Shown: in pieces, positions 1 through 64,000 of the stretch | Numbering within the stretch: the stretch's first letter is position 1 | Layout: each line of letters begins with the position of its first letter | NCBI RefSeq assembly: GCF_020991005.1 | Contig: NZ_JAJLLW010000002.1 | Coordinates: 186,001-250,000 of the forward strand | Source of the DNA: Halomonas sp. CUBES01 | GTDB lineage: Bacteria > Pseudomonadota > Gammaproteobacteria > Pseudomonadales > Halomonadaceae | Direction: 5' to 3' | Length of the DNA: 64,000 nt | The notes under the pieces: model-generated | What the model was told of the DNA's origin: nothing | Databases searched by the model: none | Seen by the model: the letters and a program-made list of their open reading frames with translations, nothing else | Made by a program: the position numbers and the translations under genes

Positions 1-120
1 CACGACATTGTCTTCTTCGTCGCGCAGTAATTGGGTGACGATGAAGTGTTTCTCTTTATTGCGCGGTGCCACGGCCGTCCACTTGCTGTGGTGCAACTTG
101 CTGGGATTGATCGTATGCAT
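1..120 (-). CDS. TIGR02450-type small Trp-containing protein (partial, 3' end off the window)
   Basis: Only the first 40 codons are inside the window; the gene runs off the left edge. The translation begins MHTINPSKLHHSKWTAV and continues into a basic, Lys-rich stretch with the pattern KEKHFIVT. This is the start I associate with the small TIGR02450 family of conserved proteins of unknown function found widely in gammaproteobacteria. A GGAG Shine-Dalgarno lies a few bases before the ATG, which supports this start. The family has no established function that I can cite, so none is assigned. The forward-strand reading frames over the same bases show no recognisable protein. Confidence 0.7.
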   Translation of the reverse strand, partial: MHTINPSKLHHSKWTAVAPRNKEKHFIVTQLLRDEEDNVV

Positions 121-309
121 GGGGGCTCCGGTTCGAGGGAAATACCTGGGAGAAGTGTCAGGTGGAGATTGCTGGGTATCGCGCCGATTTTCAATGGGCG
201 ATTCCCGATGCCTGATTGGATGCATGGCGTCGCTGGTTGGCGGGCGCACGACGCCATGGCTATGCCACAATAGAGGAATGCTGAAGCACCACCACAATCA
301 GGAGGATAT

Positions 310-786
310 ATGTTGGATGATCAGGAAACTGCCTACATCGCCCGCGCTGTAGCGTTGGCCGAAGAAGCCCTTGAAGCGGGAGACGAGCCCTTTGGTAGCG
401 TGCTGGTGAGCGGTGACGGCGAGGTGCTGGCAGAGGATCGCAACCGGATTGCCGGTGGCGATTCCACCCAGCACCCCGAGTTTGCTCTGGCGCGTTGGGC
501 GGCTCAGCATATGACGCCCGAGGCCCGGGCCAGGGCGACCGTCTATACGTCCGGCGAGCACTGCCCGATGTGCGCGGCGGCCCATGGTTGGGTAGGGCTT
601 GGGCGGATTGTCTACGCCAGTTCGTCACAGCAGTTGAGCCACTGGCTTGCCGATCTGGGCGTGGCGCCGCCGCCGGTGGCCACCCTGCCCATTCAGCAAA
701 TCGTGCCCGGCCTTCCCGTGGAGGGCCCGGTAGCCGGTTGGGACGACAAGGTGCATGCGCTGCACCAGCGTCTCCACGGGGCATGA
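310..786 (+). CDS. Cytidine/deoxycytidylate deaminase-family nucleoside deaminase
   Basis: The 158-residue protein belongs to the zinc-dependent cytidine deaminase fold. The first zinc/catalytic motif is HPE near residue 56 (the family usually has H-A/P-E). The second is CPMC near residue 84, supplying the two Cys ligands. Length and motif spacing fit the guanine deaminase / tRNA-adenosine deaminase-like branch of soluble cytoplasmic nucleobase deaminases. The exact substrate cannot be read from sequence. An AGGAGG Shine-Dalgarno sits just upstream of the ATG. The gene stands alone and is followed by a hairpin shared with the convergent pmp3-like gene. Confidence 0.85.
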   Translation: MLDDQETAYIARAVALAEEALEAGDEPFGSVLVSGDGEVLAEDRNRIAGGDSTQHPEFALARWAAQHMTPEARARATVYTSGEHCPMCAAAHGWVGLGRIVYASSSQQLSHWLADLGVAPPPVATLPIQQIVPGLPVEGPVAGWDDKVHALHQRLHGA

Positions 787-797
787 GCGACGAGCAT

Positions 798-828
798 AAA
801 AAAACCGCCTGAGTGGGACTCAGGCGGT
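798..828 (-). terminator. Rho-independent terminator of the pmp3-like gene
   Basis: A perfect GC-rich stem (ACCGCCTGAGT / ACTCAGGCGGT) with a three-base loop. On the minus strand it is followed by a run of seven T. It lies between two convergent genes, so the T run makes it a terminator for the minus-strand gene, while the stem may also slow forward transcripts. Confidence 0.85.
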
Positions 829-848
829 GTATCGCTTGCCATTGCCGG

Positions 849-1022
849 CTAGTGTTTCAGTATCACGTAGAACGCGTGAATGATGCCCGGTATAAAACCG
901 AATAGCGTCAGGAGGATGTTCAGCCAGAAATGTCCTTTAAAACCGACCTCAAAGAATACGCCGAGGGGCGGTAAAATGATCGCAAATATCATCTTGATCG
1001 GATCAGTCGCGGTAAACGCCAT
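849..1022 (-). CDS. YqaE/Pmp3 family small membrane protein
   Basis: A 57-residue protein read from the reverse strand, starting MAFTATDPIKMIFAI and ending FYVILKH. It has two hydrophobic segments (about residues 9-25 and 32-52) with the PPLGVF and NILLT..G.IPGIIHAFYV patterns of the Pmp3/YqaE family (UPF0057). These are two-helix inner-membrane proteins linked to membrane potential and salt or cold stress in yeast and plants; the bacterial role is unclear. A good AGGAGG Shine-Dalgarno precedes the ATG. Such a gene suits a halotolerant host, but that link is inference. Confidence 0.93.
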   Translation of the reverse strand: MAFTATDPIKMIFAIILPPLGVFFEVGFKGHFWLNILLTLFGFIPGIIHAFYVILKH

Positions 1023-1281
1023 GAAGCCTCCTTTGCTTTCAGGGTAGGGGTGCTAGTCACCATGTCGGAAAAACGGTAACGACCGTTTTAAAACGCCTTT
1101 AACGCTTGTGTTAACAACAGTGTTAACGGCAACGGCCATGCGGATACACCATCAATGTAGACACGCTCGGCGCTTTTCACGAGGCCGATGTGAATACCTG
1201 TGACGCGAGCCGCAGTAAAACGTTCCGTGTGCTGTACAATGCCTTTATTTAAGTATTATTTAATATATTGGGAGGGACTCC

Positions 1282-3318
1282 GTGAAAAAGCTGACCACCT
1301 CGATTTGCCTGGCCGGCTGCGCGCTATCAGGCCTCACCTGGGCGCAATCCAGCGAGCCGACCATGGCGACGCTTGAGGTGACCGCTCCAAGGCTGGCCCG
1401 CGAGCTGTACGCAACGCCTGCCGCCGTCACCACGCTCGAAGGAGACGCCATCGCCCAGGGCCAGCAGCGCGTGCGGCTCGATGAGTCGTTGGTACGCGTG
1501 CCGGGCGTGTTTCTGCAAAATCGCGATAACTTTGCCCAGGGTCAGCGGATCTCGATTCGCGGCTTTGGCGCCCGAGCGCCCTTTGGGGTGCGCGGGATTA
1601 CCGTGATGGTCGACGGTATCCCTTACACGCTGCCCGACGGCCAGGCGCAGCTGGACGCGATTGATCTGGATAGCGCCGAGCGTATCGAAGTGATTCGCGG
1701 GCCGTCGTCGGTGCTTTACGGCAATGCGGCGGGCGGGGTGATCGATGTGACCACCGCCGACGGGCGTGACGACCCGGGCACGCAGGTGCGCGCCGAAGCC
1801 GGCAGCGATGGCTACCGGAAAACGTCGCTGCAGACCGGCGGCAGTAACGGCGATTGGTCGCACCATGTCAGCCTGTCGGCGCTTAACGTGAATGGCTACC
1901 GCGAGCAGAGCTCCACGGAAAAGTACCTGTTGAACGCCAAACTTCGCCGGGAACTGGGTAGCGAGCGGGCATTGACCGCCATCGTTAACCTGTTGGACAA
2001 CCCGCGCTCGGAAGACCCCGGTGCGCTGAACGCTAGCGAAGTGGCGAACGGACGCGACCAGGCAGCGCCGAACGCGTTAGCGCTGGACGCGGGGCAGAAC
2101 GTGGATCAGCAGCTTCTGGGTCTGCAGTACGAGGATTTGTCTGCGGGTCCCGGTGAGTTTTACCTCAAGGGGTTTATCTCCCAACGCGATTTTGAGCAGC
2201 AACTGCCCTATGTGGGCGATAGCCGTATCGGCTACCAGCGTGATTACCTGGGCGCGAGCGCCGAATACCACCACGAGGTAAGCCTGGGCAGCCTGCCGCT
2301 GAGTTATATCGCGGGTGTCGACGTCGCCCGGCAGGATGACGAACGCTTTCGCAACGATGTAAACCCGCAGGGCGTGGTCGGCGAGCAGCTTGCCGAAGAG
2401 ACCCAGACGGCGACGTCCACCGGCGTCTTTGCTCAGGGGGATCTATCACTGACCGAACAGGTAACGCTTTCACTGGGTGCGCGTTTCGATCGAGTCGAGC
2501 TGGAAGTGGATGACCGTTATCAGCAGGACGGTGATCAGAGCGGCAAACGCAGTTTTGACGAATGGAGCGGCTCGGCGGGGCTCAGCTACCGCTATCGCCC
2601 CCAGCATCAGGTCTATGCGAACACCGGCACGGCCTTTGAAACGCCGACATTCAGCGAGTTTGCCAACCCGGCGGGCGGCGGGTTCAACGCCTCGATCGAG
2701 CCGCAGAAGGCCTGGAACCGCGAGGTCGGAGCGCGGGGCTATTTCGCGCCGTTGGCGCTGGATTACGACCTGACGCTGTTTTCGGTGCGCGTGCGCGATG
2801 AGCTGGTGCCTTACGATGACGGTGGCCGTACCTTTTATCGAAACGCCGGCGATACCGACCGCGACGGCATCGAGCTGGCACTGGGCTGGCAGTTTGCCGA
2901 CAAGTGGCGGCTGGACAGCGCCCTGACGCTGGCGCGCTATGAGTTTGATCGTTTCTCCACGCCCGGCGAGCGCTTTGACGGTAACCGCATTCCGGGCCTG
3001 CCGGAGCAAACCTGGGTCAACCAGCTGACCTGGGAAGGGCGCGACGAGCGCTTCGCCACGCTGGAAACCCAGTACGTGGGTGACTTGGTGGCCGATAACG
3101 CCAACGAGACCCAGGTCGATAGCTACTGGCTGGTAAACCTGCGGGCGGGGGACGGCTGGCGATTGACGGACAAGACGCGCCTCAATGCCTATGTCGGCGT
3201 GCGCAATCTGCTCGATGAAAAGCACTACGCCAACGTGCGCCTGAACGCGAGCTTCGGTCGCTTTTACGAGCCCGCGCCAGGGCGCAGCGTGTACGGCGGG
3301 GTAGAAGTGAGTTTTTAG
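1282..3318 (+). CDS. pqqU: TonB-dependent receptor of the PqqU/YncD type
   Basis: A 678-residue outer-membrane receptor. It has a cleavable signal peptide (about residues 1-21, ending TWAQ), a TonB-box-like LEVTA segment, then a plug domain (about 45-160) and a C-terminal 22-strand barrel ending in the terminal Phe signature (EVSF). The plug reads SIRGFGAR.PFGVRGI, VDGIP.TLPDGQ, IEVIRGPSSVLYGNA.GGVI. This closely follows Escherichia coli YncD, renamed PqqU after it was shown to import pyrroloquinoline quinone. The neighbouring convergent gene encodes a PQQ-dependent dehydrogenase, so a PQQ-scavenging role is well supported by context. GGGAGG precedes the GTG start. The gene symbol is by homology and remains an inference. 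Confidence 0.8.
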   Translation: MKKLTTSICLAGCALSGLTWAQSSEPTMATLEVTAPRLARELYATPAAVTTLEGDAIAQGQQRVRLDESLVRVPGVFLQNRDNFAQGQRISIRGFGARAPFGVRGITVMVDGIPYTLPDGQAQLDAIDLDSAERIEVIRGPSSVLYGNAAGGVIDVTTADGRDDPGTQVRAEAGSDGYRKTSLQTGGSNGDWSHHVSLSALNVNGYREQSSTEKYLLNAKLRRELGSERALTAIVNLLDNPRSEDPGALNASEVANGRDQAAPNALALDAGQNVDQQLLGLQYEDLSAGPGEFYLKGFISQRDFEQQLPYVGDSRIGYQRDYLGASAEYHHEVSLGSLPLSYIAGVDVARQDDERFRNDVNPQGVVGEQLAEETQTATSTGVFAQGDLSLTEQVTLSLGARFDRVELEVDDRYQQDGDQSGKRSFDEWSGSAGLSYRYRPQHQVYANTGTAFETPTFSEFANPAGGGFNASIEPQKAWNREVGARGYFAPLALDYDLTLFSVRVRDELVPYDDGGRTFYRNAGDTDRDGIELALGWQFADKWRLDSALTLARYEFDRFSTPGERFDGNRIPGLPEQTWVNQLTWEGRDERFATLETQYVGDLVADNANETQVDSYWLVNLRAGDGWRLTDKTRLNAYVGVRNLLDEKHYANVRLNASFGRFYEPAPGRSVYGGVEVSF

Positions 3319-3341
3319 TCTCTTGCCTTTTAGGCAATGAA

Positions 3342-3367
3342 ATCGGGCGGCCCTTGGGCCGCCCGAT
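3342..3367. terminator. Hairpin between convergent genes, probable bidirectional terminator
   Basis: A 12-bp perfect inverted repeat (ATCGGGCGGCCC / GGGCCGCCCGAT) with a two-base loop lies between the stop codons of the convergent receptor and dehydrogenase genes. There is no strong T run on either side, so termination strength is uncertain. Confidence 0.65.
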
Positions 3368-3394
3368 GTGTTAGTGCTGGCGTTGGTTAACCGG

Positions 3395-5917
3395 TTACTC
3401 CGGCAGCGCGTAGCCAATCACGTAATCGCCCATCTTGGTGCCAAAGGTGCCGTGTCCGCCCGCCGTGACCACCACGTACTGGCGGCCGTCTTCCCCGGTG
3501 TAGGTCATGGGCGTTGCCTGGCCACCTGCGGGCAGGCGTGCCTTGAACAGCTCTTCGCCGGTGGCGATATCGTAGCCGCGTAGGTACTGATCCAGCGTGC
3601 CGCTCAGGAATGACACGCCGCCGCCGGTGGTCAGCGGGCCGCCCAGTGCTGGCACGCCCACGTTCAAGCCAATCGGCAGGTCGAAGGGCATGCTATCGCG
3701 GGTGGTGCCATTACGATGCTTCCAAACAACCTCGGCTTCCTGCAGGTCGATGCCCGCCACATCACCCCAGGAGGGCGCTTGGCAGGGCAGGCCGAGCACG
3801 GAAAGCAGTGGGCCTAACTCAACGGCATAGGGCGCGCCTTCGTTGGCTTGCAGCCCTTGCTCGCTGGCTGAGCCCTGGCCTTCCTCGACGTTTTCACGGG
3901 GCACCAGCGTGGAGACAAACGCCAGGTACTTGGCGCCGGTGAACAGCGCCTGGCGTTCGGGGTCAACCGCGACCCCGCCCCAGTTCATCACGCCCACGTT
4001 GCCCGGGTAGACAATGCTTCCTTCAAGAGACGGCGGTGTGTACTGCCCTTCGTAGCGCAGGGTGTTGAACTGAATGCGGCACATCATCTGGTCGAACGGC
4101 GTTGCTCCCCACATGTCGCTTTCGGTGAGCGGCGGGGGCAGCAGGTTGAGTGCCGAGCGCGGCTGCGTTTCCGAGGTCCAGTCGCCTTCAACGGCGCCTA
4201 GCGGTGCGGCGACTTCCTCAATGGGCACGATGGGCTCGCCGGTCTCGCGGTTCAGTACATAGAGGCTGCCCTGTTTGGTGGGTTGCACCACTGCCGGCTG
4301 GGTTCCCTCGTCGGTGGCGAGGTCAATCAGTACCGGCTGGGCGGGCGTGTCCATGTCCCACAGGTCGTGGTGCACAAACTGGTAGACCCATTCGACCTGA
4401 CCGCTGGCAAGGTCAAGCGCCACCAGCCCTGCGCTGTAGGTTTCATCGTTCTGGCTGCGGTTGGCACCGTACTGGTCGGGCGTGGCGTTGCCCATGGGCA
4501 GATACACCATCCCCAGGTCTTCATCGACGCTGATCGGCGCCCATACGTTGGGCGAGTTGCGCGTATAGGTCTCACCCTCGTCAAGCGGTTCGGTGTCGTG
4601 GGGGTTGCCGCTGTCCCAGTTCCACACCAGCTCACCGGTGTGCACGTCAAAGGCACGAATGACGCCGGACGGTTCATCGGTTGAGCGGTTATCGGTGACG
4701 TGGCCGCCCAGAATAATCAGATTCTCGGTCACCGTGGGGGGCGAGGTGGAATAGTAGCCGCCGGGAGCAAAGTCGCCGATATTACGTGTCAGGTCGATTT
4801 CGCCGCCATCGCCAAACGCTGCGCAGCGCTCGCCGTTATCCGCATTTAGCGCAATCAGGCGGGCATCAGCGGTAGGCAGATAGAGCCTGCGCGGGCACAT
4901 CACGTCAGCGGCACTTGGCATACGGGGCGTGACGTCATCCCCGGCGTCACTGCCTGGGTTCATGAAGAGTAGAAACGCCAGGTCAATATCAAAGGTATCG
5001 CGATCGAAGAGTTCAGGCGTCTGGCGGGTGCCATCCGTCTTGTTGGTGTCAGTCTCGCGGGTGTCGTCGCTATCGGCATAGCTACCGGCATCGTAATAGG
5101 CGAGGCCGCGGCAGGTCATATGCGCCCAGCCGGAGAAATCGTCGGCGCCCATGGTGCTGATGTCCGGGTCGAAGGACCAGTTCGTCTCGCCGTTTTCCGG
5201 GTCAAGCGACATCGCACGGCTGTGGGACGTACAGATATACAGGCTGTCGTTCACCTTCAGCGGCGTGTTCTGGTTGGTGATTTCCGGCGGCGCATTGGGG
5301 CCTGCTTCGTCGCCGGTTTCGATGCGCCAGACTTCTTCCAGCTCGCCGATATTCTCCGGCGTGATCTGGTCGAGGGAAGAGTAGTGGGTGCCGGCGTTGG
5401 TGCCGCCGTAGGCGGGCCAGTCGTCACCGGCTACCTGGGCGGGGTTGACGCTTTCCTGATGCTCGCTGCGTTGGGTATCGAGCGTGCCGTCGAGCGCAGC
5501 GGGGTCGTCAAACTGGCTGGCCAGTGCCACGCCCATCGCGGCCAGGACGCTGAGCCCCAACGCGAGGCTGCCGCCACGCGAGTCGAGGGGTTTTCGCCAC
5601 CACGGCAGCAGCAACACAATGCCGATCAGGCAGGGGATGGCCACCCGAGGAACAAGCTGCCACCAGTCCAGGCCGACTTCCCACAAGGCCCACGCCAGGG
5701 TGGCCGAGAGGATAAGTGCGTAGAGCCAGAGGGCGGCGCCTTTGCGCAGTGCCAGTAATATCCCGCTGGCCATGACGCCAACGCCCGCTATCAGGTAATA
5801 GGCGCTGCCGCCCAGGCTGAGCAGCTTCCCGCCACCGATGGCCAAGGCGAGGCCCGCGATGATCAGTAGTAAGCCAAGTAGTAGCGCAGGCCATTTAGCC
5901 CGCTTTTGTTCTTCCAT
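3395..5917 (-). CDS. Membrane-bound PQQ-dependent dehydrogenase (glucose/quinate/shikimate family)
   Basis: An approximately 840-residue quinoprotein. The N-terminal 140 residues hold about five transmembrane helices, as in the membrane-anchored glucose dehydrogenase (Gcd) family. The rest is the periplasmic eight-bladed beta-propeller that binds PQQ and metal, starting near WPAYGGTNAGTHYSSLDQI. The family oxidises sugars or cyclic acids (glucose, quinate, shikimate) in the periplasm and passes electrons to ubiquinone. The substrate is not determined here. I chose the ATG at 5917 (MEEQKRAKW) because an AGGGG Shine-Dalgarno lies just upstream; the frame stays open 18 codons further. The gene converges on a PqqU-like receptor. 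No pqq biosynthesis genes lie in the window, so the cofactor may be scavenged. Confidence 0.88.
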   Translation of the reverse strand: MEEQKRAKWPALLLGLLLIIAGLALAIGGGKLLSLGGSAYYLIAGVGVMASGILLALRKGAALWLYALILSATLAWALWEVGLDWWQLVPRVAIPCLIGIVLLLPWWRKPLDSRGGSLALGLSVLAAMGVALASQFDDPAALDGTLDTQRSEHQESVNPAQVAGDDWPAYGGTNAGTHYSSLDQITPENIGELEEVWRIETGDEAGPNAPPEITNQNTPLKVNDSLYICTSHSRAMSLDPENGETNWSFDPDISTMGADDFSGWAHMTCRGLAYYDAGSYADSDDTRETDTNKTDGTRQTPELFDRDTFDIDLAFLLFMNPGSDAGDDVTPRMPSAADVMCPRRLYLPTADARLIALNADNGERCAAFGDGGEIDLTRNIGDFAPGGYYSTSPPTVTENLIILGGHVTDNRSTDEPSGVIRAFDVHTGELVWNWDSGNPHDTEPLDEGETYTRNSPNVWAPISVDEDLGMVYLPMGNATPDQYGANRSQNDETYSAGLVALDLASGQVEWVYQFVHHDLWDMDTPAQPVLIDLATDEGTQPAVVQPTKQGSLYVLNRETGEPIVPIEEVAAPLGAVEGDWTSETQPRSALNLLPPPLTESDMWGATPFDQMMCRIQFNTLRYEGQYTPPSLEGSIVYPGNVGVMNWGGVAVDPERQALFTGAKYLAFVSTLVPRENVEEGQGSASEQGLQANEGAPYAVELGPLLSVLGLPCQAPSWGDVAGIDLQEAEVVWKHRNGTTRDSMPFDLPIGLNVGVPALGGPLTTGGGVSFLSGTLDQYLRGYDIATGEELFKARLPAGGQATPMTYTGEDGRQYVVVTAGGHGTFGTKMGDYVIGYALPE

Positions 5918-6103
5918 GAGGGTTCCCCTTTTCATAATCTCGAATCGCGGCTTGACGTACCCACGACCCACCGTGCGCTTTATCGTAAGTCGATAAAACG
6001 CTTAACATGCTAACTATTTTAAATATCAATGCGCCAATGGTCTAATGATTTCAAGAGGCACGCAATGTAGTAGCCAGGATGCGCTATGAAACAGGAGGGC
6101 CAT

Positions 6104-6134
6104 AAAAAAGCCGCGCTGATTAAAACAGCGCGGC
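6104..6134 (-). terminator. Rho-independent terminator of the MDR oxidoreductase gene
   Basis: A nine-base-pair stem (GCCGCGCTG / CAGCGCGGC) around an ATTAAAA loop, followed on the minus strand by six T. It lies just beyond the stop codon of the minus-strand oxidoreductase. Confidence 0.85.
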
Positions 6135-6164
6135 TGTAAAGAACCAAAGGGGAAAGAGGGGAGC

Positions 6165-7169
6165 CTAGTGGTCCAGCTTGACCAGCATTTTACCGGTATT
6201 GCCGCCTTCAAATAACGCCAGGAAGGCGTCAGGCGTACTTTCGAGCCCTTGCTTGACGGTCTCCTTGTAGTCGATCTTGCCGTCCACGACCTGGGGCGCT
6301 ACTTCGTTGAGGAAAAACTGATAGTGTTTCCAGTGATCGGCGACGATAAAGCCCTGCATCCTGGCCTTGCGCACCACGAGTTGAGACAGGTTGCTGGGGC
6401 CGGGTACCGGGGTTTTGGCGTTGTAGCTATCGATCATGCCGCACACCGCTATTCGCGCGCCTTCATTCAGCTGGCTAAGCGCGGCTTCAAGGCAGATACC
6501 GCCCACGTTTTCAAACACCACATCAATGCCTTTGGGGCTGGCAAGCTGAATCGCATCGCTCAGTTCCTGGGCGTTTCGATCGCGGTAGCTCACCGGCTCG
6601 ACCCCCAGGGATTCCAGCCAGGCCAGTTTGTTGGCCGCACCGGCAATGCCGACAACATGGCAACCTTTGGCCTTGGCCAGTTGGACCGCCAGCGATCCCA
6701 CTGCACCGCTGGCGGCGCTGACCAGGACGTGGTCGCCGGGTTGGCAGTTGGCAATCAGGTTGAGGCCGGTCCAGGCCGTCATGCCGGGCATGCCCAGGAC
6801 GCCAAGATAGGCTTGCTCGTCGACACCGAAGTCGGGCAGGGCCTGCACGCCGTCGGCGGGGATCTGCGCGATGTCGCGCCAGCCACCCATATGACCTACC
6901 AGGTCGCCTTCCTTGAAGCGCTCGTCGTGGGAGGCGATGACGTCGCCTATCGCGCCGCCTTCCATGGGGTTGCCCAGTTCAAAAGGCGCCACATAGGTAT
7001 GAACGCCGGTCATCCGGCCGCGCATGTAAGGGTCGACCGAGAGCCAGCGGTTGCGAATGCGCACTTCGCCAGGGGCGAGGTCGGGCAGAGTTTGGGTTTC
7101 CAGCTCAAAAAGCTCGCGCTCAGGGCGTCCTTCCGGATAGCGGCTCAAGGTGAAAAAGCGTGATTGCAT
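6165..7169 (-). CDS. Zinc-independent MDR NADP(H)-dependent oxidoreductase (CurA/leukotriene B4 dehydrogenase-like)
   Basis: The 334-residue protein is a medium-chain dehydrogenase/reductase. The N-terminal GroES-like part contains LSVDPYMRGRM. The Rossmann part carries the dinucleotide-binding signature VSAASGAVGSLAVQLAK near residues 150-166. The absence of catalytic zinc Cys/His ligands and the overall pattern place it with YncB/CurA and prostaglandin reductases, which reduce alpha,beta-unsaturated carbonyls with NADPH in the cytoplasm. An AGGAGG Shine-Dalgarno precedes the ATG. The gene is monocistronic with its own terminator. The physiological substrate is unknown. Confidence 0.87.
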   Translation of the reverse strand: MQSRFFTLSRYPEGRPERELFELETQTLPDLAPGEVRIRNRWLSVDPYMRGRMTGVHTYVAPFELGNPMEGGAIGDVIASHDERFKEGDLVGHMGGWRDIAQIPADGVQALPDFGVDEQAYLGVLGMPGMTAWTGLNLIANCQPGDHVLVSAASGAVGSLAVQLAKAKGCHVVGIAGAANKLAWLESLGVEPVSYRDRNAQELSDAIQLASPKGIDVVFENVGGICLEAALSQLNEGARIAVCGMIDSYNAKTPVPGPSNLSQLVVRKARMQGFIVADHWKHYQFFLNEVAPQVVDGKIDYKETVKQGLESTPDAFLALFEGGNTGKMLVKLDH

Positions 7170-7294
7170 GGGGCCTCCTGCGTATGCGTTGGGAATACGA
7201 TCCGTGCTTTGTAAAGACCGTTAGCGTGCTTGATAGTTCGCCGTCAACGCAAGCGTCGTAAAGCCAAAGGAAGTGCCGAGGAGGAGGTGAAACG

Positions 7295-7322
7295 CACAAC
7301 GGGCGCCTGGGCGCCCGTTGTG
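7295..7322. terminator. Strong hairpin downstream of the rlpA-like gene
   Basis: An inverted repeat CACAACGGGCGCC / GGCGCCCGTTGTG with a two-base loop, about 50 bases past the stop codon of the minus-strand RlpA-like gene. There is no T run on the minus strand, so it is a weak or factor-assisted terminator candidate. Confidence 0.5.
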
Positions 7323-7371
7323 GTTAGGTACGATGGTGTGAAACGAGCGAGCCGATCACATGAGGCGGCCG

Positions 7372-7758
7372 CTAGTCGAGCAGCGTGACCAGAACCGGGG
7401 CAACGCCACGGTTGATAATGCCCAGCTCCCGCGCGGCGCTTTTCGACAGATCAATGATACGGCCTTCCACGTAGGGGCCGCGGTCGTTGATCAGTACTTC
7501 TACCTCTTGCCCGGTATCCGGGCGAGACACCAACACCTTGGTGCCGAAGGGCAGGCTGGGGTGCGCGGCGGTCAGCGCTTTCTGATCAAAGGCTTCGCCA
7601 CTGGCGGTGGTTGCCCCTTGAAAGCGGTCGCTGTAGAAGGAGGCAACGCCTCGCTGAGTATCGGCCGGTGTACCGTGTGCCAGAGCGCTATTCACTGCCG
7701 TGGTGAATACGGCTATGGCAAAGCAAGCATTTAATAACGTGTTTTTGATAGCTCCCAT
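7372..7758 (-). CDS. RlpA-like double-psi beta-barrel protein, secreted
   Basis: About 128 residues from the ATG at 7758. A signal peptide (MGAIKNTLLNACFAIAVF, cleavage near ALAHG) is followed by one double-psi beta-barrel domain with the RlpA hallmarks GVASFYSDRFQG.TTASGE.FD, LPFGT.V.V, VLINDRGPYV.GRIIDLS and AARELG. RlpA proteins act on glycan strands lacking peptide stems at the septum or in the envelope. This copy has no SPOR domain and no lipobox, so it is a minimal periplasmic version whose lytic activity is uncertain. The start was chosen because it begins a proper signal peptide with a GAGG element upstream; the frame opens 14 codons earlier. Confidence 0.83.
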   Translation of the reverse strand: MGAIKNTLLNACFAIAVFTTAVNSALAHGTPADTQRGVASFYSDRFQGATTASGEAFDQKALTAAHPSLPFGTKVLVSRPDTGQEVEVLINDRGPYVEGRIIDLSKSAARELGIINRGVAPVLVTLLD

Positions 7759-8075
7759 AAGGAGTACCTCAGTGTGTCGTGTCGCGGGTTCCGCATTCAT
7801 CGATGAGGTGCCAATCAGGCGGCTCGATAGTAACCCTGTCCGACGTGCTGAGCAAGCTTTTAGACGTTCGGTGCCGTTGGCTGCATATTAGCCAACGTTA
7901 ACCCGTCTGTTGGGGGCCTTTGAATTCAGTGGCTTATTCAAGTTCAAGGCAGTGCTGGCATCGTGTGCACAGAAAAACGCAAAGCCCGGTTGGACAATCC
8001 CCCATCATGGCGAAGATGGGCTTATAATGCCGCGTTCAATCAGTCCGTTTTTGCCACAGAATCAAGGATGCACGC
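7759..8075. other. Intergenic stretch (divergent promoters), no gene seen
   Basis: About 317 bases between the divergent rlpA-like and PPC-repeat genes. I see no coding sequence, no RNA gene and no strong repeat. A TATAAT hexamer at 8023-8028 is a candidate -10 element for the downstream gene. The best -35-like hexamer (TTGGAC, 7990-7995) is too far away for a normal spacer. Confidence 0.5.
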
Positions 8076-9191
8076 ATGGCTAAATCTTCTCCTTTAAGTT
8101 ATCTGCTCGTTGCCGTTGGCGGTGGCGTTATCGGCTTCTTAGCGGCCCAGGCGATAACGCCCGGCGTGCCGCCCGATTCAGCGCCTGCCTCACAAACCGA
8201 GGGCGAGAGTAGTCAATCCGAGCGGCTGGCGGGTCTTGAGCGTGTCGCGCTGGGCGAGCGCTTGCAAGGTGAAATCACCTCGGAAAGCGAGCTTAACGGC
8301 AATGACGGTAGCCGGTTCGAGCGCTATGTCATGGCGCTCGAGGAAGACGATCTGGTCGAGGTGACGCTGGATGGCGCGCTTCAGGGCGTCGTCTCGCTCT
8401 ATGACGATCAGCTTCAACTGGTAAGCAGCGGCGAGATCATGCGCCAACGCATCGATCAGAGCGGCGATTACATGCTGGTAGTGAGCGGCGCGGACGCGCA
8501 AAGCTATGGGCCTTTCTCTCTGGAGAGCCGTAGCGTCGAGCTTAGCGACAGCGACACCCTCACACTTGCATCGCCGCTGGATAGCTGGCTGCAACAGGAC
8601 GAGCGCGAATACAGCTTCACCATCGACGAAGCCGGCATGTACGACATCGACATGCGTTCCGATGAGTTCGATACCTTTCTGGTACTGGAAGGCCCGAGTG
8701 GCTACTACCGCGAAGACGACGATAGTGCCGGCAATCTGAATGCGCGTATCGCCGACTTCCTGGCACCGGGTGAGTATCAGCTCACGGCACGTTCTGCTTA
8801 CGGCGATGGCGAGGGCGTGTTTACCCTGGCGCTTGACTCACGCGAGCTGCCGAGTGACACCGAGCTGCGTAACTCGGGCGAGCTGACGGCCGATGCGCCC
8901 ATCAACGGTTGGTACAGCGGCGAGGCACTGACCTACGAACTCACCCTCGACGAAACATCTGACGTAACCCTCGAAATGCGCTCCAGCGATTTTGATACCT
9001 TTCTGGAAGTTGAAGGTAACGGGGTGGCGTTGAGCGATGACGATGGAGCAGGCGGCACGGATTCGCGTATCGGCGAGCAACTGTTGCCCGGGACTTATAC
9101 GGTCACTGCGCGTGGCTATAACCTGTCGGCCAGTGGCCTGTTCGAACTGACTGCTCGCACCGAACCAAGCGAGGTTGAACCCGAGCTCTAA
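8076..9191 (+). CDS. Membrane-anchored protein with PPC-type beta-sandwich repeats
   Basis: 371 residues. One N-terminal hydrophobic segment (about 7-28, LLVAVGGGVIGFLAAQAI) is a signal anchor or signal peptide; the rest is acidic and extracytoplasmic. Three degenerate copies of a roughly 100-residue unit follow. The last two are clear, each carrying D-F-D-T-F-L-x-(V/L)-E-G, then a DDD(S/G)AG motif, (A/S)RI and P-G-x-Y-x-(L/V)-T-A-R. This is the pattern of bacterial pre-peptidase C-terminal (PPC) domains, which often decorate secreted enzymes. Here no catalytic domain is attached, so the function is unknown. The high acidic content suits an envelope protein in a salt-loving organism. Confidence 0.75.
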   Translation: MAKSSPLSYLLVAVGGGVIGFLAAQAITPGVPPDSAPASQTEGESSQSERLAGLERVALGERLQGEITSESELNGNDGSRFERYVMALEEDDLVEVTLDGALQGVVSLYDDQLQLVSSGEIMRQRIDQSGDYMLVVSGADAQSYGPFSLESRSVELSDSDTLTLASPLDSWLQQDEREYSFTIDEAGMYDIDMRSDEFDTFLVLEGPSGYYREDDDSAGNLNARIADFLAPGEYQLTARSAYGDGEGVFTLALDSRELPSDTELRNSGELTADAPINGWYSGEALTYELTLDETSDVTLEMRSSDFDTFLEVEGNGVALSDDDGAGGTDSRIGEQLLPGTYTVTARGYNLSASGLFELTARTEPSEVEPEL

Positions 9192-9198
9192 GCCGGAT

Positions 9199-9222
9199 GG
9201 CCGCCTGGTTATCCAGGCGGCC
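9199..9222. terminator. Bidirectional hairpin terminator candidate
   Basis: A ten-base perfect stem GGCCGCCTGG / CCAGGCGGCC with a TTAT loop lies directly between the convergent stop codons of the PPC-repeat and EamA genes. There is no long T tract. Confidence 0.65.
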
Positions 9223-9237
9223 GTCTCTCTGCGCAGG

Positions 9238-10116
9238 CTATCGGCTGGCCTTGAGGCAACCTACCACCACCAGCAGGGCCGCAATCGGTAGCCGCCAGTC
9301 AAGGGTGCTCATGCCGGCCAGCACCAACAGTAGCGCCGCCAGTATCGGCACCCCGTAGGCCAGGCTGCCGACCAGGCTGGTGTGTCCCCAGCGTAGCGCC
9401 TTGTCCCAGGCCACCATGGCGATGCCGTAAGGGCCGAGACCCAGGGCCATGCCGGTCAGGACGGCTTCGCTGCTGGGCAGCGCCAGTTGGCCTTCCAGTA
9501 TGGCGCTGGCCGCTGCGGCCATCACGCAGGCGATCAACAGCAAGCGGGGAAGCAGGGGTGTCAGCGGTACCGGCGCCACCTGACTGAGCCAAGAGTAAAG
9601 CGCCCAGCAGCAGGCCGCTAAAAGCGCCAGCGCATAACCGGTGAGCGCGGTATCCGTGCCGCCGCCCGAGGCTTGAGGAATCAACAGCACAGCGGCGCCG
9701 GCAAAGGCAATCAACGCCCCCACCAGGCCGCCTATGCGTAAACGTCCGAACCGGCTCCACTGGCTGAGCAGCACGAACAGCACTGGCCAGGTATAGGTAA
9801 TCAAGGCGGCTTCGGCGGCAGGCGCAAGCCGCATGCCGATAAAGTAGGTGCTGACGGCACCGATAATCAGCAGCGGAACCCCCAGCCAGATACTCACCTG
9901 CCAAACGCGGCCGCAGGTCGCGACGTTAACCCGCCGACTCAATGGCAGGGTAGCCAGCGCCCCCGCCAACAGTGTCAAAGCCGTAAGCTGAAGCGGCGGC
10001 GTGGCGCGGGCATAATCGGCCAGCAGCGGGGCGACACTCCAAAGCATCACGGCCACCAGCGCCGCGCCAACACTGTAGCTTCGTGGAAACACAACGAGTG
10101 GATTGACATGATGCAT
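9238..10116 (-). CDS. EamA/DMT-family transporter (probable exporter)
   Basis: About 292 residues with ten predicted hydrophobic helices and the two internal EamA repeats of the drug/metabolite transporter superfamily. Recognisable pieces are LWSVAPLLADYA in helix 1 and LITYTWPVLFVLLSQW in the first repeat. YddG-like aromatic amino acid exporters belong here, but the substrate cannot be assigned. I use the ATG at 10116 (MHHVNPL), which has AGGAGA upstream; an upstream in-frame codon gives a non-membrane leader. The gene is divergent from a LysR regulator, a layout in which the regulator often controls the transporter. Confidence 0.82.
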   Translation of the reverse strand: MHHVNPLVVFPRSYSVGAALVAVMLWSVAPLLADYARATPPLQLTALTLLAGALATLPLSRRVNVATCGRVWQVSIWLGVPLLIIGAVSTYFIGMRLAPAAEAALITYTWPVLFVLLSQWSRFGRLRIGGLVGALIAFAGAAVLLIPQASGGGTDTALTGYALALLAACCWALYSWLSQVAPVPLTPLLPRLLLIACVMAAAASAILEGQLALPSSEAVLTGMALGLGPYGIAMVAWDKALRWGHTSLVGSLAYGVPILAALLLVLAGMSTLDWRLPIAALLVVVGCLKASR

Positions 10117-10235
10117 AGCGATCTCCTGACCTTGCCTTGAAGTGACTTGCCTTGAGGTGACCGGCAAAGCATACTCATTCGAAACACATCACAATAGCGA
10201 TGTTTATTGATCGTTATTATCAAGGAATATGATGT

Positions 10236-11114
10236 ATGCGAGCGCCTACGCTGGACCTGACGCTTTTGCGCACCTTAGTGACGATTGCCGATACCGGTAG
10301 CGTGACGGCCGCTGCCAAACGCCTGTCCTATACCCAGTCGACCGTGAGCATGCAGCTGCAGCGTCTGGAAGCGCAGCTGGCATTGACGCTTCACGAACGC
10401 GAAGGACGGCGGCTGCGCTTTACCCCCGATGGTGAACGCCTGCTGAATCATGCGCGGCGTCTGTTGATGCTCAACGATGAAGCCTGGAGCGACATGCAGG
10501 CGCATCAGGTCAGCGGCGAGCTGACGCTGGGTATCCCGGAGGACTATGCGTCGCTATTGCCGTCGGTGTTTGCCTACTTCCACCAGCTTTACCCCGGCGT
10601 GGGGCTGCAGGTTCGCTGTGGCACCAGCGGCGATCTGGTGGAGCGCGTCAAACGCGCCGAGCTGGACCTGGCGCTGGTGACCCGGCAGCGTAACTCCCCG
10701 GGCGGCGAGGTGATTCGCCGCGAGCCGCTGATCTGGGCGGTGGGCGTCAACCAGCAGCCATCGTTAACCGATCCGCTGCCGCTGGCGCTGTATTCCCCCG
10801 GCGCGGACGTCTTCCGCGAGATTGCCGAACAGGCATTGCGCAATGCCGGCCGCGACTGGCGCGTGGCCTATACCAGCCAGTCGATGGCCGGCCTGGCGCC
10901 GATCGTCACGGCGGGGCTGGCGGTGGTCGTGGTCACACGGAGCATGCTGACGCCGCTGTTAAGGCCCCTCGATGAAGCCAGCGGCTTGCCGTCGTTGCCG
11001 ATGATCGAACTGGCCCTGCACCGCGCGCCGCACCGCCCGTCGGAACCCGCGCGACGCCTGGGCGAGTTGATTCGCGAGCAGTTGGCAGCACCGGTCGATG
11101 CCTGGGCGCCCTAG
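10236..11114 (+). CDS. LysR-family transcriptional regulator
   Basis: 292 residues. The N-terminal winged helix-turn-helix (about 6-65) reads LRTLVTIADTGSVTAAAKRL, then STVSMQLQRLE. It is followed by the periplasmic-binding-protein-like effector domain. The ATG is preceded by AAGGAA and an in-frame stop one codon upstream, so the start is firm. It is divergently arranged with the EamA transporter about 120 bases away and probably regulates it. The effector is unknown. Confidence 0.88.
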   Translation: MRAPTLDLTLLRTLVTIADTGSVTAAAKRLSYTQSTVSMQLQRLEAQLALTLHEREGRRLRFTPDGERLLNHARRLLMLNDEAWSDMQAHQVSGELTLGIPEDYASLLPSVFAYFHQLYPGVGLQVRCGTSGDLVERVKRAELDLALVTRQRNSPGGEVIRREPLIWAVGVNQQPSLTDPLPLALYSPGADVFREIAEQALRNAGRDWRVAYTSQSMAGLAPIVTAGLAVVVVTRSMLTPLLRPLDEASGLPSLPMIELALHRAPHRPSEPARRLGELIREQLAAPVDAWAP

Positions 11115-11218
11115 CGCCAAGCGTTGACGATGACGGGCGGCTTTATCGGCGAAGCCGCCTGGAAATGGCTAAACTAAGCCCACATAAGCGATTTTTGAGC
11201 GGGCGAAAGGAGCAGAGC

Positions 11219-11776
11219 ATGCACGAGTTGGATCACTATATTTACCCGCACCGGGTACTCCACTGGCTGGTGGCAGGTGCTGCGCTGCTGTCATTGGCGA
11301 GCGGTTTGACGCTGGGCTTTCTGGGCTTTGAGCGAACGGTGTCGCTGATCGGAACAGGGTTCACCAATGGGCTCTATACCAGCCACAAAACCCTGGGCGT
11401 GGCGATACTGCTGCTGATGACGCTGCGTATTATCACCCGGATAGCGTTTGTCGTGCCCGACCATGACCCGCCCCTCAACGCTTTCGAGCGCATCGTCAGT
11501 ACCAGCGTGCACCACCTGCTCTATGCGGCCCTGGTGGTGATGCCGCTGTTAGGTTGGGCGGCAACGGCCAGCGGTGGTTTCCCCGTGGAGTTCTTCAAGT
11601 GGCATCTGCCCGGCCTCATCGGGGAGTATCCGGCGCTGTCAGAGCGGCTCTTCATCTGGCACGGCTGGCTTGGCTGGGCGATTGTGGTACTGATCACGCT
11701 GCATGTGCTGGGGGCGCTTTATCACTGGCGCATCAAGCGTGACCACGTGATGACGCGAATGAGTCTGTTCGATTAG
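11219..11776 (+). CDS. Cytochrome b561-family membrane protein
   Basis: About 185 residues with four transmembrane helices. His residues suitable as haem-b ligands are seen in YPHRVLHWLVAG, TSHKTLGV and WHGWLGWAIV..TLHVLGALYHW, as in prokaryotic cytochrome b561 and Ni-Fe hydrogenase/formate dehydrogenase cytochrome subunits. It probably shuttles electrons between quinol and a periplasmic acceptor; the partner is not obvious from the neighbours. The ATG at 11219 follows AAAGGAG; the longer frame adds a non-membrane leader without support. Confidence 0.85.
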   Translation: MHELDHYIYPHRVLHWLVAGAALLSLASGLTLGFLGFERTVSLIGTGFTNGLYTSHKTLGVAILLLMTLRIITRIAFVVPDHDPPLNAFERIVSTSVHHLLYAALVVMPLLGWAATASGGFPVEFFKWHLPGLIGEYPALSERLFIWHGWLGWAIVVLITLHVLGALYHWRIKRDHVMTRMSLFD

Positions 11777-11779
11777 CGC

Positions 11780-13636
11780 CTAGGACGGCGCCGAGCCGTA
11801 GCGCGCACTGCTATCGGTTTGGCGGGCTTTCTCGTCGTACATCTGGCCGTCGGCTTCACGCATTAAACACTCGAGGCTTTTACCGTCAGCGTGGCTGACG
11901 CTCATCCCGATACTCACGTCGACGCTGACCCGTTCGTCGCAGGGCAGCTTGATGGGCGCGCGTATTGCCGCGCTCAGGCGGTGGCGGATATCGTTGAGCG
12001 TGTTGAGGTCGTCGATGCCCTCGATCAACAGAATGAACTCATCGCCGCCAAAGCGGGCGGCGTGGTCGTGGGCGCGCGCCAGGTGTCCGATACGCCTGGC
12101 GACCTGTTGCAGCACAAAGTCGCCTGCCTCGTGCCCAAACTGGTCGTTGACCGGTTTAAAGCGGTCCAGATCCAGCATGAATAGCGCTACCGGCTGGCCG
12201 GTTCGCTGACTGCGCCGGAGGGCTTTCTTGGCACAGTCGGTCAAGCCATTGCGGTTCAGTAGTCCTGTCAGTACATCGCGACTGGCCAGGTGCTCGAGCG
12301 CCCGGGTGCGGTCGGCCACCTTCTGTTCCAGCACTGCCTCCTGGCGTTTGAGCGTCATCAACATTTCCGCCTGAGCGCGCTCCTTCTGGTGTTTGAGCTT
12401 GTTGAAACGCGCGGCCAAGGCAAACGACAGCAGCAGCATTTCCAGCGCCGAGCCAATCTGTATGCCGTGCAGGGTAATAAAGTTGGCGGGCAAGATGCCC
12501 AGGTTGCGCAGTGCAAAAACGCAGGCCCCGACCAGAAAAAGCGACCATGCCAGCACGAACAGCCGGGCACTGGGTACGCGTTGTGACACGCAGTACACCC
12601 CGCAGATCAGCATCAGCAGCGCAGCCACGAAGCCGGTGATGTCCATCAGCCGCAGAGCGGGCTGAATAGGCAGTATCAGCGTCGCCAATAGCGCGACGAT
12701 GCAATAGCCGCGAAAATAACTCAGCAGGCGATGCCAGCGGGGCGTGAAGTGTTGCGTGTTGAGAAAGCTCTGGGCGAACAGGGTGCCCATGGTGGAGGCA
12801 AAGGTGAAACCGATGGCGACCAGTCGCGCGGTGTTGTCGCCGAGGATGCTCCAGAACATCAGCGTGCCGATGCCGTTGAACGTCAGGATCGCAACGGTAA
12901 AGCCGAGCGCAAACAGCGAGTAATACAGAAACACGCGTTCTTTCAGGCCGAAAAACAGCATGACGTTGTAAAGGCCTAGGGCGAGAAGCATGCCGAAATA
13001 GGTCGCCAGCCAGAAGTTGTGACGATCGTTTTGCGTGTAGAACGCCTGTTCGGACAGCAAGTTGACGTTGAGCATTTTGCTGCCTGCGGCGCTGACTTGG
13101 GCGTACAGCGTGACCGTTTCACCGGGCGCGAGGGTCAGTGGGAACACCGGTTGGCGATGGGCAAGCGCGCGTTGGGATTTTGGCACGGCGCTGCCGCTGG
13201 TCATTTGTTCGCTGAAATGCTCACGCACGACATGCAGCGTGACGTGATCCAGAAACGGGTACTCGAACGCAACGATCCAGTCCCTGGACTGCTGGGTAGG
13301 GTTTTCAATCCGGGTACGCAGCCATACGTCGTCGGGCGTGTAGCCAAAGTTCAGGTCGCGCTTGTCTTCAGCCTGGGTGAACGGCGGGTTGCGTGCCAGA
13401 AGCTCGTCAAGCGCCAGCGATTCGTCGCTGTGCAAGAACTGGGTATGAGGGGTAAGCGAGTAGCGTGACTTATCCGGCGAAATCGAAAGCGATGCAATGG
13501 CTTCCTGCCAGCAAAGCAGGCATCCCACCAGCAACAGCAGGACACGAGCTAAGGTGTTTCTGGATAAACAATAAGCCTGCATAGGGGTCGCTTTGGTTAT
13601 GTTTTTCTCCCCCGTGGCGTTTTCTATAAAGGCCAT
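11780..13636 (-). CDS. Diguanylate cyclase with 7TMR-DISM sensor
   Basis: 618 residues. Order: signal or anchor helix (about 25-48); periplasmic 7TMR-DISMED2 sensory domain (about 55-195, ending near QVSAAGSK); seven-helix 7TMR-DISM membrane region (about 205-400); coiled-coil linker rich in Lys/Glu; GGDEF domain (about 440-605). The active site is an intact RFGGDEF. An RAHD motif five residues before it matches the RxxD inhibitory site, so it should make cyclic di-GMP and be product-inhibited. The start is uncertain: no good Shine-Dalgarno is seen, and the Met at residue 19 (13582) is an alternative. It ends three bases from the convergent cytochrome gene. Confidence 0.9.
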   Translation of the reverse strand: MAFIENATGEKNITKATPMQAYCLSRNTLARVLLLLVGCLLCWQEAIASLSISPDKSRYSLTPHTQFLHSDESLALDELLARNPPFTQAEDKRDLNFGYTPDDVWLRTRIENPTQQSRDWIVAFEYPFLDHVTLHVVREHFSEQMTSGSAVPKSQRALAHRQPVFPLTLAPGETVTLYAQVSAAGSKMLNVNLLSEQAFYTQNDRHNFWLATYFGMLLALGLYNVMLFFGLKERVFLYYSLFALGFTVAILTFNGIGTLMFWSILGDNTARLVAIGFTFASTMGTLFAQSFLNTQHFTPRWHRLLSYFRGYCIVALLATLILPIQPALRLMDITGFVAALLMLICGVYCVSQRVPSARLFVLAWSLFLVGACVFALRNLGILPANFITLHGIQIGSALEMLLLSFALAARFNKLKHQKERAQAEMLMTLKRQEAVLEQKVADRTRALEHLASRDVLTGLLNRNGLTDCAKKALRRSQRTGQPVALFMLDLDRFKPVNDQFGHEAGDFVLQQVARRIGHLARAHDHAARFGGDEFILLIEGIDDLNTLNDIRHRLSAAIRAPIKLPCDERVSVDVSIGMSVSHADGKSLECLMREADGQMYDEKARQTDSSARYGSAPS

Positions 13637-13852
13637 TACCGCTGTCGGGGTGTGTCAACCTGGCTATCGCACGGGCTTCGCCAGCGTGCGGTAAATGTAA
13701 AGCTTACCTAGCTTACTGTGGCATCTACGTCGTTCTGAAGACACTTGATGGGTCAACGGTAATTCAGCCGTTCACGAATACCTGGCTTGCGCAGATGACG
13801 ATAAGTGCAAGTGTAGAAAGGGTTTGACGCAGATATCAGAAAAACTCATGAC

Positions 13853-14722
13853 CTAAATCAAGGCGACCTGTGCCAGCCGTTCGGTCAGTCGCTCGACCAG
13901 ATTGCCGCTATGCCGCCAGTAATGCCAGTAGAGCGGGACGCTCAGGGTTTGCCCCGGGGCAATGCTGACCAGTTGGCCGCTTTGCATCAGCGCATGGGTC
14001 TGGAGCTGCGGCATCATGCCGTAGCCAATGCCCGCCGCTGCCAGACGCATAAAGCCCTCCGATGAGGGGCATAAATGATAGGGGAAGCGGCCATGGTAGC
14101 CGCATTGGGCAAGAAACTGGTGCTGCAACTGGTCATGGGGGCCATAGACAATGGCGGGTGCCTGTAGGAAAGCGTCCGCGCTAGGGCCGTGAGGAAAGTA
14201 GCGCGCCGCATAGGCCGGGGAAGCAAGCGGGTGGTAATGCATGTCGCCTAATGCCAGGCAGCGAGCGCCGGCGATGGGTTGGGGAGTCGCACACAGGCAT
14301 GCCGCGACGTCGCCATCGCGCAGGCGCTTGAGGCCGACGTCCTGGTCTTCGATCACCAGGTCAAGCAAGAGCCCTTCGGCCTCGCAGATATCGGCGATGG
14401 CATCGGCCCACCAGGTCACGACGCTATCGGCATTGATCGCAATACGCAGGCGGGGAGCCGGGTCATCCAGGGTGGGTAGCGAGCCGCGCAGATCGCGTTC
14501 CAGTAGCTGGACTTGTTGGTAATGTGTCAACAGCCGCTGTCCCGCCGGGGTGGGCGCCAGGTGAGGGTGGCGTACCAGCACCGGCTGCCCCAGACGGACT
14601 TCGAGAGCTTTGACCCGTTGCGAAACGGCCGACTGCGAGAGTCCCAGCACGTCGCCGGCACGTTCGAAGCCCCCGCATTCCACCACGGTGGCCAGCGCTT
14701 TGAGTAATTTATAGTCGAGCAT
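13853..14722 (-). CDS. argP: LysR-family regulator of the ArgP/IciA type
   Basis: 289 residues from the ATG at 14722 (MLDYKLLKALATVVE). The helix-turn-helix contains GGFERAGDVLGLSQSAVSQRVKALE, and the effector domain contains CLCATPQPIAGARC and LGDMHYHPLASP. These are the features of ArgP (IciA), which in enterobacteria activates the arginine/lysine exporter ArgO in response to basic amino acids. The frame is open 33 codons further upstream, but that leader has no counterpart in the family. It is divergent from the imelysin operon; I see no reason to link the two functionally. Confidence 0.83.
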   Translation of the reverse strand: MLDYKLLKALATVVECGGFERAGDVLGLSQSAVSQRVKALEVRLGQPVLVRHPHLAPTPAGQRLLTHYQQVQLLERDLRGSLPTLDDPAPRLRIAINADSVVTWWADAIADICEAEGLLLDLVIEDQDVGLKRLRDGDVAACLCATPQPIAGARCLALGDMHYHPLASPAYAARYFPHGPSADAFLQAPAIVYGPHDQLQHQFLAQCGYHGRFPYHLCPSSEGFMRLAAAGIGYGMMPQLQTHALMQSGQLVSIAPGQTLSVPLYWHYWRHSGNLVERLTERLAQVALI

Positions 14723-14919
14723 GACGGTGTTTCCAGGGTCTGAAACAGTGACGGTAAGCAAAAAGACGCGATGAAACAAATCGGCTGATCTGGTTAAGTA
14801 GTAGGTGGGATTGAATCTCAAAAGCTAATCGATTACATTCAGTTTATGGGGGCGGCATCGCGCCAGGTGCCGGTACCTTCCACGACCCGCTATCACGCTA
14901 CTAACAAAAGGATACTGCC

Positions 14920-16200
14920 ATGTCCGCCGTCATGCCCCGTCGGCCTCTCGCCGGCATTGTTGCGCTGGGCGCCTTGATGCCTTTCGCCGCTTTTGCCAGC
15001 AACGATGTCACCACCGACGCCGTGGTGCACCACTACGCCGATCTGGCCCATGCCAATTACGCCGATGCGCTCAACGCCGCCGAGGTGTTGAACGAGCGCA
15101 TCGACGAATTGCTCGCCAACCCTACCGACGACAACCTGAAGGCCGCCAAGCAAGCCTGGCTGCAAGCGCGTATTCCCTATCAGCAGAGTGAAGTGTTTCG
15201 CTTCGGCAATGCCGTGGTGGACGACTGGGAAGGACAGTTGAATGCCTGGCCTCTCGATGAGGGCATGATCGATTACGTCGAAGGCGATGACTACCAGCAC
15301 GAACTGGGTAACGAAGGCGCCACCGCCAATATCATTGCCAACGAGCAAATCACTGTCGGCGGCGAGAGCCTGGACGTCAGCGAGATCACCCCAGAACTCC
15401 TCGCCGACCTGAATGAAATTGGCGGTTCGGAAGCCAACGTCGCCAGCGGCTACCACGCCATCGAGTTTCTGCTCTGGGGTCAGGATCTGCATGGCTTTGA
15501 AGCAGGCAACGGCGAGCGCCCGGTGAGCGATTATCAAACCGGCGACGACTGCACCCATGGTCACTGCGACCGCCGCCGTACTTACCTGGATGCAGTATCC
15601 GATCTGTTGGTCGACGATCTTGAGTGGATGGTCGCCCAGTGGGCACCGGACAGCGAAGACAACTATCGCCAGGAACTGTTGGCGGAGAGCGATCAGGAAG
15701 GCCTGCGGCGCATGCTGTTTGGCATGGGGTCGCTGTCGCTTGGCGAGCTAGCCGGCGAGCGCTTGAAGGTAGCGCTGGAAGCCAACTCATTCGAGGATGA
15801 ACACGACTGCTTCAGTGACAATACCCACAACTCCCACTACTACAACGGTCAGGGTATTCAGAATATCTACACCGGCACCTATCAGCGCCTTGACGGCAGC
15901 GTGGTCGAGGGGCCTTCCCTCGAAGACCTGCTGGCGCAGGAAGACAGCGAGTTGGCCGATGAGCTTCGTCAGCAGCTCGACGCCACCATGGCGCGCCTTG
16001 ATGCGATCAAGCAGGCGGCTGAGGCGGAAAGCTCGCCAATGGCCTTCGATATGATGATTGCCCCTGGTAACGAGCAGGGCAGCGAATTGATCAACGACGC
16101 GATTCTCACCCTGGTGGCGCAAACGGGCTCCATCGAACAGGCCGCCGGCGAGCTGGGCGTGACGTCCCTGCAGCCAGATGACGCTGGCCATCAGTTTTAA
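14920..16200 (+). CDS. Imelysin-family (M75/IrpA-like) iron-regulated protein
   Basis: 426 residues with a signal peptide (about 1-26, ending FAAFAS) and one long imelysin domain. The conserved GxHxxE motif appears as SGYHAIEFLLWGQ near residue 177. A second conserved patch is AWLQARIPYQQSEVFRFG. Imelysin/IrpA proteins are periplasmic or outer-membrane proteins tied to iron uptake or iron homeostasis; the peptidase label is historical. A Cys/His/Asp cluster (DDCTHGHCDRRR) in the middle could bind metal, which is inference. AAAAGGA precedes the ATG. It is the first gene of a four-gene run with a di-haem protein, a second imelysin and a DUF1513 protein. Confidence 0.87.
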   Translation: MSAVMPRRPLAGIVALGALMPFAAFASNDVTTDAVVHHYADLAHANYADALNAAEVLNERIDELLANPTDDNLKAAKQAWLQARIPYQQSEVFRFGNAVVDDWEGQLNAWPLDEGMIDYVEGDDYQHELGNEGATANIIANEQITVGGESLDVSEITPELLADLNEIGGSEANVASGYHAIEFLLWGQDLHGFEAGNGERPVSDYQTGDDCTHGHCDRRRTYLDAVSDLLVDDLEWMVAQWAPDSEDNYRQELLAESDQEGLRRMLFGMGSLSLGELAGERLKVALEANSFEDEHDCFSDNTHNSHYYNGQGIQNIYTGTYQRLDGSVVEGPSLEDLLAQEDSELADELRQQLDATMARLDAIKQAAEAESSPMAFDMMIAPGNEQGSELINDAILTLVAQTGSIEQAAGELGVTSLQPDDAGHQF

Positions 16201-16293
16201 TTCAACCTGTTGATGCCCATGAGCCGCCGGTGGCTTCGTCACCGTGCGGCTTTTGCGCTTCGTGTTACGCGACATCCGCCTCAAGGTATTCCC

Positions 16294-17727
16294 ATGTACC
16301 GCTTATTCCGTGTCTCGCCAAGCCGGTGTTCGCTATCCGGTCTTCTGCTGGTGCTGATGACCATGTCCGCGCAGGCAGCCGAATCACCTGACCAGGATTA
16401 TCCCCTTCAGACCACGCCCATGAGCGGTGGCGACGGGTCGGTGGAACAGTTCGACCACAATGCCTACTCGCTGCCGCTGGGCAATATGTCGATGACCAAG
16501 CGGCTGGATTTCAGCGTCGGCAATAGCTTCTTCCGCAACCCCTGGGTGGCGGCCCCCGCCAGTACCGAGGCCCGTGATGGCCTGGGCCCGCTCTTCAATA
16601 CCAATAGCTGCCAGGGCTGCCATATAAAGGATGGCCGGGGACATCCACCGACAGGGGATGAGAGTCCCATTGCGCTGTTTCTGCGCCTCTCGCTGCCTCC
16701 TCAGCAAGCGGAGCCGGAGGTTCTGGAGCAGCGCGGCGCGCTCCCCGTGCCCAACTATGGCCTGCAGCTACAAACGGCGGCCATCAGCGGTGCCGAACCG
16801 GAGGCCAAGATGCTGATCGAGTATCGTCCTCGGGAGGTGACGTTTGCCGATGGCACCAGCGTTACCCTGCAGGAGCCGCTTTACTCGATTGCCGAGCCCG
16901 CCTACGGCGAGCTGCCCGGGGATTTGCAGACCTCGCCACGGCTGGCACCGCCGATGATTGGCCTGGGGTTGCTGGCGGCGATTCCCGACGCCGATCTGCT
17001 GGCGGCCGCCGACCCTGACGACGCCGATGGCGACGGCATTTCCGGCCGTGCTAACCGGGTGTGGGACGTGCGTCGAGGGACCACGGTGGTCGGGCGTTTT
17101 GGTTGGAAAGCCGGCGAGCCCAGCATCGAGCAGCAGGGCATGCACGCCTTTGCGGGCGATATGGGGCTGACGTCCAGTCTGGTACCGCAAACCGACTGCA
17201 TGGCGAGCCAGGGCTGCGATAACTTCCCCAACGGCGGCACACCCGAGGTAAGCGATGACGTGGCCGACTTCGTGACCTTCTACGCTTCCAGCCTGGCGGT
17301 GCCGATGCGCCGCGACATGGACGACCCGGCGGTGAAGCAGGGGGCCGAGCGCTTCAATGCTCTGGGCTGCGCCAGCTGCCACACGCCTCGTCATCGCACC
17401 GCGGCGGATGCGCCACGCCCGGCGCTGGCGGATCAGATCATATGGCCCTATAGCGACCTGTTGTTACACGACATGGGCGATGCCCTGGCCGACCATCGCA
17501 GCGAGTTCAAGGCCGATGGCCGCGAATGGCGCACCCCGCCGCTGTGGGGCATCGGCTTGGCGAAAACGGTTAACCCCCGCGCAGGCTTTCTCCACGACGG
17601 CCGTGCGCGCACCCTTGAAGAAGCGATTCTCTGGCACGGTGGCGAAGCTGACGAGGCCGCCCAGGGCTACCTTGCGTTGCCCGAAGACCAGCGCGCTGAA
17701 CTCATTCGTTTTCTTGAATCCCTGTAA
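16294..17727 (+). CDS. Di-haem c-type cytochrome (DUF1111 'di-heme oxidoreductase' family)
   Basis: About 477 residues. A signal peptide (MYRLFRVSP...MSAQAAES) leads to a periplasmic protein with two haem-c attachment sites, CQGCH near residue 105 and CASCH near 358. FLHDGRARTLEEAILWHGGEA near the C-terminus is typical of the DUF1111/thiol-oxidoreductase and MauG-like families. It sits between two imelysin genes, the usual setting for this family, so it probably serves the same periplasmic iron-related process, perhaps as a redox partner. The start at 16294 gives a proper signal peptide with AAGG upstream; the frame is open 28 codons earlier. Confidence 0.87.
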   Translation: MYRLFRVSPSRCSLSGLLLVLMTMSAQAAESPDQDYPLQTTPMSGGDGSVEQFDHNAYSLPLGNMSMTKRLDFSVGNSFFRNPWVAAPASTEARDGLGPLFNTNSCQGCHIKDGRGHPPTGDESPIALFLRLSLPPQQAEPEVLEQRGALPVPNYGLQLQTAAISGAEPEAKMLIEYRPREVTFADGTSVTLQEPLYSIAEPAYGELPGDLQTSPRLAPPMIGLGLLAAIPDADLLAAADPDDADGDGISGRANRVWDVRRGTTVVGRFGWKAGEPSIEQQGMHAFAGDMGLTSSLVPQTDCMASQGCDNFPNGGTPEVSDDVADFVTFYASSLAVPMRRDMDDPAVKQGAERFNALGCASCHTPRHRTAADAPRPALADQIIWPYSDLLLHDMGDALADHRSEFKADGREWRTPPLWGIGLAKTVNPRAGFLHDGRARTLEEAILWHGGEADEAAQGYLALPEDQRAELIRFLESL

Positions 17728-17770
17728 CGGGCGTTGAATGCTTGAAAGGCTTGATTGCCAAGGAGTTTAG

Positions 17771-18796
17771 ATGATGGCTGCGTTTCGACGGTTGGGTTTG
17801 CTGGCCTGTGCGTTTTTGGCGGCACCGCTTTCTTTTGCTACGGAGAACACCACCCCACGGGAGATGTGGCACAGCGCCGTGGAGATGCAGTACGCCGAGC
17901 TGAGCGCCGCCTCCGAGCGGCTGGAGACTAGCGCCGCGCGTTTCTGTCAGGGCCCCGACGAAGCACTCAGGCAGCGGCTGGAAGATGACTGGCTGAGCGC
18001 CTATCAGGCCTGGCAGGCGGTGCGCTTTATCCAGTTTGGCCCGGTGGAGCAGAACAGCCGGGGTTGGCAGCTGCAGTTCTGGCCGGACCGCAAGAACCTG
18101 GTGGGCCGCAAGGTGAACGGCTGGCTGAAAGCCCCCGACGCTCCCGATGCCCAGGATATCGCCGGTGACAGCGTAGCGATCCAGGGCTTTCCCGCCCTGG
18201 AGTACCTGCTTTATGACGATGCAATGGACCAGCAGGCCCTTGGCGAGCCGAATGCCTGTGCACTCATGCAGGCCATCACGACCCATCTTGCGGATACCAC
18301 CAGTGCCTTGCATCGCGACTGGCAGGCCTTTGGTGAGCACTATCTTGCGACCGCTGACTACACCGAAACCACCCTGGCAAGCGCCATCCAGACCCTTGAA
18401 CAGCTTGAAGATAAGCGCCTCGGGGAGCCCATGGGCCTTAAAGGCGCCCCCGCCAACGGCTACCTGGCGGAAGCCTGGCGTAGTGGGCAAACGGTTCGTT
18501 TGGTAGAGAGCAGCCTTGAGGGCCTGCGAACCGGCTTCCTGCCCGGCCTTACCGCGCAGCTGCGTGAGGCTGGTGCGCTGCCGCTCGCCGAGGCGTTTCG
18601 TGATCAGCTGGACAAGACGCTCGCTCAGGCCAGCGAACAGTCGTCGGGCTTGGTGTCTGCCCTGGACGACGAAGCGGCGTTTCGCGGCCTGCAGTCGCTC
18701 TACCTCGATATCAGCCAGCTACGCCACCTGCTGGGCAACGAGATAGCCGCTGAACTGGGGCTGGTGCGCGGCTTCAATTCCAGCGACGGGGATTGA
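17771..18796 (+). CDS. Second imelysin-family protein
   Basis: 341 residues with a signal peptide (about 1-24, ending LSFATE) and an imelysin domain. The GxHxxE position reads GFPALEYLLYDD near residue 138, so the usual His is replaced by Pro. The divergence from the first imelysin suggests the two copies are not redundant. AAGGAG precedes two adjacent ATG codons. The stop is three bases before the start of the DUF1513 gene, so the two are translationally close. Confidence 0.85.
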   Translation: MMAAFRRLGLLACAFLAAPLSFATENTTPREMWHSAVEMQYAELSAASERLETSAARFCQGPDEALRQRLEDDWLSAYQAWQAVRFIQFGPVEQNSRGWQLQFWPDRKNLVGRKVNGWLKAPDAPDAQDIAGDSVAIQGFPALEYLLYDDAMDQQALGEPNACALMQAITTHLADTTSALHRDWQAFGEHYLATADYTETTLASAIQTLEQLEDKRLGEPMGLKGAPANGYLAEAWRSGQTVRLVESSLEGLRTGFLPGLTAQLREAGALPLAEAFRDQLDKTLAQASEQSSGLVSALDDEAAFRGLQSLYLDISQLRHLLGNEIAAELGLVRGFNSSDGD

Positions 18797-18799
18797 GCC

Positions 18800-19888
18800 A
18801 TGCAGCGACGCCAGGTACTCAAGGTAGGCTTGGGCAGCATGGCCGTGGCGCTGACCCCGCTGAGCTGGGCGCTGCCCGCTCGTGAGGAAGTGGATTGGCT
18901 GTTTAGCGCGGTGGATGACGCCAGTGGTGGGCATTTCATCGCCGGGGTGGCGCTGGATGGCCAGGCCCGGTTTATGATCGAGGTGCCCGAGCGCTGCCAC
19001 GGCGGCTGCTTGCGGCCGGACTCCCGCCAGGCGGTGCTGTTCGCCCGCCGCCCCGGCACGCGGATGCATGTGATCGACGGCGACAGCCGCCAACTCGCCC
19101 ATACCATCAACGCCGGGGAGGGTTACCACTTCTACGGGCATGGCGTGTTCGATCTGAGTGGGCGATATCTGTATGTCACCGCCAATCGCCTGGCGGATAG
19201 CGCCGGGTTGGTGCGGGTTTACGACGCTGCCAACGGCTACGCCCATGTGCGTGATATGCCGCTGGAGGGCATTGGCCCTCACGAGCTTCGGTTGATGCCG
19301 GATGGTGACACCCTGGTCATTGGCTTGGGCGGCATTCAGACCCACCCCGACTACGGCCGGGTAAAGCTCAACCTGGACACCATGGCGCCGGCGCTGGTGC
19401 TGATGGATCGCCATAGCGGCGAAATCCTGGCCCGCCACGCGCCTTCACACCACCAGCTAAGCTGCCGTCATCTGGACGTGGCCGCGGACGGCACGGTGAT
19501 TGCGGGTTATCAGTTCGAAGGCCCTGAGTGGGAGACCCATCCGCTGATCTGCCGCCTGGATGCCGCCGGACACTTTTCAGAGTTGGCGCTGCCCGATGAG
19601 GTCACCGCCAGCCTGCACCATTACACCGCCAGCGTCGCGTTCAGCCGCGTCTCGACCAATGTTCTGGTGACTGCCCCGCGCGGCAATCGGGTGCTGCTGC
19701 TGGATGCTGAACAAGGCCGTCTGACCACCAGCCTGGAACTGCCCGACGCCGCCGGCGCCCGCTGTGATGGCAACGGCGGCTTTCTGGTCTCCTCCGGCCA
19801 GGGCGGGCTCTACCGGGTAACGCCTGACACGGCAGCGCCTGAACTGCTTGCCAGCCTGGCGATCCGCTGGGATAACCATCTGACCTGA
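18800..19888 (+). CDS. DUF1513 family beta-propeller-like protein, probable Tat substrate
   Basis: 362 residues. The N-terminus MQRRQVLKVGLGSMAVAL has a twin-arginine-like RRxxLK motif followed by a hydrophobic stretch and a cleavage-type ALP, suggesting Tat export. The rest has repeated blade-like segments (DLSGRYLYVTANRL; GIGPHELRLMPDGDTLVI; LDVAADGTVIAGYQ) as in DUF1513 proteins, which resemble propellers. The gene closes the imelysin - di-haem - imelysin - DUF1513 operon, a recurrent proteobacterial arrangement linked to iron. The molecular role is not established. Confidence 0.84.
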   Translation: MQRRQVLKVGLGSMAVALTPLSWALPAREEVDWLFSAVDDASGGHFIAGVALDGQARFMIEVPERCHGGCLRPDSRQAVLFARRPGTRMHVIDGDSRQLAHTINAGEGYHFYGHGVFDLSGRYLYVTANRLADSAGLVRVYDAANGYAHVRDMPLEGIGPHELRLMPDGDTLVIGLGGIQTHPDYGRVKLNLDTMAPALVLMDRHSGEILARHAPSHHQLSCRHLDVAADGTVIAGYQFEGPEWETHPLICRLDAAGHFSELALPDEVTASLHHYTASVAFSRVSTNVLVTAPRGNRVLLLDAEQGRLTTSLELPDAAGARCDGNGGFLVSSGQGGLYRVTPDTAAPELLASLAIRWDNHLT

Positions 19889-19903
19889 TCAGCGCTGACC
19901 TGT

Positions 19904-20707
19904 TTAGCGCTGACCTAGGTAGCGCACGCCTTGCATGGCGATCGTCGATAGCAGGAAAAATCCAGCGGCCAGGGTGACAATGGTCGGGCCGGTCGGGGTG
20001 TCGAAGAGGTAAGCCGCTTTAAGCCCCGAGGTGACTGCCAATGCCGCAATGCCCGCCGCCACCAGCGCCATCATTTCAGGGGTTCGGCAGAAGGGCCGTG
20101 CCGTTGCGGCGGGAATGATCAGCAACGCGGCAATCAGCAATACCCCGACGACCTTGAGGGCGACCGCCACCACCACCGCCAGGGACAGCGTGAGCACCAA
20201 TTGCTCCCGGCGGGGCTGAATGCCGCTGGCATGTGCTAGCTCATCGCTAAGCGTGGCGGTCAGCAGTGCCGACCAGCGCCAGAAGAGTAACGTCAGCACC
20301 AGCAGGGTACCGCCACCAATGACCCACAGGTCATTTTTGCCAACGGCCAGAATATCACCGAACAAATAGGCGCTGAGGTCGATACGAACGCCTGAGATAA
20401 ATGAGACCGCGACCAAGCCTATCGCCAAGGCCGAGTGGGCCATGACCCCCAGCAGGGTATCCATGGCGTAGCCGCGTCCGCTGAGTAATGTGACGCAGCT
20501 CGCCATGGTGAGGGCGACCATTAATACCCCTGCAAACATGGATAGGTTGAACACCAACGCCAACGCAACGCCAAGAATGGCGGCGTGAGCCGTGGCATCA
20601 CCGAAATAAGCCATGCGACGCCAGACCACAAAGCAACCGAGGGGCGCGGCGGCAAGGGCAACGAAAAGGCCCGCCAGGGTCGCGCGCCACATGAAATCAT
20701 CCAGCAT
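19904..20707 (-). CDS. znuB: Zinc ABC transporter permease ZnuB
   Basis: 267 residues with about eight hydrophobic helices and the ABC-3 family pattern: GCFVVWRRMAYFGDATAHAAILGVAL near the start, and VVGVLLIAALLIIPAATAR in the later half. It forms the inner-membrane channel for zinc. The start overlaps the end of znuC by 11 bases, so the two are translationally coupled. Zinc rather than manganese is supported by the His-rich binding protein and the Zur-type operator upstream. Confidence 0.92.
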   Translation of the reverse strand: MLDDFMWRATLAGLFVALAAAPLGCFVVWRRMAYFGDATAHAAILGVALALVFNLSMFAGVLMVALTMASCVTLLSGRGYAMDTLLGVMAHSALAIGLVAVSFISGVRIDLSAYLFGDILAVGKNDLWVIGGGTLLVLTLLFWRWSALLTATLSDELAHASGIQPRREQLVLTLSLAVVVAVALKVVGVLLIAALLIIPAATARPFCRTPEMMALVAAGIAALAVTSGLKAAYLFDTPTGPTIVTLAAGFFLLSTIAMQGVRYLGQR

Positions 20708-21437
20708 GGGCGGCCTCCTCGTGGTGGTGGCGATACAGGGCTAACATTTGGGCTGTCTGCTCGCCGAATAACGCCTGATAGTCTGGGGAGGAGGCAACCC
20801 GCTCGGGTTTGCCCTCGCAGCAGATCCGGCCGTTCAGGCACAGCACATGATCGGCGGTGCGCATCACCACATGCAGGTCATGGCTAACCATCAAGATCGC
20901 GCAGCGATAGGACTGGCGTACCTCTTCTATCTTCTGGTAGAAGTCAGCGATGCCCCGATGGTCAAGCCCCTGCGTGGCTTCGTCGAGAATCAGGATATCG
21001 GGCCTGTTGATGAGCGCACGGGCCAGCAACACCCGTTGCAGTTGCCCGCCGGACAGCTGGCTCATCGCCGCATTGTGTAATGTCTCGACGCCCGCGTTCG
21101 ATAACGCTTGATGCACATTGTCACGGCGATGGCGGCGGGGCAGGTTCATGAAACGCGAGACGGTGATGGGTAGCGTTGGGTCCAGGTGCAGCCGCTGGGG
21201 CACGTAGCCGATGCGCAGGTCCGCGTCGATTTCCACACGGCCTGACGTTGGCTTGATGGCGCCCACCAACGCTTTGACCAGCGTGGATTTTCCCGACCCG
21301 TTGGGGCCGATCAGCGTGACGATCTCTTCACGGTGCAGCGCCAGGTGGATATCTTCAAGGATCGGTTTTCCCCCGATGCGCACGTTGAGCTGGCAGGCAC
21401 GCAAAAGGGGAGCGCTAGGGGTAATAGGTTGAGGCAT
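20697..21437 (-). CDS. znuC: Zinc ABC transporter ATP-binding protein ZnuC
   Basis: 246 residues. Walker A GPNGSGKST near residue 44, the ABC signature LSGGQLQRV, Walker B ILILDEA and the switch His in MVSHDLH are all intact. The C-terminus is His-rich (RHHHEEAAHAG), common in zinc ATPases. It heads the znuCB operon, divergent from znuA across a Zur-like palindrome. No strong Shine-Dalgarno is visible before the ATG. Confidence 0.93.
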   Translation of the reverse strand: MPQPITPSAPLLRACQLNVRIGGKPILEDIHLALHREEIVTLIGPNGSGKSTLVKALVGAIKPTSGRVEIDADLRIGYVPQRLHLDPTLPITVSRFMNLPRRHRRDNVHQALSNAGVETLHNAAMSQLSGGQLQRVLLARALINRPDILILDEATQGLDHRGIADFYQKIEEVRQSYRCAILMVSHDLHVVMRTADHVLCLNGRICCEGKPERVASSPDYQALFGEQTAQMLALYRHHHEEAAHAG

Positions 21438-21470
21438 CGGCAGGCAAACTCTGGCTTACGCATTTATTGT

Positions 21471-21484
21471 TATGTTATAACATA
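21471..21484. promoter_or_regulatory. Zur operator candidate between znuC and znuA
   Basis: A perfect 14-base palindrome TATGTTATAACATA with AT-rich flanks, centred in the 140-base divergent promoter region. It matches the core of the known gammaproteobacterial Zur box (GTTATAAC core). One site could repress both znuCB and znuA when zinc is sufficient. Confidence 0.85.
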
Positions 21485-21577
21485 TTTGGCAAGGGGCGCC
21501 TAGCGTTAAGCGTGGACGAAAGCGCCTGCCCAGAGGACGACGCTTATTTACCTGCTGTAGATCATTAGGAGAGAGCA

Positions 21578-22573
<996 letters not shown>

Positions 22574-22594
22574 CTGGCTGGAAAGGCTGGCGCG

Positions 22595-23362
22595 TCACTG
22601 CGCCACGGCGATATTGTGCTCCCCGTTCGGGTGCTTCATGACCTGCATGGGGAGCCCGTAAATCGCTTCCAGGGTGCTGTCGCACATCATGTCATTGGGG
22701 GAGCCGCAGGCCAGTAGGCGGCCGCTGTGAAGCGCCATCAGTTCATCGCAGTAGCGCGAGGCCATGTTGATATCGTGCAGCACGATAATCACCCCGAGGT
22801 TTAGCTCATCGCACAGCTTGCGAATCAGCGCCAGGACTTCGATCTGGTGGGCGATATCCAGCGCCGCGAGCGGTTCATCCAGCAGCAGAAAACGGCTGCC
22901 TTGCGCCAGTAGCATCGCCAGCCAGACCCGCTGGCGCTCGCCGCCAGAGAGTGTATCGACCAGGCGGTCGGCGAAGTCCTCGGTGTGGGTGAGGGCAATG
23001 GCGCGATCAATGGCGTCCTTGTCTTTCTGAGTGTGGCGCCCCAGCAGGCCGTGCCAAGGGTAGCGGCCAAAGGCCACCAGCTCGCGCCCGGTAAGACTCT
23101 CAGCGCTGGGCAGGTGTTGAGGTAAATACGCGACTTGGCGAGCGAACTCGCGGTTGCCCCAATCACTCAGCGGGCGCTGGTCAAAGTAGATCTCTCCCTG
23201 GCTGGTAGGCTGCTGCTGGGCCATGAGCTTTATCAAGGTCGACTTGCCCGAGCCATTATGGCCGATCAGGCCGTAAATCTTGCCTTCCTGAAAGCTATGT
23301 TCAATGGGCGTTAGAATCGGCTTGCCATTGATTTCGAAGGTGGCACCTTTGACCTCGAACAT
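22595..23362 (-). CDS. Iron-siderophore ABC transporter ATP-binding protein (FhuC-like)
   Basis: 255 residues with Walker A GHNGSGKST near residue 36, signature LSGGERQRV, Walker B FLLLDEP and switch VLHDINMAS. YLPQHLPSAESLTGRELVAFGRYPWHGLLGR matches the FhuC branch for hydroxamate siderophores (FecE/FepC relatives). AGGAG precedes the ATG and a Fur-like site lies upstream. No FhuB permease is adjacent. The nearest binding-protein gene is about 2 kb upstream, with an unrelated nuclease-like gene in between. It could power uptake of the siderophore made by this locus, with a permease encoded elsewhere. Confidence 0.88.
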   Translation of the reverse strand: MFEVKGATFEINGKPILTPIEHSFQEGKIYGLIGHNGSGKSTLIKLMAQQQPTSQGEIYFDQRPLSDWGNREFARQVAYLPQHLPSAESLTGRELVAFGRYPWHGLLGRHTQKDKDAIDRAIALTHTEDFADRLVDTLSGGERQRVWLAMLLAQGSRFLLLDEPLAALDIAHQIEVLALIRKLCDELNLGVIIVLHDINMASRYCDELMALHSGRLLACGSPNDMMCDSTLEAIYGLPMQVMKHPNGEHNIAVAQ

Positions 23363-23407
23363 GAATCACTCCTAGCGATGCGTTAATGACCATGGCTCCA
23401 TTCTAGT

Positions 23408-23426
23408 GCTAATAGTTCTCATTTTT
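23408..23426. promoter_or_regulatory. Fur-box candidate upstream of the FhuC-like gene
   Basis: GCTAATAGTTCTCATTTTT resembles the 19-base Fur consensus (GATAATGATAATCATTATC) at the outer TAAT and TCATT parts. It lies about 45 bases before the ATG in an AT-rich patch, where a promoter is expected. Match by eye only. Confidence 0.5.
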
Positions 23427-23640
23427 AACAAAGAAATGGAAAAAAATCACGCGGGCGTGACTGCGCTCTGCCCAAGCGCGCTATCGGTTGGCTATGTCGC
23501 TCGGGGTGGGCTGCAAGCAGGCTATGCCTCGAGTGTTATTACCCTGAGTAGAGTAACTGGTGTGTCTTGCTGGGCGCTTGGTAGTTTCACTATAAATCGC
23601 TATCCATGAAGCGCCGGTGACAGTGGCTATTAGCCGCTGG

Positions 23641-25206
23641 CTACGCCAAGGTCTCCACGTCAAACGCCACAATTTGGCGCTGGGCGCTTGAAAACTCCAC
23701 ACCGATCAGGTGTATGGGTTTGCCAGAGGCGTGGTGTTTATCGGCATAGCCTTTGTGTTTGATTTGCGCCAGGGCGGTGCCTTCTGGCAGTTGCTCGACC
23801 ACCTTGAACTCGAACAGGTATATATGGCCACCAAAGTCCACGCTCATATCTACCTTGCCGTGGTGGCTGGCATCTTCCACGGTTACGTCAAGCCCCAAGG
23901 CAGCGAAGTGGCTGTAGAAGACGCTGGCGTAATGGCCTTCATATTTGGCAATGGGATTGTTGCGGTACCAATCGTGGGGGAGACCGGCGTAAAGCGCTTT
24001 GAGGTGAACTTCTAACCCGGAAAGGTCGTGCTGGCTTAAATGCCGAAACAGCGTTCGGCGCTCACGAGGGGCGTTCTCGACCCCCAACGATGGCAACAGT
24101 GCATGGTTGAGACTGGTTTCGACTTCGCGGTTAGGAAAGCCCAGTGTGTACTGTCGATAACCTACAAGGGGCTCTTCTACCTGCTGAATGGTCAGGTAGC
24201 CGGTTTGAAACAGCAGGCCTTCTGTGCTGATCTGGTCAACATCAAACTGGCTGAGCAGCTCGTACTCGGTTTCCCAATGATCCAGCGAGGGGGTAAACAC
24301 CCCGCGCTGCTTGAGGATGTCGACCAAAAACGTCGGGGTCGCAGACTCAAACCAATAAGGGCCGAATTCGCGTTTCTGAAACAGTAGCAGCACGTCAAAT
24401 GGGTTGTAGACAGAGGCTATCTCGCTGCTACCCCAGCGGTAGCCGTTATACCATTGGCGAATTGCTTCACGATCAAGGCCGGGGAGTTCCGAGGTAAACA
24501 CCGTATCGATGTCCTCGTCGGTATAGCCGCAAATCGTACTGAAGGGGGCATCCAGGGTGATATCGTTGAGGTTGTTCAATCCCGAGAAAAGGCTGACCTT
24601 GCTGAACTTGGAAACACCGGTCAGCAGCACAAAGTGCAGGTGTGGGTCGGCATCTTTAATAACGCTGTAGAGGTTCTTCAAACCTTCGCGCAGTTCTCGG
24701 GCCTGCTCCGGTACGAGGATGTTATCCAGAATCGGTTTATCATACTCGTCAATGAGCACAACTATCCGCTGGCCGTACTGCTGGTGGGCGGCGCGGATGA
24801 GGGCGGAAAATTCGCCGGGTATGTCGGTTTTATGGTGCTGGGTAATGCCGAGTTGCTCGCGTTGAACCCTTAGCTGCTCACGGATACGCTCGTCCAGCCC
24901 TTCACGGCTCTGCATCACGCCATCGGCGAAGCTAATACGAATTACCGGGTAGCGCTGCTGCCAGTCCCACTTATCGTGGATATACAGCCCTTCGAACAGC
25001 GCCTGGCGACCTTCAAACAGGCAACGCAGGGTGTCCAGCAACAGGCTTTTACCAAAGCGGCGCGGTCGCGAGAGGAAGTAGTATTTGTTCTGGTTAATCA
25101 GGCGCTCGATATGCGGGGTTTTATCGACGTAGTAATAGTTGCCCTCGCGGATATCCGAGAACGTCTGAATCCCGATGGGGAGCTTACGGCGGTGGGCATC
25201 CGTCAC
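23641..25206 (-). CDS. AAA-ATPase-like / PD-(D/E)XK nuclease family protein
   Basis: About 521 residues. The N-terminal part (LPIGIQTFSDIREGNYYYVDKT, then SRPRRFGKSLLLDTL as a P-loop near residue 45, and VVLIDEYDKPI as Walker B) is the AAA-ATPase-like family (PF09820). The C-terminal part has a PD-(D/E)XK nuclease core, D-M-S-V-D-F-GGHIYLFEFKV. These common multicopy bacterial proteins have no settled function; defence or mobile roles are suspected. I chose the GTG at 25206, which has GGAG eight bases upstream. A frameshifted fragment of the same 3' end lies at 62.8-62.9 kb, so the family occurs at both ends of the siderophore island. Confidence 0.85.
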   Translation of the reverse strand: MTDAHRRKLPIGIQTFSDIREGNYYYVDKTPHIERLINQNKYYFLSRPRRFGKSLLLDTLRCLFEGRQALFEGLYIHDKWDWQQRYPVIRISFADGVMQSREGLDERIREQLRVQREQLGITQHHKTDIPGEFSALIRAAHQQYGQRIVVLIDEYDKPILDNILVPEQARELREGLKNLYSVIKDADPHLHFVLLTGVSKFSKVSLFSGLNNLNDITLDAPFSTICGYTDEDIDTVFTSELPGLDREAIRQWYNGYRWGSSEIASVYNPFDVLLLFQKREFGPYWFESATPTFLVDILKQRGVFTPSLDHWETEYELLSQFDVDQISTEGLLFQTGYLTIQQVEEPLVGYRQYTLGFPNREVETSLNHALLPSLGVENAPRERRTLFRHLSQHDLSGLEVHLKALYAGLPHDWYRNNPIAKYEGHYASVFYSHFAALGLDVTVEDASHHGKVDMSVDFGGHIYLFEFKVVEQLPEGTALAQIKHKGYADKHHASGKPIHLIGVEFSSAQRQIVAFDVETLA

Positions 25207-25335
25207 GGTAGGTCTCCAGAGCAAAGCAGCAATATGGTCAATAGTCTAGCATGGCTAGGGTTTGCGCTGCCGAGCGACGAGACTGTCAGCGGAGGACGTC
25301 ATCATGCGAAAGCCTATACACCTTACTAGTGATGA

Positions 25336-26307
25336 TCACCGACTTGTATCTGCATAAGCACTATCGATGTTTTCGGTTTCAGTCAGGCGGCTAACAAGAT
25401 TGTCGCCAAAACGCCGGGCGGCAGGTAAGCCTCCCCAGGACCAATAATTGACGGGGATAATCGTATAGCGTCCCTGTTTCACGGCTGGCAAATGTCGCCA
25501 CTGGCCATCCGAGAGGAGTTGTCTCACACCGCCGTCCGGACCATAGGGGCTATCCAGAAACACCAATTTGGCATCAATATCAAACAGAGATGTCGCGCCG
25601 ACGGTGGTCATTCCCCATCGGCCTAGATCTCCCTGCCAGGCGTTCTCGAGGCCAAGGCGATTTAACATCATGCCTTCAACGCTTCCTTCGCCGTACACAC
25701 GGGCGTGACGCTCATCCATCAGGCGTACCACTAACAAAGGCGAGTCGATATCCGTAAGCGCTTGCTTGAGAGATGTGAAGTGGCGGCTGGCTTGTTCGAT
25801 ATAGTGTTCTGCCGCGTCAGGCTCTTCCACCAAATCGCCAAGCTGACGTGTCATCTCCTTGATCGTTTCCCAGTCGTTATTGGGGCCATCAGCATCGGCG
25901 TACTTGTAAAGTGGGTACTCCATTACATCAGCAATTTTCCTGAGCCGTGGGAGTAAGCTGACATGAGCAGGCGGTGAAATCAGAATATGCTGTGGTGGGT
26001 CGCTTGCAAGCAACTCAAGGTTAGGGAGGTGGCGATAGCCGAGGTTGGTGGCATGGGGGAGAACCCCCTCTTGCCGTGAGTATGTTTCGTATCCTTCAAG
26101 GCCCGACAGGAACTTAGGCGGGTGGCCAATCGCATTGAGGGTCTCTGCGATGGCGAAATCAAACGTTGCCAAGGGCGCTATGTGGTTTTCATCGCTGGCC
26201 GTTGATGCGTTACTCATTAAGAAACTGATGAGCAACGCGATCAATAAGGCCATGCTTTTATGACGTACAGAGCGATCTAACGTCTTTTTTTGATATGCCA
26301 AAATCAT
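25336..26307 (-). CDS. Iron-siderophore ABC transporter substrate-binding protein (FhuD-like)
   Basis: About 323 residues with a basic N-region and hydrophobic signal core (ALLIALLISFLMSNAS), then a FhuD/FecB-type binding fold. Recognisable parts are FAIAETLNAIGHPPKFL, LPNLELLASDPPQHILI, LLVVRLMDERHARVYGEGS, and GRWGMTTVGATSLFDID. It should bind a ferric siderophore in the periplasm. The 5' end runs into the tail of a decayed TonB receptor; 26307 is the start giving a charged signal peptide, with 26253 as the alternative. It is a paralogue of the 54.5 kb binding protein, sharing R-V-Y-G-E, NAW and RWG motifs at the same places. Confidence 0.82.
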   Translation of the reverse strand: MILAYQKKTLDRSVRHKSMALLIALLISFLMSNASTASDENHIAPLATFDFAIAETLNAIGHPPKFLSGLEGYETYSRQEGVLPHATNLGYRHLPNLELLASDPPQHILISPPAHVSLLPRLRKIADVMEYPLYKYADADGPNNDWETIKEMTRQLGDLVEEPDAAEHYIEQASRHFTSLKQALTDIDSPLLVVRLMDERHARVYGEGSVEGMMLNRLGLENAWQGDLGRWGMTTVGATSLFDIDAKLVFLDSPYGPDGGVRQLLSDGQWRHLPAVKQGRYTIIPVNYWSWGGLPAARRFGDNLVSRLTETENIDSAYADTSR

Positions 26308-26319
26308 GCCTGTGTTTTG

Positions 26320-26544
26320 CGGATAAAGAAGTGCCATCGTCACCACGGATAGAGCGTATACCAACACCCAGTTTCAGCCTGGGTAGACCGACATCACTGA
26401 GGCGATAGTCACCCCATGGCGAGAGCTGGTTTAAGTGGCTTGTGTAAGCATAGGCTGTAACGAGATTGACGTTGAGGATGACGTTTGCCTTGTTCGGCAT
26501 CCCAGGAACGCGAGCCTCCGCTTGCAAGAAGTGAGGTGATTCAC
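26320..26544 (-). pseudogene. Collapsed TonB-dependent siderophore receptor (start and C-terminal fragment only)
   Basis: Reading leftwards, GGAG and a GTG start at 26544 give MNHLTSCKRRLAFLG, a signal-peptide-like start. Promoter and start resemble those of the intact receptor at 57.8 kb, where the same GGAGA-N2-ATTCGTGAA arrangement occurs. Within about 50 bases the reading frame changes and a late-barrel fragment appears: TAYAYTSHLNQLSPWGDYRL, then LPRLKLGVGIRS and GDDG, the typical C-terminal barrel pattern of FhuE/FpvA-type receptors. The plug and most of the barrel are missing. So a receptor gene has lost most of its length by internal deletion, leaving a non-functional remnant upstream of the FhuD-like gene. 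Confidence 0.75.
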
Positions 26545-26582
26545 GAATAATCTCCAAACATTAACATGTCTTTTTATGCGAA

Positions 26583-26606
26583 TATTAATTATTTTTGTTT
26601 GTATTA
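26583..26606 (-). promoter_or_regulatory. Fur-regulated promoter remnant of the collapsed receptor
   Basis: The AT-rich stretch here (plus strand ATTAATTATTTTTGTTTGTA, then TTATG) aligns with the Fur-box region of the intact receptor (57866-57890). Both share the TTTGTATTATG end and the spacing to the GTG start. The Fur-like core is less perfect than in the intact copy. Confidence 0.5.
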
Positions 26607-26728
26607 TGGATAGTATCAAGGCGAAGTCAATATCGCGTGAGCCTGGAGAAGAAAGGCTATGCTGCGGAGACTTCTTGTTTATTGGGTGATAAGAGGGGAG
26701 AACGTCGGCTGTCGTCGTCCTATCCATT

Positions 26729-26755
26729 AAAAAGCCCCGCATATGAAAGCGGGGC
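26729..26755 (-). terminator. Rho-independent terminator at the end of the older receptor remnant
   Basis: Stem GCCCCGC / GCGGGGC with an ATATGAAA loop, followed on the minus strand by five T. It separates the two receptor remnants and would have ended transcription of the upstream (27.3-26.8 kb) one. Confidence 0.75.
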
Positions 26756-26759
26756 GAAA

Positions 26760-27300
26760 GCGCACTGGCATTGAATTCCTCGCGGTCGATATCCAGACCA
26801 CAATCCAGGATGACGGTATCGCAGATGGCCGATGAAATCAGCGTCTCGAGCCCGCTGAGGGGGTGTTCTGCTTGGAGGTGGTTAAGTAATAGTTGCCATC
26901 ATCATCCGGGTAGGGGAATGGATGGGAGCTTGATTCCTCTTCACGATGATAGGCTTGAAGGTACAGGTCCTGCCCAAAGAAATCCGCATGATGGTAGTTG
27001 GCGTTGAGCATGCGGCGGTCGGTTTTCGGCTCCCGGTCGGCCGAGAAACCATCATGGATTTCAGCCTCTCGCAAGTTGGGCGTCGACGAGGTCAGATTGG
27101 GAAAATAGACCCCTTTATCGTCTTCATAGCCGGATTCATACAGCTAGGCCTTGAGGTCAAGCGTCTGGTTTTCGGTTAGTTGGAAGCTCAGGTTACCGAG
27201 AATATCGTGGGAGCGGTTACCCTGAAAATCAGGGAAGATGTCATCTGTGGGTAGGCATCGCTGTTGAGCATTTCATAGAGATGGTGGTTGGGGGCTACTG
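26760..27300 (-). pseudogene. Decayed TonB-dependent siderophore receptor (IutA/PvuA-like fragment)
   Basis: The minus strand encodes receptor-like protein in broken frames. A piece reads NHHLYEMLNSDAYP, then in another frame DDIFPDFQGNRSHDILGNL and FQLTENQTLDLKA. An in-frame TAG (27144-27146) follows, then LYESGYEDDKGVYFPNL, ANYHHADFFGQDLYLQAYHRE and HPFPYPDDDGNYY, and after a further shift LDIDREEFNASA. The order and motifs (DFQGNR, HAD.FGQ.L..Q.Y.R, FPFP, the D-x-D-R-E-x-F loop) are those of aerobactin/vibrioferrin-type receptors. At least two frameshifts and one stop make it non-functional, and its 5' and 3' parts are missing. The family assignment is from memory of motifs. Confidence 0.72.
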
Positions 27301-27404
27301 GCGATTCTCAAGGCGGTGGCGTCTATGTGCCGCTGGGTAACAACAAGCATATCCTTATCAAAAGTGGGTTGGCGCTCACCGATTGACTTACTGCCATTTA
27401 ACGC

Positions 27405-27423
27405 AAATAATAACTATTGCTAT
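27405..27423. promoter_or_regulatory. Fur box upstream of the PvdS/FecI-type sigma gene
   Basis: AAATAATAACTATTGCTAT lies about 40 bases before the GTG start. It is nearly the same as the site before the intact siderophore receptor (minus-strand AAATAATAACAATTAGTAT, 57866-57884), with 16 of 19 bases equal. Both resemble the Fur consensus. Fur control of the sigma factor would make it iron-starvation induced. Confidence 0.75.
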
Positions 27424-27460
27424 TTATTCCGTGGTGTTAATCAAGGCAGGAGGCCAAACC

Positions 27461-27973
27461 GTGGGTACCCAGTCGTGGAATGCTGAGTTAGAGGATATCT
27501 TCGTTAATCAGCGACCCCGGCTCTGCTGTGTCGCCGCAAAAGTATTGGGCAATACTGATCAAGCCGATGATGTTGTACAGGATGCCTATCTTAAAATTTC
27601 AGAAGCAACCACCCTTTTTGAGGTAAAGCAGCCCATATCCTACGTGTCACGGGTGGTGCGTAACCTCGCCATTGACCGCTGTCGCCGTTCCGCTTTTGAG
27701 TCTGCATTGTTTGCAAAAGAAGAGGAGGGAGATAACACCTCTTGCGCTTCGCATTCGCCTGAGGTGATTGCCATTGATCGCCAGGCCTTGGCCCAGGTGG
27801 TTGAAGCGTTGGATGAGCTACCTGAGCGGACCCGCCGCGCCTTTGAGCTTTACCGTTCGGGAAGCCATACCCAGCGGGAAGTGGCCCAGCAATTAGAGGT
27901 TTCCACCACATCGGTTAACTTTATGATCCGCGATGCGCTTACCCATTGCCGTCGGTCGTTGCAAGGGCGGTAA
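27461..27973 (+). CDS. Extracytoplasmic-function sigma factor, iron-starvation (PvdS/FecI) type
   Basis: 170 residues. Region 2 runs from LEDIFVNQRPRLCCVAAKVLG through QADDVVQDAYLKISE to SYVSRVVRNLAIDRCRRS. Region 4 contains LDELPERTRRAFELYRSGSHTQREVAQQLEVS. This is the FecI/PvdS group of sigma-70 factors that direct siderophore genes. The GTG at 27461 has a perfect AGGAGG seven bases upstream; an upstream TTG-initiated extension has no support. A Fur box precedes it. The next gene is only a FecR N-terminal domain, and the receptors here lack the N-terminal signalling domain. It therefore probably acts like PvdS, controlled by Fur, rather than by surface signalling. A matching PvdS-type promoter occurs before mbtH. 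Confidence 0.9.
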   Translation: MGTQSWNAELEDIFVNQRPRLCCVAAKVLGNTDQADDVVQDAYLKISEATTLFEVKQPISYVSRVVRNLAIDRCRRSAFESALFAKEEEGDNTSCASHSPEVIAIDRQALAQVVEALDELPERTRRAFELYRSGSHTQREVAQQLEVSTTSVNFMIRDALTHCRRSLQGR

Positions 27974-28104
27974 GCCCACTTTAGTTATGCCTCCTTTGTT
28001 GTCGCTTTGTTACACTGTCATCAGATGGCTATAGCGTCGAAGAGCCTAGACGCTTCCCCAGGCAAGTATTGAGCGGACAGCAATAGCGAGGTTTGACAGT
28101 AACG

Positions 28105-28311
28105 ATGGATAATGAAAGCGGCGACGATGCCGTTTGGCAAACTGCTATTGACTGGCTGATGCGAGAGCATGAAGAGACGTTGAGCGACGCTGATCGCGAA
28201 GCGCTGCATGCATGGTTGGCAGACTCTTCCCAGCATCGCCGAGTATTTCATGAAGCAGAACAGCTTTGGCTGCTCACGGGGATGATTCCGCGCAGTGATG
28301 AGCGCAACTGA
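28105..28311 (+). CDS. Stand-alone FecR N-terminal (DUF4880) domain protein
   Basis: 68 residues covering only the cytoplasmic N-terminal domain of FecR-type anti-sigma regulators: AIDWLMREHEETLSDADREALHAWLADSSQHRRVFHEAEQLW. The usual transmembrane helix and periplasmic FecR domain are absent, and the stop is clean. In FecR the N-terminal domain alone contacts the sigma factor, and fragments of it can activate. This small protein could therefore be a soluble modulator of the adjacent sigma factor, or just a relic. Start by ATG at 28105 with GCGAGG upstream. Confidence 0.8.
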   Translation: MDNESGDDAVWQTAIDWLMREHEETLSDADREALHAWLADSSQHRRVFHEAEQLWLLTGMIPRSDERN

Positions 28312-28449
28312 TAACTCGCTGCTTTTTAACCACTCCGTTTTTTTGTGCCCCTGGTTTTCCTCCTTGATGGTTTGACGCCTTTCATGTTTTTAAGCGCTAG
28401 AGCCGTTTAGCCCCCGCCCGCATTCTTTGTATTTTTTCCTTCCCGACAT

Positions 28450-28473
28450 TAAATTTTCTGGTTCCTCACACGT
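28450..28473 (+). promoter_or_regulatory. PvdS-type iron-starvation (IS) box upstream of mbtH
   Basis: TAAAT (28450-28454), exactly 16 bases, then CGT (28471-28473). This is the -35/-10 pattern TAAAT-N16-CGT known for PvdS-directed promoters in fluorescent pseudomonads. It sits about 65 bases before the mbtH ATG, in the only long gap ahead of the NRPS operon. Together with the adjacent PvdS-like sigma gene it strongly suggests that sigma factor drives the whole operon. Confidence 0.8.
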
Positions 28474-28477
28474 CATT

Positions 28478-28497
28478 AAGTAATGAGAAGCAATTGC
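28478..28497. promoter_or_regulatory. Possible Fur half-site just downstream of the IS box
   Basis: AAGTAATGAGAAGCAATTGC contains the TAATGAGAA element common in gammaproteobacterial Fur sites. It overlaps the expected transcription start of the mbtH promoter, so it could add direct Fur repression. Imperfect match. Confidence 0.35.
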
Positions 28498-28538
28498 GTT
28501 TTATTTCTCATTCCTTAGGCAACGGTGAGGTTCTACCC

Positions 28539-28784
28539 ATGACAAGCTGTTTTGATCGTGAAGATGCTGTTTTCCGCGTATTAGTCAACCACGAAGAGCA
28601 GTACTCCCTCTGGCCGGAATGGAAAGCGATTCCTGCTGGCTGGACGGATACCGGTGTGCTCGGCGATAAGCCAACCTGCCTCGACTACGTCGAAAAGACC
28701 TGGACCGATATGCGACCACTGTCACTGCGCCAGTGGATGGATGAGCAAGCCAGTGCCGAGGCGGAGCAGGTGAATGCCGGTTAA
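28539..28784 (+). CDS. MbtH-family NRPS accessory protein
   Basis: 81 residues with the MbtH signature: [10 protein letters not shown] at about residue 18, then IPAGW and, later, [18 protein letters not shown]. MbtH-like proteins bind adenylation domains and are needed for their folding or activity. It is the first gene of the siderophore operon and overlaps the thioesterase gene by 11 bases. GAGG lies upstream of the ATG. The C-terminal tail (about 65-81) is Glu/Ala-rich and not part of the core fold. Confidence 0.96.
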
Positions 28785-29514
28785 ACGTTTAAGGCTGCTC
28801 TGCCTGCCCTGCGCCGGGGCCAGCGCCACCATGTATCTGCGCTGGAAGCGCCAGTTGCCCGCCTGGGTCGAGGTGTATCCCGTCGAATTGCCTGGGCGTG
28901 GCGAGCGCCTGGGTGAGCCGCTTATCGACGACTTCGAGACCCAGGTGGTGCGGCTGTGCGAAGAGCAAGCAACACGGATGCGCGGTGATTTTGCCCTGTT
29001 CGGCCACAGCATGGGGGCGCTGCTGGCCTACGGCATGGCGGCACGCTTGCGCGATGTGGGGCGCCCTCAGCCACGGATGTTATTCGCCTCAGGCAGTGCG
29101 GCGCCCTCAATGCGCGACCCAGAACGCTTGGCGGGGCTTGATAACGATAAGGCCTTAATCGCGGATCTGCGCCAACAGGGCGGCACTCCTGAGGAAGTCT
29201 TCGAAAGCCCTGAACTGCTGCGCCTTACCCTGGACGTGTTAGCAGCGGACTATCGCCTCTGCCGCAGTTTCCGCTATCGCGGCGGGTCGCCGCTTGCTTA
29301 CCCCCTACAGGTACTCGCTGGGCGTGAAGACGATATCGAGGAAGAGCGTCTGGAAGCGTGGCGGCGGGAAGCAGGCGGGGCGTTCTCTTTAAACTGGTTC
29401 AAAGGCGGCCACTTCTTTATTCGCCAGCAGCAAGCGCAAGTGCTGGAGACCATAGAACGTGCGCTGACCCGGCGGCTTGAGGAGGTGCCCCATGCAGCGC
29501 CTGCGGTTAGCTGA
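28774..29514 (+). CDS. Type II thioesterase of the NRPS cluster
   Basis: 246 residues with the alpha/beta-hydrolase TEII pattern: [16 protein letters not shown] at the start, [13 protein letters not shown], catalytic Ser in [12 protein letters not shown] (about residue 76), and catalytic His in FKGGHFFI near 210. Type II thioesterases remove wrong or non-natural groups from carrier-domain phosphopantetheine arms, keeping the assembly line running. It overlaps mbtH by 11 bases and the PPTase gene by 23, showing tight coupling. Confidence 0.94.
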
Positions 29515-30199
29515 AGGGGTGCCCGAGGGGCTTGAGGTCTGGTGCCTGGCGCTCGACCTGAATGCCCCGGTGGCCGACGACGATCGACTGCTGAGCCGAG
29601 CCGAGTGGCAGCGTGCCCAGCAGTTTCGCCATCACGCCGATGCCATCCGAGCCATGGCGACACGCGCTGCCCTGCGGCGACTGCTATCCGCGCGCACCGG
29701 TATAGCGCCAGAAAAGCTGGTGTTCACTCAGAACGCCTACGGTAAGCCAGAGCTGGAAAACGCTGAGGGGCCTGCTTTCAATGTTTCCCACTCTGGCCAT
29801 GTCGCCCTGATCGCGCTCGCTCCCGGCGGCGCGGTGGGGGTCGATATTGAGCGTCGCCGACCCGAGGACGAACTGGCGCCGTTGCATGGGCTGGTGCTAT
29901 CGCCTAGCGAGCAGCGTGATCACATTAGCGGCGCCAATCTCCCCTTTATGGAGCGCTGGGTGGTCAAAGAGGCGGTGCTCAAAACCCTGGGCCTTGGGAT
30001 TACCGATCATCTGCAGTCGCTCTCTATTACGTCCTCTTCAGGGCCGAACACCTATCACCTTGAGCACTCGCTTCCCGTGTCATCACCTCTGCAGGCATGG
30101 CCGCTGCCAGCGCCGAGTGGCTATGCCGCTGCCCTGGGTTATATCGACACAAGCTATCTCGACTCGGGCTATAGCGATCAAGGCTATGCCCAAGGTTAA
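29492..30199 (+). CDS. Sfp-type 4'-phosphopantetheinyl transferase
   Basis: About 235 residues. The three Sfp motifs are present: FNVSHSG near residue 90, VGVDIERR near 112 (Mg-binding Asp/Glu), and RWVVKEAVLKTLG near 155. It transfers phosphopantetheine from CoA onto carrier domains, converting the NRPS to its active form. I use the ATG at 29492 with GGAGG just upstream; five more codons are open before it. The C-terminal tail is an odd Tyr/Ser/Asp-rich repeat (SYLDSGYSDQGYAQG), probably flexible. Confidence 0.94.
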   Translation: MQRLRLAEGVPEGLEVWCLALDLNAPVADDDRLLSRAEWQRAQQFRHHADAIRAMATRAALRRLLSARTGIAPEKLVFTQNAYGKPELENAEGPAFNVSHSGHVALIALAPGGAVGVDIERRRPEDELAPLHGLVLSPSEQRDHISGANLPFMERWVVKEAVLKTLGLGITDHLQSLSITSSSGPNTYHLEHSLPVSSPLQAWPLPAPSGYAAALGYIDTSYLDSGYSDQGYAQG

Positions 30200-30230
30200 C
30201 GCTACTCAATGACTTTTTAGGAGATCAATA

Positions 30231-31232
30231 ATGGACAGCCAAAGCGCAACACTAACGCACCCAACCAACGCCATATCCCAACGTCAGGGGCCAGCTGATT
30301 CTGAGCTGCCCATGATGATTTCCCCCGCCTACCCAGGGCAGCCGCTGCTGGAAGCCTTCGACGATTTGCGTGCGGATATTGAGTCACTAGTGACCAAAGT
30401 GGGCGGCGTGCTACTGAGAGGCTTTGACGTTCCCGCCGTTGATGATTTTCAACAGTTTGCCGCCGCCTTTGGCCATCCGCTGCTGAGCTACGAGTTCGCC
30501 TCGACGCCACGCTCAGCGGTGTCATCGGGTATTTATACCTCCACCGAATACCCCGCCCATCAACATATTCCCCTTCACAACGAGCAGGCCTATACCCGTG
30601 AGTGGCCGATGAAAATCTGGTTCCACTGTGTCACCGCGTCACCCGAGGGGGGAGAGACGCCGATAGCCGATAGCCGTGCCATTTACCGCCGTATGCCGGT
30701 AGAGATTCGTGAGCGCTTTGCCCCCGGGATTCTCTACGTACGCAACTACGGCGATTTCGATATGCCTTGGCAAAAGGTGTTTAACACCGAAGACCGCGCT
30801 GAAGTGGAGGCATTCTGCCAGCGCGCGGGGATTCGCTGCGAATGGAAACCCGACGGCGACCTGCGTACCACCCAGCTATGCCAAGGCATAGAGACTCACC
30901 CGGTCACCGGTGAGCCGGTGTGGTTCAACCAGGGCCACCTTTTCCATGTCTCCAACCTGCAGCCAGAAGTACGTGAATCGCTGGAAGAGATGCTCGACCC
31001 CGAAGACATGCCGCGCAACGTTTTCTTTGCCGATGGCAGCCCCATTGACGATGCCATTTTCGATGAGATCCGCGGCGTAATGGCCGAGGAAACGGTGATG
31101 TTCCCCTGGCAGGCGGGCGATGTGCTGATGCTCGACAATATGTTGGTCGCCCACGCACGAACGCCGTTTAAAGGGCCGCGCAAAGTCGTTGTCGCCATGG
31201 CGGAAGGTCACGGCAACCTCTCCAACGACTGA
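30231..31232 (+). CDS. Stand-alone Fe(II)/2-oxoglutarate aspartyl beta-hydroxylase (SyrP/TauD-like, probable T-beta-H-Asp type)
   Basis: 333 residues of the TauD/TfdA clan, SyrP branch. Iron ligands are seen as HNEQ (His-x-Glu, about residue 116) and the distal His in DNMLVAHARTPF near 305. The Arg for 2-oxoglutarate is in GPRKVVVAM. In siderophore clusters, stand-alone enzymes of this type hydroxylate carrier-bound L-Asp at the beta carbon; the delftibactin enzyme gives L-erythro-beta-hydroxyaspartate. A second hydroxylase of the same fold is fused to the next gene, so two Asp residues are probably modified by different enzymes. Subtype and stereochemistry are inferences from architecture. 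Confidence 0.88.
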   Translation: MDSQSATLTHPTNAISQRQGPADSELPMMISPAYPGQPLLEAFDDLRADIESLVTKVGGVLLRGFDVPAVDDFQQFAAAFGHPLLSYEFASTPRSAVSSGIYTSTEYPAHQHIPLHNEQAYTREWPMKIWFHCVTASPEGGETPIADSRAIYRRMPVEIRERFAPGILYVRNYGDFDMPWQKVFNTEDRAEVEAFCQRAGIRCEWKPDGDLRTTQLCQGIETHPVTGEPVWFNQGHLFHVSNLQPEVRESLEEMLDPEDMPRNVFFADGSPIDDAIFDEIRGVMAEETVMFPWQAGDVLMLDNMLVAHARTPFKGPRKVVVAMAEGHGNLSND

Positions 31233-31277
31233 ACGCAACACTTTACCCCACGGCCAGGAACTCCAGCAGGTACGTAT

Positions 31278-34200
31278 ATGAATATTAGGCACGCTCAGAC
31301 AGTGAACAGCCGCCCGTCCCATAACGATGCTAGTCGCAATGACGCTTTTAGAAGCTATGTCGAGCATTTAAGTCGCCTGGCCCGGGAAAGGCCCAACGAC
31401 AGGGCGCTGACTGTGGTGAATGCTCAGGGTGAAACCACGCTTGACTACGCCACCCTGGAGCGACGTTCACGTGCCCTGGCCAGCGAGCTACAACAACGGT
31501 TCCCTGTGGGCGAGCGTGCCTTGATCCTGCTGGATAACGATGAACACTACGTGGTGGCGTTCTTTGCCTGTCTGTACGCCGGGGTGATTGCTGTGCCGGT
31601 CTTCCCACCGGAGTCGGCCAAGCAGCAGCACCTGGCACGTCTGTTTGCCATCGCCGATGATTCTCAGGCTGCCTGTGTGCTCACTTCTTCGACGATTATT
31701 GAGCTGGTTGCTTCAGCGGGAAAGGACTTCGGTAGCGCTGAATTGATCCCCGTAGATGCAGTAAACGAGGTCCTCGCTGACCATTGGGTCGAGCATCGCC
31801 CTAAGCGCGATGATATCGCCTTTTTGCAATATACCTCAGGCTCCACGGCCACGCCCAAAGGCGTTATGGTCAGCCATGGCAACCTAATGGCCAATGAGCG
31901 CGCTATCGAGACAGGTTTCTCGATTGGTGCTGATGATGTCTTCGTTAGTTGGCTACCGCTTTACCACGACATGGGGCTGATCGGCGGCCTGCTGCAGCCC
32001 CTCTATCGCGGTATTCCTGCGGTATTGATGAGCCCCACCTTCTTTTTGCAGCGGCCGGTACGTTGGCTGGAAGCGATTTCCCGCCACCGGGGCACCATTA
32101 GCGGTGGCCCCGATTTCGCTTATCGGCTGTGCCTTGATCGTATTCGCGACGAACAGATTGAAACACTCGATTTATCCAGCTGGCGGGTCGCCTTCTCAGG
32201 CGCCGAGCCGGTACGCCACGCAACCCTCACTGGCTTTATTGAACGCTTCTGCCCGGCGGGCTTCTCTGCTGATACCGCAGCCCCTTGCTATGGTCTAGCT
32301 GAAGCCACGCTGCTGGTTAGCTGTAATCCGCGCAGTACGGGCGTGGTGGGCACGACTTTTTCGCAACAGTCGCTGGCCGAGGGGAAGGCCGCCTCAGCGG
32401 TGGAAGGCAATACACTGGTGGACTGCGGCACCCCGGAGCCAGGCCACGCAATCGATATTGTCGATCCCGATGGGCTTCACTCGCTGCCCGAAGGCGACGT
32501 CGGCGAGATCTGGGTCCAAGGGCCCAGCGTGGCACAGGGGTATTGGCACAACCCTGAAGCCACGGCTAAAACCTTTGTTACCCGTGATGGCGTTAGCTGG
32601 CAACGTACCGGGGCTCACGATAGCGACGCTCACGATACCAATGCACAGGGCCACGACGCCCAAGACGATCGCTGGCTACGCACCGGCGATCTAGGCTTTT
32701 TACACCAAGGGCAGCTGTATATCGCCGGGCGTATTAAAGACCTGATCATTCTACGCGGCAATAACGTCTACCCCCAGGACATCGAGAGCGCTGTCGAGGC
32801 GGAAGTGGAAGCCGTGCGCAAAGGGCGCGTGGCGGCCTTTGCCGTGACAACACCGGAAGGCGCCGAAGGGATCGGCGTTGCGGCAGAAGTCTCCCGTGGT
32901 ATGCAGAAGCTGGTACCCGCTGAGAAGTTGATCGAGGCATTAAGGGAGGCGGTGGGATCCGCCTGCCATGAGCCGCTTTCTGTTGCGCTACTACTCAACC
33001 CCGGTGGCCTGCCCAAAACCTCCAGCGGCAAGCTACAGCGCAGCGCCTGCCGCCAAGGCTGGGAAGCGGGCAGCCTGGATGCCTACGCCATTCACGCCTT
33101 CGGGCATTTTGTCAGCGGTGGCGACGATAAGGACGCTGCTTCTGGAGAATCATCGCAATCTAGTGCGGAACCAGGGAGTGAAACGGAGCAGACGTTAGCG
33201 ACGCTCTGGCGCCAAGTGCTGGCAGACAGCAAGGAAACGCCACTGGGGAGTAATGCCCACTTCTTCGCCAGCGGGGGGAATTCGCTGGCGGCGGTGCAGT
33301 TGGCTTCACGCATTAGCGATCATTGGGCGATTGATTTCCCGACCAGATCGGTCATGGAAAAGCCGCGCTTTAGAGATGTGGTTGGTGAAGTAGAGCGCCG
33401 GTTAGCGAAGCCTTCGGCTTTTCGTCAGGGAGCTATCAAGAATCCACTGATGCCGATTCCCCGGAATTCGGAACTACCTTTGGCACCTGTCCAGCGCCGG
33501 CTCTGGCTGGTTGATCGCTTGGCAAGTCAGGCGGGCGACCGTGAGCGTGCAGCCTATAACCTTCCAGCGCTGTTTTCCCTGACAGGGGAGTTGAATATAG
33601 AGGTTCTGGAGCGAACCGTTAATGCCATCGTTGCGCGGCATGAAGCCTTGCGTACCCACTACCCCGAAAGTGAGCGTGGTGATCCCATTGCGGTTATCGA
33701 AGATCAGCTAAACATCGAACTGCCTGTTTTGGATTGCAGCGATCTTTCAGAGCAAGAACAGCAGCGATATCTGCAAGATACTTTCGCCGAGTATGCGAAC
33801 ACACCGTTAGACCTTGCCACTGGGCCACTAATTAAGGCGGGTTTACTGCGTTTTAGCGCACATGACCATGCCCTGGTCCTGGTCATTCACCACATCGTTT
33901 TCGACGGTTGGTCGACGAGCGTATTCATCCGGGAGTTTGCCACTCTGTACGGGGAGTTGTTGGAAGGGAAGGAATCCGAGTTACCCGAACTGGGCATTCA
34001 GTACGTGGACTACGCCGCTTGGCATGAGAAAGCACTGTCAGGAGCCGCCTTCGAGCAAAGTGCAACCTTCTGGCGTCGCTATCTAAGGAATGCTCCTCCG
34101 CTCTCATCACTACCAGCGGACTTCTCTAGGCCTAGCCAAGTCTCCCATGCCGGTAGTGCCCTCAGCATGACACTGAGTCCAGACCTATCACAAGCGTTGA

Positions 34201-35921
34201 ACAAGCTTGCCGCACAGCGTGGCACCACGCTATTTACCCTTCTATTGGCGAGTTTTCAGCTATTGATGCATCGCCAGACACGTCAACAAGACCTGGTGGT
34301 GGGAACCGATGTCGCTGGCCGTAGCCATCCCGATGTCGAGCCGCTAATTGGCTTTTTCGTCAATGTCATCCCACTACGATCTCGTTTGGCTGATGGCCAG
34401 CTTGATTTCGGCCACTGGCTCGAGCAAGTACAGACCAGCATGCTGGATGCCTTCGACCATCAAGACGTTCCCTTCGACAGAATTGTCGAACTTTCGGGAA
34501 TTAGCCGTGAGCGCGATCGCTCCCCCCTGATACAAACCCTCTTCGTACTACAAAACACGCCAACCGAGCGGTTCTCACTTCCGGGTCTTGAGGTGGAGGT
34601 AATGCCTCAACCCCGGCAGGAGTCGAAGTTCGATATGGCGGTATTCGTTGATGAAAGTGATACCGGACTATCAGTCGAGTGGGTCTACGCAACTGCCTTG
34701 TATCGACACGAAACCATCGAGTACTTGACCGGTGCCTGGCAGTCGCTACTAGCGCAAATCGTGGAAGCTCCCAGCACGCCCGTTGAGGAGTTTCGCTTAC
34801 CCCTAATGGAGAAACACGCTATGCAAAACAAGCTTTCAAAAGGTTCCAAACTCAACAAGCTTGGCAGCCTGAAATCCCAGCCAGGTGCGCGCCCCTCGAC
34901 CAACAGTGACTCACCAGTACGAACGGCGTTGTTTGACGAAAAAAGGGTCTTTCCCCTGGTGATCGAAGCGACGGATGCTGATCTTGATGCGGTGGCGTGG
35001 GCAACGTCCCAGCGTGACTTCATCGAACAGCACTTACGCACGCACGCAGGCATCCTGTTCCGTAACTTTGACCTTACCACGCCGCAAGAGTTTGAGGCCT
35101 TTGCCGAGGCTATCCAGCCGGGCCTTTACGGCAATTATGGCGACCTGCCCAAGAAAGAAGGGGGGCGTAATACCTACCGTTCAACCCCCTATCCCGAGCG
35201 CCAGATGATTCTTTATCACAACGAAAGTTCGCATTTGGAGCGCTGGCCGCGCAAACAACTGTTCTTCTGCGAGAATCCTTCTCCTGTGGGAGGCGCCACC
35301 CCGATCGTTGACTGCCGCGAGATGCTGCGCCAACTCCCCGCCGACGTGGTGGAGGAGTTCGAGCGCAAAGGGCTGCTTTATGTGCGCACCTTCACCCGCA
35401 ACCTGGACGTGAGCTGGCGAGACTTTTTCAAAACCGACAGCAAAGAGGAGGTGGAAGCGCGGCTCAAAGAAGCGGGAATCGAATGGCAGTGGTTGGGTGA
35501 TGACGAGCTGCAGACACGTACGCACTGTCCTGCGGTAGTTACCCATCCCGTGACCGGTGACCGAGTGTTCTTCAATCAGGTGCAGCTCCACCACGTCAGC
35601 TGCCTTGAGCCTGATGTGAAAGAAGACCTGCTTGGCATGGTTGGCCCGGAGCGCCTGCCGCGCAATGTCTATTTCGGTGATGGCTCCGTGATTAGCGACG
35701 AGATAATGAAGGTTGTCGGCGAGGCCTACGAAGCTTGTGCGGTGCGCTTCGACTGGCGCCGGGGCGATGTGGTGATGGTCGACAATATGTTAGCGGCCCA
35801 TGCCCGGGATCCCTACGAGGGGCCACGCAAAATCGTGGTGGCGATGGGAGACATCTATGAGCGTTCGGCGCTGGAAGAGGCCCAAGGGGCAAGTGCCGAT
35901 GCCGAGTTGGTCGATCAATAA
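31278..35921 (+). CDS. NRPS 1: fatty acyl-AMP ligase - carrier - condensation - fused aspartyl beta-hydroxylase
   Basis: 1547 residues. Domains: FAAL (about 25-600; YTSGSTATPKGVMVSHGNL, and WLPLYHDMGLIGGLLQPLYRG typical of acyl-AMP ligases); carrier (about 625-700; FASGGNSLAAVQ); condensation (about 730-1165; HHIVFDGWS intact near 871); then a linker and a TauD/SyrP-like dioxygenase (about 1215-1530; iron ligands in LYHNESSHLERW near 1314 and MLAAHARDP near 1506). The FAAL loads a fatty acid on the first carrier, and the condensation domain joins it to the first amino acid on NRPS 2. A hydroxylase at the C-terminus of an NRPS is the reported 'I-beta-H-Asp' layout, linked to L-threo-beta-hydroxyaspartate. 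No adenylation domain for amino acids is present in this protein. Confidence 0.92.
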   Translation: MNIRHAQTVNSRPSHNDASRNDAFRSYVEHLSRLARERPNDRALTVVNAQGETTLDYATLERRSRALASELQQRFPVGERALILLDNDEHYVVAFFACLYAGVIAVPVFPPESAKQQHLARLFAIADDSQAACVLTSSTIIELVASAGKDFGSAELIPVDAVNEVLADHWVEHRPKRDDIAFLQYTSGSTATPKGVMVSHGNLMANERAIETGFSIGADDVFVSWLPLYHDMGLIGGLLQPLYRGIPAVLMSPTFFLQRPVRWLEAISRHRGTISGGPDFAYRLCLDRIRDEQIETLDLSSWRVAFSGAEPVRHATLTGFIERFCPAGFSADTAAPCYGLAEATLLVSCNPRSTGVVGTTFSQQSLAEGKAASAVEGNTLVDCGTPEPGHAIDIVDPDGLHSLPEGDVGEIWVQGPSVAQGYWHNPEATAKTFVTRDGVSWQRTGAHDSDAHDTNAQGHDAQDDRWLRTGDLGFLHQGQLYIAGRIKDLIILRGNNVYPQDIESAVEAEVEAVRKGRVAAFAVTTPEGAEGIGVAAEVSRGMQKLVPAEKLIEALREAVGSACHEPLSVALLLNPGGLPKTSSGKLQRSACRQGWEAGSLDAYAIHAFGHFVSGGDDKDAASGESSQSSAEPGSETEQTLATLWRQVLADSKETPLGSNAHFFASGGNSLAAVQLASRISDHWAIDFPTRSVMEKPRFRDVVGEVERRLAKPSAFRQGAIKNPLMPIPRNSELPLAPVQRRLWLVDRLASQAGDRERAAYNLPALFSLTGELNIEVLERTVNAIVARHEALRTHYPESERGDPIAVIEDQLNIELPVLDCSDLSEQEQQRYLQDTFAEYANTPLDLATGPLIKAGLLRFSAHDHALVLVIHHIVFDGWSTSVFIREFATLYGELLEGKESELPELGIQYVDYAAWHEKALSGAAFEQSATFWRRYLRNAPPLSSLPADFSRPSQVSHAGSALSMTLSPDLSQALNKLAAQRGTTLFTLLLASFQLLMHRQTRQQDLVVGTDVAGRSHPDVEPLIGFFVNVIPLRSRLADGQLDFGHWLEQVQTSMLDAFDHQDVPFDRIVELSGISRERDRSPLIQTLFVLQNTPTERFSLPGLEVEVMPQPRQESKFDMAVFVDESDTGLSVEWVYATALYRHETIEYLTGAWQSLLAQIVEAPSTPVEEFRLPLMEKHAMQNKLSKGSKLNKLGSLKSQPGARPSTNSDSPVRTALFDEKRVFPLVIEATDADLDAVAWATSQRDFIEQHLRTHAGILFRNFDLTTPQEFEAFAEAIQPGLYGNYGDLPKKEGGRNTYRSTPYPERQMILYHNESSHLERWPRKQLFFCENPSPVGGATPIVDCREMLRQLPADVVEEFERKGLLYVRTFTRNLDVSWRDFFKTDSKEEVEARLKEAGIEWQWLGDDELQTRTHCPAVVTHPVTGDRVFFNQVQLHHVSCLEPDVKEDLLGMVGPERLPRNVYFGDGSVISDEIMKVVGEAYEACAVRFDWRRGDVVMVDNMLAAHARDPYEGPRKIVVAMGDIYERSALEEAQGASADAELVDQ

Positions 35922-35946
35922 AGTCACGGGGTTTGGGAGTCAATAA

Positions 35947-38900
35947 ATGAATGCGATAACGGAACAGCAGAGCCTTGCCCATTGGCCGCTTAGCCCTGAA
36001 CAGCGCGCGGTGTTGGTGGCGGCGGAAGCTAATGAAAGCGACACCCAGCAGGCAGCATCGGCGCAAGTCGATGTCATGGTGGTCGATATCCAAGGTGCTC
36101 TTAATAGCTCGCGGTTGGAGCGTGCACTGAGCGACCTTAGGCAACAGCATGAAGCCCTATCAACGGCTTTGAAGAGCGTGGCCGGGTATCGCGGGCTGCG
36201 TCACCAAGCGCTTGAAAACCTTCCTGCTATCGAGTGGCAGCATGAGGACTTACGCGGCAGCGATGACAAGGAAGCGCTGCTCAACGACTTTCTTAATATC
36301 TATCGCGAGTCAATGAAGCGCCGGCCCCTTGCCCTAGAATCCGGTGAGCTGATGCGTCCAGCGCTGCTGCAAACGGGTGAAACAACCTGGGTATTAGTTC
36401 TGGCTGTTTCGGCGTTGGTGGCGGATCGCGGCAGTCTGCAGTCGCTGTTCTCAGCGTTGGCGGATGCTTACGATCAGAGCGAAGGAGCCGATGAGGATTC
36501 TGCGCTGCAGTATTCCCAGTTCATCGAGTGGCGCGCTTCGCTCGAAAACGACGATGACGCCAAAGCGGGCCGTGAGTATTGGCAAAGGCACCAGCAGCAT
36601 GCCGAGCAGGCAGGCGCATGCCGCTTACCTGCCAGGCAAGCGAACCGCCATGGCGTGCGGGTAGAACATGAATATGTGGACTTGGAACTCGAACCAGACC
36701 TCGTAGCGCGTATCGATAGCCTGGCAGATGAGCTTCAAGTATCCGCCGAGGCAGTTTTACAGGCAGCTTGGTGGGCGTTACTCGTCAGGATTAGTGGCAA
36801 TGAGCGTGTGCTAGGTGGTTGGCAACACGACTGCCGCCAGGATTACGAGGTGATGCAAGGGGCGATCGGGCTCTTCGACAAGGTACTGCCGGTACTGGTT
36901 GAAGGTGTCGCTGATAGCGATTTCTCTGGCTGGATCGCCCGCTTGTCAGAGCAGTTAGAAGCGCATACCCAAGCCCAAGAGTATTGGTCGATTGATGCGC
37001 TGCCTGATAAGCGCCACCTCGCAGTGGGGTTCGCATTTTCAGAGGAAGTGAGTGAGCTAAAGTCGGCGGGTTTGCAGTGGCGCTTGCGAGAAGTGCCTGG
37101 GCCATCGACAGAATTTGAACTTGCCTTGCACGTTGGCCGCAGTGAGAGCGGCGTGGTGGCGACGCTCTACGCCGACCCATCTTGCTATAGCCTAGCGGCG
37201 GCCGAGTGCCTGCTGGATCAGTACCATACGTTGCTAAAGGCGGGCCTAGCCGACCCAGCGCAAAAGCTATTTTCGGTGCCTCTTATCTCTCCTGAGCAAC
37301 AGCAGGGATTACTGTCGATTGGAGACAATGTGCTTGACGTGGGCGAACGTAGCGTAGCTGCCCATATCGCTGCCTGGGCGGCTTCGACGCCGGATGCCAT
37401 TGCCATTGAGGAGCAGGGCCGTACGTTGAGTTACGCCCAACTAGAAGCCCGCGTTAACAATATCGCTCGGTGGTTGGATGGTCAGGGCGTTAAGCATGGA
37501 GATTATGTAGCACTTAATTTGCCCCGATCCACCGATTTGGTCGTGCTACTGCTAGCAGTATGGCGTGTAGGCGCCGCTTACCTGCCGCTCGACACTGAGT
37601 GGCCCGTAGACCGTAAACGGCGGGTGCTTGAGGATGCCCAGCCCGCGCTCGTGGTGAGCGCTGAAAACGTCGAGGCGGAACTTGCAGCACTGGCCCTTCC
37701 TGGTATCCACAGTGTAGGGCTGCCACAAGAAGTGGAAGAAGTAGGTGGCGCATTACCGTTTCCAGAGCCAGAACTCGGTGACGTGGCTTACCTTCTCTAT
37801 ACCTCTGGCTCCACCGGTACTCCAAAAGGTGTGGTGATTGAACATGGTCAACTGCTCAATTACGTAGCCGGTGCCACAAAGGTCATGGGTCTATCGGTAT
37901 GCCAGCGCTGGACATTGACCGGGTCGCTGGCCACCGACCTAGTTAATACAGCGCTGTTCGGTGCCTTGTTCAATGGTGCTCGCCTGGTGATCGCCACACC
38001 TGACGATATGCAGGATGGCGACCACTTTGCGCGCTTTATGTCGGCGGCCGATATTGATGCGCTCAAGATAGTGCCGTCTCATCTGGAGGCCCTGCTGGAG
38101 TGCGAAGCCCCACGGTTGCCGAAAACGCTGATTCTAGGCGGCGAGGCCGCTTCACCTGCCTTGCTTTCGAGCATTGCGCGGATCTCGCCCGAGTGCCAGC
38201 TATACAACCACTATGGCCCTACAGAAGCCACGGTGGGCGTTATGGTGCACCCGGTATCGCTGTCGCAAGATATTCAAGGCCCGTTGCCGCTAACCCAACT
38301 GCTACCGAACTGCCGCTACCGAGTGCTTGACGATAACTTGCAAGCGACCCCCACCGGGGCCATGGGTGAGCTGTATCTGGGCGGCGCTCAACTGGCGCGG
38401 GGGTATCTCAATAGCGATGCTTCCGCGTTTGTCGAAGATCCCTTTATTGACGGTGAACGGCTCTATCGCACCGGCGATCTGGCGTGCGTGCTACCCGAGG
38501 GTGGCGTACGCCTTATTGGGCGAGCTGACGATCAGATCAAGCTGCGTGGCTTCCGTATTGAACCAGCAGAAATCGAAAGCGTGTTGCAAGCACAACCAGG
38601 GGTTAAGCAGAGTCTGGTTCGCCTGATGGGTCGGGGCGGTGATACCCAGGAACTCGTAGCGTTCCTGATCGCTGACGCCGAGGTAACGTCCGTTGAGGGC
38701 CAAGCCCAACTGCGCGAGCAACTGACTGTGCTGCTGCCTGAGCCCATGCGTCCTTCTCGTTTTATCCCTGTTGAGCATTTCCCCCGCCTAGGTAATGGCA
38801 AGGTAGATACCACCGCGCTGGAAGCCTTGGCCCAAAAAACCGCAGAAAGTAAAACCCTGGTGAAGCCCCGGGATGCCGTGGAAGCCACCCTGTGCCAAGC

Positions 38901-39135
38901 CATGACCGAGCTACTTGGTCGCGATGAGATAGGCATTGAAGACGACTTCTTCGAACTGGGTGGGCACTCCTTGCTGGTGATCAAGCTGGTAGCTCGCATC
39001 CGTAAGCAGTTCGGAATCGAGATAGCTCCTGGCGTGGTATTTGATCATCCCACCGTCGTCGAGCTGGGTGCCGTTCTACGCGAGAGTTGTGCTGAGGCTA
39101 GTACGAGCGGTCTAGCCGAGCTTGATAGCAACTGA
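35947..39135 (+). CDS. NRPS 2: degenerate condensation/interface domain - A(Asp) - carrier
   Basis: 1062 residues. The first 430 look like a condensation-superfamily fold, but the catalytic HHxxxDG position reads VSALVADRGS, with both His residues lost, so it cannot condense normally. This fits the non-catalytic 'interface' domain proposed to dock a beta-hydroxylase, and the preceding protein ends in such a hydroxylase. The adenylation domain (about 460-960; LYTSGSTGTPKG) gives the specificity residues D-L-T-K-I-G-H-V-G by alignment to PheA, matching the aspartate code. The carrier contains [13 protein letters not shown] near residue 1005. Predicted product of the module: aspartate, hydroxylated while carrier-bound. 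The interface assignment is inference. Confidence 0.9.
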   Translation: MNAITEQQSLAHWPLSPEQRAVLVAAEANESDTQQAASAQVDVMVVDIQGALNSSRLERALSDLRQQHEALSTALKSVAGYRGLRHQALENLPAIEWQHEDLRGSDDKEALLNDFLNIYRESMKRRPLALESGELMRPALLQTGETTWVLVLAVSALVADRGSLQSLFSALADAYDQSEGADEDSALQYSQFIEWRASLENDDDAKAGREYWQRHQQHAEQAGACRLPARQANRHGVRVEHEYVDLELEPDLVARIDSLADELQVSAEAVLQAAWWALLVRISGNERVLGGWQHDCRQDYEVMQGAIGLFDKVLPVLVEGVADSDFSGWIARLSEQLEAHTQAQEYWSIDALPDKRHLAVGFAFSEEVSELKSAGLQWRLREVPGPSTEFELALHVGRSESGVVATLYADPSCYSLAAAECLLDQYHTLLKAGLADPAQKLFSVPLISPEQQQGLLSIGDNVLDVGERSVAAHIAAWAASTPDAIAIEEQGRTLSYAQLEARVNNIARWLDGQGVKHGDYVALNLPRSTDLVVLLLAVWRVGAAYLPLDTEWPVDRKRRVLEDAQPALVVSAENVEAELAALALPGIHSVGLPQEVEEVGGALPFPEPELGDVAYLLYTSGSTGTPKGVVIEHGQLLNYVAGATKVMGLSVCQRWTLTGSLATDLVNTALFGALFNGARLVIATPDDMQDGDHFARFMSAADIDALKIVPSHLEALLECEAPRLPKTLILGGEAASPALLSSIARISPECQLYNHYGPTEATVGVMVHPVSLSQDIQGPLPLTQLLPNCRYRVLDDNLQATPTGAMGELYLGGAQLARGYLNSDASAFVEDPFIDGERLYRTGDLACVLPEGGVRLIGRADDQIKLRGFRIEPAEIESVLQAQPGVKQSLVRLMGRGGDTQELVAFLIADAEVTSVEGQAQLREQLTVLLPEPMRPSRFIPVEHFPRLGNGKVDTTALEALAQKTAESKTLVKPRDAVEATLCQAMTELLGRDEIGIEDDFFELGGHSLLVIKLVARIRKQFGIEIAPGVVFDHPTVVELGAVLRESCAEASTSGLAELDSN

Positions 39136-39193
39136 GTAGCCAAATTTGCCTAATAACATCATTTGTAACGCGGTACAGGAAGAGGATTTAGTG

Positions 39194-42100
39194 ATGAAGG
39201 AAGTGGCTCATTCACAAGACGCAGCAGCACAAGGTAATGACAGAGAAGGGCACGATAGAGTGTCTGAAGCAATACGTGAAGATGATGTATTGCCGTTGTC
39301 ATACTCCCAGCAACAGCTTTGGTTCCTGCACCGTTATTCGCCGGATCTTACCGCCTACAATCAGCCGCGTGCTTACCGGCTTACCGGAAACGTGGATGCA
39401 GGGGCCCTAGAAAGCGCCTTTCAAGCATTGGTTCAACGCCATAGCGTATTGAGAACGGGATTCTTCGAACGCAACGGTGTACCACACCAGTCTGTGCTCC
39501 CCAGCGTCCCTTTTTCTATTCGTAGAGAAGATCTCTCTGAACTGGCTGCGCCAGAACAGGACGAAAGGCTGGCGCGTTCAATCCAGAATGTCGCGCAGCA
39601 TGTCTTCGATTTAGGCGCGCCGCCGTTGCTGGTAGCCCATTTAATCAAGCTGGCGGAAAACAGCTATGTATTAGTTGTTTGTCTTCATCATATTGTCTCG
39701 GATGCCTGGTCTAACCGCATCATCGAATCCGACCTAAGTGAAGCCTATCGACAGGCGTTGGGTCAAGACAGTGATACGCAGCTTCCAAGCTTGCCCGTAC
39801 AGTATGGTGACTATGTTCTGCAGCAACACAAGAGAGTGGCAACGGGCGATATTGAGAAGGAGCTTAAGTATTGGAATGAGCATCTTGGGGATGATGTACC
39901 GCCGCTGGAAATCACTACTGACCATGTCTATCCCAAACAGCAAGCGTTTCGGGGCTCCGCAAAGCGTTTCGTTTTGGATAACAGTCTCGCCAGTTCCCTA
40001 AAAGCCTTTTGCCACCAAGAACGCTTTACTCCTTTTGTGCCACTTTTTGCTGCCTGGCAAGTAGTGCTGGCCCGCTACTGTGGGCAGCAAGACTTCGCTA
40101 TTGGCGTACCGTCGTCAGGTCGCCAGCAAGAGGAGTTTCAGGAAGTCGTGGGCTTTTTCATCACGACACTGCCTTTTCGAGTTCGAGTGAATCCAGCCAT
40201 GACACTGCGTGACGTATGTCAGCAGGTGAGAAAGGATGCAGTGGGCTCGCTCAATTATGCTGATATGCCGTTAGAAGTCTTGCTCGAACAACGGAAAGTA
40301 AAGCGGAATCCCATTCGGCAGCCCCTATTCCAGGTTATGTTTGGTCTCCAGTTCAAATCCGATGACGAACAGCTTCAGCTAGATGAGGTGTCTGTCGAAC
40401 TGATCGATCTTCCTCAGACGAGTGCAAAGTTTGAGCTATCCCTGGATATGTTTATTGAACAGGAGCAAGTAGTTGGTGCTCTAGAATTCAATACAGACCT
40501 GTTCGAAGAACAGACCATTCAACGTTTGATAGGTTATTACCAGAAAGTACTGAAAATTTTATTAGAAAAGCCGGAAACACAGCTCTCCTCTATCGAACTA
40601 CTTGAGAATACGGAAAAAGCATTGCTGCTCGACTGGGGAAGCAGCGCAGCAACCGATAGTTCGGTCGAGCCCATCCATCACGTCATAGAGCGCCAAGCTG
40701 CGGCAACCCCAGAGGCTACGGCACTCGTATTCGAAGATCAGTCGCTCAACTACACCGAGCTCAACGCCTGCGCCAACCAGTTGGCCCACTACCTGATCGG
40801 TCTAGGCGTAAAACCTGAGACCCGGGTGGGTATCGCCATGGAGCGTTCCATCGATATGGTAGCGGGCCTATTGGGCATTCTTAAAGCGGGTGGTGCTTAT
40901 GTACCGCTAGATCCCGATTATCCAAGTGATCGGTTGGCCTATATGGTCGAGGACAGCGGCATCGAGTTGTTGCTTACCCAGCAGCATCTTCGCGATGCGT
41001 TGCCGGTGGCCGATGGGCTGAACGTCATTGATTTGGATCGGTTGGAGGTTGCTCACCACGCGCCGACCAATCCGAATGTGGCCCTGCACGGCGAAAATCT
41101 TGCTTATGTGATCTACACCTCCGGTTCCACCGGGCGCCCCAAAGGCGCGGCCAACCACCACCATGCACTGTCCAATCGCCTACAGTGGATGCAAGACGCC
41201 TATGGGCTAACGAACGACGATGTGGTGCTACAAAAAACACCATTCAGTTTCGATGTTTCCGTGTGGGAGTTCTTCTGGCCGCTGATGCAAGGCGCGCGAT
41301 TGGTGATGGCGCCACCAGGTGCTCATCGCGAGCCGACGCAGTTGGTCGAATTAATAAGTACTCACAAGATCACCACGCTTCATTTCGTACCTTCAATGTT
41401 GCAGGCCTTCCTGGCCCATGGCGAGGTAGAGACCTGCACCAGCCTAACACGCATAGTGTGTAGCGGCGAAGCGCTACCAGCTGAATTGCAGAGCCAAGTA
41501 TTTGCTCGGTTGCCTCACGCGGCGCTCTATAACCTCTATGGCCCCACTGAAGCAGCCATCGACGTTACCCACTGGAAGTGCCAAGACGATGGGCGCAACC
41601 AGGTACCGATTGGCCAACCGATCGCTGGTATTCGTACCTATGTGTTGGATTGCGATCTTAACTTGGCACCGCTTGGCGTCGCGGGGGAACTCTATCTCGG
41701 AGGCATTGGGTTGGCGCGGGGCTACCTACACCGCCCTGACCTTACCGCAGAACGTTTTATAGCCGATCCGTTTGTTAAGGGCGAGCGCCTCTACCGCACC
41801 GGCGATCTGGTGCGCTGGCGGGAAGATGGCCAGCTCGAGTACCTGGGCCGTCTTGATCACCAGGTGAAGATCCGCGGCCTGCGTATCGAACTGGGTGAGA
41901 TCGAAGCCGAGCTATCAGCTCAGCCGGGGGTTCGCGAGTCAGTAGTGGTTGCTCAAGAAGGCCCCGGTGGTTCGAGGTTAGTCGCTTATGTGGTGCCCCA
42001 GGCCGACAGTGAACTCGACAGCACCTCACTACGTGAAGCGCTGGGTCAAAAGCTACCGGATTATATGGTACCGGGCGTCGTGGTCACGCTCGAGGCACTG

Positions 42101-42475
42101 CCGCTGAATGCTAATTGCAAGGTGGATCGCATGGCATTGCCCGAGCCGGACTTGGCCAGTAACTCGCAGTACGAGCCGCCCCAGGGCGAAGTGGAAGAAG
42201 CGCTGGCGGACATCTGGTCAGAGGTAATTGGCGTCGAACGTGTGGGCCGATACGACAACTTCTTCGAGTTGGGAGGCCACTCGCTTTTAGCAACTCAGAT
42301 ATCGGCTCGTTTCACGCAGCGCTTTGGTGAAGCGTTGCCAGTAAGACTTATTTTTGAACATCCAATGCTGGCGAAACTGGCAACACAAGTCGCATTAAAA
42401 CAGCTAAATGCCGAGGGTGGTCGCACGAAGCGGCTCTCCACTATGGATCAACTGCTCAACGAATTGGAAGGGTGA
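39194..42475 (+). CDS. NRPS 3: condensation - A(Ser) - carrier
   Basis: About 1093 residues. Condensation (about 35-450; LPLSYSQQQLWFLHR, catalytic HHIVSDAWS near 165, of the L-to-L type); adenylation (about 480-980; [22 protein letters not shown]); carrier (about 1010-1075; [13 protein letters not shown]). The specificity residues read D-V-W-H-V-S-L-I-D, the serine code apart from one conservative change. The ATG at 39194 follows AGGAAGAGG; the frame is open 16 codons earlier. Much of the adenylation domain outside the specificity core is almost the same as that of the last module of NRPS 4, pointing to duplication or recombination. Confidence 0.92.
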   Translation: MKEVAHSQDAAAQGNDREGHDRVSEAIREDDVLPLSYSQQQLWFLHRYSPDLTAYNQPRAYRLTGNVDAGALESAFQALVQRHSVLRTGFFERNGVPHQSVLPSVPFSIRREDLSELAAPEQDERLARSIQNVAQHVFDLGAPPLLVAHLIKLAENSYVLVVCLHHIVSDAWSNRIIESDLSEAYRQALGQDSDTQLPSLPVQYGDYVLQQHKRVATGDIEKELKYWNEHLGDDVPPLEITTDHVYPKQQAFRGSAKRFVLDNSLASSLKAFCHQERFTPFVPLFAAWQVVLARYCGQQDFAIGVPSSGRQQEEFQEVVGFFITTLPFRVRVNPAMTLRDVCQQVRKDAVGSLNYADMPLEVLLEQRKVKRNPIRQPLFQVMFGLQFKSDDEQLQLDEVSVELIDLPQTSAKFELSLDMFIEQEQVVGALEFNTDLFEEQTIQRLIGYYQKVLKILLEKPETQLSSIELLENTEKALLLDWGSSAATDSSVEPIHHVIERQAAATPEATALVFEDQSLNYTELNACANQLAHYLIGLGVKPETRVGIAMERSIDMVAGLLGILKAGGAYVPLDPDYPSDRLAYMVEDSGIELLLTQQHLRDALPVADGLNVIDLDRLEVAHHAPTNPNVALHGENLAYVIYTSGSTGRPKGAANHHHALSNRLQWMQDAYGLTNDDVVLQKTPFSFDVSVWEFFWPLMQGARLVMAPPGAHREPTQLVELISTHKITTLHFVPSMLQAFLAHGEVETCTSLTRIVCSGEALPAELQSQVFARLPHAALYNLYGPTEAAIDVTHWKCQDDGRNQVPIGQPIAGIRTYVLDCDLNLAPLGVAGELYLGGIGLARGYLHRPDLTAERFIADPFVKGERLYRTGDLVRWREDGQLEYLGRLDHQVKIRGLRIELGEIEAELSAQPGVRESVVVAQEGPGGSRLVAYVVPQADSELDSTSLREALGQKLPDYMVPGVVVTLEALPLNANCKVDRMALPEPDLASNSQYEPPQGEVEEALADIWSEVIGVERVGRYDNFFELGGHSLLATQISARFTQRFGEALPVRLIFEHPMLAKLATQVALKQLNAEGGRTKRLSTMDQLLNELEG

Positions 42476-42478
42476 AGC

Positions 42479-45400
42479 ATGGAATTGGACGAAAGAAAGG
42501 TTGCTCAACGTTTTGCAGAGTTACAGGTTGATGCGCAGCGAAGTTTCCTGAATAAGCTGAGAAGTAGTGGCATCGATTTTCGTGAGCTTCCTATCGTGCC
42601 GGTTAGCCGGGATGAGCAATTTCCGTTGTCATATTCGCAGCGTAGCTTATGGCTGACATGGAAGCTTGATCCGACCAGCCCGGCTTATAACATGCCCGGT
42701 GTATTTCATTTGCAAGGCCCACTGGATGTTGCGGCATTCGAGTCGAGTGTGAATAACCTTGTGACGCGTCATGAAGTACTCCGCACAATATATCCTCAGA
42801 GCGAGGATGGAGAGCCTCAGCAGGAGATTCTCAGTGGCTGGCAGGTGCCGGTATTACACGATGATTTGCAGCACCATGCCGGTTTAGAGCAGGAAAAAGA
42901 ACTACAGCGCCTAATTGGCGAGTTCTCTCAGCGCCCGTTTGCGCTTGATGTTGAACCGCCATTCCGCATGGCAATCTACCAGTTGAATACTAACCATCAT
43001 GCGGTTGCCATTGTATTGCACCATATCGCTTGTGACGGTTGGTCGATTCAGTTGCTCATCGATGAGCTGTTCGAGCTTTATGAAGCCCAAATCCAACAAC
43101 GTAATGCAGCACTACCATCGTTACCCATTCAGTTTGGTGATTATGCGATATGGCAGCGGAGTTGGTTTGAGGCTGGCGAAATGGAGCGGCAGCTAGACCA
43201 CTGGCGCCAACGCTTGGGGGACTCGCACACGCCTATCGATCTTCCTTTTGATCGCCCAAGAGGCTCCCTGGAGACATCGAAAGCTGGCCAGTGTCATGTT
43301 CAATTATCTCGTGAGGTGAGCCAAGGTATTCACCAGCTAGCCCGTGAGCATGGCGCTTCACTGTATATGGTGATGCTGTCACTGTTAAAGCTGACGCTAC
43401 ATCGCTTCAGTGGACAAAGCGACATACGGATAGGCTCTCCCAGTGCTAATCGGAACAAAGCTGAAACACATGGTTTGATTGGTTACCTGCTCAATGTTCA
43501 AGTGCTGAGAACTTTATTAGAGCCTAGCAAAGGGTTTACCAGTTTATTAGATGCAGTTAAAGAAACCGTGCTTGATGCACAGGACTACAAGGACATTCCT
43601 TTCGATACTTTGGTAGAGGCGCTGCAGCCTGAGCGCCAGCCTGGCGTACATCCGCTATTTCAGGTCAAGTGCACCCAGCAGAAAGAGCTGGAAAGAGAAA
43701 AGGCCGTAGGTGACTTAAAGGTACATCTTGAAGAACTCAGCGTTGGTGATGCTCACTTCGATCTAAGCTTTGATTTTACCGATTCCTCCGATGGTATTCA
43801 CTGCGTCTTCGCCTATGCGACGGCACTGTTTGACGAACAGACAATCAAGAGACTCGCCGGAGCACTACAAAGCCTGGCTGAGCAAGTGCTTAAAGAACCA
43901 AATACGCCGTTGGCATCGCTAGATATCCCCGCCCCCACTTCGGTGCTTGAAGGCAAATCAAACGCATATCCTTCTGAGAACGTCATACAGCTTTGGGATC
44001 AAGCCGTCGAAGAGCACTCCCAACAACTTGCGATGCAAGATGAGCCGGATCATGGCGTCACTTATGCCAGCCTGGATGCTCAAGCCCAGCGTCTGGCACA
44101 AGCACTAATCGCAGAAGGCGTTGGCCCCGAAGTGCGCATTGCCATCCATGCCGAGCGCTCGTGTGAATACGTACTCGGTATCCTCGCTGTACTCAAAGCG
44201 GGGGGCGCCTTTGTGCCGCTAGATCCGCAACTGCCAGCGGAGCGTTTGGCCTATCAACTGGCTGATAGTGGTGCTTGTTTGTTGCTGAGCAATACGTCTT
44301 GCGACTGGAATGGTGACGTTCCAGTAATGGCGCTGGCGTTTGCCGATGATACTCCAGCTTCATTAGAGCACGAACTACCCGTCATCCACCCCCAGCAGAC
44401 GGCCTATGTGATCTATACCTCTGGCTCCACGGGCAAGCCCAAGGGCGTGGCGGTAAGTCACGGTGCTCTGGCCAATTACGTGCAGGGCGTTCTGGAGGCG
44501 CTGGCGCTACCAGAGGATGCCCGCAATATGGCGATGGTGTCGACGGTGGCGGCGGATCTGGGACATACGGTGCTGTTTGGAGCCTTGTGCACCGGGCGCG
44601 CCTTGCATCTTATTTCCCCCGAGTGCGCTTTCGACCCGGATGCCTTTGCGGCTTATATGCGAGAACAGCAAGTGGATGTGCTCAAAATTGTGCCTAGCCA
44701 CCTGCGGGCGCTGATGAATGCCGCAACCCCGGCTGATGTATTTCCGCAAGAGCGGCTGATCCTGGGCGGCGAAGCGGCTGACTGGGCGCTACTGGAGCGT
44801 ATCGCCGAACTCAAGCCAACCTGCCGGGTGCTTAATCATTACGGCCCCACCGAAACCACGGTAGGTATTCTCACCCAGCAAGCCGACATGGCCGATCGAG
44901 GTGCCAGCACACTGCCGGTCGGCACGCCGCTGGCCAATGCTCAGGCCTATGTGCTGAACCCCTGGCTTAATCCGGTACCGAAAGGCGTTGCTGGGGAGCT
45001 CTACTTGGGTGGCCCAGGACTGGCTAAAGGCTATCTACAGCGCCAGGGACAAACGGCGGAACGTTTCGTCGCCAGCCCCTTCCATGCAGGCGAACGGCTC
45101 TATCGCAGCGGTGACCGTGTGCGCCAACTGGCCGACGGTAGCCTGGAGTTCCAGGGCCGTGTGGATGACCAGGTCAAGATTCGCGGTTATCGGGTGGAAC
45201 CGAGCGAGATCGCTGCCCTGCTGCGCGATCAGCTGGATATTGCAGAAGCAGAAGTAATTGCACGGGAAAACGAAGAAGGCCGCACACAACTGTACGCCTA
45301 CGTGGTGATGGCAGCCGGTAGCGACGTCGATGACGACGCGTTACTCGCGCAGCTTGGCGAACGCGTGCCGGACTATATGGTACCCAGTGCCATGGTACGG

Positions 45401-48400
45401 CTGGAGGCTCTGCCGCTAACCGCCAATGGTAAGTTGGATCGCAAGGCGCTGCCTGAGCCGGTGCAAACCAGTAGTGGCAAAGCCTTTGAAGCTCCCCAAG
45501 GAGAAGCAGAAGAGGCGTTGGCAGCGGTTTGGGCTGACGTGATCGGCTGCGAGCAGGTGGGGCGTAATGACAACTTTTTCGAACTGGGTGGCGACTCCAT
45601 CCTCAGCCTGCAGATCGTCGCGCGCTCTCGTAAGCGTGGCTACAAGGTAACGCCCAAACAGTTGATGGAAGGGCAGACCATCGCTGCCGTGGCGGCGATG
45701 GCCACGCCCCTGGCGGCGGCCGTACCTAAACAAGTGGTTGCGCCCGATAAGGTGGCTCCCTTTGCACTGCTGCCGACACAGCGCTGGTTCTTCGAGCAGA
45801 ACTTTGCCGAGCCACACCACTGGAATCAGTCGTTGATGCTGGAAGCGGCCAGTGGTGTGGATGCCACGCTGTTACGGCGTGCCATTGAGGCAGTGGTCGA
45901 TCATCATGGCGCCTTGCGGCTGCACTTTGAGCGCATCGACGATCGCTGGCAACAAGCCTATGGCAAGCTAGCCGATGACCTCTTCGAGCACCTCGACTTG
46001 AGCGATCATGCGGATCCAACGCAGGCCATCACCCAGGCCGCCGATGCTGCGCAACGCAGTCTGAGTTTGGCGCGGCCGTTCCGTGCCATCTGGATGGCAC
46101 TGGGAGGCGAGCATGGCGGACGACTGCTGCTAGTGGCTCACCACCTGGTGGTAGATGGCGTCTCGTGGCGCGTGATTCTCGACGACCTGCAAGCGGCCTA
46201 CACGCAGTTAAGTGCAGCAAAGGCGCTCGACCTACCACCAGCCACCACTTCGCTAGATGAGTGGGCGCGCACCCTGGCCGACTACGCCACATCGGAGGCG
46301 TTGGCTGAGCAACGCCCCTATTGGGAAAGCCTCGTCAACGAGCCAGAGCCTAGCCTACCGGCACAGAATCTCCAGGGCAGCAACACCGTTGCCGATACCG
46401 CATCACTTGCAGGCAGCTTGTCTACTGAGGCAACCACGCAACTGCTGGGGCCGGTGCATAAGGCCTACCGTACCCAAGTGGATGACCTGTTGCTCACGGC
46501 ACTTTCGAGCGCCCTATGCCAATGGGCGGAGCGAGACAGCGTACTGATCGAACTGGAAGGTCATGGCCGCGAAGACCTGTTCGAGGGTATCGACCTCAGT
46601 CGCAGCGTGGGCTGGTTCACATCCCTCTACCCAGTTCGCCTGAGACCGGGTAATGCGGAGCCGGGTTCGAGGCTAAAAGCAATCAAAGAGCAACTTCGCC
46701 AAGTGCCTGACAAGGGGCTCGGTTACGGCGTGCTGCGCTATTTGAAAGAGGAACCCGCGCTGGTCGGTGGCGCCTACCCCCAGGTCACCTTCAATTATCT
46801 AGGCCAGTTTGACCGCTCTCTGCAGGGCGATGCGGCCTGGAAACTCGCCAAAGAGAACGCCGGGCAGCCCCGCGCGGCGCAAAATGAGCGCCGGACTTGG
46901 ATTGAGGTGGTGGCCTGGGCTCAAGATGGCCAACTGCGCTTCGACTGGCATTACAGTCGTGAGATTCACAGCGAGGCAGCGATACATGCCTTGCAAGCAA
47001 GCTTCCAAGCGCAACTAGAGGCATTGATTGAGCACTGTGACAGCGGCGTTCGTGGCGCCACGCCATCCGACTTCCCGCTGGCGGGGCTGAGTCAGGCGCA
47101 GTTGGATGATTTGCGATTGGATGCCACCAATGTTGAGGACATCTACCCGCTGGCACCGATGCAGCAAGGGCTACTATTGCATACCCTGCTCAATCCAGGC
47201 GCGGGTATGTACATGATGCAGGATCGCTACCGGTTTGCTTCGCCGATTGATATCAATGCTTTTGAGAAAGCCTGGCAACGAGTCGTCGAACGGTATGAGG
47301 TTTTACGTACAGGATTCGTCTGGCAAACCGAAGACATGCAGTTGCAAGTGGTGTATCGGCAAGTTCCTTCGCCCGTGGAATATATCGATTGGCACGGCAC
47401 GGACGAGGATGAGGCTGATCGTCGCTTGTCGAAGTTATTGCGCCAGGAACTTGATGATGGCTTCGATCTGGAAAGGCCACCACTGCTCAAGGTACGCCTT
47501 ATTCAACTGGCGGAGAACCTGTTCTACGTCGTACAGAGTTTCCACCATATTCTGATGGATGCCTGGTGCCGCTCCCTGTTGCTCAGCGATTTCTTCCACT
47601 ACTACGATGCCTATCGTCTAGGTACGCGTCATGAGCTGACGCAACCAAGGCCTTATCGTGATTTTATCGCTTGGTTGCAGCAACAGGATGTCAATGTCCT
47701 CCGCAACTATTGGCAACATGAGCTTGAAGGTTTCGATGAGGTAACACCAATTCCTTATCTTAAACCGCACGGTTCGCTCGACAGTGTTGCCACGGTGGCC
47801 GATGTATTCTCTTCTCTCTCCCACGATGAGAGTGTAGAGCTACAGAACGTTGCTCGACAGCATCAATTGACTGTCAATACGATCGTACAAGGGGCATGGG
47901 CACTGCTGTTAGGGCGGCTTTCCCAGGTGGATGACATCCTATTCGGCGTGACAGTGGCTGGGCGCCCGCTAGAACTTGAGGGCATACAGGAGACGGTTGG
48001 GTTGTTTATCAACACGATTCCACTGCGGGTTTCAGCGCCTTTGCCGCAAACCTCCGTCCTTGAGTGGCTGCATGGGCTATTGGCGAAAAACCTGGAGGTG
48101 CGCCAATACGAGCACCTGCCGCTAGTAGAAATCCAATCGTTGGGAGAGGGGGTACAAGGGCGCAGTCTATTCGATAGTCTTTTTGTTTTTGAGAACGCTC
48201 CGGTAGATGCCAGCTTGACTGGGAAAGGGCAAGACTTCCAGGTAGCAATCAAAGGCAACCGCACGCATACCAACTATCCTTTGACTGTCGTAGTCATGCC
48301 TGGAGATGAGTTAACACTGCAGCTCTCCTACGATGCGCGTAAATTCGAAGGTGCCGAAGTTGAGTGTTTGCTCTCGGAGTTCCGCCAAGTTCTTTTGCAA

Positions 48401-51400
48401 ATTATCGACAGCCCTGACGCTCCATATCACGAATTGGAAGTGATGCCAGCAGGGGAGGTAAAAACGCAATTAATGCAAAGAAGTGGAGCGTCGGTTGCTT
48501 ATCCCTTTGAGCGAGGCTATATCGAGCTGTTCCGTGAGCAGGTACGACAGCATCCACGCCAAGTTGCCGTTCGCCACGAGGGAGAGTTGCTCACTTATGA
48601 TCAGCTAGAAGGCACCTCTAATCGCATTGCCCAGTCACTGCGGGAAGTAGGGGTGAAGAAGGATGACGTCGTGGCTCTGCATGCCGAGCGTGGCTTGGCG
48701 TTACCGAGCATGATTCTGGGTACGTTCAAGGCTGGCGGTGCGTATCTAGCGTTGGATACACGGCTTCCTGATCAGCGTATCGCCGATATGCTGTCTAGCC
48801 AGGCATCGGTTCTGGTTGCCACTGCTGAGCAAACACCGCGTCTCGAAGCTGTGCTTGCATCCATGCCCAACCCACCGCAGATGTTTGTGTTCGAAGATCT
48901 CGTCCTGGCGGAAGGGCTAGAGGGGGATATCACCGTACCGGTGCACCCAGATCAGGCTGCCTATGTCATCTATACCTCCGGTTCGACCGGTGAACCCAAG
49001 GGCGTAGTCGTTAGTCATCGTGGCATGCTCAATAACCAGTTGAGCAAGGTTCCCTACCTGGGTCTGTCGGCCAGCGATGTCATCGCCCAGACTGCAGCGC
49101 TGAGTTTCGATATCTCCGTCTGGCAAACGCTGACGGGACTGTTGTGTGGAGCCAGCATCGAGATCGTGCCTGATGAGATTGCACGCGATCCCAGTGCGTT
49201 GCTTCCTTATGTGCGCGATAACGGTGTCACAGTACTGCAAAGCGTACCTGCAGTGATACAGGGAATGTTGAATACTACCTCAGTCGACCTGCCAGCACTG
49301 CGCTGGTTGCTGCCTACGGGCGAAGCCTCAACGTATGAACTAGTGCGCCAATGGTTTGCACGCTATCCAGCGATCCCATTGGTCAATGCCTATGGCCCTG
49401 CAGAATGTGCCGATGACGTATCCCTGCACTTGCTGCGTAGCGACAATGACGAGCATGTAGCTGTGGTGCCAATCGGTAAACCGGCCGATAACACCCAGCT
49501 ATTCGTCCTAGACAACCAACTGAATCCGTTACCAACGGGGGTGAGTGGCGAGCTATATGTCGCCGGTGTTGGGGTTGGGCGGGGTTACCTGAATCAGCCG
49601 CAGCTGACGGCGGAGCGCTTCGTGCCCAACCCGTTTGCCGATGTGCCTGGGGAGCGGCTCTACCGGACAGGCGATCTGGCCCGCTACCGCACCGATGGGG
49701 CTATTGAATACATCGGACGCACCGATCAACAGGTCAAGATCCGGGGGCAGCGTCTCGAACTCGGTGAGATCGAGTCCCGGTTGGTGGAGTTCGAAGAAAT
49801 CCGTGATTCGGTAGTGGTGGCTCAGGAAGGGCCAGGAGGAGCCAGGTTAGTGGCTTATGCCGTTGCCCAGCCACATGAATCGATCGATACGGCTGAGCTA
49901 CGCGAACGTCTGGGGCAGGTATTGCCGGACTATATGGTGCCAAGTTTGGTGATGATGCTCGATGCCTTGCCACTAACGCCCAACGGCAAGGTGGATCGCA
50001 AGGCATTGCCAGAGCCGGACTTCACCAGTAGTTCGCAATACGAGCCGCCCCAAGGTAAGACGGAAGAGGCGCTGGCGGCGATTTGGAGCGAGGTGCTGGG
50101 TGTCGAGCAGGTAGGGCGTCACGACAACTTCTTTGAGCTAGGGGGACACTCTCTGTTGGCACTGAGTGTGCTTGAGCGTATGCGAGTTCGAGGGCTGGAA
50201 TCTCAAGTACGGACGTTGTTCCAGTCGCCAGAACTAGCAGCCTTTGCCAAGGCGCTGTCCATAGAGCCTGATAGGAAAAAACTGGTTGTACCGCCCAACA
50301 GGATTCCAGAGCATTGTCAGTCGATCCAGCCGGACATGCTGACACTGATCGATTTGGATACTGATGAAATCAGTCGCATAGAAGATGCAGTGCCAAGCGG
50401 AGCGATCAATATCCAGGACATCTACCCTCTGGCACCGTTGCAGGAGGGTATCCTGTTCCATCACCGATTACAGCAAGAGGGTGACACGTATGTACTCCCT
50501 TGCTTACTTGGTTTTGATAGCCAGGAACGGCTTGAGCAGTTCGTTGCTGGTTTCAATCAACTTATTGCCCGTCACGATATTCTGCGCACTGCAGTGCTCT
50601 GGGAAGGGCTTCATGAACCAGTACAAGTAGTGTATCGGCACGCCTCACTAGAGGTGGAGTGGCTAGAGCTGGAAGAACCCGATACCTCGTGCAGCGTTTC
50701 CGAACGACTAAACGCCCATGTTGATCCTGAGCATTATCGCATCGATGTACGCCAGGCGCCGATGGTGCGAGCTATTGCGGCACAAGATGCTGAGCAAGGG
50801 CGATGGCTGCTGCAATTGCCCAGCCACCACCTGGTGCTCGATCACACCACACTTGATCTGCTAGTGGACGAGATTGCCTTAATCCAGCAAGGGCGAGAAG
50901 GAGAGCTACCCAAACCGCTGCCATTCCGAAACTTCGTAGCACAGGCAAGGTTGGGAGTGAGTCAGACAGAGCATGAAGCCTTCTTTAGAGAAAAATTGGG
51001 CGATGTTGAGGAGCCTACTGCTCCATTCGGATTACTGGATGTACGTGGCGATGGCAGTGGCATTGAGGAGATTCGCCTACCACTGACAGCAGAACTGGCC
51101 CAACAAGTTCGACAGCAAGCACAGCGACATGGTGTCAGTACCGCTACCCTATTTCACTTAGCTTGGGCGCAAGTGCTGAGTAAAACGACAGGGCGGGACG
51201 ACGTGGTGTTCGGCACTCTACTATTTGGCCGTATGCAAGGTAGTGAGGGCGCCGAAAGAGCACTTGGAATGTTCATTAACACGTTACCTATTCGTATTAG
51301 ACTAGGTGCTAACAGCGTGGGCGGCTGTTTACGCCAGACCCATAGCGAGTTGGCCGAATTGTTGAACCACGAGCATGCTAGTCTCGGACTAGCACAGCGA

Positions 51401-54373
51401 TGCAGCGGAGTAGGTGGAGGATCACCACTGTTCTCAACCTTACTGAACTATCGTTATAGTGCTCTAGAGGAGAATGCAACTAGCCGGGCGTGGGAGGGGA
51501 TGAAAGCCCTGGGCAATCGGGGGCGTACTAACTACCCAATTGTGATGTCAGTAGACGACTTTGGCGAGGGGTTCCAGCTGGTGGCGCAGGTTAGCCACAA
51601 ACTCGGGGCTCAGCGGTTGTGTGATTATATGTGTGCGGCACTGGTCGGCATTGTAAATAGTCTTCAAAAGGCGCCTCAGCAATCATTGAGCGATATCAGC
51701 CTGCTAGGAAAAGACGAAAGGCAATTGTTGAACGAGTGGGGAGAGAGCTTACTCCAGCATCCCAGTGGTCAGCCAGTCCACCGAATGATTGAATGCCAAG
51801 CCATGAAGACGCCAGAGGCAATGGCATTGATCTTCTCAGAGCACCGTCTCAGCTACGGCGAGCTTAATATTCGTGCCAACCGTTTAGCGCACTATTTGAT
51901 TGGCTTGGGTGTGCGCCCTGAAACCCGGGTGGGCATTGCCGTTGAGCGTTCTATCGAGATGGTAGTAGGGCTATTGGCTGTTCTCAAAGCTGGCGGTGCA
52001 TATGTGCCGCTGGATCCTGATTACCCCACTGAACGGCTTGCTTATATTGCCGAAGACAGTGGCATCGAACTGCTCCTGACCCAACAGTTTCTTCGCGAGA
52101 TTTTGCCAGTCTCGGAAAGTCTGAGCGTTATTGAGTTGGATCAGTTGGATGTCACGCATCACGCCTCGACAAACCCTTCGGTGGCGATCCACGGCGAGCA
52201 CCTCGCCTATGTGATTTACACCTCAGGCTCCACCGGGCGACCCAAGGGCGCCGCCATCCGCCATAATGCCTTGACCAACTGCATGGTCTGGATGCAGGAG
52301 ACCTATCAGCTCAATGAGTCAGATGCTGTCTTGCATAAGGCGCCCTTCGGTTTTGACGTCTCCGTATGGGAGATTTTCTGGCCATTGAGTGCCGGAGTTC
52401 GCCTCGTGGTAGCTCAACCAGGCGATCATCGGGATCCAGAACGCATCATCGAGTTGATCCAGCGGCACGGCGTTACCACGCTCAATTTTGTGCCCTCAAT
52501 GCTCAAGGCCTTCCTGGCCTATCCCGATGTTAAGACCAATACGCGGCTCAAGCATATTATGTGTGGTGGTGAGGCCGTTCCAGCCACGCTGCAGCAGGAC
52601 GTGGCTGAGTGTCTCGAAGGTGCCAATCTGCATGATCTTTATGGTCCTACTGAAACCACTATTCATGTCACTCACTGGTGGTGCCGTGATGACGCGCACC
52701 GTCAGATCCCCATTGGGCGACCCATTAGCGGTACCCGCACCTACGTCTTGGATGGTGAACTCAGCCTGGTACCCCAGGGCGTCACGGGAGAGCTCTATAT
52801 CGGAGGGGTAAGCCTGGCCCGTGGCTATCTCAATCGCAGTGGTCTCACAGCGGAGCGTTTTGTCGCTGATCCGTTCACGGAGGGCGAGCGCCTCTACCGT
52901 ACGGGGGACCTGGTGCGCTGGCGGGAGGATGGCCAGCTTGAGTACCTGGGTCGTCTTGATCACCAAGTGAAGATCCGCGGCCTGCGTATAGAACTAGGTG
53001 AGATCGAAGCCGAGCTGTTGGCTCAACCGGAGATTCGCGAAGCGGTAGTGGTTGCACAGGAAAGTCCTAGTGGCTCGAGGCTAGTGGTCTATGTGGTGCC
53101 TCAAGCCGAAGGTGGGCTCGATACCCGCGCACTACGTGAAGCGCTGGGCCAAACTCTACCGGATTATATGGTGCCGGGCGTCGTGATTACGTTGGATGCA
53201 CTGCCGTTGAATGCCAATGGCAAGGTGGATCGTAAAGCGTTGCCCGAGCCGGATCTAGAGGAAATTCGCGAGTATGTGGCACCCTCTACCTCGGAAGCCC
53301 AGCAGCTCGCCGAGATATGGCAAGAAGTGTTGGGTGTTGAACGGGTCGGTGAGACCGACAACTTCTTCGAGTTGGGCGGGGACTCCCTGCTGAGCTTGAA
53401 AGTGATGGGGCGCGTGCAAGCACTGCGGAAACCTAGACTTAACTTCAAATTGTTCGACCTAATGCAGAAACCGACCATTGCGGATCTGCTGGGACTGAGG
53501 GGTAACAGCGAGTCGCTGCCCAAAGGGACTGTCATGCTCAACGGTGAGTGTCCCGATCAGCCGCCGCTATTCTGCATCCATGCTGTGATGGGAACGGTTT
53601 ACGACTATCAACCGTTGGCCCGACACCTGCAGGGAATATGTACGGTCTATGGACTGCCGTGCCGGATGCTAACTGATCCTGAGCATCAAGACTCGTCGCT
53701 GGAGGCAATGGCGGATGCCTATGTTGAGACAATACGCCGCATACAGCCTATGGGGCCCTATCGGCTATTGGGTTGGTCCCTTGGTGGGGCATTGGCGGCG
53801 ATGATCGCGGCACGGCTTGAAAGGGTAGGGCAAGATGTAAGCCATTTGGCTTTGATAGACCCCTATATACCTGGCGTTGGCCTCCACAGTGAGGATAGCT
53901 GGGAGAGAGATTTCGTTAACTTTGCATCGATAATACTGCCAGGCGTTGACCTTGAAACGCATGATGGTAATGAAGAGAGCGTGCAAGAACCGAGTGAGGA
54001 GAAGGTTGCCATTAAGTTGTCGAGGCTAATGGAATCATTCGATGCATATGGTCGTGAGGGCTACGCAGCTTTGGATAACGAGGAGCTTGCTCGAATATTC
54101 TGTGTGGCGAGATACTTGAAAAAGCTCTCCCTCCAAATTGATACTTTGCCAAAGTTGAGTTGCAACATAGGTTGCTGGTGGTCAGAAGAGCGTCTGCAAA
54201 AAGAACAACAAGCGTTAGCTCAACAGGTAGGGCAAGTGCCAGATCTTACTATTGAGGTTTCCGAGGGGCATTTCTCTATCGTCTCCAGTGATTCCGTGTT
54301 GCCGCAGGTGGTGGAAAAGCTGCAAGAGGAGACTCATCCATCGAGACATGTAGAGGAGAGCTCAATGGTTTGA
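42479..54373 (+). CDS. NRPS 4: C-A(Asp)-T-E-C-A-T-C-A-T-TE, terminal synthetase
   Basis: 3964 residues, three modules. Module 1: C (45-470, HHIACDGWS), A (495-1000; code D-L-T-K-I-G-H-V-G, Asp), T (GGDSILSL, ~1037), E (1085-1530; [20 protein letters not shown]), so D-Asp. Module 2: C (1550-1985, FHHILMDAW), A (2010-2500; D-I-W-Q-L-T-A-D-D, two acidic residues suggesting a basic substrate such as Dab or Orn), T (GGHSLLAL). Module 3: C (2640-3080) whose start reads [10 protein letters not shown], near the HH(I/L)xxxxGD mark of dual epimerisation/condensation domains, with HHLVLDH at the main motif; A (3100-3590; D-V-W-N-M-G-L-I-H, tentatively N-hydroxyornithine); T (GGDSLLSL); TE (3690-3950; GWSLGG, EGHFS) for release. 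It begins three bases after NRPS 3. Confidence 0.93.
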
Positions 54374-54402
54374 GGATCTTTGGGTATTGAAAATTATGGT
54401 TG

Positions 54403-54439
54403 CTCTTCTCAGCTGTCAGTTTTGTGCGGCTGAGAAGAG
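54403..54439. terminator. Hairpin after the NRPS operon
   Basis: An 11-base perfect inverted repeat CTCTTCTCAGC / GCTGAGAAGAG with a 15-base loop, 30 bases after the last NRPS stop codon and before the convergent FhuD-like gene. There is no long T run, so it may act in both directions weakly. Confidence 0.5.
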
Positions 54440-54508
54440 TTATGGAGTAGGATGATTTCGCTAATGAGTACATTCGCAGCCTTAACCACTGCGGAAGTGG
54501 CTACACGT

Positions 54509-55420
54509 TCATTGGCGTTGAGTGGTTGAGATTGATTGGTCTGCTACCAATGCGTCGACCAAGTTGCGAGCAAATTGATATCCTGATGGTAGTGCACCAA
54601 ATATCCAGAACGGTGGAACCGATATTACAGTACCTTCCTTGATACTAGGCATATGCTGCCACAATCCATGATTTGAAAGCTGGTTCATTCTTTCATCGGA
54701 TATGCCGGGGCCTTTGACAATTACCAGCCTTGCCTCAATGTCTATGAGTTCTTCGATACCAACAACGGTAAACCCCCATCGGGTTGTCGGCTTTTCCCAA
54801 GCATTGGGAAGGTCAAGACGATCAAGTATGGCTTGGGGTAAGCTATTTTCTCCGTAAACTCTGACATGGCTATCATCTAAAGCTCGAATAATCAGGAGTG
54901 GCTCTGACCAGTCTTTTACGATATCTTTTAAAGATTCTATTTCAGTTTCTATGGTGTCTATATAGTTTTCAGCAGTATCTTGCTTTTTAATCGAAATAGA
55001 TAGTTTTCTAGTGAGGTCTGTTAATTGCTTCCAAGTATCCAAGTCGCTGTCGTAAGTTGAAACCACCTGTGTGTTGTAATTTATTGAAAGTCTCTCGTCG
55101 ATTTTGGATAAGTAGGCTTCTGACATTATAATGTCTGGGGCGAGCTCGGTGATAAGCTCAAGATTTGGTTGGGCGGGAAGCCCAATGTCAAATATACTTT
55201 CTGGAAGCGACCTGATACTACCCCATTCTTCGTATTTATTTGGTGCCCACATTCCTTGGGGATGAGCCTCAAGAGCGACCAATGTTTCGGCAACAGTCCA
55301 ACTGAGTGCTATAGATGAAGGAGGCTCTGAAGCTTGGCTAACGAAAGGAATAAGTAATGAAATATGGAAGACTACTAAAATATTCGGGTTTTTAACTATG
55401 GGAAGGCTGGAAAAGGTCAT
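54509..55420 (-). CDS. Iron-siderophore substrate-binding protein (FhuD-like), second copy
   Basis: 303 residues with a hydrophobic signal segment (NILVVFHISLLIPFVSQAS) and a FhuD/FecB-type binding fold: LSWTVAETLVALEAHPQG, QPNLELITELAPDIIMS, LLIIRALDDSHVRVYGENS, NAWEKPTTRWGFTVVGIEELIDIEA. It shares these landmarks with the 25.3-26.3 kb protein and lies, like that one, directly downstream of a TonB receptor gene. It probably carries the ferric form of the locus's own siderophore to an inner-membrane permease. Base composition here is clearly more AT-rich than in the NRPS genes, suggesting separate acquisition. Confidence 0.87.
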   Translation of the reverse strand: MTFSSLPIVKNPNILVVFHISLLIPFVSQASEPPSSIALSWTVAETLVALEAHPQGMWAPNKYEEWGSIRSLPESIFDIGLPAQPNLELITELAPDIIMSEAYLSKIDERLSINYNTQVVSTYDSDLDTWKQLTDLTRKLSISIKKQDTAENYIDTIETEIESLKDIVKDWSEPLLIIRALDDSHVRVYGENSLPQAILDRLDLPNAWEKPTTRWGFTVVGIEELIDIEARLVIVKGPGISDERMNQLSNHGLWQHMPSIKEGTVISVPPFWIFGALPSGYQFARNLVDALVADQSISTTQRQ

Positions 55421-55653
55421 TTTATAAGGCTCTTTTTAAATAAATGTTTTGCTATTGGTAGGTTTTTGAAAATTTTCTTGCGCTTATCGGAAAGGGGTGA
55501 TCTCCAAATAAAGGTGCTTTTTCTTATTTTGGATTATAAAATAAGCTTTTTGCCTTAACTATATTTTTTATTATTCATGCTACGTTTGCTATTTTTAGTG
55601 CTAAAACGCGAAGAGTTAGGCAAAAGTTACAAAGAAACTTGCTCCTTTTAAGA

Positions 55654-55688
55654 AAAACCTGCACAGGGAACAAGCCTGTGCAGGTTTT
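55654..55688 (-). terminator. Rho-independent terminator of the siderophore receptor gene
   Basis: A 14-base stem AAAACCTGCACAGG / CCTGTGCAGGTTTT with a seven-base loop, directly after the receptor stop codon. The stem ends in T residues on the minus strand. It separates the receptor from the FhuD-like gene, which must have its own promoter or rely on read-through. Confidence 0.88.
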
Positions 55689-55693
55689 AATGA

Positions 55694-57823
55694 TTAGTAC
55701 TGATAGCGCATTGTTAGCGTGAAATTGCGCGGCTCGCCATAATGATTATTTCGCGAACGGGCCCTCAATGAATCAAAGTACTTTTTATCAGTTAGGTTGT
55801 TGCCTTTAAGTGAAAAGTCGAGATGGCGATTAAAGCGGTATCCAATTAATCCTGAAAGCAATGTGTATCCGCTTTGGTCCCAACTTTGATCACCTGCCTC
55901 AACATAGATGCTACTGATATAGTTAACTCCAGCACCAATTCTCCATCCTGTGTCAGGATCGTCAGAAAATTGATATCGTGACCACAGCTTAAGGTTGTGC
56001 TCTGGGGTCTCGGTAGAAAAGTCTCTGCCTTGCTGAACTGGATCCTTTAAGTACTCGGTTAGTGTATAGGCATAGCCTGCTGATATATCTAGGCGAGGCA
56101 AAGGCTGCCCAGTAATCTCTAATTCCAACCCTTTACTTTCAACTTCCCCATCGGAAACCGAAAATCCAGGGTTTTCTATATCGGTAACGCTACGGTTCTG
56201 ATCAATAATTCGAAAAGCCGCAGCATGCCAATTTAATAAACCATTAGGTGAATTACCTTTTAGACCTAGTTCAAATTGCTCACCAGTACGTGGGTCAAGA
56301 AACTCACCATCAATATTTTGTGAACTCTGAGGCTTAAAGATATCAGTATAGCTGGCGTATGCTGAAATGTCCTTATTTATATCATAGATTAAACCTGCGT
56401 AAGGAGTAAGTTCGCCATCAATATCGAAGTTGTTAGATGAGTTTAGTCGATCCTTCACTTCCCACCAACTTACCCGACCACCTGCGACGAGTGTCGTATT
56501 TTCTAAAACGGATAGGTTTAGTTGACTGTATACTCCTGTTTCTTCTGTCTTTGAGTTAGTGGTTTGATTGATGTCAAATGTTGGTTTTGGAGTGTTAGGA
56601 TCGGGGTTAACTAAGCTACGCTGTATATTTTGAGGATTTCCGTAGCTCCAATTCACCTGTTCTTCGGTGACTTTGTAACTGGCCCCTGCCATGATGTTGT
56701 GTGTCTCACCCAGAAAAGTAAACGGGGTGGAAACCGTAGCATCCACAAAGCTGTCTTCGCGGGGAGTAATAATCCGCCATTGTGCAATATCAATAGCGTC
56801 TGTATTAGTATCTGGGAAGCTGACTCCTGCTGAGCTTTGTTGAGTATCAGTTTCTCGTTCTATGTAATTTGCGATCAGGCGCAAGTTGCCGCCATTATCT
56901 AACTGATGCTCTAGTTCAACAAAGTACCTATCAAGGTTTTCGTCTTTAATATCCCAAAGAGAACCATGATATGTAGATCGGTCAATGCTTAATAGTTCAC
57001 CATTGGAGAGTTGTGGAAGTCCAAAATTAGGTCTGGATTCACCAGATTGACTCATGATGCCAGCAGATAAAGTTGTGTTCGGAGTAAGGTCGTACTCCAA
57101 GGTGCCGTATCCTAGGGTGTGTTCGTCGTAAATATGATCAATAAAACTACCTTTATCGTCATATACTCCGACGAAGCGACCACGCAGCCTGCCTGACTCA
57201 TCAAGCGCGCCAGTGATATCGACCTCACCGCGATAAGTATCCCAGGAGCCATATGAAAGGGAAGATTGAAAACCAAAATCTTGCTTTGCGCGCTTGCGAA
57301 CTAGGTTGACGGTGCCACTAGGCTCGCCAGAACCCTGAAGAAGCCCTGAAGGGCCGCGTAATACCTCTACTCGATCTAGTACAGCAGTATCGAATATAGT
57401 GTCCGTCACACCAGCTGCCGTATCTATTGGGCTACCGTCGAGTAACAAAGTATCAATATCAAACCCGCGGGATCTGAAGATTGAAGCTGAAGGTCCAAAG
57501 CCGCTTTTCGTTATGCCTGTGGTTTGTGACATGACATCGCCAAGAGTCGTCATGTTCTGATCATTCATTCGCTCACGAGTGATAACACTGACAGATTGAG
57601 GTATTTCCTTGAGAGATTGCTCTTGTTTACCAATGGTTACTCTATTGGATGTATAAGACCCCGTATTTTCGGTAGAAGGCTCGGAGATTGCTTCGCCTAC
57701 TACCCTGACAACTGGCAAATCAGATGAATCTTGGTCTGCTTCCTGAGCAAACGCCGAAGAGCTGCACGCAGCCACAGCAATAGCCGTGGTTAGCCACCGC
57801 TTGCGGAAAATGGGTTGGTTCAC
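55694..57823 (-). CDS. TonB-dependent siderophore receptor (FhuE/FpvA-like, no signalling domain)
   Basis: 709 residues with a signal peptide (about 1-26, ending SAFAQE), a plug (about 60-185: SLKEIPQSVSVITRERM, FRSRGFDIDTLLLDGSPID, VEVLRGPSGLLQGSGEPSG) and a 22-strand barrel ending YGEPRNFTLTMRYQY. The pattern is that of hydroxamate/mixed-ligand siderophore receptors such as FhuE and FpvA. The N-terminal secretin/TonB short domain used for surface signalling is absent. GTG start with AGGAG upstream, and a Fur box about 40 bases further. It is the likely outer-membrane receptor for the cluster's product. The AT-rich composition resembles the following FhuD-like gene and not the NRPS genes. 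Confidence 0.9.
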   Translation of the reverse strand: MNQPIFRKRWLTTAIAVAACSSSAFAQEADQDSSDLPVVRVVGEAISEPSTENTGSYTSNRVTIGKQEQSLKEIPQSVSVITRERMNDQNMTTLGDVMSQTTGITKSGFGPSASIFRSRGFDIDTLLLDGSPIDTAAGVTDTIFDTAVLDRVEVLRGPSGLLQGSGEPSGTVNLVRKRAKQDFGFQSSLSYGSWDTYRGEVDITGALDESGRLRGRFVGVYDDKGSFIDHIYDEHTLGYGTLEYDLTPNTTLSAGIMSQSGESRPNFGLPQLSNGELLSIDRSTYHGSLWDIKDENLDRYFVELEHQLDNGGNLRLIANYIERETDTQQSSAGVSFPDTNTDAIDIAQWRIITPREDSFVDATVSTPFTFLGETHNIMAGASYKVTEEQVNWSYGNPQNIQRSLVNPDPNTPKPTFDINQTTNSKTEETGVYSQLNLSVLENTTLVAGGRVSWWEVKDRLNSSNNFDIDGELTPYAGLIYDINKDISAYASYTDIFKPQSSQNIDGEFLDPRTGEQFELGLKGNSPNGLLNWHAAAFRIIDQNRSVTDIENPGFSVSDGEVESKGLELEITGQPLPRLDISAGYAYTLTEYLKDPVQQGRDFSTETPEHNLKLWSRYQFSDDPDTGWRIGAGVNYISSIYVEAGDQSWDQSGYTLLSGLIGYRFNRHLDFSLKGNNLTDKKYFDSLRARSRNNHYGEPRNFTLTMRYQY

Positions 57824-57865
57824 GAATGTTCTCCTTGCGTTGAGTTTGTGTCGATATTTATGTAA

Positions 57866-57884
57866 ATACTAATTGTTATTATTT
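57866..57884 (-). promoter_or_regulatory. Fur box upstream of the siderophore receptor
   Basis: On the minus strand AAATAATAACAATTAGTAT, almost the same as the site before the sigma-factor gene. It lies about 45 bases before the GTG start. Direct Fur repression of the receptor is expected. Confidence 0.75.
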
Positions 57885-57940
57885 GTATTATGAATAGCTA
57901 TACCCCGATGTCAACACCTGGTGAACACCGGGGTTGGCCA

Positions 57941-59233
57941 CTATGGGGTGGGGACTTCTTGCTTACAGGGAGAGGAAGTAGACAAGGGGTTTGTCTGATC
58001 TAATGCATCGCAGATTTCACTTGTCCGTGCTGCCAAAATCGACAGCAGGGTGTCGCTTAAACCATGGGTGGGCTCGCAGCTGCCTTGCAGGAAAATAGCC
58101 GGTTTGAACTCAGGCTTGGTGTAGAGCTGATAGTGGCGATTGACAGCAAACTCAGGCAGGTAGTCCGCGACGGGGGCCAGTAGCTGTTTATGGGTGTCGC
58201 GTACATAGCCGGTGGCTAACACTACTGCGTCGTAGCGGGTGATATCCGTATGGCCAGTCTCCAAATCACGCACGTTTAGCTCAACGCCTTCAGGGCCTGC
58301 TTCACTGCTGGTAACCTCATGGCGGCGACGGAAGCGGTGGCGGGCCTGGCCGGTTACTTTTTGCTGATAGAACACATCGTAAATCTCCTGAATCAGCGCC
58401 AAGTCAGGGGCTGAGTAGTTGGTGCTTTTGTACTCCTGCAGCAGTGCTTCCCGCTGGCCGGTGGGGTTGTTGAACACGTAGTCGGTGTATTCGGGATTGA
58501 AAATCTCGTTGACGAAGGGGCTATCGTCGGAGGGTTTAAAGGCCCATGCCCGGCTAATAAGATCCACTTGAATGCCTTCACGACCGTGCAGATCAAGGAA
58601 TATTTCAGCGGCGCTCTGGCCCGCACCGATCACCGCGATGCGTTTGGGGGCGTCTTGCTTGGCCAGCTCCCGGAGGTAGTGGCTGGAGTGGAAGACCCGT
58701 GGGTCGTCTTTTAGCCCGGCGAAGCATTCAGGCACATTGGGCGCACCACCCACGCTAATTACCAATGAACGGGTGAGCCTTTCCTGCACCGCGCCACTCT
58801 CATCCCGTGAACGAACGCGAAGGTAGGCTACCTCGTCGTTATCAGTTTCGGGCAGCACTTCAAACACATCCTCTCCATAGGTGCACTGGTGTTCAAAGTG
58901 GCTGGCAGTCCAGCTTAGGTAATCATTGAACTCGTGGCGGCTGGGGAAGAAGGTCTGCAGGTTGATAAAGTCCTGTAGGCGGCCTTTGCTGTGGAGGTAA
59001 TTGAGAAAGCTGAAACGGCTTCCAGGATTGCGGGGCGTGACCAAGTCTTTGAGGAAAGAGATCTGCATATGGGCATTGTCCAGCAGCATATGCGGGTGCC
59101 AGGCAAAGCAGGGCTGACGCTCAATAAACAAGGCATCCTTCGCTTGCCCTGCTTGGCGCTGTTCGTCGAGCGCAATGGCCAGGGCAATATTGGAGGGGCC
59201 GAAGCCGATGCCGATCAAGTCGTGAATATGCAT
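57941..59233 (-). CDS. L-ornithine N5-monooxygenase (PvdA/SidA family)
   Basis: 430 residues. FAD-binding GIGFGPSNIALA at the N-terminus, NADPH-binding GAGQSAAEIF near residue 210, the ATGY motif near 345, and substrate-site stretches QISFLKDLVTPRNPGS and SPFVNEIFNPEYTDYVF that follow the PvdA/SidA ornithine hydroxylases more than the lysine enzyme IucD. It oxidises the side-chain amine of ornithine to a hydroxylamine, the first step to a hydroxamate iron ligand. It forms a two-gene unit with the acyltransferase 23 bases upstream. The hydroxamate residue fits one of the last two modules of NRPS 4. Confidence 0.92.
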   Translation of the reverse strand: MHIHDLIGIGFGPSNIALAIALDEQRQAGQAKDALFIERQPCFAWHPHMLLDNAHMQISFLKDLVTPRNPGSRFSFLNYLHSKGRLQDFINLQTFFPSRHEFNDYLSWTASHFEHQCTYGEDVFEVLPETDNDEVAYLRVRSRDESGAVQERLTRSLVISVGGAPNVPECFAGLKDDPRVFHSSHYLRELAKQDAPKRIAVIGAGQSAAEIFLDLHGREGIQVDLISRAWAFKPSDDSPFVNEIFNPEYTDYVFNNPTGQREALLQEYKSTNYSAPDLALIQEIYDVFYQQKVTGQARHRFRRRHEVTSSEAGPEGVELNVRDLETGHTDITRYDAVVLATGYVRDTHKQLLAPVADYLPEFAVNRHYQLYTKPEFKPAIFLQGSCEPTHGLSDTLLSILAARTSEICDALDQTNPLSTSSPCKQEVPTP

Positions 59234-59256
59234 AAGAGTCCTCGTGGCTGATGTGT

Positions 59257-60369
59257 CTATGGGGTGAAGCGTGGGTCGGGTCGTGGCGCAGACCCAGGGT
59301 GCGAGGGCTGCGGAACCCAGCAGCGCTCGTTGAAAAAGTGTTCGCGTAGCTGCATGCCGAGCATGGCCCGCTTATGGGGGAAATCGAACGCCTTTACATG
59401 GGCATAACCGCACTGGGCAAGGTTGCGCAGCATCTTGGTGTTATCCACGCGGGGTTCAATCACCAGGCGCTGGGTGCGACAGTCGTCCAGAAACAGGTAG
59501 TGCGAGATGGAGGGCATCCAGGCCGCCACATAGGGCCGCCCGCGAAAAGCAGCTTCGCCGATCAACACGTGCCAGCCGCGATCAAAGTCACCGGCGTCGT
59601 AGTAAGCGCCGATGCGATCCTCCTTGGCCCAGTAAGTCTCGAAATAGCCGAAGGGCTCGCCGTCGATACAGCCGATCAGCGGTACCACGCTGGGATTTTG
59701 CAACGTGCTTTCAAGCCGCTCGCGGTGCTGTTGCAGATCACCTTGCTCTTCCCAGAAGTGGGCGACGACCGGGTCGTTCATCCAGCGGTTGAAGCGTTCA
59801 AGGTCGAGCTCCAGGTCAAGGACGCGAAAGCTCAGGGTGGCATCCAGCCAGGGAATATGGCGCTGATAGACCGTGCCACTGGTGCGCGGTGGGCGGCGTG
59901 GGTGTCGCTTGCCATTCGCCAGGATGGGTTGCCGTGGGTAGGGGCGCATGGCGGGAGAGTTCAGCCAGAGGGTTGGCAGCTGCCAAAATAGCTCCGCGTA
60001 GGCCCAGAGATCTCCATGAGGACCTTTAACCGCAATGCCAGTTGCGCACAGATTGGCATGCAAAACAGTGGGTAGCTGTAGACGAAGCGCTACAGCCCCA
60101 GGGTGAAAGGCAAAAGCCCCTTCGATAGCCGCCAGTAACGCCGGGAGAGGAGGTGCTGAACGCTGTGACCACTGCAGCGTCAAGGTGCTGTTGTCATCTA
60201 CTAACAACCACTCAAGACGTTCTTGATGTCCTTCCACATAAAGTGTCTGCGTGGTGATCTCATAGGTAACGCGATAGGTGCCCCCTTCTGGTCGTGAGAG
60301 CAGCGAGGCTACCGTGGGGCTTTCATAAGGTATTTGTACCTTTGTTTGTGCCTGGACAGAACTGGACAC
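59257..60369 (-). CDS. N-hydroxyornithine acyltransferase (IucB/siderophore GNAT family)
   Basis: 370 residues. The C-terminal 190 residues are the siderophore-biosynthesis acetyltransferase domain: RWMNDPVVAHFWEEQGDLQQH, GEPFGYFETYWAKEDRIGAYY, DFDRGWHVLIGEA.FRG, and RLVIEPRVDNTKMLRNLAQCGY. It acylates the hydroxylamine made by the neighbouring monooxygenase to give the hydroxamate. Because this is an IucB-type acetyltransferase and no PvdF-type formyltransferase is seen, acetyl is more likely than formyl, although other acyl groups occur in this family. The N-terminal 170 residues are a poorly conserved extension. Transcribed divergently from the exporter across a region with a Fur-like site. 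Confidence 0.88.
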   Translation of the reverse strand: MSSSVQAQTKVQIPYESPTVASLLSRPEGGTYRVTYEITTQTLYVEGHQERLEWLLVDDNSTLTLQWSQRSAPPLPALLAAIEGAFAFHPGAVALRLQLPTVLHANLCATGIAVKGPHGDLWAYAELFWQLPTLWLNSPAMRPYPRQPILANGKRHPRRPPRTSGTVYQRHIPWLDATLSFRVLDLELDLERFNRWMNDPVVAHFWEEQGDLQQHRERLESTLQNPSVVPLIGCIDGEPFGYFETYWAKEDRIGAYYDAGDFDRGWHVLIGEAAFRGRPYVAAWMPSISHYLFLDDCRTQRLVIEPRVDNTKMLRNLAQCGYAHVKAFDFPHKRAMLGMQLREHFFNERCWVPQPSHPGSAPRPDPRFTP

Positions 60370-60463
60370 CGCTAAGCTCCTATCAATAAGAACGAATCAA
60401 AGAAACGAAAAAAGCGAAAAAATCATCCCACCGGAAGCGGCGTTACTGACTTCCTTATCTAAA

Positions 60464-60482
60464 GACGAATGAGAATGAGGCT
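60464..60482. promoter_or_regulatory. Fur-box candidate between the acyltransferase and exporter genes
   Basis: GACGAATGAGAATGAGGCT contains the AATGAGAATGA core typical of Fur sites and lies in the divergent promoter region. It could control both directions. One half matches well, the other poorly. Confidence 0.5.
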
Positions 60483-60490
60483 TGTTTACA

Positions 60491-60514
60491 TAAATATTGA
60501 TTAACTTTTTGTGT
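60491..60514 (+). promoter_or_regulatory. IS-box-like promoter element upstream of the exporter
   Basis: TAAAT at 60491-60495, 16 bases, then TGT at 60512-60514. This differs by one base from the TAAAT-N16-CGT pattern before mbtH. It is about 57 bases before the GTG start, a sensible distance, so the same sigma factor may act here. Confidence 0.45.
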
Positions 60515-60571
60515 GGGCGGTTCGTCTTAGAAGTAGCTGTCGATTTTCAATCGCTTTCCAACGAGGTGAAT

Positions 60572-62215
60572 GTGCTTTCCTATCTGATTCGTCGAACCTG
60601 CGGGTTGATGACCGCTGCTGCGCTGGCCAGTATTCTCTCGGGGCTTTTCAGCGTGCTGCTGATAGCTCAAATCAATGTGGCGTTAACCGGCGATGCCGCC
60701 TCCCATACCAACGCTGCCTGGGCCTTCGCGGGGATTGCCGTGGCGTTAATGGTCTGCCGAATGGTGTCGACGGCGCTGTTTGAGCGGTTGGGGCAGCGTG
60801 CGCTGGCTGAGTTGCGCAGTTTTGTCGCCCGGTGCGTGGCCGAGACCCCCTTTGCCCAGTTCGAGCGGGTGGGCAGTGCGCGGATCCAGTCGGCGCTCAC
60901 CGAGCACAGCAACAACGTGGCGGTACTGTTCGTTAGCTTGCCGGTGATTTTGACCAATACGGTCATCGTGGTGGGGTGTTTGGGCTACCTGGCAATGCTG
61001 TCATGGCAGGTGTTCTTGTTTGCCCTTGGGGTGATTGGGCTGGGGGCTATCGGCTACCACTTGGTGCACTTACGCGCGATTCGTTACCTCCAAAGTGCGT
61101 CGTCAGAGCAGGATCGACTGTTTGGTCATTTCCGCGCGCTGACCGATGGGGCGAAAGAGCTACGCCTGCACCGGCGCAAGAGTCGGGTCTTTATGGATCA
61201 GATACTCGGAAAGTCGGTTGAAAGCGTGCGGCGGCTGCGCACCTATGGCATGTCGCTGTTCGTGATCTCGACCAGTTGGGGGCAGTTCCTGATGTACGCC
61301 TTCATTGGCCTGGTGCTGTTTGTGTTGGCGGGCGATGGGCCTAATCAAACCCAGGTCATGACCGGTTTTGCGCTGGTGTTTGTGTATATGGTGACCCCTC
61401 TTGAAGGCTTGCTGATCAATATTCCGCGGATCAATATGGCGCGGGTAGCCGCTAGCCGAATTGACGACATCACCCGCGAGATGCCCCATGGGCAGGAGCG
61501 GCAGGCGTCACCTCAGGTGCCTGATTTTCAACGTCTAGAATTGCGCGACGTCACCCACCAGTACTACCACGAGCAGAGCGATGATTTCTTTGAGCTGGGG
61601 CCGATTAATCTTAGCTTTACGCCGGGGGAAGTGGTGTTTCTGGTGGGGGGCAACGGTAGCGGCAAAACCACACTGGCCAAAGTGGTGGTGGGGCTTTACC
61701 CGCCGGAAGGTGGCGAGGTGTTGCTCAATGGCGAACGTGTTGAGGCGGATGACTGGGATGCCTATCGGCAGCTCTTCTCGGTCGTTTTTTCAGACTTCCA
61801 TCTTTTCGAGCGCCTGTTGGAGGCGCCGCGGGAAGATCTCGACGAAGAGGGTAACCGCCTGTTGGCCAAGCTGCACCTGCAGCACAAGGTGCAGGTTGAA
61901 AACGGCGCATTCACCACCCAGGCGCTCTCCCAGGGCCAGCGCAAGCGCTTGGCACTGGTAGTGGCTTACCTGGAAGACCGGCCCTTCCTGGTGTTTGACG
62001 AGTGGGCGGCAGACCAGGATCCGTTATTCAAGGAGGTGTTCTACTGCGAGGTATTGCCAGAGCTAAAACGCATGGGCAAAGCGGTGCTGGTGATTACCCA
62101 CGATGACCGCTATTTCCACCTCGCGGATCGATTGGTGCGGCTGGAGAGCGGCAAGCTGTTGGCGCCAGAGAAGTTGACTAGTAGTGAGAAGGTAGTGTCT
62201 TCGGTGGTCAATTGA
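60572..62215 (+). CDS. Peptide-siderophore ABC exporter (PvdE/SyrD-like cyclic peptide transporter family)
   Basis: 547 residues from a GTG at 60572. About six transmembrane helices (1-300) are fused to an ATPase: Walker A GGNGSGKTT, signature LSQGQRKRLAL, Walker B FLVFDEWAADQDP, His switch VITHDDRYF. The EWAADQDP sequence and overall length (PvdE is about 550 residues) place it with PvdE, which exports the pyoverdine precursor to the periplasm, and with syringomycin exporter SyrD. The GTG is preceded by GAGG; the longer frame to 60497 begins with TTG and a segment without family support. It likely exports the lipopeptide, perhaps for periplasmic maturation. Confidence 0.92.
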   Translation: MLSYLIRRTCGLMTAAALASILSGLFSVLLIAQINVALTGDAASHTNAAWAFAGIAVALMVCRMVSTALFERLGQRALAELRSFVARCVAETPFAQFERVGSARIQSALTEHSNNVAVLFVSLPVILTNTVIVVGCLGYLAMLSWQVFLFALGVIGLGAIGYHLVHLRAIRYLQSASSEQDRLFGHFRALTDGAKELRLHRRKSRVFMDQILGKSVESVRRLRTYGMSLFVISTSWGQFLMYAFIGLVLFVLAGDGPNQTQVMTGFALVFVYMVTPLEGLLINIPRINMARVAASRIDDITREMPHGQERQASPQVPDFQRLELRDVTHQYYHEQSDDFFELGPINLSFTPGEVVFLVGGNGSGKTTLAKVVVGLYPPEGGEVLLNGERVEADDWDAYRQLFSVVFSDFHLFERLLEAPREDLDEEGNRLLAKLHLQHKVQVENGAFTTQALSQGQRKRLALVVAYLEDRPFLVFDEWAADQDPLFKEVFYCEVLPELKRMGKAVLVITHDDRYFHLADRLVRLESGKLLAPEKLTSSEKVVSSVVN

Positions 62216-62333
62216 ATCGGACATGGTGCCTTGGTATTGGTGCCTCGGTATCAGGGGGGGGGAGAACTGCTAGGGAGGGTGTCAAAATAGAGAGTATCGT
62301 TTAAGCTGTACAGGTAATCGAGGAGAGATGATC

Positions 62334-62531
62334 ATGAATACCCAGCTAGATCCCATCGTTTCTGAATTCGAGACGCAGGAACAAGCCGATAGCTATGATC
62401 GTTGGCTCAAGGCCAAGGTTCAGCACAGCATCGACAACCCGGGCCAAGGAATGCCTCATGATCAAGTTATGACCAAGGTTGATGCGATCATCGCCGACGC
62501 GGAGCAACGCCAAAGCGGCGGAGTTTCGTGA
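62334..62531 (+). CDS. Antitoxin of a ParE-type toxin-antitoxin pair ('stability determinant' family)
   Basis: About 65 residues, reading NTQLDPIVSEFETQEQADSY then DRWLKAKVQHSI, PHDQVMTKVDAII. This matches small antitoxins annotated as stability determinants paired with ParE/RelE toxins. AGGAG lies eight bases before the ATG at 62334 (another ATG two codons earlier is too close to it). The stop overlaps the toxin's GTG start, which ensures coupled translation. Confidence 0.85.
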   Translation: MNTQLDPIVSEFETQEQADSYDRWLKAKVQHSIDNPGQGMPHDQVMTKVDAIIADAEQRQSGGVS

Positions 62532-62803
62532 GCCTGCCTATCCACTGGCATGACGAGGCGATTAACGACTTGTTTGAGCTTGTCGTATACATCGCCGAGC
62601 GCGATCCTCAAGCCGCCCGGCGGCTGCGTATTCGTATTGAAGCAGCTCTCTCCTCAGTGGCTGAACACCCCTACTTACACCAAGTGGGCCGTTTGCCGGG
62701 TACACGAGAAATTGTTGCTCACCCAAACTTTATCGTGGTCTATCAAGTGACGGATCGCATTGAGGTCATATCAGTGGTTCACTCTCGCCAAAATTATCCC
62801 TGA
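62528..62803 (+). CDS. ParE/RelE-family toxin
   Basis: 91 residues with the ParE pattern: HWHDEAINDLFELVVYIAERDPQAARRL, VAEHPYLHQVGRLPGTREIVAHPNFIVVYQV and VISVVHSRQNYP. ParE toxins poison DNA gyrase; RelE relatives cut mRNA. Start GTG overlapping the antitoxin stop by four bases (GTGA). The pair sits at the right border of the siderophore island and may help stabilise it. Confidence 0.9.
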   Translation: MSLPIHWHDEAINDLFELVVYIAERDPQAARRLRIRIEAALSSVAEHPYLHQVGRLPGTREIVAHPNFIVVYQVTDRIEVISVVHSRQNYP

Positions 62804-62830
62804 CGCCTACTCGCCGCTCATACGAACTGC

Positions 62831-62945
62831 TAACCCAGAGTCTCCACCTCAAAGGCCACCATTTGGCGCTGGACGTTGGAAAATTCGAGCCGGTCAGATA
62901 AATGGGGTTGCCGGAGGCGTCATGTCTGTCAGTCCTTAAACATGT
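62831..62945 (-). pseudogene. Frameshifted 3' fragment of the AAA/PD-(D/E)XK nuclease family
   Basis: On the minus strand DRHDASGNPIYLTGS, then after a frameshift FSNVQRQMVAFEVETLG and a stop. This matches the C-terminus of the intact gene at 23.6 kb (DKHHASGKPIHLIGVEF..AQRQIVAFDVETLA), and the DNA is visibly alike. Only about 35 codons remain. It marks a second former copy of this family. Confidence 0.8.
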
Positions 62946-63044
62946 CATTCAGGCTAGTGGCGAAGAGCACCTCTCCTTAGCACTATGACGCTGAGCGAGT
63001 TCTTCATCAGAGTATGCGCCTTCATCTAGTGACTTCTTAAGCTC

Positions 63045-63668
63045 TTACCTGCCACTTCCCCTCACCATACGCGCCAGTACCCGGTCTTTAAGCCATAAGC
63101 GGTGAATCAGCGCCATCGCGATATGGCCGAAAATTAATCCACAGAGCAGCCACGCGAGCGGGCCGTGAAGGAGCTCGGCGGGGGCGGTCATCCAGGTGAT
63201 GTCGCGCTCGACTTCGGGCACTAGCTCCATACCGTAAAAGCGCAGCGCCCCGCCACGCCCGTACTGACGCAGAATGGCAAAAGCGGGTAGCCAAATCAGC
63301 AGCCCATAAAAGGTGATATGTACAAGGCGCGCCATGCGACCACCCCATCCAGGCGGCTGCGGAGGACGCTGCTTGCGGTTGACCCATGCCCAGCCAAGTC
63401 GCGTCAGGGTTACGATCAGGAGCATAAAACCCAACGAGCCATGAGGCCCGATGCTCGCCAAAAAGAGCGTGATAGCGTTTTCGCCCATTCCCCGCCAGGC
63501 CAGCAACACGGTAAATTGCAGCGTGACCAGCGCAGCGGTCAGCCAGTGCAGCGCACGGCTTATGCGACCGTAGTGGCTGGGGCTGTCTCGCCAGCCAATG
63601 GTCGCTTGAATTGGCTGGCTTGTGTGATCACTGTTGAACGCTGTGGCGTTTGTTGCGCCTTTATCCAT
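63045..63668 (-). CDS. Cytochrome b561-family membrane protein
   Basis: 207 residues with four transmembrane helices and the b561 pattern: YGRISRALHWLTAALVTLQF, IGPHGSLGFMLL, RLVHITFYGLLIWLPAFAIL and LLHGPLAWLLCGLIFGHIAMALIH, providing His haem-b ligands. It would carry electrons across the inner membrane. Its start overlaps the stop of a siderophore-interacting flavoprotein by eight bases, so the two are co-transcribed. A shared role in ferric-siderophore reduction is possible but unproven. Confidence 0.86.
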   Translation of the reverse strand: MDKGATNATAFNSDHTSQPIQATIGWRDSPSHYGRISRALHWLTAALVTLQFTVLLAWRGMGENAITLFLASIGPHGSLGFMLLIVTLTRLGWAWVNRKQRPPQPPGWGGRMARLVHITFYGLLIWLPAFAILRQYGRGGALRFYGMELVPEVERDITWMTAPAELLHGPLAWLLCGLIFGHIAMALIHRLWLKDRVLARMVRGSGR

Positions 63669-64000
63669 TGGCCTTGTCCTTGCGCCAGTAGCCCATGCTG
63701 GTGACGTACTGTTTGGGGAGCCCGCACTCGTTGACCAGATAGCGGCGCAGCTTCATGGCGACCTTGGTTTCAGCGGCGATCCAGGCGTAGAAGGGCGCGT
63801 TGTCGTCCAGGGTGGCGGATTCCCAGAGCGGGCCGTCCTCATCGTCGTTTTCGTCGTTGGCAGTGGCGCTGGTAGTAGCGTTAGCAGGCGTGCCGCCCAG
63901 CGCTTGAATTTCCCTATGTAAATCGATATCGCGCAGCGCTCTCATCAATAGCTCCCCGTGCTGGCAATTGGGTTCGGCATCGCGGGCCAACCAGTGCAGT
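63661..64000 (-). CDS. Siderophore-interacting (SIP/ViuB-like) flavoprotein, C-terminal part
   Basis: The gene enters from the right edge; about 112 C-terminal codons are visible. They contain APFYAWIAAETKVAMKLRRYL and GLPKQYVTSMGYWRKDKA, the NAD(P)H-binding end of SIP-family ferric-siderophore reductases (expected pattern: W.A.E......RRYL.....GYWR). An Asn/Asp/Glu-rich insertion (about 25 residues, TANDENDDEDG) precedes this core and is not typical. SIP proteins release iron by reducing imported ferric siderophores in the cytoplasm, so this gene fits the uptake side of the locus. Confidence 0.85.
   Translation of the reverse strand, partial: LHWLARDAEPNCQHGELLMRALRDIDLHREIQALGGTPANATTSATANDENDDEDGPLWESATLDDNAPFYAWIAAETKVAMKLRRYLVNECGLPKQYVTSMGYWRKDKANG

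What the first reader, a model, noticed from the sequence alone, without database searches (positions are those of the whole stretch)
28539..54373. Lipopeptide siderophore assembly line predicted to make acyl-OHAsp-Ser-D-OHAsp-X-(acyl-OH-Orn)
Seen: a FAAL start, five amino-acid A domains with pocket residues matching Asp, Ser, Asp, an unassigned acidic pocket (DIWQLTADD) and DVWNMGLIH, one E domain and a TE. Known: beta-OHAsp and hydroxamate are bidentate ligands. Inference: two OHAsp and one hydroxamate give a hexadentate, amphiphilic and photoreactive chelator related to the cupriachelin/aquachelin type, but with only five residues.
Basis: partly seen in the sequence, partly recalled or inferred. 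Interest (0 to 1): 0.85.

Follow-up and report, generated by a model that had tools for sequence, protein, structure and literature searches.

The report
Cupriachelin-like siderophore cluster in Halomonas
A salt-loving bacterium carries a complete enzyme assembly line that should make a five-amino-acid, fatty-tailed iron scavenger of a known type (close to cupriachelin), built by mixing parts found in its relatives' assembly lines; it is a good new member of a known kind rather than something unprecedented.

Summary
In detail: one FAAL-initiated, five-module NRPS line (window 28539-54373), holding all condensation domains found in the genome, with two Asp-type, one Ser-type, one DIWQLTADD and one DVWNMGLIH pocket, one E domain and a TE. 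(1) Both aspartate beta-hydroxylase types are present: one fused before an 'interface' domain (residue 1), one stand-alone (residue 3). (2) Residue 4 is most likely 2,4-diaminobutyrate (Dab): its pocket is closest to PvdL's (DIWEMTADD), follows the Asp-T-E module in 11 of 11 annotated clusters that carry it, and the genome has ectABC as a Dab source. (4) 'Only five residues' is no difference: cupriachelin A is itself reported as OHAsp, Dab, OHAsp, Gly, acyl-OH-Orn. The predicted acyl-OHAsp-Ser-OHAsp-Dab-(acyl-OH-Orn) keeps ligands at 1, 3 and 5. A relative in another genus (G084) has the same five codes in order. The cluster is a mosaic of a starter and a terminator found apart in other Halomonadaceae. 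Product, stereochemistry and residue 4 are predictions.

The parts
27383..27973 (+). FecI/PvdS-like ECF sigma factor
   Evidence: NCBIfam/Pfam sigma-70 hits; found at 53-97% in 13 of 13 P2 relatives
28093..28311 (+). 72-aa protein made of a FecR N-terminal (DUF4880) domain only
   Evidence: PF16220; found in 13 of 13 P2 relatives at 57-92%
28450..28474 (+). TAAAT-N16-CGTC box, likely promoter of the synthetase operon for the ECF sigma factor
   Evidence: present 85-89 bp before the mbtH ATG in 14 of 14 clusters; not unusual by count in the window alone
28539..28784 (+). MbtH-like protein
   Evidence: PF03621, E 2.9e-23
28774..29514 (+). type II thioesterase
   Evidence: PF00975, E 9.1e-44
29477..30199 (+). 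4'-phosphopantetheinyl transferase
   Evidence: PF01648/PF22624, HetI-type hit below cut-off
30231..31232 (+). stand-alone aspartate beta-hydroxylase (TbetaH-Asp type), assigned to residue 3
   Evidence: TauD PF02668 E 3e-49; gene present in 10 of 10 clusters (own included) with an Asp-T-E module, not found in the held stretches of 3 of 3 complete lines without one
31365..33110 (+). FAAL domain (P1), loads the fatty acid
   Evidence: best solved chains: a chain labelled polyketide synthase (7r7e-g), saframycin synthetase B, then fatty acyl-AMP ligases such as FadD32
33189..33386 (+). acyl carrier domain (P1)
   Evidence: PF00550
33471..34808 (+). C domain (P1), HHIVFDG
   Evidence: PF00668 E 8.3e-112, motif
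34962..35843 (+). fused aspartate beta-hydroxylase (IbetaH-Asp type), assigned to residue 1
   Evidence: TauD PF02668 E 1.7e-48
35980..37314 (+). interface domain (P2): condensation-like with SALVADRG in place of HHxxxDG
   Evidence: same place in 13 of 13 P2 relatives; SAL-x-ADRG in 13 of 15 copies, the copies of G013 and G004 do not fit the pattern; after a fused hydroxylase also in Variovorax and Eleftheria, 2 of the 4 plasmid-collection hits examined
37348..39075 (+). A (DLTKIGHVG, Asp) and T: residue 1
39146..42475 (+). P3: C-A(DVWHVSLID, Ser)-T: residue 2
42617..45700 (+). P4 module: C-A(DLTKIGHVG, Asp)-T(GGDSI): residue 3
45761..47056 (+). epimerization domain acting on residue 3
   Evidence: HHLVVDG, preceding T motif LGGDSI; EGHGRE and NYLG in the sequence
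47132..50266 (+). P4 module: DCL-type C after E, A (DIWQLTADD, probably Dab), T: residue 4
50414..51733 (+). Dual-type (condensing and epimerizing) C domain
   Evidence: HHRLQQEGD near the N terminus, 96-residue T-C spacing, no E domain before it
51770..53506 (+). A (DVWNMGLIH, N-modified OH-Orn) and T: residue 5
   Evidence: one change from DVWNIGLIHK, listed for modified Orn in PMC12283262
53561..54343 (+). thioesterase domain, GWSLGG
   Evidence: PF00975, sequence
54509..55420 (-). FhuD-like ferric hydroxamate binding protein
   Evidence: below the NCBIfam cut-off
55694..57823 (-). TonB-dependent siderophore receptor (FauA/FhuE-like)
   Evidence: TIGR01783 over cut-off; 72-81% to the three relatives with the same cassette order at the start, 29-52% to seven others
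57941..59233 (-). ornithine N5-monooxygenase
   Evidence: PF13434 E 9.4e-123
59257..60369 (-). GNAT hydroxyornithine N-acyltransferase
   Evidence: PF13523 E 5.3e-56
60464..60488 (-). TAAAC-N16-CGTC box before the acyltransferase operon
   Evidence: found in 10 of 11 clusters whose region is held; not in G259
60497..62215 (+). cyclic-peptide/siderophore ABC exporter
   Evidence: TIGR01194, 467 bits, over cut-off
25336..26367 (-). second FhuD-like binding protein, possible member
   Evidence: PF01497; in the held stretches a close copy (82% and 66%) only in G283 and G292

Best explanation
An iron-regulated lipopeptide siderophore pathway of the cupriachelin kind. The FAAL activates a fatty acid. 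P1/P2 add Asp, which the fused hydroxylase, docked by the interface domain, turns into (predicted) L-threo-OHAsp. P3 adds L-Ser. The first module of P4 adds Asp, which the stand-alone hydroxylase hydroxylates and the E domain epimerises (predicted D-threo-OHAsp). The next module adds X, most likely Dab, turned to D by the Dual C domain. The last module adds N5-acyl-N5-hydroxy-Orn made by the monooxygenase and the GNAT protein, and the TE releases the chain. The peptide acyl-OHAsp-Ser-OHAsp-Dab-(acyl-OH-Orn) has bidentate ligands at positions 1, 3 and 5 for Fe(III). The exporter sends it out; the TonB receptor and FhuD-like protein bring the iron complex back. Shown: genes, domains, codes, motifs, their conservation. 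Inferred: chemistry, stereochemistry, function.
For: Domain order and codes. The stand-alone hydroxylase tracks the Asp-T(GGDSI)-E module: 10 of 10 with, 0 of 3 complete lines without, and 9 of 9 further clusters with the module, though G249's copy is distant, 54%. The interface-A-T protein follows a C domain fused to a hydroxylase in 15 of 15 copies in 14 clusters and in Variovorax and Eleftheria. Dual C: 96-residue T-C spacing in 25 of 25 measured, 24 of them with the N-terminal HH-x5-(G/S/R)D motif, against 63-69 in 19 other C domains measured and 80 in one, in line with about 92 against 60 in PMC10212144. X: best single-domain solved match PvdL with DIWEMTADD; DIWELTADD in two clusters, of which G249's order fits marinobactin, OHAsp-Dab first; ectA, ectB, ectC in the genome. 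Cupriachelin contains OHAsp, Dab and OH-Orn too. TAAAT-N16-CGTC box in 14 of 14.
Against: No product measured. The X pocket has Gln where PvdL has Glu (278), and the Q-type domains form their own group (window domain 77-91% to 8 Q-type relatives, 54-55% to the two E-type), so another substrate is possible. In bokeelamides an Asp module with an E domain gave L-erythro, not D-threo, OHAsp (PMC11574851). The acyl on OH-Orn in cupriachelin is 3-hydroxybutyryl, so acetyl is not assured, and its Orn was assigned D. The GNAT gene also occurs in lines that end in DGEAVGGVT or DGEACAGVT, so its presence does not identify the last residue. A-domain codes alone do not prove hydroxylation: G019, G033 and G080 have an extra Asp module with neither interface nor E. 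The clusters compared are related, so counts are not independent.
Confidence: 0.8

Rival explanations
1. Same line, but residue 4 is not free Dab: N-gamma-acetyl-Dab (the ectoine intermediate), diaminopropionate, beta-hydroxy-Dab or Gln.
For: Pocket has Gln278 instead of Glu and the Q-type domains form a separate group. PMC12283262 lists DVWQMIGDDK for beta-OH-Dab and says Dap codes are 80% like Dab codes. EctA, which makes N-gamma-acetyl-Dab, is in the genome.
Against: D330 and D331 are kept, the best pocket match among solved domains is PvdL's, and the likely Gln codes in the relatives are of another type, DAEYIGAIS (compare DAEYVGSITK for Gln in PMC10391617).
Confidence: 0.3
2. Residue 3 is L-erythro-OHAsp because the E domain is inactive or skipped on the hydroxylated residue.
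For: Bokeelamides: E domain in the Asp module yet L-erythro found. Cupriachelin and potashchelin carry L-threo plus L-erythro.
Against: E motifs are intact here, the next C domain is of the kind that follows E domains in this set, apart from one without E in G283, and loihichelin from Halomonas has D-threo-OHAsp.
Confidence: 0.3
3. The TE makes a cyclic OH-Orn or a macrocycle and the GNAT protein does not act on the last residue.
For: Potashchelin has monooxygenase and acyltransferase genes yet ends in cyclic N-OH-Orn.
Against: Terminal code is DVWNMGLIH, also used at internal positions in relatives such as G021, G028 and G003, where a cyclic OH-Orn could not be extended.
Confidence: 0.15
4. 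A lipopeptide with a role other than iron uptake.
For: No experiment.
Against: Receptor, FhuD-like protein, exporter, ECF sigma factor and boxes in the same cluster.
Confidence: 0.02

Closest known systems
Cupriachelin (Cupriavidus necator; PMC10484230, passages)
   Same: Five residues, two OHAsp and one N-acyl-N-OH-Orn, read as positions 1, 3 and 5 from the order listed in the passages; one Dab, N-terminal fatty acid; L-threo and L-erythro OHAsp point to both hydroxylase types.
   Different: Cupriachelin is OHAsp-Dab-OHAsp-Gly-OHOrn; here OHAsp-Ser-OHAsp-X-OHOrn with X probably Dab, plus E and Dual C domains. Cupriachelin genes were not compared here.
Potashchelins (Halomonas sp. MG34; PMC7100376, abstract and sections 18, 19, 21)
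   Same: FAAL-ACP-C-TauD then C-A(Asp)-PCP start, OHAsp-Ser start, stand-alone TauD, MbtH/TEII/PPTase set, same group of bacteria.
   Different: Nine residues, no E domain reported, cyclic OH-Orn end.
Marinobactins/formomarinobactins (PMC13037486, passages)
   Same: Asp/OHAsp followed by Dab, FAAL start, TauD, Orn monooxygenase, GNAT in the acetylated forms.
   Different: Six residues, one OHAsp and two OH-Orn.
Loihichelins/aquachelins (Halomonas; PMC6836290, passages)
   Same: Amphiphilic OHAsp plus hydroxamate siderophores of Halomonas; loihichelin has D-threo-OHAsp.
   Different: Loihichelin is an octapeptide with one OHAsp; their clusters were not available here.
Bokeelamides (Ectopseudomonas khazarica; PMC11574851, passages)
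   Same: Five-module, CoA-ligase-started OHAsp plus hydroxamate lipopeptide.
   Different: AcOHOrn-OHAsp-Ser-Ser-cyclic OHOrn: one OHAsp, two Orn.

Membership tests
cupriachelin-type lipopeptide siderophore pathway | FAAL-ACP start | tested here: met
cupriachelin-type lipopeptide siderophore pathway | five modules with OHAsp-forming Asp modules at 1 and 3 and OH-Orn at 5 | tested here: met
   codes and order; OH-Orn by code similarity only
cupriachelin-type lipopeptide siderophore pathway | one fused and one stand-alone aspartate beta-hydroxylase | tested here: met
cupriachelin-type lipopeptide siderophore pathway | Dab at 2 and Gly at 4 | tested here: not met
   Ser-type code at 2, Dab-like code at 4: a sibling, not cupriachelin itself
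cupriachelin-type lipopeptide siderophore pathway | product binds Fe(III) and is photoreactive | not testable with these tools
   needs the compound
siderophore interface domain | condensation-like domain next to a fused beta-hydroxylase and A(Asp), without HHxxxDG | tested here: met
   SALVADRG, position; no reference interface sequence of a characterised cluster was at hand
Dual (C/E) condensation domain | N-terminal HHxxxxxGD-like motif, long T-C linker, no E domain before it | tested here: met
   HHRLQQEGD, 96 residues
Dual (C/E) condensation domain | D residue in product | not testable with these tools
   needs Marfey analysis
Dab-activating A domain | DIWE-type acidic pocket (PvdL DIWEMTADD) | tested here: inconclusive
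   DIWQLTADD: Glu278 is Gln and Met299 is Leu, rest like PvdL
potashchelin | nine modules, no E domain | tested here: not met
   five modules, one E
marinobactin | six modules OHAsp-Dab-Ser-OHOrn-Ser-OHOrn | tested here: not met
   G249 fits that order instead

The most novel reading that the evidence does not exclude
The Gln278 pocket of the X domain is tuned to the ectoine intermediate N-gamma-acetyl-Dab, so that in these halophiles the siderophore is a side branch of the osmolyte pathway and iron scavenging is tied to salinity. The weaker form, plain Dab taken from EctB with no aminotransferase gene seen in the cluster, is likely (about 0.6) but less surprising.
Probability: 0.08. Interest if true: 0.65.

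Novelty: new member of a known kind. Interest (0 to 1): 0.4.

Why it matters
It gives a precise mass and sequence prediction for what looks like an unreported siderophore of a common marine and saline genus. The comparison of 23 clusters (this one included) shows how such siderophores diversify: two kinds of hydroxy-Asp cassette are placed at different positions and joined to shared starters and terminators, and the receptor is most alike where the cassette order at the start is the same. That makes it a testable model of how an NRPS line and its uptake receptor change together.

Tried and rejected
Considered and rejected: that the E domain is a second interface domain (it has intact E motifs and is followed by a DCL-type C). 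That the P2 N-terminal domain is an ordinary C domain (motif lost). That five residues is unusual (cupriachelin, bokeelamide, and the G084 and G259 lines also have five; G067 and G254 have four). That the Variovorax locus L220 would anchor the OH-Orn code: its Orn-like codes are DGEDHGTVT and a partial DGE..., not DVWNMGLIH, so it did not. That the receptor simply follows the planar order OHAsp-Ser-OHAsp: G003, G005, G292 and G259 have that order with the cassettes reversed, and receptors of only 29-48%. Box counting in the window alone was not significant; only conservation across clusters made it convincing.

Led nowhere: paper searches for the pocket codes (one search found only DVWNIGLIH; none) and for the interface domain with all four terms (none). 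The Variovorax stretch L222 and passages of PMC12904278 and PMC12971057 added nothing decisive. Reitz et al. 2019 and Kreutzer et al. 2012 were not read; their statements are recalled or taken as quoted in the papers seen. The TAAAT-N16-CGT consensus of PvdS, the Stachelhaus positions, the Dab assignment of the PvdL module in 9lcp/9up2, the HH-x5-GD Dual motif and the EGHGRE, NYLG and GXSXG motifs are recalled. Not done: structure prediction, a tree of the hydroxylases or interface domains with characterised references, a look at the Janthinobacterium and Nostoc hits.
Full report
What is there. The window lies in a 3.6 Mb, 30-contig genome. Its relatives under the same genus label include contigs whose lengths match named Halomonas and Vreelandella records (for example 131524 bases, Halomonas sp. 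SpR1), so the host is of that group. All 7 condensation-superfamily matches in the genome lie in this cluster. The genes run: ECF sigma factor, a 72-aa FecR-N-terminal protein, MbtH, type II thioesterase, phosphopantetheinyl transferase, stand-alone TauD-type hydroxylase, P1 to P4, then on the other strand FhuD-like protein, TonB receptor, Orn monooxygenase and GNAT acyltransferase, and an exporter on the + strand.

Domains and codes. P1 FAAL-ACP-C-TauD; P2 interface-A-T; P3 C-A-T; P4 C-A-T-E-C-A-T-C-A-T-TE. Codes: DLTKIGHVG, DVWHVSLID, DLTKIGHVG, DIWQLTADD, DVWNMGLIH, each with Lys517; GrsA itself gave DAWTIAAIC.

Comparison set. P2 was sought in 275 family genomes; 14 including this one match at E up to 1e-180. 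The X-pocket segment was sought in the same 275; 12 including this one match at E up to 1e-38, and in 369 genomes drawn from the class, of which 2 match, this one included. I annotated the clusters of all 14 P2 genomes and of 9 of the 10 further X-pocket genomes (G214 was left out; its four matches were 45-56% identical). Lines not complete in what I held: G004, G008 and G262; G069 is cut after its third complete A domain; the FAAL of G292 and most of that of G259 lay outside the stretches annotated.

Two hydroxylases, two kinds of Asp module. In the 14 P2 clusters the interface-A-T protein (15 copies, two in G021) always follows a C domain fused to a TauD-type hydroxylase. The stand-alone hydroxylase is present (88-95% in relatives) in all 10 clusters with a C-A(Asp)-T-E module and was not found in the held stretches of G021, G028 and G081, which lack that module; G004 is cut and not counted. 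The 9 further clusters all have both, G249 with a distant copy. In the 14 clusters the T domain before every E domain carries GGDSI, the motif that PMC10391617 ties to the stand-alone type. These clusters are related, so the counts are not independent events. From the literature (abstract and section 18 of PMC7100376; PMC10391617) the fused type gives L-threo and the stand-alone type L-erythro OHAsp; epimerisation at the alpha carbon of the latter would give D-threo. PMC11574851 says so as precedent and reports an exception. PMC10999976 states that the hydroxylase domain embedded in VarG generates erythro-OHAsp, which sits oddly with the fused rule and is left open.

Residue 4. For the whole A domain the top five solved sequences by total score are LgrA entries (about 633 bits summed over two stretches); PvdL follows with 490 bits in one stretch. 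For the pocket segment PvdL is first, 167 bits against 90 for the next, and the alignment reads DIWEMTADD. I recall that this is PvdL's Dab module; PMC12195549 gives the order Glu-Tyr-Dab for PvdL(ORF1) of Pseudomonas fulva. In all 11 clusters with a DIW(Q/E)LT(A/T)DD domain that I annotated (this one, G084 and nine others) the domain directly follows the Asp-T-E module. Two of them, G069 and G249, have Glu at 278; G249's order Asp-DIWELTADD-Ser-DGEACAGVT-Ser-DGEACAGVT fits the order Asp-Dab-Ser-OHOrn-Ser-OHOrn of PMC13037486. The genome has ectA, ectB and ectC side by side on another contig; 1 of 8 matches to the EctB family passes its cut-off (the 14 control genomes also match, none over the cut-off). 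So Dab is the best reading, with Gln278 as the open point.

Stereochemistry of residue 4. The C domain before the last A domain has HHRLQQEGD near its start, no E domain before it, and a 96-residue spacing from the T motif. Of the spacings that the script could measure, 25 Dual-like C domains all gave 96 (24 with the motif, one in G081 without), 19 other C domains gave 63-69, and one in G283 gave 80; three Dual-like ones (G008, G262) could not be measured. PMC10212144 reports about 92 for Dual and 60 for LCL. Hence a Dual domain and a D residue 4. P2 and P3 end in LGGHSL and are followed by non-Dual C domains, so residues 1 and 2 should stay L.

Residue 5. DVWNMGLIH differs by one residue from DVWNIGLIHK, which PMC12283262 names among codes for N-modified Orn. 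If it and the DGEA-type codes are counted as hydroxamates, and Asp modules with interface or E as OHAsp, every complete line that I read reaches at least three bidentate groups; here exactly three. The monooxygenase and GNAT genes occur in 11 of 11 P2 clusters whose region is held, including lines without DVWNMGLIH, so they do not by themselves identify residue 5.

Mosaic. Domain by domain, P1 to P3 are 85-98% identical to G283, G013 and G021. The C2-A(X) part of P4 is 87-91% identical to G254, G019, G033, G281, G017 and G080, but only 37-44% to the best counterparts in G283 and G013. G067 and G254 carry the same terminator OHAsp-X-OHOrn behind a one-residue Orn-type starter. G084, in another genus, has the same five codes in the same order with an additional E domain after Ser. 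The receptor is 72-81% identical in G283, G013 and G084, the three relatives that start like the window with interface-type Asp, Ser, E-type Asp, and 29-52% in the other seven with a held receptor. Four of those seven (G003, G005, G292, G259) have the same planar start with the two cassettes in reverse order, so the receptor goes with cassette order rather than with planar sequence.

Regulation. TAAAT-N16-CGTC stands 85-89 bp before the mbtH ATG in 14 of 14 clusters and TAAAC-N16-CGTC before the acyltransferase operon in 10 of 11, a shape that I recall for PvdS-type sigma factors. By count alone the window has no excess.

Relation to known compounds. The prediction here is a sibling with positions 2 and 4 changed to Ser and probably Dab. 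Four searches of the held open-access library (10, 20 of 26, 12 and 1 papers listed) showed no title or abstract opening that names this pentapeptide; most listed papers were not opened, and papers outside that library were not searched. Of the papers cited, section texts were read for PMC7100376 and PMC12283262; for the others only passages.

Changes made on checking: the receptor statement was narrowed from planar order to cassette order, several identity ranges were corrected, and the Dual motif count is 24 of 25, not 25.

Noticed in passing
window 28093-28311: A 72-aa protein with only the FecR N-terminal (DUF4880) domain next to the ECF sigma factor, found in 13 of 13 P2 relatives: a mini anti-sigma factor rather than a decayed FecR.
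   Followed up: partly
window 28450-28474 and 60464-60488: Conserved PvdS-like promoter boxes before mbtH (14 of 14 clusters) and before the acyltransferase operon (10 of 11).
   Followed up: yes
L115-L117 (G021): A line with two fused-hydroxylase plus interface-A-T cassettes and no stand-alone hydroxylase found; codes read Asp-Ser-Gly-Asp-OHOrn-Ser-Ser-OHOrn.
   Followed up: partly
L189-L192, L199-L200, L212 (G019, G033, G080): An extra Asp-type module with neither interface nor E domain, so probably plain Asp: OHAsp-X-Asp-OHOrn-Ser-OHOrn.
   Followed up: no
L203-L204, L211, L213 (G249): A marinobactin-order cluster in the same family as the window's genome, with a distant stand-alone hydroxylase downstream.
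   Followed up: no
L193-L194 (G254): The synthetase reading frame is split within the Asp module (1032 and 3025 aa frames); frameshift or assembly error not resolved.
   Followed up: no
L141-L142 (G005): The P2 homologue lies in two frames (153 and 917 aa), although the strain's assembly is one contig; not resolved.
   Followed up: no
L147-L148 (G084): The E domain after the second Asp module reads HHLVIDS instead of HHxxxDG; may be weakened.
   Followed up: no
window 23641-25224: AAA-ATPase-like protein with a PD-(D/E)XK domain (PF09820, PF08011) between the zinc uptake genes and the siderophore cluster.
   Followed up: no
window 17771-22573: Imelysin and DUF1513 genes followed by zinc-uptake-type ABC genes (ZnuA, ABC-3 permease, ATPase): a metal-uptake neighbourhood.
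   Followed up: no

Follow-up and report, generated by a model that had tools for sequence, protein, structure and literature searches.

A Halomonas assembly line predicted to make an acylated siderophore with two hydroxyaspartates, a probable diaminobutyrate and a terminal hydroxyornithine

Introduction

Cupriachelin of Cupriavidus necator is described as an acylated pentapeptide of OHAsp, Dab, OHAsp, Gly and OHOrn, in which the OHAsp diastereomers are L-threo and L-erythro and the terminal residue is N-acyl-OHOrn (PMC10484230). For the potashchelins of Halomonas sp. MG34, the published description gives nine residues, with L-threo-OHAsp adjoining the fatty acid and arising from a FAAL-ACP-C-TauD-C-A(Asp) start, and a second OHAsp that is L-erythro; it describes neither E domains nor Dab (PMC7100376). 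Marinobactin and formomarinobactin begin with a D-OHAsp-Dab pair, made by an A(Asp)-T-E-C-A(Dab) architecture in a cluster that also carries a TauD gene; in marinobactin Ser-OHOrn-Ser-OHOrn follows, giving one OHAsp and two hydroxamates (PMC13037486). In PvdL of the pyoverdine pathway, the residue order is given as Glu, then D-Tyr, then Dab (PMC6206403).

Here we analyse a stretch of 64,000 nucleotides from Halomonas sp. CUBES01 (the window; contig NZ_JAJLLW010000002.1, positions 186,001 to 250,000). Its NRPS cluster adds an uncharacterised member to the known type of OHAsp lipopeptide siderophore. Judged from the encoded domains, the assembly line very probably makes a small, acylated, light-sensitive siderophore that scavenges iron. 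We put the probability at about 65% that the product is acyl-L-threo-OHAsp-L-Ser-D-threo-OHAsp-Dab-OHOrn, an amphiphilic mixed-ligand siderophore.

Results

The cluster (28539-54373) begins at an ATG that is in frame in the MbtH gene and ends with the stop codon of the last NRPS gene. By Pfam, its four NRPS genes are preceded by those for MbtH, a type II thioesterase, a phosphopantetheinyl transferase and a stand-alone TauD hydroxylase. Two regulatory genes lie ahead of the cluster:
27383..27973, + strand: FecI-like ECF sigma factor, a probable regulator under iron starvation (Pfam Sigma70_r2/r4; NCBIfam sigma-70)
28093..28311, + strand: DUF4880 protein of 72 aa, DUF4880 domain alone matched (PF16220)
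28494..28784, + strand: MbtH-like protein (open frame; ATG at 28539; PF03621)
28774..29514, + strand: type II thioesterase (PF00975)
29477..30199, + strand: 4'-phosphopantetheinyl transferase (PF01648)
30231..31232, + strand: stand-alone TauD aspartyl beta-hydroxylase for the module 3 Asp, expected 3R (PF02668)
31278..35921, + strand: NRPS 1, FAAL-ACP-C-TauD (Pfam and solved-structure matches)
35947..39135, + strand: NRPS 2, interface(C0)-A1(Asp)-T (Pfam and code read-out)
39146..42475, + strand: NRPS 3, C-A2(Ser)-T (Pfam and code read-out)
42479..54373, + strand: NRPS 4, C-A3(Asp)-T-E-C-A4(Dab-type)-T-C/E-A5(OH-Orn)-T-TE (Pfam and code read-out)

For 10 other loci the upstream end was covered; all have an ECF sigma gene, one of which is truncated at the edge. 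The DUF4880 gene recurs in sibling clusters and is likewise found in Halomonas llamarensis (PMC10291192).

The cluster directly gives gene content, domain order, codes and catalytic motifs, as well as the clade of A4. Every domain type claimed lies above its Pfam cut-off: C, PP-binding, TauD, TE and six AMP-binding domains, of which five are amino-acid A domains. Whole-protein E-values do not exceed 3e-42 for C, A and TauD or 2e-8 for the carrier domains, and that for TE is about 1e-24. Pfam and structure matches thus bear out the FAAL start, five amino-acid A domains, single E and single TE listed in the initial annotation, and our own read-out returned the pocket residues noted there: DLTKIGHVGK, DVWHVSLIDK, DLTKIGHVGK, DIWQLTADDK and DVWNMGLIHK, in order. 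The first and third are both Asp codes, as a product with two OHAsp demands, and together with the position of the E domain the codes support the residue order Asp-Ser-D-Asp-X-OHOrn proposed earlier.

The antiSMASH rule for NRP metallophores is described as a CDS with Condensation and AMP-binding domains plus a chelator pathway, which may be an IBH_Asp or TBH_Asp hydroxylase or an Orn monooxygenase (PMC12971057). In the cluster, Condensation and AMP-binding domains do occur together within one CDS, and TauD and PF13434 were matched by Pfam models rather than by the rule's own profiles.

The first modules contain the following features:
31338..33107, + strand: fatty acyl-AMP ligase domain (matches solved FAAL-type ligases)
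34950..35867, + strand: fused TauD aspartyl beta-hydroxylase for the module 1 Asp, expected 3S (PF02668)
35962..37326, + strand: inactive interface-type domain of the condensation superfamily (HHxxxDG lost, reads AVSALVADRGSL)
37357..38826, + strand: A1, Asp (code DLTKIGHVGK)
40670..42145, + strand: A2, Ser (code DVWHVSLIDK)

The order FAAL-ACP-C-TauD on a loading protein, then C-A(Asp)-T, is the layout of the fused-TauD type of taiwachelin, cupriachelin and potashchelin, as compared with the published description of potashchelin (PMC7100376). In all nine cases the fused TauD is followed by an interface-type domain, and the HH of HHxxxDG is missing from all nine sibling interface copies, the window's own included. 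Both TauD copies keep the Fe(II) ligands (HNE and NML(V/A)AHAR...PRK). The FAAL would load a fatty acid onto the ACP, and the starter C domain would join it to the module 1 Asp, which while tethered would be hydroxylated by the fused TauD with the inactive interface domain as guide; Ser would then be added as residue 2.

A stand-alone TauD lay in the examined stretch of 13 of 14 clusters with an Asp-E unit and of none of the three complete clusters without one (L036, L037, L039 and L040 are the same organisms as G207, G202, G010 and G027 and were counted once; the count excludes G221, a truncated locus, and G553, which has no Asp module). The sole Asp-E cluster without it, G192, has a TauD-like match about 13 kb outside that stretch. 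Because its presence follows Asp-T-E modules, we assigned the stand-alone TauD to the module 3 Asp.

Residue 3 and the condensation step after it are encoded by three domains:
43979..45457, + strand: A3, Asp (code DLTKIGHVGK)
45749..47068, + strand: epimerization domain, turning residue 3 to D (closest solved chains PvdL, 335 bits)
47114..48463, + strand: C4, DCL-type condensation domain (AWCR signature)

The AWCR of C4 is shared with the C domain before the Dab-type A domain in G553 (PvdL-type) and in G635 and G458, which have the A(Asp)-T-E-C-A(Dab) architecture of marinobactin. The stand-alone TauD would hydroxylate Asp 3 and the E domain would invert it to D, after which C4 would add diaminobutyrate (Dab) as residue 4.

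The domain for this residue had been left as an unassigned acidic pocket in the initial annotation, but structure matches and a tree allow it to be assigned:
48518..50014, + strand: A4, diaminobutyrate clade (code DIWQLTADDK, structure matches, tree)

When solved structures are ranked on the pocket region of A4, PvdL E2-C3-A3 comes first and 9n1u, a diaminopropionate-bound A domain, second. Over the full length of A4, linear gramicidin synthetase chains score above PvdL (two stretches summed), and VIA-align ranks a Ser-activating domain first. Module 3 of PvdL, which activates Dab, has the same E-C-A-T block and is the closest solved relative of both the window E domain and the A4 pocket; it differs in having D-Tyr before Dab, Glu rather than Gln at 278 and no OHAsp at the block. 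A reading of residue 4 as gamma-linked Glu, for which the PvdL match was taken as its Glu module, was rejected: the PvdL chains in question are also the best match of the window E domain, their entries are titled E2-C3-A3, and the PvdL-type protein in G553 has DIWE after E and another code in its first module. The PvdL match is therefore to the Dab module.

On the A-domain tree, 18 of 89 domains, those with DIW[E/Q]xTxDD, form one clade with a support of 1.0 that includes the PvdL-type and marinobactin-architecture Dab modules (L loci stood in for their G duplicates; since A4 was the query that retrieved most of the tips from P proteins and G genomes, clade size is not unbiased). By these matches and this tree, the fourth pocket belongs to the Dab clade; A4 descends from Dab domains and probably works like one, and residue 4 is probably, though not provenly, Dab. 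The A4-type domain was also matched in further genomes (G193, G219, G256, G023 and G157).

Gln codes generally carry Gln at 278, and Orn and Dab codes Glu. A4 departs from the canonical Dab pocket DIWE-x-TADDK in having Gln at this position; Glu stands there in the Dab domains examined from PvdL-type and marinobactin-architecture clusters (G635 and G458 among them). The substrate of A4 may therefore have shifted from Dab. In that case the same assembly line would place a residue with an amide side chain, Gln or N4-acetyl-Dab, at position 4. Among the codes of the best 45 of 120 listed A4 relatives (9 DIWQ, 25 DIWE, 11 other), Gln occurs in all nine proteins at least 80% identical to A4, four named halomonads and the window's own included. 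On the tree, the window and all five close loci have Gln, while the marinobactin-type clusters G012 and G192 of the same family keep Glu, and Gln itself is reported in loihichelin of a Halomonas (PMC6836290). However, D330, D331 and the remaining pocket residues of A4 are as in Dab domains, A4 nests within the Dab clade, and in V. glaciei and H. salipaludis the same domain sits after acyl-D-OHAsp, as Dab does in marinobactin. We consider an amide residue possible but unlikely, and retain Dab.

The end of the line, and the hydroxamate, uptake and export genes beyond 54373 (54509-62215), are as follows:
50399..51754, + strand: C5, probable dual condensation/epimerization domain (motif)
51773..53248, + strand: A5, code DVWNMGLIHK, which we take to be that of N5-hydroxyornithine (code read-out)
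53534..54313, + strand: terminal thioesterase, release or cyclization (PF00975)
54509..55420, - strand: periplasmic binding protein of ferric-hydroxamate type, FhuD-like (PF01497; FhuD model below cut-off)
55694..57823, - strand: TonB-dependent siderophore receptor (TIGR01783 over cut-off)
57941..59233, - strand: ornithine N5-monooxygenase (PF13434, 410 bits)
59257..60369, - strand: GNAT acyltransferase, probably for N-hydroxyornithine (PF13523)
60497..62215, + strand: export ABC transporter of cyclic-peptide type, presumably PvdE-like (TIGR01194 over cut-off)

C5 looks like a dual C/E domain by a motif that we assume to mark this class and, if so, may turn residue 4 (Dab) into the D form. The initial annotation mentioned neither this nor the loss of HHxxxDG from the interface domain. 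The N-monooxygenase would supply N5-hydroxyornithine as the last residue, which either the GNAT would acylate or release would cyclize, and the TE would free the product. An acyl group on the terminal OHOrn, as first annotated, is not established. The sole Orn of potashchelin is described as cyclic N-OH-Orn despite an acyltransferase gene in its cluster (PMC7100376), so the GNAT is no proof of acyl-OHOrn; DVWNMGLIHK was likewise rejected as such proof.

Two OHAsp and one hydroxamate, a combination that the initial annotation had put forward and that domains and codes support, would offer six oxygen donors for Fe(III). We infer the product's stereochemistry, Dab itself, acyl length, iron binding and photoreactivity. 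With a C12:0 chain, the computed [M+H]+ is 762.388 (cyclic), 780.399 (free), 822.409 (N-acetyl) or 866.435 (3-hydroxybutyryl).

The same residues could instead belong to a surfactant or antimicrobial lipopeptide with a main role other than iron uptake, since siderophores of this class are reported to inhibit other bacteria (PMC7100376; PMC12904278). In P. lactucae, however, iron is described as abolishing inhibition (PMC12904278). A TonB receptor, FhuD-like protein, ECF sigma/DUF4880 pair and Orn monooxygenase adjoin the cluster, six oxygen donors are predicted, and genome-wide profile searches found no second NRPS locus (all seven PF00668 matches lie in this cluster) and no IucA/IucC-type synthetase. 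Such a role is scarcely probable, and iron scavenging remains our reading.

Discussion

The line is a mosaic: its start is of the taiwachelin/potashchelin type, its D-OHAsp-Dab unit resembles that of marinobactin, and its last residue is OHOrn. Among 275 family genomes searched, this start and the D-OHAsp-Dab unit occur together in two. Cupriachelin is related, as first proposed, the predicted product being likewise an acylated pentapeptide with two OHAsp; setting the locus apart from it by 'only five residues' was wrong, since cupriachelin is itself described with five (PMC10484230). Compared by described structure rather than by genes, the window modules do not follow the cupriachelin order, with Ser second, an E domain that would make the third residue D-OHAsp, and the Dab-type DIWQLTADDK fourth. 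In marinobactin, the D-OHAsp-Dab pair forms the first two of six residues; here five modules place it at 3-4.

Could the product be essentially a characterised Halomonas siderophore (aquachelin, loihichelin, halochelin, sodachelin or potashchelin)? By its description, potashchelin belongs to the same family and shares the FAAL-ACP-C-TauD-C-A(Asp)-PCP-C-A(Ser) start, and its cluster also has stand-alone TauD, MbtH, TEII, PPTase, N-monooxygenase and acyltransferase genes (PMC7100376). Yet potashchelin is given nine residues and loihichelin eight (PMC6836290), against five modules here, in a genome where no other NRPS gene was found; this comparison covers those two, and we regard identity with a characterised compound as very improbable. 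The window, with five modules and one OHOrn code, does not have the longer peptide and two OHOrn of the loihichelin/aquachelin type, and these are not its nearest relatives in layout. Aquachelin is a longer peptide with two OHOrn.

No characterised identical or near-identical cluster was found. A five-module cluster of Billgrantia aerodenitrificans (G027 = L040) has the same five codes in order, the same start, both hydroxylases and the same end, but carries an extra E after Ser (D-Ser), and its last NRPS includes the Ser module; the literature search turned up no description of what this cluster makes. P0064, P0083 and P0092 share the last NRPS protein (86-92% identical), the genes upstream of it lying outside the data examined, and a similar last NRPS follows a start of one OH-Orn residue in Halomonas campaniensis (G202) and Chromohalobacter marismortui (G010); we rejected the idea that every protein with this last NRPS belongs to a five-module line. 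Such assembly lines appear as mosaics in which outer genes are conserved, NRPS blocks are exchangeable and the receptor differs with the peptide.

The structure offered, which names the residue left open earlier, is specific and mass-testable for an uncharacterised halomonad siderophore. A profile search found no Dab transaminase gene in the cluster. Since the ectoine-operon enzyme EctB was the sole match above cut-off in a genome-wide search with two Dab transaminase families, we give about even odds that EctB supplies plain Dab. It is quite unlikely, by comparison, that Glu-to-Gln at 278 marks a subclade of Dab domains taking N4-acetyl-diaminobutyrate, an ectoine intermediate with an amide side chain; supply of Dab by EctB is much more likely, but less striking. 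Were N4-acetyl-Dab the substrate, an osmoprotectant pathway would feed siderophore synthesis directly, and its flux could tune that synthesis. Together, E278Q and a Dab supply perhaps from ectoine synthesis alone put a possible link between osmolyte and iron metabolism within reach of a single enzyme assay.

Organization of the siderophore locus

The window corresponds to bases 186001–250000 of contig C14 in a 3.60-Mb halomonad genome of 30 contigs, and a profile search of that genome placed all seven condensation-domain matches within the siderophore locus. Its genes, in order from the sigma factor, and the domains of the four NRPSs are:

27383–27973, ECF sigma factor
28093–28311, 72-aa DUF4880 protein
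28494–28784, MbtH
between MbtH and PPTase, type II thioesterase
between type II thioesterase and stand-alone TauD, PPTase
30231–31232, stand-alone TauD
after stand-alone TauD, up to 54373, four NRPSs
after NRPSs, opposite strand, FhuD-like binding protein
after NRPSs, opposite strand, TonB siderophore receptor
after NRPSs, opposite strand, Orn/Lys N-monooxygenase
after NRPSs, opposite strand, GNAT acyltransferase
60497–62215, + strand, cyclic-peptide-type exporter

NRPS 1: FAAL-ACP-C-TauD
NRPS 2: C0-A1-T
NRPS 3: C-A2-T
NRPS 4: C-A3-T-E-C-A4-T-C-A5-T-TE

This confirms the assembly line observed in the initial annotation, which predicted acyl-OHAsp-Ser-D-OHAsp-X-(acyl-OH-Orn) as its product and whose coordinates (28539–54373) omit the binding protein, receptor, N-monooxygenase, acyltransferase and exporter. 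Its interpretation was partly right, failing where it set a product of only five residues against the cupriachelin type: cupriachelin, the nearest known product in layout, already has five residues (PMC10484230). No description of the present pentapeptide was found in the openly licensed papers searched.

The code DLTKIGHVGK was read in both A1 and A3, DVWHVSLIDK in A2, DIWQLTADDK in A4 and DVWNMGLIHK in A5. We take DLTKIGHVGK, DVWHVSLIDK and DVWNMGLIHK to be the standard codes for Asp, Ser and OHOrn. C0, which precedes A1, has AVSALVADRGSL at the place of the HHxxxDG of active C domains, and HH is absent from all nine C0-type copies examined; such a loss fits the non-catalytic interface domain that Reitz reportedly described in 2019. 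C5, preceding A5, carries HHRLQQEGD and HHLVLDH, presumably the motif pair of the dual C/E type, and has the look of such a domain. Dual domains of this kind are named CDual by the authors of the potashchelin study, and the Asp-Ser order agrees with the start of potashchelin (PMC7100376).

The 72-aa protein consists of DUF4880 only, and sibling clusters have such a protein beside their ECF sigma gene as well; a DUF4880-only protein is also described in the Halomonas llamarensis cluster (PMC10291192). It is probably functional rather than a fragment. Upstream of the sigma factor lies a second periplasmic binding protein (PF01497, 25336–26367), 69% identical to one that V. glaciei carries before the sigma gene of its cluster. 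A protein with AAA-ATPase_like and PDDEXK_9 domains (23641–25224) separates ZnuA/ABC transporter genes from the locus, and a PaaA2-like antitoxin and ParE-like toxin pair (62328–62803) adjoins the cluster.

Beta-hydroxylases and stereochemistry

HNE and the distal His/Arg are conserved in both the fused and the stand-alone TauD, which share 38% identity. Across the fetched clusters (G and L numbers denote other genomes and loci), an inactive C-A(Asp)-T protein followed a fused TauD in 9 of 9 cases. Stand-alone TauD lay within the fetched stretch in 13 of the 14 clusters having an A(Asp)-T-E unit (the window, G258, G247, G027, G207, L038, G202, G010, G012, G635, G458, G459 and G581; the exception is G192), and was absent from the fetched stretch in all three complete clusters without this unit (G232, G242 and G024). 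These two rules of co-occurrence suggest that fused TauD probably serves residue 1 and stand-alone TauD residue 3. Residue 1 of potashchelin, which has a loading protein of the same kind, is L-threo-OHAsp (PMC7100376), and the cyanochelin B paper assigns S to fused and R to stand-alone hydroxylases. On that assignment, and with the E domain present, residue 3 should be D-threo. The G242 cluster (C1:300400–340200), with no stand-alone TauD in its fetched stretch, carries two fused-TauD/interface Asp units.

Relation to sibling clusters

With the window's A3-E-C4-A4 as reference, all four domains are retained (77–92%) in G027 (Billgrantia aerodenitrificans), L036, L037 and L039. G258 and G247 retain A3 and E (87–92%) and from C4 (39–40%) onward carry a Ser module instead; G012 retains A3 (86%) and differs in E, C4 and A4 (43, 48 and 57%). 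Breakpoints in this block thus fall at differing joints among clusters. In G202 and G010 (Chromohalobacter marismortui), a last NRPS like the window's stands behind an OHOrn start, and the predicted product would be acyl-OHOrn-D-OHAsp-X-OHOrn, with one OHAsp and two hydroxamates. Of the 275 family genomes searched, just two, the window's and G027, contain both A4 and the full-length start protein; the set includes Vreelandella glaciei, Halomonas campaniensis, Chromohalobacter marismortui and Billgrantia aerodenitrificans. In the apparent tetrapeptide line of H. campaniensis (G202:C28:412000–431900, L037), the NRPS after the loading NRPS is split near the A(Asp)/T joint between two frames that overlap, possibly a sequencing frameshift.

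The outer genes are well conserved among sibling clusters. A downstream receptor 72–83% identical to the window's was found only in G258 (74% of query covered), G247 and G027, all of which start with OHAsp-Ser-OHAsp, the second Asp module having an E domain; identity is 48–56% in G232, G242 (33% covered) and G024, and 27–29% in L037 and L039. Receptor identity tracks the peptide, at 72–83% in three OHAsp-Ser-D-OHAsp clusters versus 27–56% in the five others whose receptor fell at least in part within the fetched stretch; the stretches fetched for G207, G202, G012 and G221 stop short of the downstream end. G+C over 54001–58000, which holds the binding protein and receptor, is 42–45% versus about 51–65% elsewhere in the window, a drop that hints at exchange of these two genes (54509–57823).

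The fourth residue

For the A4 pocket region, the best solved matches were four PvdL chains (168 bits), titled PvdL-E2-C3-A3, and the next was the sulfazecin A domain (78 bits), its entry titled diaminopropionate-bound. Over the whole A4 domain, linear gramicidin synthetase chains outscore PvdL when two stretches are summed. The window's E domain, too, scores highest against these four chains, through the E domain they contain (335 bits). Glu, D-Tyr and Dab (diaminobutyrate) are, in succession, the residues that PvdL incorporates (PMC6206403). A related code occurs in G635 and G458, two genomes from the window's taxonomic order, which have two-protein clusters and a stand-alone TauD:

Protein 1: FAAL-T-C-A(Asp)-T-E-C-A(DIWELTADDK)-T
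Protein 2: C-A(Ser)-T-E-C-A-T-C-A(Ser)-T-C-A-T-E-TE

Theirs is the two-plus-four-module layout of formomarinobactin, Asp-Dab-Ser-OHOrn-Ser-OHOrn (PMC13037486). In the A-domain tree, DIW[E/Q]xTxDD domains form a single clade (18 of 89 A domains, support 1.0) containing PvdL-type, marinobactin-architecture and halomonad domains. We consider Dab the likely residue of A4, with a probability of about 0.7.

Gln in place of Glu at position 278 of A4 counts against Dab. Q278 occurs in all nine proteins at least 80% identical to A4 among the best 45 proteins (four named halomonads, the window's own and four others), and on the A-domain tree it is shared by the window and five loci; G012 and G192, marinobactin-type clusters from the window's family, retain E278. 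When two Dab transaminase families were searched in the genome, EctB was the sole gene over the cut-offs:

C29:45469–46707, EctB, adjoining ectoine synthase
C29:46787–47167, ectoine synthase

The marinobactin cluster of Marinobacter, too, is reported not to cover its own Dab supply (PMC13037486). We conclude that the assembly line combines two known designs as a mosaic and has one Dab-type residue, whose A-domain pocket carries E278Q.
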